Below, in pieces: positions 1 through 35,029 of a DNA stretch of 35,029 nt (position 1 is its first letter; every line of letters starts with the position of its first letter). Position numbers and translations under genes: made by a program. Below the pieces are notes generated by a model. The model had not been told where the DNA came from, did no database searches, and was given only the letters and a program-made list of their open reading frames with translations. Source of the DNA: Pseudomonadota bacterium (GTDB lineage Bacteria; Pseudomonadota; Gammaproteobacteria; Steroidobacterales; Steroidobacteraceae); contig JAJYUA010000036.1 in the NCBI GenBank assembly GCA_021792755.1, positions 1 to 35,029 of the forward strand, given 5' to 3'.

Positions 1-1
1 C

Positions 2-103
2 AAGGCCCGCGGGTACGGCCGCTTCCGCACTATCCGCACGGTCATCTTCATGATCGCCGGCAAACTCGACTTCTCCCGCATCAACCCCTACGTCACCGCA
101 TAG
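2..103 (+). pseudogene. C-terminal end of an IS transposase (probably ISL3 family), cut by the window edge
   Basis: The frame open from base 2 gives the last 33 residues of a protein, with the pattern ARGYGRFRTIRTVIF then AGKLDF, and stops at TAG 101-103. From memory this resembles the tail of DDE transposases of the ISL3 type, where a 'KARGY...IY...GKLDF' segment closes the catalytic domain. The rest lies outside the window, so completeness cannot be judged. A probable terminal inverted repeat follows within a few bases, as expected for an insertion sequence whose transposase ends close to its right end. The family is inferred from a short stretch; transposase identity is more certain than the family. 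Confidence 0.6.
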
Positions 104-106
104 CCC

Positions 107-127
107 ACTCGTTTTTCAACAGAGCCC
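107..127. repeat. Probable right terminal inverted repeat of the insertion sequence
   Basis: Read inward on the minus strand this stretch begins GGGCTCTGTTGAAAAACGAG, which has the look of an IS end, and it lies just after the transposase stop. The partner left repeat is outside the window, so it cannot be confirmed and no target duplication can be checked. Confidence 0.4.
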
Positions 128-161
128 TTCTTCATGAGTGTTCGGTATTGCCGTTTGTTGA

Positions 162-494
162 TCACGGTCGCTGAGGGCGTGGGGGGTTGGAGCTTGGGAC
201 AGGCGTTCGTGGAGCAGATCGTTCCAGTTGAGCCTGCACCCGGTGAAGGCTGCGCTGCAGCGGCTGAACGCCGAGCTCGCGCGCCGGCGGCGGTGCCGGC
301 CGATCCAGGGCAAGCACCTGGTACAGCGGGCGCCGGTAGGCGAGCAGACCGACGCCGATCAAATCCCGGCGCGCCCCCTTGGCCGCTCGCCGGCACTCGG
401 GCTTGCCGCAGTACTTTTGCCGGCCGCGGTTGCGGACATCGGCGGTGAACGCCTCGTTGCACGACAGGCATTTGCTCGTGTTCTTCTTGGCCAT
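162..494 (-). pseudogene. Small zinc-ribbon-like protein with a disrupted C-terminal part
   Basis: The N-terminal 40 residues starting at MAKKNTSKC read as a zinc-ribbon-like segment: C-x2-C (KCLSCNEAF), the run RNRGRQKYC, then KPECRR. Such Cys-rich proteins of unknown role are often found beside transposons. After about residue 45 the sequence becomes Pro/Ala/Arg-rich and no longer looks like the family, which usually continues with basic and aromatic residues. A frameshift or rearrangement is likely. The start at 494 was chosen because the Cys motif follows at once; an ATG at 515 is also in frame. The gene sits next to an IS end. No specific function is proposed. Confidence 0.4.
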
Positions 495-754
495 GGCCCC
501 CCTCACGGGGGCCATTTTGCCAACCCACTGGCGGCGGCCGGTCGGCCACCGCGCCGTCCGCCGTCAGGCGCTCAAGGGCGGCGGCGACAAAGAGAACAAG
601 ACGTTTGAGATAATGGCGCCGAAGAAGACGGACCCGAAGCCCGGAAGAAGATCACCCCACCGGCCAGTCCCGTGTCGATGTTTTTATTGTCGTCGGTGTC
701 GAAGAATTAATTGTCGTCAAGCGGCACTCCCCAAGAACATCTCCGACATCGTGG

Positions 755-1069
755 GTGCGTCGATCATTTAGTCCCGCCGCGTTATCCTGCTTGCGCAACA
801 TCCCCGTCGATGAGGCGCTGAGCCTGCTCGCAATCGACTTCAAGGCCGATCCCACGTACCGGCCCCTCAAAGATCCAGGCAGCCGTCGCTGGCACGTACG
901 CACCGCCTACGGGGAGTTCGAGATCCTCACGACAGGCCCCGCCAAGTGGTACGACACCTGTGTGCACAGAGGCGGTGGCGGCGCCATCGATCTGGCCATG
1001 CACCTGCTGCATGTTCCCTTCGTCAATGCGGTCACGCTGCTCGCCGAGGCTCGGGGGTCGGCTCCTTGA
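755..1069 (+). CDS. CHC2/DUF3991-like small protein (primase-type zinc-finger relative)
   Basis: A 104-residue product from a GTG start. Its middle and end carry the signature VHRGGGGAIDLAMHL followed by FVNAVTLLAE. That is the typical end of the CHC2/DUF3991 fold found in DNA primases and in Toprim-containing proteins of plasmids and integrative elements (GGGGAIDLVMHL...F.eAV..L). An upstream segment, LRNIPVDEALSLL, matches the usual N-terminal helix of these domains. The zinc-binding cysteines of true CHC2 fingers are missing; only one other Cys is seen near the core. No Toprim or primase domain follows, so this is either a stand-alone domain or a remnant of a larger mobile-element protein. 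It lies among IS debris, which agrees with a mobile origin. The biochemical role is unknown. Confidence 0.5.
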   Translation: MRRSFSPAALSCLRNIPVDEALSLLAIDFKADPTYRPLKDPGSRRWHVRTAYGEFEILTTGPAKWYDTCVHRGGGGAIDLAMHLLHVPFVNAVTLLAEARGSAP

Positions 1070-1298
1070 TCCTTCTCGGGGAGCAGTCCTTGCACCCCAA
1101 TGACACCGACTCCTCTCCACAGTCTGCTTCCCGGAGACTACTCGCCTCATATCGAGGCGAGGGCTGCTCGATCAGAAAGAACCGGAGTCTTGCGCGCAAC
1201 CCTGTAACCCGCCTGGACTACTTCTACCGAGCAAAGCCGGGCTGATTTTGCCGAGCGCCGCAGTAGGTGGCTGATGGACAGTGGATTACGGGGAGAGG

Positions 1299-1604
1299 TC
1301 ACGTATACACAAAGCGAGGCTGTGCGACCCCACGCCCGTCGGCATCTGCTCTGGTCCTGTAGCCGCAGTTGCACACATGTCGGCCGCCGCCTGCCTGGTT
1401 CGGGCGCCTGTAATAGGTGGCGAGAATCACGCCGTCTTCTTCCGCCACGAACGTCTTCTTATCGGTCGACATCCAATAGGCGAGTGGGTCGATTGCGCTC
1501 ACGGACGGATCGAGCGCATAGGCCGCTCCCTCGCGAATCGTCGGCACGATGATGGCGGTGATTTCCGCGGCATCACGCGGCTCGGCTCTGCGCACGGTGA
1601 TCAT
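1299..1604 (-). pseudogene. Truncated GNAT-family N-acetyltransferase
   Basis: From MITVRRAEPRDAAEI the product follows GNAT acetyltransferases closely: the beta1-alpha1 start, then FVAEEDGVILATYY (beta2-3) and the NQAGGG-HVCNCGY strand. The acetyl-CoA loop is partly present as ADGRGVA. After that the family should continue for some 60-70 residues (helix alpha3, beta5, alpha4, beta6-7), but the reading frame ends in QPRFVYT and stops. The total is 101 residues against the usual 160-170. The missing half is not recognisable further downstream on the same strand, so a deletion or frameshift removed it. The start at 1604 was chosen where homology begins. Between it and the next gene (1605-1864) nothing convincing is seen. 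Confidence 0.65.
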
Positions 1605-1864
1605 CTGCGGAATTTGAAAATAAGGTTGCCCGATTGCGCCGATCACGTTCCTGCCGGCAGCGCGGCGGGCACCGTTGCCGTTCCGCCCCGCGCATGCCCG
1701 AGGCGAGCCCCGCGATCTCAGGGCAGCGGCCTGGAGCAGAGTTCGTGGGCGGCAGATCTTGCGCAGTGTCCTCGCGAGGAATCGCCGGGATTCCGTTGCC
1801 GTGCTCCGGCTGGAGATTTTTGCGGACAGCGGCGGCACACAACCGCACTCTGCGCCGCGGCGTC

Positions 1865-2500
1865 CTAGGTGCCGTCGCGGATTTCAACGTAGTCCTCGTC
1901 ATTTCGGTTGACGATGACCCAAATCGCCACCGCTGGCTCGTTGCCGATCGTCCACAGGCGATGGGGTTGATCGGCGCCGTAGGAAACGGAGTCGCCGGCC
2001 TTCAGCTCATATTTTGAGAATCCGATCTGCAGTCCGAGCTTGCCGGAGATGACATAGGCGTATTCCTTGCCTCCGTGGCGGAACAGGGAGTCCTCGGGGC
2101 AGGACTCTGCACCGACCGCATAGGTCACTTTCAGGAATTCCACCTTCTCGTCCGGGCGGACGGTGAGGCGTTCCCAGACTACCCCCGCCGCCAGACGCAG
2201 TCGCTCACGGTTCGTGCCGCGCTGAATCGGGCTCTCGGCGCCTGAGGTGGTCTGCTCCTTGGCGCGGGTCTGATTACGCGCCGGCGTGGCATGATTGAAC
2301 AGCTCGTCGATCTGCATTCCGAGAATCGTCGTCAGCGACCAGAGCGTGCTGACGGAGGGCATGACGCGACCGTTCTCGATCTGCGAGATCATGCTCGGCG
2401 AAATCTTGGCGCGGCGCGCGACCTCGCGAAGACTCAATCCTCTTCGATTGCGCTCCTCGCGAAGCTGCTTGCCGAGGTAGGAGAGGTCTGGAGCATTCAC
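1865..2500 (-). CDS. XRE-type transcriptional regulator with C-terminal cupin domain
   Basis: A helix-turn-helix of the Cro/CI (XRE) type occupies about residues 8-65 (LGKQLREERNRRGLSLREVA...SPSMISQIENG). A linker follows, then a cupin_2 barrel near residues 120-195 (RHGGKEYAYVISGKLGLQIG...LKAGDSVSYGADQPHRLW). This two-part build is known from PuuR/SutR-like regulators, where the cupin senses a small ligand. The GTG at 2500 gives 211 residues, a normal length. In-frame ATGs at 2608 and 2641 would add an Arg-rich, low-complexity leader that looks untranslated, although 2608 has a GGTGGG in front, so the start is uncertain. It sits downstream of the TonB receptor on the same strand and is a good candidate regulator for the neighbouring catabolic genes. 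That role is inferred from position and type. Confidence 0.85.
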   Translation of the reverse strand: MNAPDLSYLGKQLREERNRRGLSLREVARRAKISPSMISQIENGRVMPSVSTLWSLTTILGMQIDELFNHATPARNQTRAKEQTTSGAESPIQRGTNRERLRLAAGVVWERLTVRPDEKVEFLKVTYAVGAESCPEDSLFRHGGKEYAYVISGKLGLQIGFSKYELKAGDSVSYGADQPHRLWTIGNEPAVAIWVIVNRNDEDYVEIRDGT

Positions 2501-2641
2501 GGTTGAGGCGCGGCGAGTGTCCGCTCGGCCGCTCAAGCGTGCCCCCTTTGCCGCACCCCGTCGCCGACCGGTAGTCGGGCGCGTTTCAAACGCCGCCGAG
2601 ATTCGCATTTGCCCACCGGAGTTCGATCGCGCTGCATGCAA

Positions 2642-3324
2642 GGAATCGGTCTTAAATTCTCACCTTATGTGGCGGATTATCTTACGCGAATTTGATAAAA
2701 ATTGCAGCAAGCCGGAGACATTGGTGAGCCAGGCAAGCGCGATCCGGCCGTTGCGTCACGCGGTGCCGCGGCGAGCTGTTCAGACACCTCGGTTTGCTGC
2801 AGCTCTTGAGGCGGGCGGCGGTGCGCGCCGAAAGCGATGCTGTACTCGAGCGGCGCGCGCGAGCGGGTGCGCAGCCTGCATTCTTGGAGGCGCCCGCCCT
2901 TGCCCGACAGCGGCCGTGCCGGCAGAGATCCGGCAGAACATTGCGGTGCGCTCTCACTTGATGCGGCCTTCGCCGTGCGCCCATTGCCCGGGAGGGGTGA
3001 TGACCGAGCCGGTGCCGCGAAACACCAATGGCTGCAGCTCCGGGGCCGCTCCCGGCCGGACCATCGGCTTGGCTCGCCCGGTGCAGGAGGGGGAACTCGT
3101 GATCTCAGCGTGTGCAGAGGACCGCGGCGCCACGGCGGCCTGCAAGCCGGGCCGGCATGAGACGGGGCCCCTGGAATCAAAATGATCCGAGGGGCCCGAA
3201 GCTAGATTTCCCTTTTTTCCTTTTTTCAGATGACCCCATCAGGCCGGCGCAAGCCTGCCGCCGCGGAAGTTAAACCCGCGCCGCGATCCGTCAGCTGCGC
3301 GCGCTATTCCGCGGCATTTCGCGC
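2642..3324. other. Gene-poor spacer between regulator and TonB receptor
   Basis: About 680 bases without a recognisable gene. Open frames exist on both strands but have Arg/Ala/Pro-rich, non-family composition. A short minus-strand frame (2954-3145) ends in a plausible-looking tail (LQPLVFRGTGSVITPPG), possibly a decayed gene end, but I cannot name it. The stretch just left of the receptor gene contains a hairpin, listed separately. An AT-rich patch near 2660-2710 upstream of the regulator could hold its promoter; no good -35/-10 pair was found. Confidence 0.5.
3165..3226 (+). terminator. Hairpin followed by pyrimidine/T-rich tract
   Basis: GGGCCCCT (3165-3172) pairs perfectly with AGGGGCCC (3190-3197). 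Inside, GGA-TCA pairs with TGATCC with one bulged A, giving a long, stable stem. About a dozen bases later comes CCCTTTTTTCCTTTTTT (3210-3226). This resembles a plus-strand factor-independent terminator, but the T-tract is displaced and no clear plus-strand gene ends here. In the minus direction, in which the receptor gene is read, there is no T-tract after the stem. A role in ending or processing receptor mRNA is only possible. Confidence 0.35.
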
Positions 3325-5559
3325 TCAGAAGCGGTACTCGAAACTCACGCCGTACCGGCGCGGCAGAGCCCGCCAGAGGAATCCGCCGGGCGAAAACTCG
3401 GCGTTGTAGATGGTGTTCGTGAGGTTCTTCGACCACAGAGCGAACGACCATCTGCCGGCTTCCAGTCCGAACCGCAGGTTGACCAGGGAAACGGGGTTGC
3501 GTGAGGTCACGTTGTAGGGATCCCACCACGTGCGTCCGAGCTCGTGGAAGTCCAGGCGCACAGTTCCCACGAGCCCTTCCTCGATAGGCTGGCGGTACAT
3601 TCCACCGGCGTTGATCGTATCGCGGGTGACGAGCGGTGCCTGGTTGCCGAGGACGGTCGGGTCTGCCATGGCGGTGATCCTGCTGTCGGTGTAGCCGTAG
3701 CCCGCATACAGTTCCAGGCGGTTGGTCGGACGCGCAGTCAGTTGAATTTCTGCCCCCTTGTAGGTGGCGTTCAGGTTGCCGAGATTCTGCGTGGAGTTCG
3801 CGGCGATATAGACGAAGAAATAGCCGTTCCTGGAGTGCGTGTGAAACACGTCGGCATCGACGCTCAGGCGGTGATGGAACATATCGCCCTTTACACCGAG
3901 CTCGTACGTATCGGCGATCTCCGCCTTGAACGTGTCGCCGACGCCAAGGATGTGATTCGCCTTCGCCACCGACGCCACTCCAGTTTGATTGAAACCGCCG
4001 CTGCGAAAGCCTTGGCTCCAGTCCGCGTAAATCGTCCAGTCGGCGTTCGGCTGATAACGCAGGGTGAATTTCGGCTGCCAGGCGGCCCAGGTGTGCGTGC
4101 GCACCTCGCCCGTGTACGCCGTCGGATCGGGCAAAAACCGTTGCGGTGTGCGGGTGGTGTCACTTTCGGTATCGGAGTCGTAGCGTAGCGCGGCATCGGC
4201 CTGCCATTTCTTCGAAAGCGTGTATGTGGCGTCTCCGTACCACGCCCAGGCGTTGCTGTTCTGAAAGTCAGCGAGAAACGTCACGTTCGTATTGGTTGCG
4301 TACGGATTGGCGGGATTGACGATCGGGGTTTCGTACACCGCCGGAACGCCGAGCCCCCGGTCGACGATGTTGTCGGTCGAGATGAAGCGTTCCTTGTGCA
4401 GGAAGTAGAAGCCGGTTATCCAGCGAAACGCATTCTGCGACGGCGAGGTGAAACGCACGTCCTGGCTCCACGAGCGCACGCGCACGAACTGGCTCTGACT
4501 TTCGTCGAACGGGCCGCCGAGGGAGGCCGGAACTCCCGCCGTCAGCGCGTACTCCAGGGAAGAAGTGATCGGGCGGAAGTCATAGGCATCGCCGGTGTCG
4601 ATCTCCTTGGTCTGGTCGTAGTCCGTGATCGAGCGGAATGTCCCATAACCCGGGTCGTAATCGAGCTTCAGCGCGGTATCCATTATGTCGCGATGATCCA
4701 TTCCCAGGTTGTTGGTCTGAATCGGGCTCGTGACATCGTTGGCGTTCGGCGGTGTGGTGAAATCAGAGAACGGATTGGACGGGTTGGCGCGCGGAATGAC
4801 GAAGTAGTACGCGGTCGTCTGGACCCGGTCGTAAAAGAAGCGCCAATCCGCGGTGAGCTTGCTGTTCGGCGTCCACAGCAGTCGCAGCCTGCCGGAGTAA
4901 TCGCGGTACGGATCGGCCTTGCGATGCAGATAGACATTCTCCAGGTAGCCGCCGGTGTTATAGACGTCGAGCCCGACCCGGTACAGCAGCGTGCGGCGGG
5001 AATTGACAGGGCCCGTCACGGTAGAGTCCAGACGCTCTGAGGGACCGTTGCCGATGCCTACCCGAACCCGTCCCCCGAAGTGCTTCTGAGGCGGCACTGT
5101 GTGGATGATGATGGCGCCAGCAATCGCATCGCGTCCGTAGAGGGCACCCTGAGGGCCCTTCAGTACCTGGATCTGGTCGACGTTGTAGAGCTGGGTGGCG
5201 AACTCCTCCGGGTCGGTTTCCTGCACGCCGTCGACGATTACGGCGACGGACGGCTCGCTGTTGCGAGCCTGCGAGATTCCGCGCAAAGTGACGAAAGCGT
5301 TGCCGACGTTCTGGGTTTCGACCAGCGTCATGTTCGGCACCATCGCTATGAAACTGCTGGGGCTGTCGATCCCTGCGGACCTGATCGTCTGCCGAGTGAA
5401 GACGCTTTCGCTGATGGGCACGTTGTGGACAAGCTCTTTACGCTCGCGGGCCGTCACCACGATCTCGCGCAGCGTGACGGTTTTGGCGAGGGCCGCAGTG
5501 GCGATCAAGTCCGGCAGCGCCAGTGCCGCTGCTAATACCCATGCATTCGAGTTGCGCAC
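3325..5559 (-). CDS. TonB-dependent outer-membrane receptor
   Basis: A 744-residue outer-membrane transporter. It opens with a signal peptide (about residues 1-25, ending in ATAALA). A TonB-box-like stretch REIVVTARE follows, then a plug domain near residues 40-155 with the conserved VPNMTL, VTLRGI, DGVQ and VLKGPQGALYGRDAIAGAI motifs. The rest is a 22-strand barrel rich in alternating aromatic residues, ending in the expected terminal Phe (FEYRF). The GTG at 5559 is preferred because GGGGG lies seven bases upstream; a longer frame to 5745 lacks a signal peptide. The type (RGISQ, VTARE) is that of receptors for organic substrates in sphingomonads and related bacteria rather than of classic siderophore receptors. 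Lying between a ligand-sensing regulator and a catabolic operon, it probably imports the substrate. The substrate is unknown. Confidence 0.93.
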   Translation of the reverse strand: MRNSNAWVLAAALALPDLIATAALAKTVTLREIVVTARERKELVHNVPISESVFTRQTIRSAGIDSPSSFIAMVPNMTLVETQNVGNAFVTLRGISQARNSEPSVAVIVDGVQETDPEEFATQLYNVDQIQVLKGPQGALYGRDAIAGAIIIHTVPPQKHFGGRVRVGIGNGPSERLDSTVTGPVNSRRTLLYRVGLDVYNTGGYLENVYLHRKADPYRDYSGRLRLLWTPNSKLTADWRFFYDRVQTTAYYFVIPRANPSNPFSDFTTPPNANDVTSPIQTNNLGMDHRDIMDTALKLDYDPGYGTFRSITDYDQTKEIDTGDAYDFRPITSSLEYALTAGVPASLGGPFDESQSQFVRVRSWSQDVRFTSPSQNAFRWITGFYFLHKERFISTDNIVDRGLGVPAVYETPIVNPANPYATNTNVTFLADFQNSNAWAWYGDATYTLSKKWQADAALRYDSDTESDTTRTPQRFLPDPTAYTGEVRTHTWAAWQPKFTLRYQPNADWTIYADWSQGFRSGGFNQTGVASVAKANHILGVGDTFKAEIADTYELGVKGDMFHHRLSVDADVFHTHSRNGYFFVYIAANSTQNLGNLNATYKGAEIQLTARPTNRLELYAGYGYTDSRITAMADPTVLGNQAPLVTRDTINAGGMYRQPIEEGLVGTVRLDFHELGRTWWDPYNVTSRNPVSLVNLRFGLEAGRWSFALWSKNLTNTIYNAEFSPGGFLWRALPRRYGVSFEYRF

Positions 5560-5841
5560 GTTAAATCCCCCTTGTATGAACGGAATCGTCGGTTGTCGGC
5601 GTTTCAATGTAATTGCGCGCCGGGCAAGCCGGCGCTCGCGCGCGTGCGTGGGCGCATCACGAAGTCGGCGGCTTTCGCCTCGCGCAGTCGTACTGCGATT
5701 GGTGCGGTTATTCGATGCGATCCGGGCGGGCGGCGTAGCGGACATGGCGGGCCGACTTGCCGGTCGGGCGATCCATGTGCAACGCGCTTGCAGCTGCTAA
5801 CACGCATGGCGAAGTGGCGGCAGAGGGTGCCGTGTGGCGGT

Positions 5842-6318
5842 TCAGTCGTCTGTGCCCAACCACAAGGCGATCAGAATGGCCGCGGCAAAGAGCCGAAAGG
5901 CATCCTGCAGCACGTTGAGCTTCGTGCTCTGCCACATCAGAAAGTATTCCTGGGCGATGACCAGAAAAACGATGAAATACAGGCACGCGGCCGCGCCGAG
6001 TCCCGAGTAGGCGGCCGATTTCGCGGCGACGAACCGCTCCTTGTGTCCGCGGCTTCGCCACAGCGTGACGGTTGCAGCCCAGCAGAGCGCCGCACTCGTC
6101 GCCTCTGAAAGGATGATCAGCCCGAACGCCGCCCAGATCAGCAGCGGATTTTGGATCGCCCGCCACATGGCGTGCGGATTGCGGTACGTGGTCTGCATGC
6201 CCATGGCAGTGCTGACGGCGGCGAAGCCGGTGTGCGGCATGGTGAGGTTGCCGAGGACCGCCAGAGTCAGCACCAGCGCCATTGCGGCGACCAGCAGTGT
6301 CTTTAGTGTTCTGATCAC
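5842..6318 (-). CDS. DUF2165-family small integral membrane protein
   Basis: A 158-residue protein with about four membrane helices: TLLVAAMALVLTLAVLGN near the N-terminus, LLIWAAFGLIILSEATSAALC, GLGAAACLYFIVFLVIAQEYF and a final FRLFAAAILIALWLG. The motif HAMWRAIQNPLLIWAAF and the EYFLMWQS segment match the uncharacterised DUF2165 family (about 160 residues). The start is the GTG at 6318, with GGGGATCCT just in front; a longer frame to 6540 would put an Arg-rich, soluble leader before the first helix and is unlikely. It is read leftward toward the TonB receptor gene, 282 bases away, and may share the promoter at 6694-6722. Function unknown; the context suggests an accessory role in transport or membrane adaptation. 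Confidence 0.8.
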   Translation of the reverse strand: MIRTLKTLLVAAMALVLTLAVLGNLTMPHTGFAAVSTAMGMQTTYRNPHAMWRAIQNPLLIWAAFGLIILSEATSAALCWAATVTLWRSRGHKERFVAAKSAAYSGLGAAACLYFIVFLVIAQEYFLMWQSTKLNVLQDAFRLFAAAILIALWLGTDD

Positions 6319-6416
6319 AGGATCCCCGGCTCGTTGAGAGTTCTGAGATTTGCTTGCGACCGCGCTGCCTCGGGGGTAAGCCGCCGAGGGTCCGCCGGAG
6401 CTTTGCCGGCGGGCGG

Positions 6417-6599
6417 TCAGGTCGCGCCGCCGCGCGCGCAAGGGGTGGGGATGATCGTGAGTTTCGTGTGGCAATCGTCGCAGAGCTGAACCATATTGCG
6501 CAGGCCCTCGCCCCCCCCAAAAAAAAAGTCTGCCGAACAAAGACGGTCGCTCTGTGATCCGAGCGTTCCGGATGCGATAGCGAGGGCCGTGTCCGTCAT
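6417..6599 (-). CDS. Doubtful small ORF with a CxxCH motif across a homopolymer tract
   Basis: A 60-residue frame starts at an ATG (6599) with GAGGTG spaced seven bases before it. It runs through TTTTTTTTTGGGGGGGG and ends in a stretch containing LCDDCHTKL. C-D-D-C-H is a c-type heme attachment pattern, but no signal peptide precedes it, and other cytochrome landmarks (an axial Met region) are not visible. The T9G8 run would change frame easily, so the two sides of the tract may belong to different genes or to a degraded one. It lies directly downstream of the best leftward promoter in the window, so it may simply be leader sequence. Confidence 0.25.
   Translation of the reverse strand: MTDTALAIASGTLGSQSDRLCSADFFFGGGEGLRNMVQLCDDCHTKLTIIPTPCARGGAT
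6511..6527. repeat. C8A9 double homopolymer tract
   Basis: Eight C followed directly by nine A on the plus strand, far from the local composition. It is slippage-prone and lies in the leader or small ORF between the leftward promoter and the DUF2165 gene. It could be a phase-variable site, or a sequencing or assembly weak point. Confidence 0.7.
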
Positions 6600-6670
6600 G
6601 TCAATCACCTCGAAGGAGGAGACGTTCTCCCTCGGGCGGCTTCGCTGGCTGACGGGCGGCGGCCGATCGC

Positions 6671-6722
6671 GGTGTTTAGTGGTACTGAAACTGTTTATAA
6701 AAGATTAACGATAGGCTGTCAA
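6671..6722 (-). promoter_or_regulatory. Strong leftward sigma70-type promoter with operator-like downstream sequence
   Basis: On the minus strand TTGACA (6717-6722) is separated by exactly 17 bases from TATAAA (6694-6699), near consensus. The -10 continues into an element of pattern AAAC-N-G-TTTCAGTA-N4-TAAAC. The same pattern overlaps the -10 of the rightward promoter at 7302-7307, which points to one shared repressor or activator. It should drive the DUF2165 gene and perhaps the TonB receptor. Confidence 0.7.
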
Positions 6723-7278
6723 GACGTGCAGCAGGGGAGGAGGGTCAGGTGCACCGCCGGCAGGCGCTGCGCAGGGTGCCGATGGGGTGTGCTTTGCGCG
6801 ATCAGTCGCAGTCCGTGCGGATGCGCAGCCGCGCGCGGGGCGGTGAGTGCAGCGCAGAGGCGCACGAGGAGAGCGTGGAGGCGAGGTTCACCGTACTCGT
6901 GGCGGTGCGAAGTCCTTTAGAGGAACCGCGATGCGCAGGGCGAGGTGGCACGGCGATGCCATCGAGGAATGCAGTGGGGGTGGGCTGCCTATGCTGTCCG
7001 GCCGGTAGCGGCGGACTTAAGAGTGGGGTAAGCGAGGCGTGAGCGCGCTTGCCGGTGCGCATCTGCGGCGCTCCTGATCGCGCCGCAGGGGGCGACTCGC
7101 GCAACAGTGTGGACGGGAACGCAGCGCAACCACGCGCCGATTCTGCAGCGGCTCGGTCACTGCGACCGGCGCTCAACTTGCGCGGCGAGCCTGCTCGGCG
7201 CCGCGAGACTTGCCGCGATATTTCGACCGAACAGAGCGGCGAGCGGACCGTGTTGCACGCAAACGGCAGTGTGAGCGC
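6723..7278. other. Intergenic region between the two divergent promoters
   Basis: About 550 bases without a credible gene. Frames on both strands are Arg/Ala/Gly-rich and have no family resemblance or ribosome binding sites. The two promoters face away from each other across this spacer, which is long for a simple divergent control region; it may hold a lost gene or further binding sites. Nothing specific was recognised. Confidence 0.5.
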
Positions 7279-7330
7279 TTGACGGCCCGCTGTTCGGACG
7301 CTATAAACTGTTCAGTAAAAGTAAACGCCA
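7279..7330 (+). promoter_or_regulatory. Rightward sigma70-type promoter of the catabolic operon with matching operator-like sequence
   Basis: TTGACG (7279-7284), a 17-base spacer and TATAAA (7302-7307), followed by CTGTTCAGTAAAAGTAAAC. Aligned with the leftward promoter, the -10 through TAAACnCC is conserved except for one missing T and a few substitutions. The core ACTG-TT-CAGT is a short inverted repeat. The start codon of the first operon gene lies 45 bases after the -10, with AGAGAGG before it. Confidence 0.7.
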
Positions 7331-7352
7331 CTTCAGAGAGAGGAACCGCCTA

Positions 7353-8252
7353 GTGTCGCATCACGTTGCGCGAGCCAGTCAGATCAGGCCGTTGCCGGCC
7401 TACGGGCAGCACAGCCAAGGATTTCGCCGCAGCTCGGTCGTTGGCAGGGCATGCCACGCCGTGCACACCGATCTTGGATTCTGCGAGCTCGATGCGGGCG
7501 GACGGGTCGACGTGCATGTGCAATCGTTCGAGGAGCTCTTTTACGTGACCGAGGGCAGCCCCGTCTTGATCCTCGATGGTCGCGGTTACCCGATGTGTCC
7601 CGGCGCCTGCGGCGTGATTCCGATCGGTACGCCACACGCCTGGCGCGGAGCGGACGAGGGCACCGCGAGGTGGATCGACATGCTGACGCCGATTCCACGC
7701 GACGGCAGCGGTCCCGGCGACTTGTTCTTCCTCGGTCGACCTGAAGGCGTGCGGATCGAGCCACTCGATATCCGCGATCCGCGCACGCTGCATTTCTTTC
7801 GCATGACCGATGACGACATCACGCTCGAGAAGCTCAAGGTGGGCGCGCGGGTGGATGCTCCGACCGTCTCCGCCAGCATGGCGACCGCGTTGCTCGCCTA
7901 CAGCGGCATCGCGGTGAAGATGTTGGTGGACCAGAGAATGTCCGCGGCGCTGGCCACGATGTTCATGGTCGAGTACCAGCCGGGCGGTGTGGCGCACGAG
8001 CACGACCATCCGCTGGAGGAGAGCTACACCATCTTGAAAGGGCAGGTCGAGGCGGTCGCCGACGGCGTCACCTATGTGCTGAAGGAGGGCGATGTGCTGT
8101 GGAGCGCGGTGGGTTGCGTGCATGCATTCCGCAACCCGAGCAAGTCCACAGTCCGGTGGCTCGAGACGCAGTCGCCGCAGCCTCCGGCGCGCCATTCTTA
8201 CCGCTTCAATCGTGACTGGGAATACCTGGAAAATAAGATCAGGCGGAAATAG
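7353..8252 (+). CDS. Bicupin protein (two cupin_2 domains), first gene of the catabolic operon
   Basis: A 299-residue protein with two cupin barrels, near residues 40-115 and 200-275. The C-terminal barrel has a complete metal site: H215, H217 or H219, E222/E223 and H257 (motif HEHDHPLEES, then AVGCVHAFRN). The N-terminal barrel has H55, then Q57 where the second His should be, E60/E61 and H95, so it may not bind metal well. One empty and one loaded barrel is a known arrangement, for example in the Mn-dependent ureidoglycine aminohydrolase, and some dioxygenases are also bicupins. The start is the GTG at 7353 with AGAGAGG upstream. The SDR gene begins two bases after the stop, so the genes are surely co-transcribed. 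A hydrolase, isomerase or dioxygenase role on the imported substrate is possible; none is proven. Confidence 0.85.
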   Translation: MSHHVARASQIRPLPAYGQHSQGFRRSSVVGRACHAVHTDLGFCELDAGGRVDVHVQSFEELFYVTEGSPVLILDGRGYPMCPGACGVIPIGTPHAWRGADEGTARWIDMLTPIPRDGSGPGDLFFLGRPEGVRIEPLDIRDPRTLHFFRMTDDDITLEKLKVGARVDAPTVSASMATALLAYSGIAVKMLVDQRMSAALATMFMVEYQPGGVAHEHDHPLEESYTILKGQVEAVADGVTYVLKEGDVLWSAVGCVHAFRNPSKSTVRWLETQSPQPPARHSYRFNRDWEYLENKIRRK

Positions 8253-8254
8253 AC

Positions 8255-8944
8255 ATGACCGGCAGCGCAATCGTCATTGGGGGCACGCAGGGCATCGGCT
8301 TGCAGATCGCGAGCCGGATGTCGATGCGGGGCGAACAGGTGATCATAGCCGGCCGCGACGGACAGCGGTGCGCGGACGTCGCCCGGGAACTGGGGCGCGG
8401 TGCGAGTGGACTCGCCGTGGATCTGGCCAGGCCGCGTGAAATAGCCTCGGCACTGGAGCGGGTGCCGACGGTCCGGCACGTAGTCATAAGCGCCATTCAA
8501 CGCGACGCCAATTCCGTGCGCGACTACGACGTCGATCGCGCGCTCAATCTCGTGACGCTCAAGCTGGTGGGCTATACGCAGGCCGTTCACGCCTTGCTGC
8601 CGAAGCTGGCGCCCGGTGCCTCGATTGTTCTGTTTGGCGGCCTCGCAAAGGAGCGTCCTTATCCGGGGTCGACGACGGTCACGACCGTCAATGGCGCAGT
8701 CGCCACGCTCGTGCACACCCTGGCGGTGGAGCTTGCGCCGGTGCGTGTCAACGCGATCCACCCGGGGATCATAGGCGACAGCCCCGCCTGGTCGGGGAAG
8801 AACCTCGATGCCGTGATCAGCCGCACGCCCACGAAACGCCTGGCTACCATGGGCGATGTCGCGGACGCGGCGCTGTTTCTGCTGGACAACCAGTCGATCA
8901 ATGGAGTGAACCTCAACATCGATAACGGCTGGTTGCTCACCTGA
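8255..8944 (+). CDS. SDR-fold protein lacking the catalytic Tyr and Lys
   Basis: A 229-residue Rossmann protein with the nucleotide-binding motif GGTQGIG (residues 9-15). Strand order and the closing segments are typical of short-chain dehydrogenases: LAVELAPVRVNAIHPG, then the C-terminal SINGVNLNIDNGW. Yet the Tyr-x3-Lys pair is gone. The aligned stretch is TTVTTVNGAV, with Val142 for Tyr and Asn146 for Lys, and the usual catalytic Ser region reads IVLFGGLA. Classical hydride transfer by the Ser-Tyr-Lys mechanism is therefore unlikely. It may bind NAD(P) and catalyse another reaction, use other residues, or serve a non-enzymatic role. The operon position, tight spacing and lack of stops argue for a functional gene rather than decay. 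Fold is certain, activity uncertain. Confidence 0.85.
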   Translation: MTGSAIVIGGTQGIGLQIASRMSMRGEQVIIAGRDGQRCADVARELGRGASGLAVDLARPREIASALERVPTVRHVVISAIQRDANSVRDYDVDRALNLVTLKLVGYTQAVHALLPKLAPGASIVLFGGLAKERPYPGSTTVTTVNGAVATLVHTLAVELAPVRVNAIHPGIIGDSPAWSGKNLDAVISRTPTKRLATMGDVADAALFLLDNQSINGVNLNIDNGWLLT

Positions 8945-8966
8945 GCGGCGCTGCGGAGAAACGCGA

Positions 8967-10409
8967 ATGACGGCGGTACGAGGAGATAATTCCGCGGCTC
9001 GAGCGATTCCGGTCGACTGCGGTGAGGCAGGCCGGCGCGTGCTGATCAAGGGCGGCACGGTGCTCAGCATGGATCCGAAGGTCGGCGATTTCCCCGAGGC
9101 TGACGTGCTGATCGAAGGCGGCACGGTGCTCGCCGTCGGGCCGCACCTCGATGCGACAGACGCGGTGGTCATCGATGCGAGCGGCATGATTGTCATGCCG
9201 GGCTTCATCGACACACATCATCATCAGTTCGAAACTGCGCTGCGCAGCTTTCTTGCCGATGGCATCCTGATCAACGACGGCCATCTGCACGGCGCAGTCA
9301 ACTATTATGAGCACATTCTGCAGAGATTTTCCCTGGCATACCGGCCGCAGGACGTCCATATCAGCGTGCTGTTCGGCTCCCTCGCGCAGCTCGATACGGG
9401 CGTGACCACGGTCATGGATGTCTCGCAGATCCATCACACTCCGGAGCACTCCGACGCCGTCGTGCAGGGGCTGCGGGATGCCGGCCGCCGCTCGGTGTTC
9501 GGCTATTTCGAGGGCTGGGGAGACGGCACGCAGTATCCGCAGGACGCGCGGCGGCTGAAGAAGGAGCATTTCTCTTCCGCCGACCAGCTGCTGACGATGG
9601 TGATGGGCGGAGAGATCTATATTCCAGGCTATGAAAAGTCATGGAGTATCGGGCGCGATCTGGCCGTTGCGGTGGCCCTGCACGTCGTCGGGACCTTCGG
9701 AATGGCCCCGACCTTCGACGAACTGGCGAGGGCTGGGCGGTTCGGTGCGGACAACATCTTCATTCATATGACTGGGATGAGCGACTTTGCGTGGAAAGTC
9801 GCCGCCGACGTGGGGGCGCACGTGTCCCTTGCGGTGCCTATCGAGATGACGATGCGGCACGGGATGCCGCCGTTGCAGAAGGCGCTCGACCTTGGCATGC
9901 AGCCGTCGCTCTCGAGTGACGTGGAATGCACCATGACGGCCGATCCGTTTACGCTGATGCGCAGCGCATTTACGGTGCAGCGGGCTTTTGTCAACGAGGC
10001 GGCGCTCGCAGGCAAGGAGCGGCTTGCGGAACTGCTGAGCTGTCACGATGTGATCCGCTTTGCGACACATGAGGGCGCGAAGGGCCTTGGACTGGACCAC
10101 AAAACGGGCTCTCTGAGCCCAGGCAAGCAGGCCGATGTCGTCCTGCTCGACGCATCCGCGCTCAATGTCGCGCCGCTCAATCATGCGGCCGGCGCCGTTG
10201 TGACGCTCATGGATCGCAGCAATGTCGATACCGTGATGGTCGCGGGCAGGATCCGCAAGTGGCAAGGCAAGCTGCTGGGCGCCGACCTCGGCAAGCTCAG
10301 GCGTGAGCTCGAAGCGAGCCGCGACTACCTCTTCGGTGCTGCGGGCATCGAGCGTGACCTGTTCCGTGGCTGCTCCCACGCTGCAGCGGGGTGCGGCAAA
10401 GGCACATGA
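8967..10409 (+). CDS. Amidohydrolase-superfamily metal-dependent hydrolase (deaminase/chlorohydrolase type)
   Basis: A 480-residue enzyme of the cytosine deaminase/TrzN/AtzB branch. The N-terminal beta-sandwich (VLIKGGTVLSMDP) leads into MPGFIDTHHHQ, which carries the H84-x-H86 metal pair. Further ligands are H239 (ALHVVG), H267 (FIHMTG) and D318 (SLSSDVE). The C-terminal part has the standard GSLSPGKQADVVLLD and the closing sandwich. The Glu that normally lies three residues after the third metal His (HxxE) and acts as acid/base in deaminases is Gly here, so the mechanism may differ. GGAG nine bases before the ATG supports the start. The enzyme would hydrolyse a C-N or C-X bond of a ring or amide, probably an early step of the pathway; the substrate cannot be told from sequence. 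Confidence 0.9.
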   Translation: MTAVRGDNSAARAIPVDCGEAGRRVLIKGGTVLSMDPKVGDFPEADVLIEGGTVLAVGPHLDATDAVVIDASGMIVMPGFIDTHHHQFETALRSFLADGILINDGHLHGAVNYYEHILQRFSLAYRPQDVHISVLFGSLAQLDTGVTTVMDVSQIHHTPEHSDAVVQGLRDAGRRSVFGYFEGWGDGTQYPQDARRLKKEHFSSADQLLTMVMGGEIYIPGYEKSWSIGRDLAVAVALHVVGTFGMAPTFDELARAGRFGADNIFIHMTGMSDFAWKVAADVGAHVSLAVPIEMTMRHGMPPLQKALDLGMQPSLSSDVECTMTADPFTLMRSAFTVQRAFVNEAALAGKERLAELLSCHDVIRFATHEGAKGLGLDHKTGSLSPGKQADVVLLDASALNVAPLNHAAGAVVTLMDRSNVDTVMVAGRIRKWQGKLLGADLGKLRRELEASRDYLFGAAGIERDLFRGCSHAAAGCGKGT

Positions 10410-10525
10410 TGCGCGCGCTCGCTCGATTGGCGGTGGCGCCGCGGGGCCGGTCTCGGCGGTGTGCGGATGCGATCTGATGCGGCGGGGATTCACGTGATCA
10501 GGGATCGGGTTTGCGGGGGAAACTG

Positions 10526-11413
10526 ATGGACATCAAGGTAGGGCTCATCGGCGCCGGCCGCATGGGCTCGGCAATCGTGCGTCGCTTACTGGCTGCCGGC
10601 TGCGATGTGCTCGTGTACAACCGCACGCCGCAGAAAGCGTCGGCGCTTGTGCAGTCGGGTGCACGTGTCGCAAGTTCCATTGAAGCGGCTTGCAGGGGGC
10701 GCGAGCTGGTCATCACCATGGTCGCGGACGACGCGGCTCTGCAGGATGTGCTGCTACGGTCCGGCGGACTGCGCGACAGCCTCCCCGCAGGGGCAACGCA
10801 TGTGGCGATGGGTACGCACAGCGTTGCGGCCATCGGTGCCGCCGAATCGGCCCATCGCGCGGCACGGCAGAATTTCGCGGCGGCACCGGTGCTCGGTCGG
10901 CCCGAGGCCGTGGACGCCGGGCAAGCGGGCATCGTTGTCGGCGGCTCGGCTGCGGCGCTCGCAGCCTGCCGGCAGACGCTGGCGGTCATCGGCCGGCGCC
11001 TGTTCGAGGCGGGAGACGAGGCCGAGAGGGCCGCGGCGCTGAAGCTGACGAACAATTTCGTGTTGGCCGGCTGCATCGAGGTGCTGAGCGAGGCATTCGC
11101 GCTCGTCCGCAAGTACGGCGTGGCGCCCTCCGTGTGTTTCGAAATGCTGACCGAGGGCCTGTTTTCAGCTCCGGCGTACCGCACCTACGGACGCATCATC
11201 GCCGAGCAGAGCTACGACCAGGTGAGCTTTACAGCGCGACTCGGCTTGAAGGACTTGAATCTGGTGCTCGCTGCGGCCGACGCTGCGTGCGTGCCGCTGC
11301 CGAGCGCCAATGTGGTCCGTGATCGCTTGCTCAGCGCCATTGCGCGCGGTGACAGCGATCGCGATTGGTCGGTGATCGCCCGTGAGCAGGCCCGCGCGAG
11401 TGGGCTCGATTGA
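10526..11413 (+). CDS. NAD(P)-dependent beta-hydroxyacid dehydrogenase (3-hydroxyisobutyrate dehydrogenase family)
   Basis: A 295-residue protein starting with the dinucleotide motif GLIGAGRMG (residues 6-14) and VYNRTPQK, the NADP-type region after beta2. The C-terminal all-helical domain carries the family's catalytic Lys173 and Asn177 in ALKLTNNF and the later GLKDLNLVLAAAD segment. The substrate-binding G-G-x-x-G loop region is changed (VLGRPEAVDAG instead of the usual VSGG...A..G), so the substrate may not be a simple 3-hydroxyacid; imine reductase- and glyoxylate reductase-like relatives share this fold. The ATG at 10526 is preferred, with GGGGGA six bases upstream. It lies 116 bases after the amidohydrolase and 15 before the M24 gene. 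It likely oxidises or reduces a pathway intermediate. Confidence 0.88.
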   Translation: MDIKVGLIGAGRMGSAIVRRLLAAGCDVLVYNRTPQKASALVQSGARVASSIEAACRGRELVITMVADDAALQDVLLRSGGLRDSLPAGATHVAMGTHSVAAIGAAESAHRAARQNFAAAPVLGRPEAVDAGQAGIVVGGSAAALAACRQTLAVIGRRLFEAGDEAERAAALKLTNNFVLAGCIEVLSEAFALVRKYGVAPSVCFEMLTEGLFSAPAYRTYGRIIAEQSYDQVSFTARLGLKDLNLVLAAADAACVPLPSANVVRDRLLSAIARGDSDRDWSVIAREQARASGLD

Positions 11414-11428
11414 TTCGGAGATAACGCC

Positions 11429-12682
11429 ATGAAATACAATCGTCCACACGCCACGGCCCCCTGGGGCACGATGGCCAAAGACTGGGAACTCGGGGTCGAC
11501 TACCCAAAGATGGTGCGCCAGCGCTTCGAGCGCGCGCAGAACGCGGTCAAAGCCGCGGGGTTGGGGGCTGTCCTGTGTTTCAACGTCGACAACGTGCGCT
11601 ACGTCACCGGGACACATATCGGTGAGTGGGCGCGCGACAAGTTTGACCGCTACTGTCTCTGCCCGCGCGACGGGGAGCCGTACTTGTGGGATCCGGCGCC
11701 GCCGGCCAAGCGCATCAGCTCTCCCTGGATCGCCGATCGGGTCGCCGCGCCGGTGAGCAACCTGCAGGGCGCCTTGCCGCCGAGGACCGGCGCGCAGAAG
11801 GATTTTGCGAGACAAATCAAGAAGATGCTCGTCCATTATGGGATCGAGCGTGAGCCGCTCGGAATCGACCTGCTCGAGTTGCCGATGCTGCGCGCGCTCG
11901 AGAAGGAAGGCGTCGAGGTCGTCGACGGCCAGCAGGCGATGCTCGATGCCCGCGAGACCAAGACGCCCGAGGAGATCCAGTGCCTGAAGGTCGCCGCCGC
12001 GATGGTCGATGCGACCTACTACGATATCTGCAAGGCGATCCGGCCGGGCATGCGCGAGAACGAGCTGGTGGCGATCGCGAACGACCGCCTCTTCCGCCTC
12101 GGGTCCGAGCGCGTCGAGTGCGTCAATTCCGTCGCAGGTCCGCGCGGCACGCCGCACTGTCACACCTTCTCCGACCGCATCATCCAGCCGGGCGACATGG
12201 TGTACCTGGACATCATGCATTCGTTCAACGGCTATCGCACCTGCTACTACCGCACTTTCGTCTGCGGTGAGCCGAACAAGCACCAGATCGAGGCATACGA
12301 TCTGGCCTCCAAGTGGATCAGCGCCTCGATCGATGCGATTCGCCCGGGCGCGACGGTCGATGACATCGCCCGCGCCTGGCCTGCCGCCGAGGAATTCGGC
12401 TACCGCGACGAGGAGGAGGCTTTTCTCCTGCAGTACGGCCACGGCATTGGTCTGAGCCTGTGGGAGCGCCCGATCATCACCCGGCGCTTCACCGGCCAGG
12501 GCTCGGTGCTGAAGGAGGGCATGGTGTTTGCGGTCGAGACCTGGAAGGGTGCGGCCGACGGTTCCGGTGCTGCGCGCATCGAGGAGGAAGTGGTCGTCAC
12601 GCGCGATGGCTGCGAGGTGATCACGAACTTCCCCTCGCACCGGTTGATCTCCTGCGGCCTACCCGGCTGCGACGTCTTCTAG
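11429..12682 (+). CDS. M24-family (pita-bread fold) hydrolase or lyase, DddP/creatinase-like
   Basis: A 417-residue protein with the creatinase_N domain (about 28-165) and an M24 catalytic domain (about 180-405). The fold is shared by Xaa-Pro aminopeptidases, creatinase, ectoine hydrolase DoeA and the DMSP lyase DddP. The metal site is partly kept: D261 (YLDIMH), H338 (YGHGIGL), E370 (FAVET) and E385 (ARIEEEV). The second metal Asp, expected at 272, is Cys (YRTCYYRTF). That speaks against an ordinary aminopeptidase and for a small-molecule enzyme with one metal, another metal or none. GGAG upstream supports the ATG. It lies inside the catabolic run, after the dehydrogenase and 102 bases before the E1 alpha gene. 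Cleavage of a C-N or C-S bond in a small substrate is the reasonable guess. Confidence 0.88.
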   Translation: MKYNRPHATAPWGTMAKDWELGVDYPKMVRQRFERAQNAVKAAGLGAVLCFNVDNVRYVTGTHIGEWARDKFDRYCLCPRDGEPYLWDPAPPAKRISSPWIADRVAAPVSNLQGALPPRTGAQKDFARQIKKMLVHYGIEREPLGIDLLELPMLRALEKEGVEVVDGQQAMLDARETKTPEEIQCLKVAAAMVDATYYDICKAIRPGMRENELVAIANDRLFRLGSERVECVNSVAGPRGTPHCHTFSDRIIQPGDMVYLDIMHSFNGYRTCYYRTFVCGEPNKHQIEAYDLASKWISASIDAIRPGATVDDIARAWPAAEEFGYRDEEEAFLLQYGHGIGLSLWERPIITRRFTGQGSVLKEGMVFAVETWKGAADGSGAARIEEEVVVTRDGCEVITNFPSHRLISCGLPGCDVF

Positions 12683-12784
12683 AGAGCAAGTTCGACCGGC
12701 GGGCGCTTGGAGACGCAGCACCGCTGCCGGATCCTCAGGCGTGAGGCGCTCGTTTCACGAACAATGATCGGGTGACTTAACACC

Positions 12785-13813
12785 ATGACGGAAAAGACAC
12801 GGCCGAGTGCCGGCGAGACGGCACCAGCGGGGCAGATTTCCCCCGAGAAGCGTCTGGAGATGTACCGGCTGCAGGTTCTGCTGCGTCAGGCGGAGCAGCG
12901 CGCCTACGACTTGTTCCTGCAGAACAAGATCAAGGGCACGAGCCATCTGTCGCTCGGGCAGGAGGCGGTGGCGGCGGGCGCGGCGGCGGCGATGCGCCCG
13001 GGGGATCTTTCCTTCTGTACCTACCGCGGACACGCGCACACGCTCGCGCGCGGTGTGCCGGTCGAGAAGGTGCTCGGGGAACTGATGGGGCGGGACAACG
13101 GATTGATGCGGGGCAAGGGCGGCTCGATGCACCTCACCTCCCTCGAGCACGGCGTGATGGGCTCGTACGCGATCGTCGGGGCGCACCTGCCCATCGCGTG
13201 CGGAGCCGCTTGGCGCGCGCAGTACAAGGGGGACAGTGATGTGTCGGTGTGCTTCTTCGGCGATGGCGCCACCAATATCGGCGCCTTCCATGAGGCACTG
13301 AACTTCGCCGCGTGCCGCAAGCTCCCGGTCGTGTTCGTCTGCGAGAACAACCTTTATATGGAATACACGCCGATCGCGGAGGTCACGGCGGTGAAGCATC
13401 CCGGTGCGGACCGTGCCGGCGCATACGGGCTCGAGCGCATCGTCATCGACGGCAACGACGCGGACGTCGTGTACCTCACGATGTCCAAGGCATTCGCTCG
13501 CGCGCGTGCGGGCGAGGGCCCGTCGCTGATCGAATGTCTGACCTACCGCCACAGCGGACACAGCCGCGCGGATCCGGCGAAGTATCGGCTGCCCGGTGAG
13601 CTCGACAGGTGGAAGGAGCGCGATCCGGTGTCAATCTATCGCAAGCGCCTCGAGGCCGAGGGTGTCCCGGGCGCAACGCTCGATGCGATCGATGGCGAGG
13701 TCCGCCGCGTCGTCGACGACGCCACCCAGGCCTGCGAGGCGGCCCCGTCGACCTCGGAAGATATTTTGTTCACAGACGTCTATGCCGACGGGGGCTGTTC
13801 ATGGCGCAACTGA
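12785..13813 (+). CDS. 2-oxoacid dehydrogenase E1 component, alpha subunit (pyruvate/acetoin dehydrogenase type)
   Basis: A 342-residue thiamine-diphosphate enzyme subunit. The ThDP motif GDG (159-161) ... NN (188-189) is intact, and YRGHAH (80-85), MRGKGGSMHL and RHSGHSRADPAKYR match E1 alpha subunits of the two-subunit type (PDH of Gram-positives, acetoin dehydrogenase AcoA, branched-chain E1). With E1 beta it decarboxylates a 2-oxoacid, or cleaves acetoin, and passes the acyl group to lipoyl E2. The last 13 bases overlap the start of the beta-subunit gene, which implies translational coupling. The 102-base gap before it is the second largest inside the operon. Because it shares an operon with hydrolases, the substrate may be a 2-oxoacid made by this pathway rather than pyruvate itself. 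Confidence 0.93.
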   Translation: MTEKTRPSAGETAPAGQISPEKRLEMYRLQVLLRQAEQRAYDLFLQNKIKGTSHLSLGQEAVAAGAAAAMRPGDLSFCTYRGHAHTLARGVPVEKVLGELMGRDNGLMRGKGGSMHLTSLEHGVMGSYAIVGAHLPIACGAAWRAQYKGDSDVSVCFFGDGATNIGAFHEALNFAACRKLPVVFVCENNLYMEYTPIAEVTAVKHPGADRAGAYGLERIVIDGNDADVVYLTMSKAFARARAGEGPSLIECLTYRHSGHSRADPAKYRLPGELDRWKERDPVSIYRKRLEAEGVPGATLDAIDGEVRRVVDDATQACEAAPSTSEDILFTDVYADGGCSWRN

Positions 13814-14781
13814 CGTACCGCGAGGCGGTGGCACGAGGTATCGCGCAGGAAATGGCTCGCGACGAGAACGTCGTGCTGCTCGGGGAAGATGTCGCCAAGG
13901 CCGGCGGGGTGTTCAAGGCCACCGTGGGCCTGTTCGAGCAGTTCGGGCCGAAGCGCGTGCTCGACACGCCGATTTCCGAGCAGGCCATTCTCGGGGCGGC
14001 CATGGGCGCGGCCATGACCGGTCTTAAGCCGATCGCGGAGATCATGTTCGCCGACTTCCTGGGCGTCTGCTACGACTACATCGCCAACGAGTTTCCGAAG
14101 ACCCGGTACATGACCAATGGCCAGGTCAGCTGTCCGCTGGTCGTGCGCTGCGGAAACGGCGGCGGTGCGCGCTTCGGCGCCCAGCACAGCCAGAGTGTCG
14201 AGAACTGGTGCATGCAGTTTCCGGGGCTGAAAGTAGTCTCGCCGTCTTCCCCGGTGGACGTCATCGGGCTGCTGGCGGCCGCGGTGCGTGACCCCGATCC
14301 GGTCGTGTTCCTGGAGCACAAGTCGTTGTATGCGGTCAGAGGCGAAGTGCCCGATGGGGAAATCCTCGACACGCTCGGGACGGCCAAGATCCTGCGGCCC
14401 GGAGGCGATGCGAGCATCCTTGCGCTTGGGATGATGGTGCCGCGCTCGCTGCAGGCGGCCGAGGCGCTTCAGGAGAGACACGGCATCAGCTGCGAGGTGA
14501 TCGACGTGCGCTCGCTGGTGCCGCTCGACACGCAGTGCATCCTGGGCTCGGTTGCGCGCACGGGCAGAGTATTCACCGTGGAGGAGAATCCACGCCAGCT
14601 GGGCTGGGGGAGCGAGCTCGTCTCGATCATCGCGGACGAGGCATTCTATGACCTCGACGGGCCGGCGGTGCGCATCACGACTCCGAACATCCCGCTGCCC
14701 GCGGCCGATGCGCTCGAGGATCTCGCCATTCCATCCGTCGATCGCATCGTCGAGATGATCCGGCGGTCCTTGACGGCCTGA
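13801..14781 (+). CDS. 2-oxoacid dehydrogenase E1 component, beta subunit
   Basis: A 326-residue transketolase-like subunit with TYREAVARGIAQEMARDE, LLGEDV (Glu29, which assists ThDP), the TPISEQAILGAAMGAAM segment, the GAQHSQS loop and the transketolase C-domain (EVIDVRSLVPLD, VFTVEENP). Length and motifs are those of PdhB/AcoB-type subunits. The ATG at 13801 lies inside the 3' end of the alpha gene; an upstream in-frame extension belongs to alpha-coding sequence and is rejected. Together with alpha it forms the heterotetrameric E1. The next gene, an aldehyde dehydrogenase, begins four bases after the stop. Confidence 0.94.
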   Translation: MAQLTYREAVARGIAQEMARDENVVLLGEDVAKAGGVFKATVGLFEQFGPKRVLDTPISEQAILGAAMGAAMTGLKPIAEIMFADFLGVCYDYIANEFPKTRYMTNGQVSCPLVVRCGNGGGARFGAQHSQSVENWCMQFPGLKVVSPSSPVDVIGLLAAAVRDPDPVVFLEHKSLYAVRGEVPDGEILDTLGTAKILRPGGDASILALGMMVPRSLQAAEALQERHGISCEVIDVRSLVPLDTQCILGSVARTGRVFTVEENPRQLGWGSELVSIIADEAFYDLDGPAVRITTPNIPLPAADALEDLAIPSVDRIVEMIRRSLTA

Positions 14782-14785
14782 TGTC

Positions 14786-16246
14786 ATGACAACAGATTAC
14801 GCGAGTTTGCTCGCCGGCGTGCACACGGACCTGTGGATCGACGGCAACTGGTGCCTCCCGCACTCCGGGGAGCGTTTCGAGGTCATCGATCCGGCCACGG
14901 AGCGCCCGATCACGACCGTTGCGAGCGCCTCATCCGAGGACTGCCGGGCTGCGCTCGATGCCGCCGAGCGTGGGCTCGAGACGTGGTCACGGAAGAGCCC
15001 GCGCGAGCGTGGCGAGGCGCTGCGCAAGGCCTGGGAGCTCATGATGCGCGAGCACGAGCGGCTCGCGCGCATCATCACGCTCGAGAACGGCAAGAGCCTG
15101 AGCGATGCGCGCGGGGAGGTCGCTTACGCGGCGGAGTTCTTCCGCTGGAACGCAGAGGAGGCCGTGCGCATCTGCGGGCGGATTTCGCACGCTCCGCAGT
15201 CCGGTGCGCGGATCATGGTACACCACAAGCCGGCCGGAATCGCGCTGCTGGTCACGCCGTGGAACTTTCCGGCCGCGATGGCGACCCGCAAGATCGGACC
15301 GGCGCTGGCGGCCGGCTGCAGCGTCGTGATCAAGCCGGCGAGCGCCACGCCGTTGACGATGCTCGCTCTCGTGCCGCTGCTGGCGGAGGCCGGCGTGCCA
15401 CCGGGTGTGGTGAACGTGGTGCCGTCGCGGCGCTCGCGGCAGGTCGTTGCCGATATGCTGGCGGATCTGCGCGTGCGCGTGGTCTCCTTTACCGGCTCGA
15501 CGGAGGTCGGGCGCGCCCTGATCAGCGAGGCGGCGCACAATGTGGTGAGACCCTGCATGGAGCTCGGCGGCAATGCGCCGTTCATCGTGCTTGACGATGC
15601 CGATCTCGATGCCGCGGTCGAAGGGGCAATGATCGCGAAGATGCGCAATATGGGCGAGGCGTGCACGGCGGCCAATCGCTTCTACGTGCATCAGTCGCTC
15701 CTTGCCGAATTCTCGGAAAAGTTCGCCGCACGCATGGGTGCGCTGAAGACCGGCAACGGGCTGAGCGAAGGCGTCAGCGTCGGCCCGCTCATCGATGCCG
15801 CAGCGCGCGAGCGGGTCGCGAGCCTCGTTGCCGATGCAGTGCGCCGCGGGGCGCGGCTCTTGACGGGCGGGAGAGCCCCCACGGGTCCCGGTTTTTTCTA
15901 CCTTCCGACGGTGCTGACGGATGTTGCGGCGGATGCCGCCGTGGTACGTGATGAGATCTTCGGGCCGGTTGCGGCAATCCAGGCTTTCCGCACGGACGAA
16001 GAGGTCGTGCGGCTCGCGAATGCATGCGAGTTCGGCCTCACCGCCTATGTATTCAGCCGCGACCTCTCGCGCGGTCTGCAATTGTCCGAGCGGCTCGAGG
16101 TCGGGATGGTCGGCCTGAATCGCGGCCTGGTATCCGATCCCGCGGCGCCTTTTGGCGGGGTGAAGCTGAGCGGCCTCGGCCGCGAAGGAGGGAGCGAGGG
16201 AATCCAGGAGTACCTTGAGACACAGTACATCGCGGTCCGATGGTGA
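14786..16246 (+). CDS. NAD(P)-dependent aldehyde dehydrogenase (succinate-semialdehyde dehydrogenase-like)
   Basis: A 486-residue ALDH with all catalytic residues: N160 in VTPWNFP, K183 in IKPAS, the FTGSTEVGR nucleotide loop (235-243), E259 in MELGGN and the nucleophile C293 in GEACTAANRF. The C-terminal EIFGPV and PFGGVKLSGLGREGG are typical of the GabD/SSADH branch. It would oxidise a semialdehyde or other aldehyde to the acid. It sits between the E1 beta and E2 genes of the oxoacid dehydrogenase, 4 and 11 bases apart, so its expression is tied to theirs; this interruption is unusual. The substrate is unknown; a short-chain semialdehyde fits the branch. Confidence 0.93.
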   Translation: MTTDYASLLAGVHTDLWIDGNWCLPHSGERFEVIDPATERPITTVASASSEDCRAALDAAERGLETWSRKSPRERGEALRKAWELMMREHERLARIITLENGKSLSDARGEVAYAAEFFRWNAEEAVRICGRISHAPQSGARIMVHHKPAGIALLVTPWNFPAAMATRKIGPALAAGCSVVIKPASATPLTMLALVPLLAEAGVPPGVVNVVPSRRSRQVVADMLADLRVRVVSFTGSTEVGRALISEAAHNVVRPCMELGGNAPFIVLDDADLDAAVEGAMIAKMRNMGEACTAANRFYVHQSLLAEFSEKFAARMGALKTGNGLSEGVSVGPLIDAAARERVASLVADAVRRGARLLTGGRAPTGPGFFYLPTVLTDVAADAAVVRDEIFGPVAAIQAFRTDEEVVRLANACEFGLTAYVFSRDLSRGLQLSERLEVGMVGLNRGLVSDPAAPFGGVKLSGLGREGGSEGIQEYLETQYIAVRW

Positions 16247-16257
16247 GGAGCTGACTG

Positions 16258-17565
16258 ATGCAGATCCTGATGCCGCAGCTCGGTGAGACCGTCACAGAGG
16301 GCACGATCAGCAAGTGGCACAAGGCGGTAGGGGAGCCCGTGGCCGCAGGCGATCCGCTGTTTGAGATTGAAACCGACAAGACATCGATGGAGGTGCCGGC
16401 GGTCGTGGCGGGGGTGCTCGGAGAGATCCTCGTGCGCGCCGGCGATACTGTGCCAGTCGGCACTGTGGTGGGCGTGGTAGCCGAATCGGCGAGCGCGCCG
16501 CCTGGCGCAGCCGAGCGGGCGCAGAGGAGAGCGCGGCCGGCAAACGGTGCGCAGGGCCGGGCGGCCGCTGTGGCGGGCGAATCGCGCAATTGCGTTGCGG
16601 GGGCGCCGCTCGGCGCTTCGGTCGGTGCGTCGCAGCCGATTGATCCGTTCCATGGGCTGCGTACCCCGCAGCGCAACTTCGGCAAGGCGCGGCTGGCGAG
16701 CGGCGTGAAGGCGAGTCCGCGCGCGCGGCGTCTTGCGGCGGAGGCTGCTGTCGATCTCGCGCAGATCCGGGGCACCGGGCCGCGCGGCTGCATCGTCGCA
16801 GCGGACATCCAGCGCGTCCGCCAGCGGGTGCACGCGCAACCGGCCGGCGCAGCCGAGCAGGTCAAGGCGCTCTATGCGGGCACGAGCTATCGCGAGGTGC
16901 CGCTCGACAGCATGCGCAAGACAATCGCCCGGCGGCTGTCGGACTCGACGCAGCAGGTGCCGCACTTTTACCTGAGCGGCGATCTCAATGTGGAGGCGGT
17001 GCTGGCGCTGCGCAAGCAGATCAACGCGACGGCTTCGGTGCGCGTGTCGGTCAACGACTTTCTGCTCAAGGCCTTCGCGCTGGCGCTGCAGCGCGTGCCC
17101 GCGGCGAACGTCGCGTGGGCGGGGGACTGCCTGCTGCAATTCGAGCGCTCCGATATCGGAGTGGCTGTGGCCGTGCCCGGAGGGCTCGTGACGCCGGTCG
17201 TGCGCAGCGCCGATACGAAGGGCCTGCTGGGGCTTGCTCGCGAGGTCGGGGCGCTCGCAAGCCGCGCCCGCGAACGCAAGCTGCAGCCGGCCGAGTACGC
17301 GGGCGGCGCGGCCACCGTCAGCAACCTCGGCATGTATGGGGTGCGCAGCTTTCAGGCGATCGTCAACCCTCCCCAAGCCACCATTCTCGCGGTCGGGGCC
17401 GCAGAGCGGCGGGTGATCGAAGCATCGGACGGAACGCTGCGTGCGGCGACACTGCTTACGGTGTGCATCTCGGCCGATCATCGGGCCGTCGATGGCGTCG
17501 TCGCCGCGGAGCTGTTCGCCGCCCTGCGCCAGATCGTCGAGACCCGGATCAGCGACGTTCTCTAG
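16258..17565 (+). CDS. Lipoyl dihydrolipoamide acyltransferase (E2) of the 2-oxoacid dehydrogenase complex
   Basis: A 435-residue E2. One lipoyl domain (1-76) carries the lipoylated K41 in EIETDKTSME. An Ala/Arg-rich linker leads to a peripheral-subunit-binding domain (about 151-186, KASPRARRLA...GTGPRG), and the catalytic domain follows (about 200-435) with H408 and D412 in ADHRAVDG. GAGGAG lies before the ATG. E2 takes the acyl group from E1 and transfers it to CoA. Its binding domain should recruit E3, but no dihydrolipoamide dehydrogenase gene is nearby, so E3 must be shared with another complex. It is the last gene of the rightward operon, followed by a hairpin region and the convergent hsp20 gene. 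Confidence 0.93.
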   Translation: MQILMPQLGETVTEGTISKWHKAVGEPVAAGDPLFEIETDKTSMEVPAVVAGVLGEILVRAGDTVPVGTVVGVVAESASAPPGAAERAQRRARPANGAQGRAAAVAGESRNCVAGAPLGASVGASQPIDPFHGLRTPQRNFGKARLASGVKASPRARRLAAEAAVDLAQIRGTGPRGCIVAADIQRVRQRVHAQPAGAAEQVKALYAGTSYREVPLDSMRKTIARRLSDSTQQVPHFYLSGDLNVEAVLALRKQINATASVRVSVNDFLLKAFALALQRVPAANVAWAGDCLLQFERSDIGVAVAVPGGLVTPVVRSADTKGLLGLAREVGALASRARERKLQPAEYAGGAATVSNLGMYGVRSFQAIVNPPQATILAVGAAERRVIEASDGTLRAATLLTVCISADHRAVDGVVAAELFAALRQIVETRISDVL

Positions 17566-17737
17566 CCGAGGTCGCCGGGCGCGAGCGACTTCCCCGAGTA
17601 GAACTGGCCCGGGGAGCGAAAGTACCCATGATCGGCCGCTTCACCAGGCCGGTTGTGAGGGGGGGCGCGCTCGTGCTGGCGCACGGGCGGGCCCGCCTTG
17701 GACAGCTTCGGAGCGCGAAGGGCGGGGGCGGCAGGAC

Positions 17738-17777
17738 GGGGTCCCCGAGGCGGAATGGCCGCGTCCCCGGGGACCCG
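17738..17777. terminator. Hairpin between convergent E2 and hsp20 genes
   Basis: GGGTCCCCG (17739-17747) pairs with CGGGGACCC (17768-17776), and an inner stem GCGG/CCGC is nested inside. There is no T-run on either side, so it is not a classic intrinsic terminator. Its place between two convergent genes suggests that it blocks read-through or protects 3' ends. Confidence 0.4.
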
Positions 17778-17805
17778 TCGGCCGGCGGCAAGAGCCGAGA
17801 GCTCA

Positions 17806-18291
17806 CTAGGAGTCGATCCGGATGTGCTTGACGTCTTGCACTTCTCGCGCCGTCTTCGGCAAAGTCACGGTAAGGACACCCTTATGGAACGAAGCGGTGA
17901 CCTTGTCACCCTCGACCTCGGCCGGTAGCGCGATCCGACGCTCGAACTGTCCGTAGTACCGCTCACTCACGCGGCGGTGTCTGTCGTCGCTCGAGCTTTG
18001 CCGCTCCCCACGGAGCGTGAGGATCCCGTTGTGTAGCGTTATGTCGACGTCATTCTCCCCTATTCCGGGGAGCTCTGCCTCGACCTTCACCTCTCCTTCG
18101 GTCTCGATGACCTCGACTCGCGGAAAGCCCGAGGAGGGCATCAGTGAGCTGCCGATCCCATCGAAGTCGCGCCAGAAGTCATCGAAGAGACGGTTCATCT
18201 CCTCGTGCAAGGCGGCGAGCGGATTGATGCTCTCGCTGCGCGTGATCGGCATGCGCCAGCGCATCCTCGGAATCAGATCTCTGACAGCCAT
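17806..18291 (-). CDS. Small heat-shock protein of the Hsp20/alpha-crystallin family
   Basis: A 161-residue holdase chaperone. The N-terminal arm includes NPLAALHEEMNRLFDDFW. The alpha-crystallin domain spans about residues 55-150: PRVEVIETEGEVKVEAELPG, then LTLRGERQ, then the GVLTVTLPK signature. The C-terminal extension lacks a clear I-x-I motif, though HIRIDS is near. AGGAGGTGA precedes the ATG at 18291, a strong ribosome binding site. It binds unfolding proteins in the cytoplasm as an oligomer. A candidate heat-shock promoter lies about 80-105 bases upstream. It converges on the E2 gene and has no functional link to it. Confidence 0.95.
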   Translation of the reverse strand: MAVRDLIPRMRWRMPITRSESINPLAALHEEMNRLFDDFWRDFDGIGSSLMPSSGFPRVEVIETEGEVKVEAELPGIGENDVDITLHNGILTLRGERQSSSDDRHRRVSERYYGQFERRIALPAEVEGDKVTASFHKGVLTVTLPKTAREVQDVKHIRIDS

Positions 18292-18616
18292 CGAACATCA
18301 CCTCCTAATAGTCGGATTCGGTACGAGTGTCGGCGGCGCCCGCTTGCGCAGCCTCGCCGCCAGCTAGCAAAGTAGGAGCGGCCGTGTGGACTTCAAGGGC
18401 AGAGTGCGCGCCGACTCGTGCGCCGAGATTGCGCTGCCGCCACGCCCGAGCGCCTCGCGTCTTTCACCGGCGCCCTTGAACGGGATGCCGAGACTTGTGC
18501 AAGCAGGGTGCGACTGGTCATGTCAAAGGGCAGCAGCGGCAAGCTGGCGGCATGGAACCGTCAGCGCTCCAGGCGGTCCATGTGCATATCCAAACAGAGC
18601 ATTGCCGGATCGAGAG
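18292..18616. other. Intergenic region between divergent hsp20 and secreted-protein genes
   Basis: About 325 bases. Apart from the possible heat-shock promoter nothing was recognised. A long plus-strand frame continues upstream from the secreted-protein gene to 18386, but its translation is low-complexity and would hide the signal peptide, so it is treated as non-coding. Confidence 0.5.
18371..18397 (-). promoter_or_regulatory. Possible sigma32-type promoter of the hsp20 gene
   Basis: On the minus strand CTTGAAG (18391-18397) resembles the sigma32 -35, and CTCCTACTT follows about 13 bases on, a partial match to the CCCCATnT -10. The leader to the start codon would be about 70-75 bases and contains GGCGGC...GCCGCC, able to fold near the ribosome binding site. 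This is suggestive only. Confidence 0.3.
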
Positions 18617-19273
18617 ATGACAAGGCAATTGCGGACTATTGCGGTGGCTGCGGGAGCGTTCACTCTCTGTGGCCTCTGGGCGAGCGCACGTTCGGCCACG
18701 GTCTCAAACACCTCGTCCGACCATTCGGTTGCACACCACCTGGCGCAGCGCAGCAGGGCGGCGGGGCAGCCCGCCTTCTGGCGGACCTATGACATTCTGG
18801 TTCGCTTGAAGAATCTGCCACGCACCTATAGTTGCGATCAACTCTGGTACGAATTTCACGGCATCTTGTTGCGCCTCGGGGCGCGGCCCGCAAGCATCAA
18901 TATCCTGCCGTATGACTGTAGTCCGACGGGGATAGGTTACGCGAGCTCGCCCCGTGTGGAGGTCGGATTTCAGTTTCCATCCTTCGTCCTCCCGGGGGTA
19001 AAAGGGGCGCCGATGAAGGCCGTCGAGCGCACCATCAGGCTTGTGCCCGGGAAACCCAAAACGTTGAGAGTCTCGGACTGTCGGCTGCTTCGCCAAATCG
19101 AGCAGACGCTATTGTCGACGCTGCGTGTCAAAGTGGATGCCTCCCATTTCGACTGCTCCGCGCCCGCGTCCGAATCCGGCAATTTTGCCTTGACGGTGAC
19201 TTTGCCGGCCGTTGCGAAGACAGCGAGTCTCGCCGCAGCCGGGCCGCCCGGCGCGGGAGCGGCGCCCGAGTGA
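18617..19273 (+). CDS. Secreted protein of unknown function with four conserved cysteines
   Basis: A 218-residue protein with an N-terminal signal sequence (MTRQLRTIAVAAGAFTLCGL...ARSA). The mature part has Cys at 73, 101, 155 and 180, which could form two disulfides (C-x27-C and C-x24-C). A second protein in this window (30507-31067, minus strand) shares the plan: TYSC...GILLRLGAR matches HYSC...EMLSKLGAR, and DCRLLRQIEQTLL matches NCELIEQFKETFL. The two are paralogues. The start at 18617 was chosen because the signal peptide begins there. The fold and role are unknown; the spacing of Cys around helical segments suggests a small periplasmic protein. The C-terminal tail is Ala/Pro/Gly-rich. 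Confidence 0.75.
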   Translation: MTRQLRTIAVAAGAFTLCGLWASARSATVSNTSSDHSVAHHLAQRSRAAGQPAFWRTYDILVRLKNLPRTYSCDQLWYEFHGILLRLGARPASINILPYDCSPTGIGYASSPRVEVGFQFPSFVLPGVKGAPMKAVERTIRLVPGKPKTLRVSDCRLLRQIEQTLLSTLRVKVDASHFDCSAPASESGNFALTVTLPAVAKTASLAAAGPPGAGAAPE

Positions 19274-20420
19274 TCCCCGCCGGCGACGAGAAAGCAGCCG
19301 CTCGGTCTTGGCCGCCCGTGTCGATAAAACGGCCTGCCGGCGATGGAATCCGCTTGACCGCCGCAAATCGCCCTGACCCCATGGTTGAGGCAGGAGCTTC
19401 ACCGCGGCGGGTGGACCCCGGCTTCGCCGGGTAGTCATCCGCGGTGCGAAGCTGCTTGGGCGGGCCGGCAGCAGGGGCGAATGCACGCCGCGCCGTCCAC
19501 CCCCTGCGGGTAACCAGTCCTTTGATCGATCGGCATCAGGCACGTCGCGGCCGCGAACGCCGGCAGGCCAATCGCTGCCAGCGCAAGAGAAAGCTGACGA
19601 AATGGGCAGGCCACGGTAGCGGCGCCGACCCGGGAGGCGAGGGCCAGACCGTCGTTGAAGCGCCAGGGATACTTGAGCACGTGTATGAGGGGTGCAAACG
19701 GCATCATGGTGCCGGCGGCCGGCCTCGCATTGCCCGTCTGCTCGAGCAGCGGCCCGAACGCCCCTCGTGCCCAAAGAGCGCCCGCGAGCGTTCTTGCGCC
19801 GTGCACCGGGTGAGGTGAGTCGCGACGGGCCGATCTGGCACCGGGTGCGCAATGTTCCGGCGCCACGGCCGGCTGCGCGGAATCCGCTCGCGATGTGTTC
19901 GCCAGGCGGAACAGTCGCATTGCGCGGCCTGTGTCGGTAAGCGGCGGGCTTGCGCGCCGCCCACGCCGTGTAGAGCATGTCTCTGGCATGGGTCCATGGG
20001 CGCCGCTCCTCTGCCGGGAACTCCGATCCCACCTGCACGTTAAGTCTCGCATGCGCAGCTTCGCTTCGGTGCAACCCGGTGCTCGGCGCATCTTGCCGGC
20101 CGAGGGACGCATGGGCCGTCGGCGCTTTCCGGCACGCGCGCGAGCGGCCGGCAGCCGTGGCGGGCGCCCTCCGGATCGAGCGCTGCGGGCCCGAGACTGC
20201 GGTGGGGCGCGCCTGCGGCGTCAACGGCCGGCGGCGCGCAGCACCCGCTCCTCGACTGCAGGCCCGTCGTTGCGCAGCATGTCCCGAGTGCCCCGCCGCC
20301 TCTGCGATACGCATCCTGTGCGCGCCAGGGGCTGCGCTGCGGAGCTCTTGCGCAGCCGGTTCGCCTGGTTGACGGCATACCTACGGTAGAACTCGATATT
20401 TCAACGGGGGGGAGTCCACG
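19274..20420. other. Gene-poor region of about 1.1 kb
   Basis: Long frames exist on both strands because of the high GC content, but none has a ribosome binding site with a family-like product. A minus-strand frame (19435-20112) contains a short, membrane-like piece (LSLALAAIGLPAFAAATC) that could be the remnant of a lost gene. A structured inverted repeat at 19396-19452 is listed separately. No promoter was identified apart from the ribosome binding site of the next gene. Confidence 0.5.
19396..19452. repeat. Imperfect inverted repeat with nested hairpin
   Basis: GCTTC-ACCGCGG (19396-19407) pairs with CCGCGGT-GC-GAAGC (19439-19452) apart from a two-base bulge. Between the arms, CCCCGGC-TTC-GCCGGG forms a second hairpin. 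Such cruciform elements are typical of REP-like or other small mobile palindromes, or of structured RNA ends. No second copy was noticed in this window. Confidence 0.45.
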
Positions 20421-21020
20421 ATGAGTGCTCAGTTGGTCCAATTTCCGGCGTCGGTCTTCGTGCCGCTCGGTCTGGCATTCTTCGGCCTGGGTACCGGATA
20501 TCTCATCTTCGGCCCGCAGGAGCTTCTCGGCTACCCCGCACGCGACGCCAATGTCGATCTCGCCAACGGCGTGTGGGGGTTCTGGATGCCGGGATTCTGT
20601 CAGTTCGTGAACGGCATGCTGCTGCTGATCGGCTTGAGTTGGTTTCCCGTATTCAAGGGTTCGCCGCTCTATGCCGCCGGCATCATCACCTCGGTGTTCG
20701 GCATTCACTGGTTCGCGATGGGCTATATCCGGATGAGGGGCGGTGATCCGCGCCCGGGCGGGTTCATGGCCATCGCGTTCTTGCTGGTCTCGCTGCTCGG
20801 ATTCATCGTATTCCTGCGCGCGGGCGACTGGCCGGTGTGGCTGCTGTTCATCGGTCTGATGGCGGTATACGTGGCGGACTTCTTCGTGAGCTTCGGCTGG
20901 GGATTGCCGGTAAGCCTGAGGGCGATGGGATTGCTGCACACCCTCACCGGGCTGTGGCTGATGTACCTCACGTTCGCGATCGTGCTCAACCTCGCGAGCG
21001 GGACGCATCTTCCGCTTTGA
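20421..21020 (+). CDS. Six-helix integral membrane protein (AmiS/UreI- or GPR1/YaaH-like in appearance)
   Basis: A 199-residue, very hydrophobic protein with about six transmembrane helices: residues 12-30, 50-70, 80-98, 112-130, 135-157 and 168-192. Features include FGPQELLGYP, NGVWGFWMPGFCQFVNGMLLLIG and the evenly spaced aromatic residues. Size and helix number recall small amide/urea channels (AmiS/UreI) and acetate/succinate permeases (GPR1/YaaH), but I see no decisive signature (for example no NPAPLG), so the family is not assigned. GGGGGGAG lies before the ATG at 20421. Neighbours are non-coding on the left and an ABC-exporter remnant on the right, so context gives no clue. Probably a channel or carrier. 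Confidence 0.75.
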   Translation: MSAQLVQFPASVFVPLGLAFFGLGTGYLIFGPQELLGYPARDANVDLANGVWGFWMPGFCQFVNGMLLLIGLSWFPVFKGSPLYAAGIITSVFGIHWFAMGYIRMRGGDPRPGGFMAIAFLLVSLLGFIVFLRAGDWPVWLLFIGLMAVYVADFFVSFGWGLPVSLRAMGLLHTLTGLWLMYLTFAIVLNLASGTHLPL

Positions 21021-21240
21021 TGCCCTAGAGCGCTACCCCGGGATGAGCCGGGCGCCGCGCCGGCCTTTCATTGGCAGCGTTTCGCCGCGTCGCGCCCGCG
21101 CGGTGCCCTCAGGTGCCGCCGGCGCGGAGGCGCACGCGAGGGAGGAGGGCGCGCGGGTCTGTCGGCCCTCGGAGGGCACTGCGCCGATCCGGCGGCTTTC
21201 GCAGGCATCGCCTCTGCGGTCCGCCGCATCGCATCCGGCT

Positions 21241-22190
21241 AGGTAATCTCCGCGACCTGGCGCGGCAACTGCGAATCGCTCGAGCCGGTCAGCTCTCCGG
21301 AGGGATGAAGCAGAAGCTCGGCCTGACCTGCGCGCTGGTGCACGCCCCGAAGGTCGTGCTGCTCGATGAGCCGACCACCGGCGTCGACCCGGTCTCGCGG
21401 CGCGAATTCTGGCAGATCCTCTACGGACTGCGTGCCGAGGGCGCCGTCATCGTCCTCTCGACCGCGTACCTCGACGAGGCGGACCGTTGGGATCGGCTCG
21501 CGCTGCTGCATGACGGCCGCCTGTCCTACTGCGAGGCGCCGGATGCGCTGCGGGCACGCATGCCGGGGGCGATGGCGCAGATCCCGACCCCGAACGTCCG
21601 CGCCGCCCGTGACGTCCTTGGCTCCGTGCCCGGCGTGCGAAGCGTGTTGATGGTGGGCGACGGCGTTCGCGATCGTGCGCGAGCGGGAGGTCGGTACGCT
21701 CGAGCAGATCCTGGTGACGCCGATCCGGCCCTTCGAGCTCATGGCCGGCAAGATGATTCCATTTTTCGGGGTGGGGCTGGCGCTCGTCGCGGTGATCACG
21801 CTCTTCGGGAGCCTGTGGTTTCAGCTGCCGTTTAGGGCCAATCCGCTCGTTCTGCTGCTCGGAACGTCTCTGTATCTGCTCAGCACTCTGGCGATAGGGT
21901 TGGTGATCTCGACGGTCTGCAAGACCCAGCAGCAGGCCTTCGCCACCAACTTCTTCTTCGTCAATCCGCTCTTTACACTGTCGGGCTTTGCCTTCCCGAT
22001 CGCGCGCATGCCGAAGGTCCTGCAGTGGCTCACGTATCTCGACCCGGTGCGTTGCGACCTCATCATCATCCGCGCCACCCTCCTGAAGGGGGTGGGGCTC
22101 TGGGTCCTCTGGCCGCAGCTGCTCGCGCTGTCTGGGATCGCCGCCCTCCTCGCCGTGGCGGTGCTGCGCTTTCGAAGATCGATGGAGTGA
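21241..22190 (+). pseudogene. Remnant of an ABC exporter: ATPase C-terminal part joined out of frame to the permease C-terminal part
   Basis: From about 21243 to 21660 one frame encodes the second half of a DrrA/YbhF-type ATPase: the signature LSGGMKQKL, Walker B VVLLDEPTTGVD and STAYLDEAD. The Walker A half is absent. From about 21661 another frame carries the second half of an ABC-2 permease: AFAIVREREVGTLEQILVTPI, four or five membrane helices (LALVAVITLFGSLWF, LVLLLGTSLYLLSTLAIGLVI and others) and a normal end at 22190. Deletions removed the 5' part of the ATPase and everything from the ATPase C-terminus to the middle of the permease. A GTG at 21675 could still start a 171-residue membrane fragment, but no working transporter can result. 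Confidence 0.8.
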
Positions 22191-22206
22191 GCGCAGGCGC
22201 TGCACC

Positions 22207-22431
22207 TTGCACGATCTGCTTGCCGCGTGCCGGAAGCGGTCGCAGCGGCGCGGCGTGCGGTGCTTGCTGCGCGTCCTCTGCGAGAGCGGGCGGGCGGGGC
22301 GTCGGCTGCTCGAGGCCGGGGCGGAGAAAGCCTACCCTCCGGCGGGCGCCATCCAGGCGTGGAAGGAGGCGGGCGTGCCGCTCACGCGCCTCGAGCCGGC
22401 CGGCGGCCGGGCAGATCACGGTCATCTTTGA
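22207..22431 (+). pseudogene. Rhodanese-domain remnant
   Basis: The frame reads VLCESGRAGRRLLEAGAEKAY then GAIQAWKEAGVPLTR. This is the end of a rhodanese domain, which normally reads CxSGxRS...LLxxGFxxVYNLxGGIxAWxxAGLPV. The active-site Cys of the CxSGxR loop appears to be kept (CESGRA), but the first two thirds of the domain are missing and the frame would need a TTG start. Intact rhodaneses sit in many contexts, so the neighbouring ABC-exporter debris adds little. It is best read as a decayed gene. Confidence 0.55.
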
Positions 22432-22733
22432 GCCGGCGAGCGCACTCGTCATTTTTTGCCCCTTCCGGCCGATGAGCAAAACGCCCGGGCGCCCGCCCCG
22501 CCGCCGTTGCCGTGCGGTACGATAGCGGCCGGGCCGCGTGCCCGGTGCCTGAGATTCGCCCCCGACGATGGATGAAGAAAAATCGGCGACCTGCCAGCCC
22601 TTCCTTGCCCTGAGTCTCCTCGCGGCGGATGTTTGGGGGCTTGAGCGTGCGATCGTCCGCTTCTGGCCCCGCTGGCGCAGGCCGTTGCCCGCGCCGCACG
22701 CATGCCGGGGGCACAGGCACTGAGGGGACTCGC
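22432..22733. other. Intergenic stretch before the DedA-PAP2 gene
   Basis: About 300 bases with no recognised gene. The frame of the downstream gene stays open upstream to 22629 but lacks a plausible start. GAGGGG before the ATG at 22734 is the ribosome binding site. No promoter was recognised. Confidence 0.4.
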
Positions 22734-24770
22734 ATGCTCGCCAAGATCCTCTCATCGGTTATCGCCTTCGCGAGCACCCACCACGACTCCGCCTATGGGC
22801 TGATTTTGGTGGTCTCGCTGTTGGAGGCGCTTCCGGTGATCGGCGCCGTCGTGCCCGGGGATGCCATCATTCTCGGCGTCAGCGCTCTGGTGCCGACGGG
22901 CGCGCTCGGACTCTGGCCGTTGATCGTCGCGTCATTCGTGGGGGCGGTGCTCGGGGATGGGATCTCCTTCTGGCTCGGCGCGCATTACCGGCAGACCATC
23001 GTCAACCGCTGGCCGCTGAAGCGCAATCCGGGGCTGATCGCGCGCGGGGAGACGTTTCTGCGCAGTCACGGCGGCAAGAGCGTGTTCGTGGCCCGCTTCA
23101 CCCCGGGTGTGCGGGCGATCGTGCCGGTGCTCGCGGGTATCCTGCAGATGGGGGTCGTGCGGTTCCTGGTGATGAACGTGCTCTCTGCGCTCGTGTGGGC
23201 GCCGGCGCACATTCTGGCGGGCGCAGCGATCGGGGCTTCCTTCGTGCTGCTCGGGGCGGTCGCCGGCCGGCTGGCGCTCATCGTGGCGCTGCTGCTGGTG
23301 TTGCTCGGTCTGTTGATCTGGGGGACCCGTGCCGCGGTACGGCGGCTGCCCTCGCGGGCGGCGCGGGCGCAGGAGCGGTTGTGGCTGTGGGCGCGCGGGC
23401 GCGATGCCTGGTATACGCGCCCGCTGCTCTCGATCCTCGACCCGCAGCGCAGGGAGCTCCCGGGCCTCGTGCTGCTCGGGGCGCTGCTCGCGGCGAGCCT
23501 GTGGCTGTTCTTCGGCGTGCTGCAGGACATGCTGGCCGGTACCGCGCTCGTGCGCACCAACGAGGCGGTCTTTCATTTCATGCAGTCGCTGCGAACCGAT
23601 TGGATCGATCAGGTCATGGTCGCGATCTCCGAGCTCGGCGATGCGACGGTGGTGACGGCCACGGCCTTCGCGGCAATGCTGTGGTTCGCCTGGCGGCGCA
23701 ACTGGCGGGCCGCGGCGCACGCCCTGGCCGCCGTGGTGGCGGCAAGCCTCTTTACCCTGGTCTTCAAGCTCGCGCTGCACGTCCCGCAGCCTCAGACCCC
23801 GAGCAGCGGGTGGACTGTGTTTTCCTTCCCGAGCGGCCACTCGGTCGCGAGCGCCGCGCTCTATGGGTTTCTCGCGATCGTGTCGGTCTGGGAGATCGGC
23901 GCGCGCTGGAAGCTGCTCGTCACGACCGCGGCCGCGGTGCTGATCGGGACGATCGCATTCTCTCGAGTGTACCTGGGCGCGTATTGGCTGTCGGACGTGC
24001 TGGCGGGCGTGGCCTTCGGCCTCGCCTGGGCGAGTCTGTTGGCCATCGGGTATCTGCGGCACAATCCGCCGCCGGTCGGGGCGGCGGGCCTGTGGGCCAC
24101 GGCCGGCCTGACGTTCATCGTGGTTGGCGCGGTGCACGTCGCCCACCGGCACTCGGCCGATATGGCCCGGTATACGGTCCATGTTCGCGAACACGTCGTG
24201 CCCTGGGATGCGTGGTGGCGGCGCGAGTGGTCCACACTTCCCGCACGCCGGATCGACCTCGCCGGCGGCGTCAAGGAGCCTTTGACCTTTCAGTGGGCGG
24301 GGGGTCCGAAGAGCCTTGAGGCCGAGCTCGCTTCCCAGGGCTGGAGCCGGCCCGTTCCCTGGACGCTGCGCTCGGCACTCACGTGGCTGGACCCGCACGT
24401 GCCGATCGCGGCTCTTCCGGTCCTGCCGCATCTTGAGAACGGCGATCCCACGGTGCTCGTGATGGTGCGCCGGCTTGGCCGAGCGGCCCCTCGAGAGAGG
24501 CTGGTCTTGCGCCTGTGGCTCTCAGACCTGCGGGTGAGCGGGCTCGCTCGCACTGTGAAGCCGGTGCTCATCGGCACCGTGGCCGAGGAGCGCGCAAATC
24601 GCCTGGCGCTCATCGGCACGATCACCCGGGAGCTGCCCCATTATGACCGGCCGCGCGATACGCTCGCCGCGGCGCTCGCGGCAATCGCCCATCGGCTGGC
24701 CGAGCGGCCGCTGAAGCGGCCGCAGCGCGGCTGGGACGGCGGCGTGTTGCTCGCGCGGTCCGCCGGATAG
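22734..24770 (+). CDS. DedA - PAP2 - LssY three-domain membrane protein with altered phosphatase motifs
   Basis: A 678-residue fusion. Residues 1-200 are a DedA/VTT domain (EALPVIGAVVPGD, RFTPGVRAIVPVLAG with the usual Arg and Pro), a family linked to undecaprenyl-phosphate and lipid scrambling. Residues about 245-445 are a PAP2 domain with its three motifs: K345-x6-QP, PSGH (366-369) and SR-x5-Y-x3-D (410-421). The standard motifs are K-x6-RP and SR-x5-H-x3-D, so Arg352 has become Gln and the nucleophilic His417 has become Tyr. The last 200 residues resemble the C-terminal LssY domain. Fusions of this build are known in proteobacteria and are assumed to handle lipid phosphates in the inner membrane. 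The changed residues suggest lost or altered phosphatase activity. GAGGGG precedes the ATG; 22629 as start is rejected. Confidence 0.88.
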   Translation: MLAKILSSVIAFASTHHDSAYGLILVVSLLEALPVIGAVVPGDAIILGVSALVPTGALGLWPLIVASFVGAVLGDGISFWLGAHYRQTIVNRWPLKRNPGLIARGETFLRSHGGKSVFVARFTPGVRAIVPVLAGILQMGVVRFLVMNVLSALVWAPAHILAGAAIGASFVLLGAVAGRLALIVALLLVLLGLLIWGTRAAVRRLPSRAARAQERLWLWARGRDAWYTRPLLSILDPQRRELPGLVLLGALLAASLWLFFGVLQDMLAGTALVRTNEAVFHFMQSLRTDWIDQVMVAISELGDATVVTATAFAAMLWFAWRRNWRAAAHALAAVVAASLFTLVFKLALHVPQPQTPSSGWTVFSFPSGHSVASAALYGFLAIVSVWEIGARWKLLVTTAAAVLIGTIAFSRVYLGAYWLSDVLAGVAFGLAWASLLAIGYLRHNPPPVGAAGLWATAGLTFIVVGAVHVAHRHSADMARYTVHVREHVVPWDAWWRREWSTLPARRIDLAGGVKEPLTFQWAGGPKSLEAELASQGWSRPVPWTLRSALTWLDPHVPIAALPVLPHLENGDPTVLVMVRRLGRAAPRERLVLRLWLSDLRVSGLARTVKPVLIGTVAEERANRLALIGTITRELPHYDRPRDTLAAALAAIAHRLAERPLKRPQRGWDGGVLLARSAG

Positions 24771-24836
24771 GCGGCGGCGGGGGCGCACGCCGCGCCGCCA
24801 TGGGATTTCGCAAAGGAGAGCGAACAGGCAGCCCGC

Positions 24837-25172
24837 TCAGCTGTGCTTGGATTTGAAGATGCGCACCTGTTTGTTGAACTTCGCGGTGACCCGCTGCAGC
24901 CGCTCGACTGCCGCATTGTGCAGGCTCAGCACGCTCTCGGAGCTCAGCTGGTTCTGGCGCGCCTCGAAATCGAGACACTTGAGGTAAGTCTCGACGTCGT
25001 GGTTGTATTCCTTGACGGTCTGCATCGCGCTCACCATCGCCTGCATGCTCGCGGTGGAGCCGTCGGGAATCTTGCTCGGGGCGCTCGGCAGGCCGCAGCT
25101 GGCGAACGCGGCCGGCGCGCTCAGCAGGCAGCCGATGGTGAGGGCGGCGAGAAAATGCTTCGAAGCTTTCAT
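24837..25172 (-). CDS. Small secreted protein of unknown function
   Basis: A 111-residue protein with a clear signal peptide (MKASKHFLAALTIGCLLSAPAAFA) cleaved before SCGLPSAP. The mature part of about 87 residues has two Cys (near 26 and 66), which may pair, and a helical, charged second half (LHNAAVERLQRVTAKFNKQVRIFKSK) with coiled-coil character. Short periplasmic proteins beginning CGLPSAP and containing a K-x-YN-x-DV-x-TYLKCLD segment occur in gammaproteobacteria, as far as I recall, with no assigned role. The upstream region has repeated TGACAT half-sites that may control it. Confidence 0.75.
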   Translation of the reverse strand: MKASKHFLAALTIGCLLSAPAAFASCGLPSAPSKIPDGSTASMQAMVSAMQTVKEYNHDVETYLKCLDFEARQNQLSSESVLSLHNAAVERLQRVTAKFNKQVRIFKSKHS

Positions 25173-25281
25173 CGGGATGTCTCGTTGCGGGCGTTGACGG
25201 GGAATTTATCCCGCCCATTCTAGAGTCTTGCCCAGACGATGCCGTGACGGCGGTCACGACTTCATGCAGGTCATCCGCGCA

Positions 25282-25328
25282 ATGTCAAATGATCCTGACA
25301 TAAGCCGCAGCCATATGACATAGGCCGC
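25282..25328. promoter_or_regulatory. Cluster of TGACAT half-sites
   Basis: ATGTCA (25282-25287) faces TGACAT (25296-25301) across 8 bases as an inverted pair. A second copy of TGACATAnGCCGC starts 20 bases after the first (25296 and 25316), two helical turns apart. It lies 110-160 bases upstream of the small secreted-protein gene and just after the SDR stop. This is a candidate site for an unknown activator. Confidence 0.35.
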
Positions 25329-25349
25329 CGCGGCGCGCGCATCGGGCAA

Positions 25350-26045
25350 CTACCAGGGGCGGGTGCGTCCGTCGTAGTTGAAGAATCTGCCCGTATCGGC
25401 CCGGCGGATCGAGTCAAACACCCGCCGCATGGCTGCCACGCTCTGATCGGCTGTCAGGGTCGCGTGCGGCCCGCCCATGTCGGTGCGCACCCAGCCCGGG
25501 TTGATCACGATGCAGGTTATGTGGCGCGGCGCGAGGCTGATGGCAGCGCATTTCACCACCATGTTCAGTGCGGCCTTCGAGCTGCGGTAGGCGATCCAGC
25601 CGCCGGAATTGTTGTCCTCGATCGAGCCCATGCCGCTCGTGAGAGAGGCGATCAGCTTGCGGGCGCCGCGCTCGAGCTGCCCGGCGAACGCCTCGATCAC
25701 CCGCAGCGGCCCCAGGCTGTTCACTGCGAGCACCCGGGCCCAGTCCTCGTAATCGAGGTGGCCGAGCGTCTGATGCTCGGCTCCCATGACCCCCGCGCAG
25801 TTGATGAGCACATCGACGGGCTCCTCCCGCAGCTGCCGTGCCGCGTGCGCCACGCTGTCGGCGCTCGTCACATCGAGCGCGACCGTGAGCAGGCCGGCCG
25901 CGGCCGTGTTCGCGAGCTGCCCGAGCTCTTGCGCCGCGGAGGGGTTGCGGCAGGCGGCGAGCACCCGCCAGCCCTCGGCGAGGTACTGGCGGGCGAATTC
26001 CAGGCCGAGGCCGCGGTTGGCCCCTGTGACGAGGACCGTGCTCAT
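25350..26045 (-). CDS. SDR-family NAD(P)-dependent oxidoreductase (C-factor-like)
   Basis: A 231-residue short-chain dehydrogenase with all catalytic marks: TGANRGLG (7-14), NCAG (82-85), Ser near 137 (SLTSGMGS), Tyr153-x3-Lys157 (YRSSKAAL) and the later VINPGWVRTDMGG. The latter, together with the C-terminal FFNYDGRTRPW, is typical of the C-factor/CsgA-like and carbonyl-reductase-like subgroup. AGGAG lies before the ATG at 26045. The substrate is unknown. It is transcribed leftward, divergent from the zinc operon, and does not appear linked to it. In contrast to the SDR at 8255-8944, this one should be active. Confidence 0.92.
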   Translation of the reverse strand: MSTVLVTGANRGLGLEFARQYLAEGWRVLAACRNPSAAQELGQLANTAAAGLLTVALDVTSADSVAHAARQLREEPVDVLINCAGVMGAEHQTLGHLDYEDWARVLAVNSLGPLRVIEAFAGQLERGARKLIASLTSGMGSIEDNNSGGWIAYRSSKAALNMVVKCAAISLAPRHITCIVINPGWVRTDMGGPHATLTADQSVAAMRRVFDSIRRADTGRFFNYDGRTRPW

Positions 26046-26464
26046 ATGGGCTTCTCCTGCCTCTGGCCCCGTGTGGGGGGGGCGGTGGGGCGACCGTCAT
26101 GGTAGCGCCGCCTGCGCGCTTGCGCCATCGCGAGGGCGCTCTTCGAACGAGGGGCGCGCGGATGGCTGGCGGGTGGGTCTGCGCAGCGCTTTGCAACCTC
26201 AGCTGAGATCAACCTCGTGTTGCCGCTTCGGCAGGAGGCGCATCCGAGCATCAACATGCCGAAGCTGTGCGAGCGGATGAACGCCCCGGAGCGCGGCTGT
26301 GCGCCGGCGGCGCCGCTCGCCCGGCAGCTGCGCAGGCACGCAAGCACAGTGGTTGCGGCGCGGATCGATCAGGGGCGGGGGATCACTTGCCTCTCGCCGG
26401 CGCGCGACCCTCGCGACGGGCGGTCAGCCGATTGGCATGGCATTTCAATCCTGGACGCTATATT
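26046..26464. other. Intergenic region between divergent SDR and zinc operon
   Basis: About 420 bases. Translations of the open frames are Arg/Ala-rich with no family resemblance. The zinc-operon operator lies at its right end. The frame upstream of the binding-protein gene stays open back to 26299, but the signal peptide and lipobox fix the start at 26488. Confidence 0.5.
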
Positions 26465-26479
26465 TGATACAAAGTATCA
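26465..26479. promoter_or_regulatory. Palindromic operator, probably for Zur
   Basis: TGATAC-AAA-GTATCA is a perfect 6-base inverted repeat around AAA, eight bases before the start codon of the binding-protein gene and inside the only AT-rich patch there. The same operon encodes a Fur-family regulator. Position, symmetry and context fit a Zur operator that shuts transcription when zinc is plentiful. The sequence is not identical to the Zur box I know from enterobacteria. Confidence 0.55.
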
Positions 26480-26487
26480 TCTGCGCC

Positions 26488-27408
26488 ATGCTGCGCCGCT
26501 CGCTCATTCCCGCGCTGGGGTTCTTGCTCGCCGCCCTGATCGCGGGCTGTGCCGGCCGCTCGGGCGGGGGTCTTAGGGCGATCGGCATCGAGAGCCAGTA
26601 CGCCGATGTCATCTCGCAGATCGCCGGCCCCTATGCCGCGGTGCGGGCGATCGAGACCAACCCGAACACCGACCCGCACGAGTTCGAGGCAAGTCCTTCG
26701 GTTGCGCGCGCGATCGCCTCCGCCTCGCTCGTCGTGGAGAACGGCCTGGGATATGACTCTTGGGCCGGCAGGATCATGGCCGCCGCGCCGAACCCCCGGC
26801 GCAAGGTCATCGACGTGCAGCGCCTGCTCGGCTTGCCGGCCACCGCCAATCCTCACCTGTGGTACGAGCCCGGGACCATGCCCGCGGTGGCCTCGGCGGT
26901 GGCGGCGGCGCTCTCGAGGCTGAGGCCGGCGCAGGCCGCCTATTTCCACGCCAATGTGCGCAAGTTCGACGCCTCGCTCGAGCCTTGGAGGCAGGCGCTC
27001 GCCGCATTCAAGCGCCGTTATGCGAGCACGCCCGTCGCGGTGACCGAGCCGGTTGCGGACGCGCTGCTCGAGGCCGCCGGCTGCACGATCCTGACACCGC
27101 ATTCCCTGCAGATCGCCATCATGAACGGCCTTGATCCGGCGCCCCAGGACGTGGCGGCGCAGCAAGCGCTGCTGAGGGAGCACCGCGTGAAGGTACTGGT
27201 GTACAACCGCCAGGTCACCAATGCGCTCACCACCTCGTTCCTGGATCTGGCCCGGCGCAACGGCATTCCCGTGGTCGGCGTCTATGAGACCCTGCCCGCC
27301 GGCTATCACTACCAGTCCTGGATGCAGGCTGAACTCGCCGCGCTTCAGCGCGCAGTCTCGCGCGGCATCTCGACCGAGAGCCTGGGGCAGGGCGCAACGC
27401 ACCCATGA
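26488..27408 (+). CDS. znuA: Metal ABC transporter substrate-binding lipoprotein (zinc, ZnuA type)
   Basis: A 306-residue cluster A-I binding protein. The lipobox LIAGC puts the acylated Cys at 21, so it is anchored to the membrane. Candidate zinc ligands are H64 (TDPHEFE) and H123 (NPHLWYEP), with H205 (TPHSLQ) nearby. The position of the third His in classic ZnuA reads VTEPVADALL, so E187 may take its place. No His-rich loop is present. The ATG at 26488 is set by the signal peptide. It overlaps the ATPase gene by four bases (ATGA). It captures Zn2+, possibly Mn2+, in the periplasm and hands it to the two permeases. The probable Zur palindrome lies just upstream. Confidence 0.85.
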   Translation: MLRRSLIPALGFLLAALIAGCAGRSGGGLRAIGIESQYADVISQIAGPYAAVRAIETNPNTDPHEFEASPSVARAIASASLVVENGLGYDSWAGRIMAAAPNPRRKVIDVQRLLGLPATANPHLWYEPGTMPAVASAVAAALSRLRPAQAAYFHANVRKFDASLEPWRQALAAFKRRYASTPVAVTEPVADALLEAAGCTILTPHSLQIAIMNGLDPAPQDVAAQQALLREHRVKVLVYNRQVTNALTTSFLDLARRNGIPVVGVYETLPAGYHYQSWMQAELAALQRAVSRGISTESLGQGATHP

Positions 27409-28223
27409 CGGACACCGCGGCGCTTTCGGTCCACGGTCTTCGGGTGTCCTTTTCCGGTCGTCCGGTCCTGAAGGACGTGCAGTTCGAGGTGGCGGCGGGG
27501 GAGTTTTGCGCACTGATCGGCGCCAACGGCTCGGGCAAAACAACGTTGTTGAAAGCCATTCTCGGGCTGCTGCGGCCGCAGTCGGGCGAGGTGAGGATCG
27601 AGCCGGGCGCAGCCGGCGCACGCATCGGCTATGTGCCGCAGAAGATCTCGATCGATCCGTATCTGCCGTTGCGCTCCCGGGACGTGGTGGCACTCGGACT
27701 CGACGGCGCCCGCTGGGGATGGCCCCGGCGCTCCAGGGCGGACGATGCCCGGGTGCAGGAGATGCTCGAGGCGGTCGGAGCGATCGAGTTCGCCGAACGG
27801 CGGGTCGGTCAGCTCTCCGGCGGGCAGCAACAGAGAGTCCTCATCGCGCACGCGCTGGTGCGACGTCCGCGGCTGCTGCTGCTCGATGAGCCGCTCGCCA
27901 ACCTCGATGTGCGCAGCACCGCGGAGATCGTCGCGCTGCTGCGCCGCCTGTCGGCGCAGTACCGGACGGCGGTCCTGCTCTCGGCTCATGACATGAATCC
28001 GTTGCTGGCGGTGATCGACCGCATCGTGTATCTCGCCAGCTGCTGCGCCGTCTCCGGGAAGGCCGACGAGGTGATCCGGACCGAGGTCTTGAGCCGCCTC
28101 TACGGCTACCATGTCGATGTGGTCCGCGTCCACGGCCGGGTCGTCGTGATCGCCGCGCACGAGCCGGAGGAGATCCGGGCCGCCCTCGCGCGCGATCCCG
28201 TGCACACCGCCCAGGTTCCCTGA
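27405..28223 (+). CDS. znuC: Metal ABC transporter ATP-binding protein (ZnuC type)
   Basis: A 272-residue ATPase with Walker A GANGSGKTT (about 39-47), the Q-loop in VPQKISIDPYLP, the signature LSGGQQQR, Walker B LLLLDEPLANLD and the H-loop His in LSAHDMNPLL. The VPQK...D..LP run after the Q-loop is typical of the zinc/manganese uptake class. It powers the transporter formed with the two following permeases. The start overlaps the stop of the binding-protein gene by four bases, so translation is coupled. The C-terminal 50 residues (VVRVHGRVVVIAAHEP) form the small extension seen in this family. Confidence 0.92.
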   Translation: MTDTAALSVHGLRVSFSGRPVLKDVQFEVAAGEFCALIGANGSGKTTLLKAILGLLRPQSGEVRIEPGAAGARIGYVPQKISIDPYLPLRSRDVVALGLDGARWGWPRRSRADDARVQEMLEAVGAIEFAERRVGQLSGGQQQRVLIAHALVRRPRLLLLDEPLANLDVRSTAEIVALLRRLSAQYRTAVLLSAHDMNPLLAVIDRIVYLASCCAVSGKADEVIRTEVLSRLYGYHVDVVRVHGRVVVIAAHEPEEIRAALARDPVHTAQVP

Positions 28224-28229
28224 GCGCCC

Positions 28230-29111
28230 ATGCATCTGCTCGAGCTCATCGTGCCGCCCGGGTTCCTTGCCAACGGTCCGGTGCACACCGCGCTCATCGT
28301 CGGGGCGGGGGCCGCCGTCGTCTCGGCGATCGTCGGCGTATTCACCGTCATGCGGGGTCAGTCCTTCGCCGGCCATGCCCTGGCGGACGTGAGCAGCGCC
28401 GGGGGCTCGGCCGCCTTTCTGCTCGGCCTCAACCCCTTGCTCGGCTTTCTCGGCGTCGCGGCTTTGGCCGCCGGCGGGATGGAGTGGGCCGATGTGCGTG
28501 ATGCGCGCGAGCGGGATCTCGTGACTGGCGTCATGTTGGGAGTGGGGCTCGGGCTCACGGCGCTGCTCCTGTACCTTGGCACGATCCGAGGCAGCACGAG
28601 CGGGGCGGCGATCGCGATCCTCTTTGGATCGATGTTCACGATCCCGGCCTCCCTCATTCCTCTGGCGCTCACCGTCGCCGGGGTCGCGCTCGTGGCGATC
28701 GCGGCGATCTACCGGCCGCTGCTGCTCAGCTCGCTCTCGGCGGACCTTGCGCAGGCGCAGGGCGCGCGGGTGCGGCGTATGGGGCTGGTGCATGCGCTTG
28801 CGCTCGCGCTTGCGGTGTCACTGGCGGCCATGACGGTCGGGGCCATTCTCTCCACGGCGCTGCTGATCGGGCCGGCCGCCGCGGCATTGCGCTTTGCCGA
28901 CCGGCCCGGCCGGGCGCTCGGCTGGGCGGTGGCAATCGGGTGGGCGGCGACCTGGGGCGGCATTCTGCTCGCCTATGACAGCTTCTACTGGACGCCGGGC
29001 CACGGCTGGCCGGTGAGCTTCTTCATCGTCGTGCTCATCTTCATCGGCTACTTGCTCGCTGGCCTTGCGGGGCGGCGACCGGCGCGCCAGGGTCTGGAGC
29101 GGCCGGCGTAA
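28230..29111 (+). CDS. znuB: Metal ABC transporter permease (ZnuB type), first copy
   Basis: A 293-residue protein of the ABC-3 family with about eight transmembrane helices. Characteristic stretches are VFTVMRGQSFAGHALADVSSAGG near residue 40, IAILFGSMFTI, YRPLLLSSLSADLAQAQGARV and the conserved end-helix ILSTALLIGPAAAALR. The LSSLSADLAQAQG segment contains the loop that contacts the ATPase. The start lies seven bases after the ATPase stop. A second, distinct permease gene follows, so the transporter may be a heterodimer instead of the usual ZnuB homodimer. Confidence 0.9.
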   Translation: MHLLELIVPPGFLANGPVHTALIVGAGAAVVSAIVGVFTVMRGQSFAGHALADVSSAGGSAAFLLGLNPLLGFLGVAALAAGGMEWADVRDARERDLVTGVMLGVGLGLTALLLYLGTIRGSTSGAAIAILFGSMFTIPASLIPLALTVAGVALVAIAAIYRPLLLSSLSADLAQAQGARVRRMGLVHALALALAVSLAAMTVGAILSTALLIGPAAAALRFADRPGRALGWAVAIGWAATWGGILLAYDSFYWTPGHGWPVSFFIVVLIFIGYLLAGLAGRRPARQGLERPA

Positions 29112-29136
29112 CGGGCCGGGCCAGGCGAGGAGGAGC

Positions 29137-29925
29137 ATGTTCACGGGCTTCATGAGCAACACCTGGATCGTCGCCACCCTGGTGGGCGTCGTCGCCGGCA
29201 TGGTCGGTTTTTTCGTCGTTCTGCGGCGCGCAGCCTTCGCCGCACACGTGCTGCCGCTAGGGGCCTTTCCGGGGGCGGCCGCGGCGAGCGTGCTCGGGGT
29301 GAGCGAGCTGGCCGGCATCGGGGTGTTCTGCGGCCTGGGGGTGCTCGGCATCAGTCAGCTGCAACGCTGGGATCGCCGGGAGGTGGCCACGGCGCTGTGG
29401 CTCGCCGTGGCGCTCGCGCTTGGCACCCTGTTTCTCAGCATGACGAGCGAGTACTCCCAGGGCGTGTATGCGCTGCTGTTCGGAGAGGTGCTCGGGGTGA
29501 GCTCGCATGCGCTTGCCCCGGTCGCCGTGTCGAGCGCGGTGGCGATCGGCATGACCGCGCTGCTGTTTCGCCCACTGCTGCTCGACTCGCTCTCGCCCGA
29601 GCTTGCCGAGGCGGCAGGGGCGCCCAGCCGGCGCTTGGAGCTCGCCTTTCTCACCGTGCTGGCGCTCGCCACCGCGATGACGCTACCGGTGGTCGGGGCG
29701 CTGATGGTGTTCAGCCTGATGGTGGGTCCGGCCTCGGCGGCGCGCCTGCTCACCGATCGGCCGCGCGTGGCGCTCGCGCTCACGATCGGACTGGCGCTCG
29801 CCACGGTGTGGGGCTCGATCGCGCTCTCCTATCTCACCGATTGGCCGGTGGGCTTTTTCATCGGCGCGCTGGCCGCGCTGTCCTACGCGGGGGGCCGAAT
29901 GCGCGCCGCCCGCCAGGCTCGTTAG
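29137..29925 (+). CDS. Metal ABC transporter permease (ABC-3 family), second copy
   Basis: A 262-residue paralogue of the preceding permease with the same plan: FFVVLRRAAFAAHVLPLGAFPGAAA, LLFGEVLGVS, FRPLLLDSLSPELAEAAGAP and LPVVGALMVFSLMVGPASAARLL. The ATG at 29137 has GAGGAGGAGC in front; the frame is open further upstream but the first permease stops at 29111. The two permeases are clearly diverged, which makes heterodimer formation more likely than a recent duplication. It lies 11 bases before the regulator gene. Confidence 0.88.
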   Translation: MFTGFMSNTWIVATLVGVVAGMVGFFVVLRRAAFAAHVLPLGAFPGAAAASVLGVSELAGIGVFCGLGVLGISQLQRWDRREVATALWLAVALALGTLFLSMTSEYSQGVYALLFGEVLGVSSHALAPVAVSSAVAIGMTALLFRPLLLDSLSPELAEAAGAPSRRLELAFLTVLALATAMTLPVVGALMVFSLMVGPASAARLLTDRPRVALALTIGLALATVWGSIALSYLTDWPVGFFIGALAALSYAGGRMRAARQAR

Positions 29926-29936
29926 GGACAGGCCGC

Positions 29937-30434
29937 ATGCGAAAGGCGCGCAACGTGAGCCCGACACCCGCACGCGAGCGGGCGTTGCGCCGGCTGGAGG
30001 ATCTGTGCCGCGAGCACGGTGAGCGCCTGACCCGGCCACGGCGGGCGGTGCTCGCGACGCTGCTCTCGGCGCGCCGGCCGCTCTCGGCGTACGAGCTTCT
30101 CGACCTGCTGCGTGCCGAGGACGGCAAGTCTACCGCCGCGAGCGTCTATCGGACGCTCGATTTCCTGAGAGCCCTCGGCATCGTGCACCGGCTCGAGAGT
30201 ACGCGCTCCTTCGTGCTGTGCGAGCACCTCGAGGGGCCGCACTGGGTGCAGTTTCTCATCTGCCGCCGCTGTGGACAGGTGGTGGAGGCCGAGGATGAGC
30301 GCATCGCGGCCGCCACCGAGAGGCTCGGACAACGGTTAGGGTTCGCGCTCGATCAGCGCATCGTCGAGCTCACCGGCGTGTGCGAGGGCTGCCGGGCGAG
30401 CGCGGCGTGTCACTGGCGTCCGGGAGCTCGGTGA
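29937..30434 (+). CDS. zur: Fur-family zinc uptake regulator (Zur)
   Basis: A 165-residue Fur-family repressor. The winged helix (about 15-85) includes RLTRPRRAVLATLL and the recognition segment TAASVYRTLDFLRALGIVHRLE. The dimerisation domain has FVLCEHLEGPHWVQFLICRRCG, with the CxxC pair C109/C112, and the second pair C149/C152 (GVCEGC); these four Cys form the structural zinc site. The extended C-terminus (SAACHW) fits Zur better than Fur. As the last gene of the zinc-uptake operon it most likely represses it by binding the palindrome at 26465-26479. No separate promoter was found, so it would be autoregulated. Confidence 0.88.
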   Translation: MRKARNVSPTPARERALRRLEDLCREHGERLTRPRRAVLATLLSARRPLSAYELLDLLRAEDGKSTAASVYRTLDFLRALGIVHRLESTRSFVLCEHLEGPHWVQFLICRRCGQVVEAEDERIAAATERLGQRLGFALDQRIVELTGVCEGCRASAACHWRPGAR

Positions 30435-30506
30435 CGGTTGGTATCCTGGAGCGTGGCGGGCAGCCTTCGGATGGTCCATCCCCGGGCGTACCGGAAGGCA
30501 CAAGGG

Positions 30507-31067
30507 CTAGCGGCCCCGTACGGGGCTGGCCTCGGGCATCAGCACCTCGGCGCTCAGGTGGGTGCCGAGGGTGAGCTGATGCGGAATGCAGCTCGATTGG
30601 TAGCGGATCTTTCGGGTGGTGAACAGCGGCAGGAACGTCTCCTTGAACTGCTCGATCAGCTCGCAGTTGCCTTCCTCCTCAATGCCGGCGTTGATCGGCA
30701 TGAGTACGACCTTCTGCCAATGAGCCTCAACTGCCGCCGCCGCCTTGCCGTGCTCCGATGAGGCCGGAACGAGCACCTGCATGCTCACCCGCACACCGGG
30801 GAAGGGCTCGACGCCGCCCGCCCGGATACATCCCTGCTCGCGGATCTTGAGGTCGCGGGCGCCGAGCTTCGAGAGCATCTCCCGGATCTTGTCGCGCAGG
30901 CCGCCGCAGGAGTAGTGGGTCGTGAAGCCCTGATACACGAACGTCACCCGGCGGAGCGCCCAGACGGCCTCGACGCTGTTCGGTGCCGCCGCGAGGGCCG
31001 GCAGCACACCGAGCAGGAGAGCCGCCACCGCGGCGATCGCCAGCCGAGAAAACATGTTGATGCGCAT
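30507..31067 (-). CDS. Secreted four-cysteine protein, paralogue of the one at 18617
   Basis: A 186-residue protein with a signal peptide (RLAIAAVAALLLGVLPALAAA). The mature part has Cys 54, 80, 135 and 160, spaced C-x25-C and C-x24-C, almost as in the 18617-19273 protein (C-x27-C and C-x24-C). Local matches include HYSC...LSKLGAR...EQGC and NCELIEQFKE. The ATG at 31067 has GAGGTGAG in front. It converges on the zur gene with a 72-base gap. Two copies in 12 kb suggest a lineage-specific, expanded family of periplasmic proteins. Nothing in either sequence reveals a catalytic motif; a binding or structural role is likely. A relation to the nearby metal genes cannot be judged. Confidence 0.75.
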   Translation of the reverse strand: MRINMFSRLAIAAVAALLLGVLPALAAAPNSVEAVWALRRVTFVYQGFTTHYSCGGLRDKIREMLSKLGARDLKIREQGCIRAGGVEPFPGVRVSMQVLVPASSEHGKAAAAVEAHWQKVVLMPINAGIEEEGNCELIEQFKETFLPLFTTRKIRYQSSCIPHQLTLGTHLSAEVLMPEASPVRGR

Positions 31068-31289
31068 GGGCTCACCTCTGCAGTGTTCGCCGGGCAGCGG
31101 CTCCTCCGCCCTCCGCCCGCGCGCAGTCACGCCTGACAGGCTGCGCTTCGTTTCGTCGCAGGGCAAACTCGCGCTTGTCACACCCCTGCAGCTCGGACGG
31201 CGCTGCTTCCCCCGCAAGGCTTCGGCAGCCTCGAAGTCGCGATTGAAGTGTCGCGCGGTTCGGCTCGACAGGCAACGGCGAATTTGCCA

Positions 31290-31485
31290 TCCTAAGGCCC
31301 GATGGGTTCCGGCGGATACCAGTCCGCCGGTGAAATGGGAACACGGTAGGGCGCCTGCGCCTGATCCGTGGCTGCCCCCGCAACTGTGAGCGGCGAGTCT
31401 CGCGTCCTGCAGATGGCCACTGGGAAACCGGGAAGGCCGGAGGCGAAGACACCGACCCGCGAGCCAGGAGACCTGCCCATCGTGT
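31290..31485 (+). ncRNA. Cobalamin riboswitch
   Basis: The leader of the permease gene carries the ordered conserved parts of the coenzyme-B12 aptamer: the GAAATGGGAACACGG segment, the GCTGCCCCCGCAACTG core, CCACTGGGAAACCGGGAAGG, and the B12 box AGCCAGGAGACCTGCC (31462-31477). The order and spacing fit the Rfam cobalamin family; boundaries are estimated. About 100 bases separate the B12 box from the start codon, room for an expression platform. When cobalamin is abundant it should switch off the downstream transporter, which indicates that the transporter supplies cobalt. Confidence 0.9.
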
Positions 31486-31584
31486 CGTTGTGCGATCGGC
31501 TGCGGCGGGCGGTCCGGGCTCGATGCTCTGGACGCTTCCTACCCGCGGCGTATGCCCCGCACGTGGGTGCGGAAGGAGACCTCG

Positions 31585-32613
31585 GTGTCGCGGCTAAAGC
31601 TCGGCGCATCCGACGGCTTGCGCGGGCGGATCACGCTCGTGGCCGTTGCGCTGATCGCCTGCAATGTTCTCGTCTGGCTCTGGGCGCTCGTGGCGTTTCG
31701 CCATCATTCCCTGTTGCTCGGCACCGGACTGCTCGCCTACGGTTTTGGCCTTCGCCACGCGGTGGATGCCGATCACATCGCAGCGATCGACAACGTCACC
31801 CGCAAGCTCATGCAGGAAGGCAAGCGCCCGATCGCCGTGGGACTGTTTTTCTCGCTCGGGCACTCGACGGTCGTTGCGGTGCTCACTTTGGCGGTGGCTG
31901 TGGCGGCATCGGTGCTGCAGGGGCGCCTCGGGGATCTGAAGATCATCGGCGGTCTGATCGGCACCGGCGTTTCCGCCTTCTTCCTGTTTGCGATCGCCGG
32001 GGCGAACCTCGCCATCCTCGCCGGCACCTGGCGCAGCTTCCGGCAGGCCCGCGAGGGCGCGTTGCAGCAGGAGGAGGGCCAGGCGATCTTCCCCGGGGGC
32101 GGCTTGATGGCGCGCCTGTTCCGGGGACTGTTTCGCCTCATCGAGCACAGCTGGCAGATGTACGGACTCGGCCTGCTCTTTGGCCTGGGCTTCGACACCG
32201 CCACCCAGGTGGGATTGCTCGGGGTGTCGGCGGCGGGCGCCTCGAAGGGCCTCTCGCCCTGGGCCATCATGGTGTTCCCGGCGCTGTTTTCCGCCGGAAT
32301 GGCGCTCGTTGATACCGCCGACGGCATGCTGATGCTGGGCGCTTACGGCTGGGCGTTCGTCAAGCCGATCCGCAAGCTCTATTACAACCTGACCATCACC
32401 TCGCTCTCGGTGCTGGTCGCCTTGCTCGTCGGCAGCATAGAGACCCTGGGACTGATCGCCGGCTACTTCAAGCCCGCAGGGGCGTTCTGGAGACTTGCCG
32501 GCGCCGTCAATGACAACTTCGGCGTGCTCGGCTACGGCATCATCTCGCTCTTCGTGCTCGGCTGGGTCGTATCCCTCATCATCTACAAGGTCAAGCGCTA
32601 CGAGGCGAATTGA
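31585..32613 (+). CDS. NiCoT-family nickel/cobalt permease, probably for cobalt
   Basis: A 342-residue inner-membrane permease with eight predicted helices. The signature H-x4-DH occurs in GLRHAVDADHIAAIDNVTRK (helix II), and the other NiCoT motifs are present: FFSLGHSTVV, GLGFDTATQV and LFSAGMALVDTADG. The cobalamin riboswitch in front points to Co2+ uptake for B12 synthesis. The GTG at 31585, with AAGGAG seven bases upstream, is the best start; the ATG at 31552 has no ribosome binding site. No B12-synthesis genes are in the window. A G10 run lies shortly after the stop. Confidence 0.92.
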   Translation: MSRLKLGASDGLRGRITLVAVALIACNVLVWLWALVAFRHHSLLLGTGLLAYGFGLRHAVDADHIAAIDNVTRKLMQEGKRPIAVGLFFSLGHSTVVAVLTLAVAVAASVLQGRLGDLKIIGGLIGTGVSAFFLFAIAGANLAILAGTWRSFRQAREGALQQEEGQAIFPGGGLMARLFRGLFRLIEHSWQMYGLGLLFGLGFDTATQVGLLGVSAAGASKGLSPWAIMVFPALFSAGMALVDTADGMLMLGAYGWAFVKPIRKLYYNLTITSLSVLVALLVGSIETLGLIAGYFKPAGAFWRLAGAVNDNFGVLGYGIISLFVLGWVVSLIIYKVKRYEAN

Positions 32614-32638
32614 GGCGCCATCGTCGCGCCCCGCCAGA

Positions 32639-32648
32639 GGGGGGGGGG
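32639..32648. repeat. G10 homopolymer downstream of the permease gene
   Basis: Ten G in a row about 26 bases after the stop codon, followed by a G-rich stretch. It may be a slippage or assembly-prone site. No coding effect is expected. Confidence 0.6.
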
Positions 32649-32857
32649 ATGGGGGCGCTCGTCTCGAGGCTTGCGCGGCTCGATGAGCCCCCTGGGGGAG
32701 GGGCTTCGCGCAGACCGGCCTTCTTGAGTCAGCGGCCTCTTCTGCGGGCCGGCGCGGACAGTCGTCGAATCAACCGCTGGGGAAGCAGCGTGCCAAAGGG
32801 CGCCGCGGCAACAGCAGAACGGCGGTCAGGTCACCGCCGGGCACCCGCGGCTACAAA

Positions 32858-33205
32858 TCAGCTTCTGGCGTTGAACGAAGCGCACCAGCCGTTGGCGTTC
32901 ACGGCGTAGCCGGGGAAGATCTGACAGCCGGCGAAGCCGGAGGTCTGTCCGGCCTTGCCGAGAAAGAAACGGCACAGAGCGCAGCGCTCGCCCGGCTTGT
33001 ACGCCGGGAACTTGGCGCTATCGACCTGGTTGTGGTTGGCGCGGTAGCCCAGGGACTTGGCAAGCGGGTCGCCCTCCGAGAGGTGCGGCAGGGCGGCATG
33101 GGCCGTACGCGGCCGCAAGCCGATCACCGCAGCGGACGCCGCCACGGCGGCGGTCGCAAGAAAAGCTCGGCGAGAGGGATCGGGACGTTTCTTGGAGTCG
33201 GACAC
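32858..33205 (-). CDS. High-potential iron-sulfur protein (HiPIP)
   Basis: A 115-residue periplasmic electron carrier. The leader has a twin-arginine motif (SRRAFL) and a hydrophobic stretch ending in AHA, so it is exported folded by Tat. The mature protein of about 78 residues has the four [4Fe-4S] ligands C75, C78, C94 and C108 in CALCRFF, GFAGCQIF and NGWCASF, the classic HiPIP arrangement. The GTG at 33205, with AGGAGG eight bases upstream, is the start; a longer frame to 33403 lacks an export signal at its front. HiPIPs pass electrons from cytochrome bc1 to oxidases or reaction centres in photosynthetic and several non-photosynthetic gammaproteobacteria. Monocistronic here. Confidence 0.95.
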   Translation of the reverse strand: MSDSKKRPDPSRRAFLATAAVAASAAVIGLRPRTAHAALPHLSEGDPLAKSLGYRANHNQVDSAKFPAYKPGERCALCRFFLGKAGQTSGFAGCQIFPGYAVNANGWCASFNARS

Positions 33206-33452
33206 AGCACTACCTCCTGCGGGTGAGGGCAACAGTATCGGACAGCGCCGATCGGCCTGGCAACCGCCGCGGCCCGCGAGATGTACGTACGGCTCGTGCA
33301 CCACGCTCGGCCGCCGCGCGCCCGTCCACAGGGCCCCGCGCCGCGGCCCCGGGGGAGGCGGCAAAGCGAGCCGTGCACTCGTGCGGCCGGATGACCCTCG
33401 CACAAGCGCCTGAATGCACGGCTGGAATTTGGCGCATCTGCCGCACCGGTCT

Positions 33453-33770
33453 TCAGCCTCCGCCGCCCGGGCGGGTCCCGGCAGCCCCGTCTGGTGCGGC
33501 CGGCGCGGTGCTGTGAGACCTGATCACCCGTCCGTCGGTGATCTCGCCCTTGGAGTCCCGGGAGAGCTCGACGAGCCCCTGATCCTCCCACCTCCGAAAG
33601 AGCGCCGTCAGGACCCGGTTGTACCGCTGCGCCTGGTCCCGCTGCCGGGCCATGTCCCGGACCGCCTTGCGGGCATAGACATGCGTGATGAGCCAGGCGA
33701 GCAGCGCGCCGACCACGATCCCCGAAAGAGTGCTGGCGAGCTCTTCAATCCACAGAAGATCAGTGTTCAT
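33453..33770 (-). CDS. Small single-pass membrane protein of unknown function
   Basis: A 105-residue protein with one N-terminal membrane helix (STLSGIVVGALLAWLITHVY). A charged, helical cytoplasmic segment follows (ARKAVRDMARQRDQAQRYNRVLTALFRRW), then a Pro/Gly/Ala-rich tail. AGGAG before the ATG supports translation. Layout and size recall small membrane-anchored coiled-coil proteins, but no family is recognised. It is the last convincing gene before the gene-poor right part of the window. Confidence 0.55.
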   Translation of the reverse strand: MNTDLLWIEELASTLSGIVVGALLAWLITHVYARKAVRDMARQRDQAQRYNRVLTALFRRWEDQGLVELSRDSKGEITDGRVIRSHSTAPAAPDGAAGTRPGGGG

Positions 33771-34803
33771 GGTGCTCCTCCCCGCTGCGTGATGAAACCC
33801 CGGGTCATGCGCGAGACACCCGTGGCAACGGCACGAGTGTAGCTACTTGCACGCGGGCACCGGCTCGAGCCGGTGGCCCCGGCGGTATTCGGGGCCGTCC
33901 GTGCCGGCGGACCCCGACCCGCTGCGCTGGCTCGAAAAAAGCGCACAACTGTCGGCAAGTCAGGCTAGCACGTTCCGCGCCCTTTTCGGATGCCAAGCGG
34001 CCGGTCCCGGCGCTCTTTTGGTGACGCGAGAGGAAAAGACGCACCGCATCGCCCGGCAGGCAGGCGGTGTTGAGGCGGTGTGCCTCGGGTCGCCGAGAGT
34101 GTCCATGCTCGTACCATGCCCGTATGAATCGCCGAAAGTAGCCGCGAGCAGCGGCGACACTCCTCCCTGCGGGGTCCTCGCTTTCGGTCGCGCGCCTCCG
34201 GCGTTCGCAGCACCGTGCCTGCGGTTGCGCTCCCGCACCGGTCTCGTCCGCCACGGCTGACTCCCGACAGAACCCGTGCAAAGCTTCTGCTGCAGGTCAC
34301 CCAGCCGGACCCTGGCGCGAGGGCGATTGGCCCCTCCGGCATCGGCCAGGATCAGAAGCTCGGCCGCATCGGGATGGCGTTTCCGGCCGCCGCTGCGCCG
34401 CCTATGGGCGCAGCGCCCGGACCCGGAACGTACCTGCGCCCCGCACCCTCGTCAGGCGCTCGACCTCTCGCCAGCTGCGCCCCGTGCGCAGCAGCGTTTC
34501 CAAGGGCCCGCGATGGCCACGCGAAAATCCGCAGGCTCAGTGAGATAAGACGCTGAGACGTCCTGGCACGCGCACCTCTCGGAACATCCGGTGATAATTC
34601 GAGTGCCGATCTGAGTCAACCCAGACCTTGCATACCGGGACGCTCTCATGGCGCCACAGCGCTGCAATTGCTGGGTCGAGGTCCGATTTTTTGGCATGCG
34701 ACCATGTTCACATTTTGTGAACTTCTCGAAACGGGCGCGGCATGCTTCCTGGGCCGGATTTACAGGCACTTCAGCGCCTGAGCCACGAAATTTATGCATC
34801 TGA
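33771..34803. other. Gene-poor region of about 1 kb before the intron fragment
   Basis: No frame here has a family-like product with a ribosome binding site. Translations on both strands are Arg/Ala/Pro-rich. Near the right side there is a perfect inverted repeat (34706-34722) and a lower-GC patch, which may mark a boundary with horizontally acquired sequence. The last part, just before 34804, could be the decayed 5' portion of the reverse transcriptase gene. Confidence 0.45.
34706..34722. repeat. Perfect inverted repeat, operator-like
   Basis: GTTCACA-TTT-TGTGAAC: 7-base arms around three T. It is a compact dyad of the type bound by dimeric regulators, with no clear gene to regulate nearby. 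It could also be a mobile-element end. Confidence 0.4.
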
Positions 34804-35029
34804 CGGGTAGAGATACCGAAGAAGAACGGAGGAGTCAGAATCTTAGGAGTGCCCACAGTTGCTGACCGGAGCGCGCAACAGGTAGCAGTCACGAGGATCG
34901 GCGGAGACCTCTTTGGGGTCTTTCACCCGGACTCGCACGGGTATCAGCTTGGAAAATCGGCCGTAGATGCGGTAGCCAATACCCGCAAGCGATGCTGGGA
35001 GTACGACTGGGTTGTCGAATTTGACATCT
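34804..35029 (+). pseudogene. ltrA: Group II intron reverse transcriptase/maturase fragment, running off the window
   Basis: In the frame from 34804 the product reads RVEIPKKNGGVRILGVPTVADRSAQ and later FHPDSHGYQLGKSA, then RCWEYDWVVEFDI. This is the RT0-RT2 part of group II intron-encoded proteins (IPKxxGGxRxLGIPTVxDRxxQ ... DSYGYRPGKSA ... YDWVxxxDI), with equal spacing between motifs. A TGA lies directly in front (34801-34803), and no N-terminal part with similarity precedes it. YRPG has become YQLG. The gene is therefore probably 5'-truncated and mutated. The 3' end is outside the window, so completeness of the catalytic YADD part cannot be judged. Confidence 0.75.

Follow-up and report, generated by a model that had tools for sequence, protein, structure and literature searches.

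A conserved TonB-associated operon in Steroidobacteraceae, probably for breakdown of a six-carbon ring compound, encodes a cysteine-variant M24 protein

Organization of the locus

The analyzed stretch of Steroidobacteraceae DNA (35,029 nucleotides; hereafter, the window) carries nine co-directional genes in tight operon order, encoding a bicupin, an SDR-fold protein, an amidohydrolase, a dehydrogenase (HADH), an M24 protein, E1 alpha, E1 beta, an aldehyde dehydrogenase (ALDH) and E2, together with genes for an XRE-cupin regulator and a TonB-dependent receptor. The regulator (positions 1865 to 2500, minus strand; HTH_3 and C-terminal Cupin_2 domains) and the receptor (3325 to 5559, minus strand; Plug and beta-barrel domains) are given with the starts predicted by a codon-usage caller, at 2500 and 5559, their frames being open to 2641 and 5745. 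For HADH (10526 to 11413, plus strand), related by family profile matches to HIBADH and tartronate-semialdehyde reductase, the caller placed the start at 10526 in a frame open to 10511. With this start, the nine genes are separated by 2, 22, 116, 15, 102, −13, 4 and 11 bases, and because these gaps are short (−13 to 116 bases), the run is likely to be an operon. All eleven genes are open frames with coding-type third-position GC (0.75 to 0.86), so that frames, GC and domain families alike bear out the gene content of the initial annotation.

Conservation and mosaic affinities of the gene block

The whole block was found again in 2 other loci, L015 (the same contig as C54 of genome G003, counted once) and L016, and in L066 from inside the M24 gene to E2, the contig end cutting the rest. 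The receptor is 91% and 84% identical to its counterparts in L015 and L016, respectively, and the regulator 92% and 88%; a regulator relative in L030 (52%) adjoins a bicupin-SDR pair. A gene for a DUF2165 small membrane protein (PF09933; about 5842 to 6282, minus strand), absent from the initial annotation, is also kept in L015 (76%) and L016 (73%). The betaproteobacterial locus L024 encodes relatives of the bicupin (63%), SDR (59%), HADH (25%), M24 (87%) and, in part, the amidohydrolase (36%), as well as E1 and E2; no ALDH relative was found in it. In a 274-genome sample of the window's class, neither the bicupin (E ≤ 1e-30) nor the amidohydrolase (E ≤ 1e-60) was found in any genome other than the window's own. 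The locus had been proposed to be one neighborhood uniting import, sensing and enzymes, a view that lack of conservation in relatives would have refuted; since conservation extends beyond L015, L016 and L066 to another class through L024, that view is supported.

The nearest relatives outside the lineage of E1 alpha, E1 beta and ALDH are those of L042 (71% to 78%), and those of M24 belong to L017, where an HADH relative (73%) directly precedes M24, and to the type of Aromatoleum anaerobium LuFRes1. Because the closest outside loci of E1/ALDH and M24 differ, the operon is a mosaic.

The bicupin, SDR and amidohydrolase

The bicupin (7353 to 8252, plus strand) contains 2 Cupin_2 domains, the C-terminal one with an HxH/E/H motif and the N-terminal one with HxQ in place of HxH. 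HxQ is confined to the window, L015 and L016; in the 2 betaproteobacterial copies, the motif reads HIH and HLH. A profile built from 6 single cupins of M24 loci, including that of LuFRes1, matches both halves (E = 1.8e-19). A reading of cupA and cupB as a split bicupin was set aside on account of weak matches, cupC fitting better. The SDR-fold protein (8255 to 8944, plus strand), assigned by family profile matches, has TTVTTVNG at the site of the YxxxK motif, identically in all 6 aligned copies.

The amidohydrolase (8967 to 10409, plus strand) belongs to the PRK08204 subfamily (NF006056; 425.1 bits against a cut-off of 391). The glutamate of the HxxE motif is a mark of deaminase-type amidohydrolases, from which the window protein departs with HVVG; the last-place glycine recurs in all 4 copies that cover the site, a fifth being cut off. 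Its relatives on 2 Hyphomicrobiales plasmids are accompanied by extradiol ring-cleavage dioxygenases, and no M24 gene was found in the 29-kb stretch around them. Given the missing glutamate and these dioxygenase neighbors, the amide- or nitrogen-containing substrate initially suggested is not supported. The 3 proteins are best read as a swapped-in upper module.

A cysteine-variant clade of M24 proteins

Canonical M24 dinuclear metallohydrolases bind metal through Asp, Asp, His, Glu and Glu. In the window M24 protein (11429 to 12682, plus strand; PF00557), the second Asp, as aligned with prolidases, is replaced by Cys272, and the other 4 ligands (D261, H338, E370 and E385) are kept. Each of the 5 residues is present in 66 of 66 aligned relatives, a set that excludes matches shorter than about 1.1 kb and those whose matched region contains a stop. 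At E ≤ 1e-100, the family comprises 7575 proteins among 8000 scored candidates, with the cysteine checked in 66; the Cys272 clade probably has thousands of members. Where named among the matches listed, these relatives are mostly labeled Xaa-Pro peptidases. The 4 altered active sites pointed out initially (M24, SDR, amidohydrolase and N-terminal cupin) are real, and 3 are common to relatives.

The window M24 is 90% identical to that of LuFRes1 and 91% to that of Thauera aromatica, and together with 2 copies from its lineage it clusters with the AhtL locus L017 (tree support 100/96). The clusters that house its closest relatives outside the lineage also encode molybdoenzymes of the resorcinol-hydroxylase type. 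The C-S lyase DddP and the ectoine hydrolase DoeA share the M24 family and the 4 retained ligands with it but not the cysteine, and the window protein scores far below their cut-offs (DddP, NF043017, 116.5 bits against 600; DoeA, NF038259, 93.5 against 575, and TIGR02993, 64.2 against 613).

The E1/E2 complex and the aldehyde dehydrogenase

E1 alpha (12785 to 13813, plus strand; PF00676), a thiamine-diphosphate dehydrogenase subunit, scores 317.7 bits against the pyruvate dehydrogenase family TIGR03182, below the cut-off of 394, and E1 beta (13801 to 14781, plus strand) exceeds that of NF006667 (353 bits, cut-off 321). E2 (16258 to 17565, plus strand) has lipoyl, E3-binding and acyltransferase domains and a pyruvate dehydrogenase-type acetyltransferase as its best NCBIfam match, scoring 402.3 bits against the TIGR01349 cut-off of 445. 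For ALDH (14786 to 16246, plus strand), succinate-semialdehyde dehydrogenase (SSADH; TIGR01780) is the best family, at 552.9 bits below the cut-off of 646, and SSADH is also the name given to 8 of the 9 top-ranking PDB sequences. In solved SSADHs, the substrate carboxylate is held by Arg, Arg and Ser, which the window protein has as R168, R298 and S450 and which 26 of 29 aligned ALDHs retain. The LuFRes1 ALDH passes both the SSADH equivalog cut-off (855 bits, cut-off 828) and that of TIGR01780 (757, cut-off 646), and its E2 passes the acetyltransferase cut-off (506, cut-off 445), which suggests a split of C6 into C2 and C4. The earlier expectation that the carbon skeleton ends as an acyl-CoA is supported.

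M24 partners across loci

We gathered 56 loci (L015 to L070) by means of patterns derived from the M24 of the window itself, which biases the set toward near relatives; L071, with 37 residues of M24, was left out before counting, and L068 holds the M24 end only. Based on tblastn labels (E 1e-15), M24 was matched in 55 loci, E1 or E2 in 39, E1 in 38, HADH in 38 and CobW in 37; neither E1 nor E2 was found in 17, of which 9 are stretches longer than 15 kb, and contig or flank limits may explain the absence of E1 from a locus. CobW was not found in genomes G000 or G003 at E ≤ 1e-20. An even sample of 397 genomes of the phylum, fairer but small, yielded M24 in 6 genomes besides the window's own (47% to 50% identity), and in all 6 the retrieved region also encodes E1, E2 and an SSADH-like ALDH. 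These 6 M24 genes are accompanied by sugar-type ABC genes and SDRs; the presence of the same core in such loci is compatible with a ring polyketone as the common intermediate. The loci of this M24-E1 alpha-E1 beta-SSADH-E2 type, found in Tritonibacter and the 6 sampled genomes, share the M24/E1/ALDH/E2 core and the Cys-variant M24 with the window but differ in their sugar-type ABC import and other SDRs, with bicupin and amidohydrolase not detected; we know of no described function for them.

Molybdoenzyme subunits of the pyrogallol-transhydroxylase/resorcinol-hydroxylase family are encoded in 13 of the 56 loci. According to PMC10100899, RhL of A. anaerobius converts resorcinol to hydroxyhydroquinone. 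The LuFRes1 genome has a single match to PF21423, the family of resorcinol-hydroxylase-type genes; it lies on pLuFRes1 at a distance of about 9 kb from M24, and genes for E1, E2, E3, OYE, HADH and ALDH are found between or beside the two. We take this locus (L019) to be the anaerobic resorcinol cluster, reportedly treated by Darley et al. in 2007, a label drawn from the strain being a resorcinol degrader and from the single RhL-family match. PF21423 genes are present in G000 and G003 and in 0 of 14 control genomes, yet they were not found in every operon-bearing genome: G716, despite its complete operon, gave no match, and neither did G717 (completeness not given for either). Within a hand-chosen set of 16 whole genomes with an M24 locus, 9 have PF21423 and 7 do not; among 60 relatives, 11 have it, 9 of them lacking an M24 above 70% identity, and G010 has M24 (75%) but no PF21423. 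AhtL1 (contig C39) shares 58% to 63% identity with the majority of complete or partial homologues from genomes that carry M24 (58% with the LuFRes1 gene) and 68% to 70% with one from the L030 genome. Resorcinol itself was set aside as the window substrate because PF21423 was not found in G716. A link to the flavin-monooxygenase cluster neighboring the operon in G003 was likewise dropped, no OYE homologue having been found in G716 and the cluster lying on another contig in G000.

Comparison with known systems

The pLuFRes1 locus shares with the window M24 (90%), HADH (35%), an SSADH-type ALDH (47%), E1 (35% to 36%, as a fused gene rather than 2 genes), E2 (44%) and a cupin. Its molybdenum hydroxylase, OYE, sigma-54 regulator, CobW and E3 were not found in the window operon, which instead has the TonB receptor, bicupin, SDR and amidohydrolase. 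Thus, the claim that no described pathway matches holds, to our knowledge, for the exact nine-gene set, but the families of its lower half (M24 at 90%, others at 35% to 47%) cluster beside the LuFRes1 molybdenum hydroxylase. We recognized no description of the M24/E1/E2 set in the literature searched, a statement about that literature and not about all that is in print. Acetoin dehydrogenase operons (acoABC with an ALDH) likewise combine E1 alpha, E1 beta, E2 and an aldehyde dehydrogenase; the window operon differs in its SSADH-like ALDH and in having a ring-opening candidate as well. The phloroglucinol pathway follows a similar logic, a metal-dependent enzyme, dihydrophloroglucinol cyclohydrolase, hydrolyzing a cyclic 1,3-diketone, dihydrophloroglucinol, by retro-Claisen ring opening, but this enzyme belongs to the unrelated "Cyclase" family and not to M24, and there is no E1/E2 among the 4 enzymes named in the source (PMC10470551).

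A proposed pathway and its alternatives

The probable role of the cluster is to import and degrade a six-carbon ring compound. From gene content and its conservation, Cys272, the SSADH residues and the association of M24 with E1/E2 and resorcinol-hydroxylase-type genes, we infer the reactions, their order and the substrate of a two-module catabolic operon, a reading to which we give about an even chance. Under control of the regulator, the substrate, probably an oxygenated or amino-substituted ring, would enter through the TonB receptor, and the upper module (bicupin, atypical SDR and amidohydrolase) would convert it to a cyclic polyketone. The lower module (HADH, M24, E1 alpha, E1 beta, ALDH and E2) would act on a six-carbon cyclic polyketone, such as would arise from hydroxyhydroquinone/hydroxybenzoquinone or an oxidized cyclitol. 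The Cys-variant M24 metalloenzyme would cleave a C-C bond hydrolytically (retro-Claisen), for example turning cyclohexane-1,2,4-trione into 4,5-dioxohexanoate; HADH would reduce the diketone to an acyloin, E1/E2 would cleave the acyloin much as acetoin dehydrogenase does, yielding acetyl-CoA and succinate semialdehyde, and ALDH would oxidize the semialdehyde to succinate, with E3 assumed to be supplied from elsewhere in the genome. More tentatively, and with somewhat less confidence than in the operon reading, the entire Cys272 clade may consist of metal-dependent enzymes that open cyclohexane polyketones by C-C hydrolysis, forming a common funnel from anaerobic polyhydroxybenzenes (hydroxyhydroquinone ring fission included), cyclitols and the window substrate to acetyl-CoA and succinate. 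We know of no precedent for C-C hydrolysis by an M24 protein. Several points speak against the two-module reading: the LuFRes1 counterparts other than M24 are only 35% to 47% identical; the scores of ALDH, E1 alpha and E2 in the window do not reach the curated cut-offs; and 17 of the 56 loci show neither E1 nor E2, PF21423 is patchy and CobW was not found in G000 and G003. In addition, A. anaerobius is reported to form malate and acetate as end products, which would call for hydration instead of ring reduction.

The amidohydrolase and M24 could instead act as C-N hydrolases, much like creatinase or ectoine hydrolase, with E1/E2 oxidizing a 2-oxoacid to an acyl-CoA. DoeA and creatinase are among the M24 relatives, and an amidase and RidA are encoded near the M24 (50% identity) of Paenarthrobacter, the sole such locus met, outside any systematic search for nitrogen genes; however, the low DoeA and DddP scores, the missing HxxE glutamate, the clustering of the window M24 with resorcinol-type loci and the sugar-type ABC and SDR neighbors of the 6 sampled relatives make this unlikely. 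We also doubt that M24 is a lyase or hydratase with DddP-like chemistry and that E1 opens the ring, in the way of cyclohexane-1,2-dione hydrolase, a thiamine-dependent ring-opening enzyme: among NCBIfam families, DddP matches M24 best, and E1 occurs in 38 of the 56 loci, but the 9 long M24 stretches show neither E1 nor E2, and 3 residues before the RT pair DddP has Asp where the M24 clade has Cys.

The operon might also provide the lower steps that are missing from an anaerobic route of the resorcinol/pyrogallol type in the same organism, fed by the AhtL-type enzymes of contig C39. The co-occurrence of both sets in G000 and G003, the PF21423-free controls and the AhtL1 identities favor such a link; against it, PF21423 was not found in G716 or G717, G018 and G030 have AhtL genes but no M24 at E ≤ 1e-40, and the operon and AhtL set lie on different contigs, so we regard it as improbable. 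That 2 unrelated known pathways lie side by side would fit the mosaic affinities and the plasmid amidohydrolase relatives without M24, but is very unlikely in view of the constant gene order within the lineage and the reunion of bicupin, SDR, HADH, M24, E1, E2 and a partial amidohydrolase in L024.

If the two-module reading and the proposed role of the Cys272 clade are correct, a ring-fission candidate would be named for the anaerobic resorcinol/hydroxyhydroquinone route, the annotation of a large M24 family would be corrected and the M24 fold would gain C-C bond chemistry. To put an old question to the test, a single purified protein and several small ketones would be enough.

Organization and conservation of the operon

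The window (35,029 bases) is the whole of contig C1 of genome G000. Within the locus (1865–17565), the minus strand encodes an XRE-cupin regulator, a TonB-dependent receptor and a DUF2165 protein, and the plus strand carries a nine-gene run for a bicupin, an SDR, an amidohydrolase, a HIBADH-like dehydrogenase (HADH), a Peptidase_M24-family protein (M24), E1 alpha, E1 beta, ALDH and E2, with spacings of −13 to 116 bases. To the right of the operon (26488–30434 and 31552–32613) lie genes for ZnuA, an ABC ATPase, an ABC-3 permease, a Fur-family regulator and a NicO nickel transporter. The minus strand also encodes a small heat shock protein (17806–18291) and a high-potential iron-sulfur protein (32858–33145).

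The locus proposed in the initial annotation exists and is conserved: the entire block was found again in 2 loci, L015 and L016, and a copy cut by a contig end (L066) keeps the portion from within M24 through E2. M24 is its slowest-evolving member, with 99% identity in L015 (76%–97% for the other members) and 97% in L016 (73%–94%). The block is narrowly distributed rather than widespread. Of 274 genomes sampled from the class, just the window's own (G000) matched the amidohydrolase (E ≤ 1e-60) or the bicupin (E ≤ 1e-30). Among 60 relatives, counting G000 itself, M24 (E ≤ 1e-40) was matched in 11, with identity above 70% in 3 (G000, G003 and G010). Outside the genus, a betaproteobacterial locus, L024, encodes relatives of the bicupin (63%), SDR (59%), HADH (25%), M24 (87%), E1 (fused, 35%–36%), E2 (39%) and, at the contig edge, the amidohydrolase (36%); among the genes of the window operon compared, ALDH was not found there. 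A further locus, L030, contains XRE (52%), bicupin, SDR, HADH and M24.

M24 family and its gene neighborhoods

M24 position 272 is occupied by Cys in all 66 aligned members (about 46%–100% identity to the window protein), where prolidases align with Asp; the remaining 4 ligand positions, D261, H338, E370 and E385, as well as H243 and H245, are identical throughout this set. Such invariance indicates that, as judged from the alignment, the ligand change is a trait of the family. Hence, the altered M24 site noted initially is real, but is not a local oddity. Relatives at E ≤ 1e-100 numbered 7575 among 8000 candidates scored, the Cys being checked in the 66 members. Among distant relatives, 2 distinct proteins (36%) also carry a Cys, in the motif GYKSCYYRT, 3 (31%–34%) have Asp, and 1 (40%) was not picked up by the motif pattern applied. 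The Magnetospirillum sp. SS-4 match (L065, 10001–11277) was split by tblastn into 2 pieces, resembling a frameshift.

A single scan of genome contigs with the window M24 protein yielded 57 loci, 56 of which were used for counting companion genes (L071 was left out). E1 and HADH are each present in 38 of these loci, E2 in 30, any cupin in 21, ALDH and VOC in 17 each, and OYE in 13, as is AhtL or AhtS, the large or small subunit of pyrogallol-transhydroxylase/resorcinol-hydroxylase-type molybdoenzymes. Neither E1 nor E2 accompanies M24 in 17/56 loci, 9 of them represented by stretches longer than 15 kb. An even sample of the phylum (n = 397 genomes) contained M24 (E ≤ 1e-90) in 6 genomes besides the window's own, and the stretches fetched around M24 carried E1, E2, ALDH, SDR and sugar-type ABC genes in all 6. 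The gene order in Tritonibacter is SDR, M24, E1 alpha, E1 beta, lipoyl protein, "NAD-dependent succinate-semialdehyde dehydrogenase" and E2. On plasmid pR1CP1 of Rhodococcus opacus 1CP, genes for M24, VOC, XRE, a bicupin relative (31%), a flavin reductase, an NAD(P)-dependent oxidoreductase, fused E1 and E2 are scattered across about 50 kb, with mobile elements in between.

A CobW/COG0523 GTPase is encoded in 37/56 loci with the Cys-variant M24, adjoining or near it (L018–L070, L088), and may load the M24 metal site; in animals, a CobW-like protein activates an M24 aminopeptidase. Searches at E ≤ 1e-20 found no CobW in G000 or G003.

Relationship to resorcinol-type genes

AhtL belongs to the pyrogallol-hydroxytransferase family, its best PDB match being 4v4c with 1035 bits (244 bits for the small subunit). 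A review also places in this family RhL of Azoarcus anaerobius, which it describes as converting resorcinol to hydroxyhydroquinone by hydroxylation (PMC10100899). The genome of A. anaerobium LuFRes1 has one match to PF21423, the family used to search for AhtL-type genes; this match lies on plasmid pLuFRes1 at a distance of about 9 kb from M24. Fused E1, E2, E3, OYE, cupin, HADH, ALDH and CobW are encoded in the same cluster. The M24 is 90% identical to that of the window, whereas the other counterparts share 35%–47% identity. A relative at 91% is listed for Thauera aromatica, strain AR-1 of which degrades 3,5-dihydroxybenzoate via hydroxyhydroquinone. In the M24 tree, the window protein and its lineage copies cluster with that of an AhtL locus, L017 (support 100/96).

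PF21423 was present in 9 of 16 M24-locus genomes that we chose and searched whole (7/8 in one set and 2/8 in another), and was not found in the whole genome of L024. There are 3 matches in G000, located on contig C39, and 4 in G003. However, searches of G716 and G717, bearers of the operon or its right half, gave no match, and PF21423 occurs without M24 above 70% identity in 9 other relatives, including G038 and G055, with 36% and 48% M24 relatives. Given this distribution, and with no CobW found in G000 or G003 at E ≤ 1e-20, the operon and resorcinol hydroxylation are not coupled within the window's lineage.

Contig C39 (L084, L085) encodes 3 pyrogallol-hydroxytransferase-like large subunits, 2 of which form a divergent pair, each with a small subunit, along with a class-V aminotransferase-like protein and PRPP synthetase. 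Another cluster (L132 on contig C54 of G003, L134 on contig C25 of G000) encodes a 769-aa protein that contains an OYE-like part and, judged by eye, looks like a flavin monooxygenase fused to that part (anthraniloyl-CoA type), and, also named by eye, SDR, MarR, enoyl-CoA hydratase, acyl-CoA dehydrogenase, RidA and cyclase-family proteins; it is close to the operon in G003 and on a separate contig in G000.

Putative substrate and reactions

The HxxE glutamate is missing from the window's amidohydrolase and YxxxK from its SDR, alterations that recur in the aligned relatives covering these sites (4/4 and 6/6, respectively). Amidohydrolases on Martelella and Sinorhizobium plasmids (65%–69% identity) have as neighbors an extradiol dioxygenase, citryl-CoA lyase and CoA transferase, a set that we could match to no known pathway; M24 was not found in the stretches around them. 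The Alloyangia homolog (62%) lies in other surroundings, which include a 2,4'-dihydroxyacetophenone dioxygenase-family protein and an NADH:flavin oxidoreductase, and the closest relative, from Neorhizobium (71%), lacks annotation. These settings favor some aromatic or ring compound as the substrate of the upper module (bicupin, SDR and amidohydrolase).

For the lower module (HADH through E2), the LuFRes1 ALDH exceeds the SSADH equivalog cut-off (855 versus 828 bits) and its E2 the acetyltransferase model cut-off (506 versus 445 bits); for the window's own ALDH and E2, the top-scoring families are of these kinds too, but the scores stay below the cut-offs. The three carboxylate-binding residues of SSADH are kept in 26/29 aligned ALDHs (exceptions, L052, L053 and L059). 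We infer each reaction of the following scheme: the six-carbon ring of cyclohexane-1,2,4-trione would be opened by a retro-Claisen reaction, the product would be reduced to an acyloin, and the acyloin would undergo acetoin-type cleavage to acetyl-CoA and a C4 semialdehyde. Were the ring hydrated rather than reduced, malate would result in place of succinate, consistent with products in the literature. In one respect the operon goes beyond its initial description: at its center stands an M24 enzyme with a family-wide alteration, linked to an apparent C2 + C4 splitting complex, adding to a known kind of pathway a candidate new enzyme chemistry that is plausible and testable.
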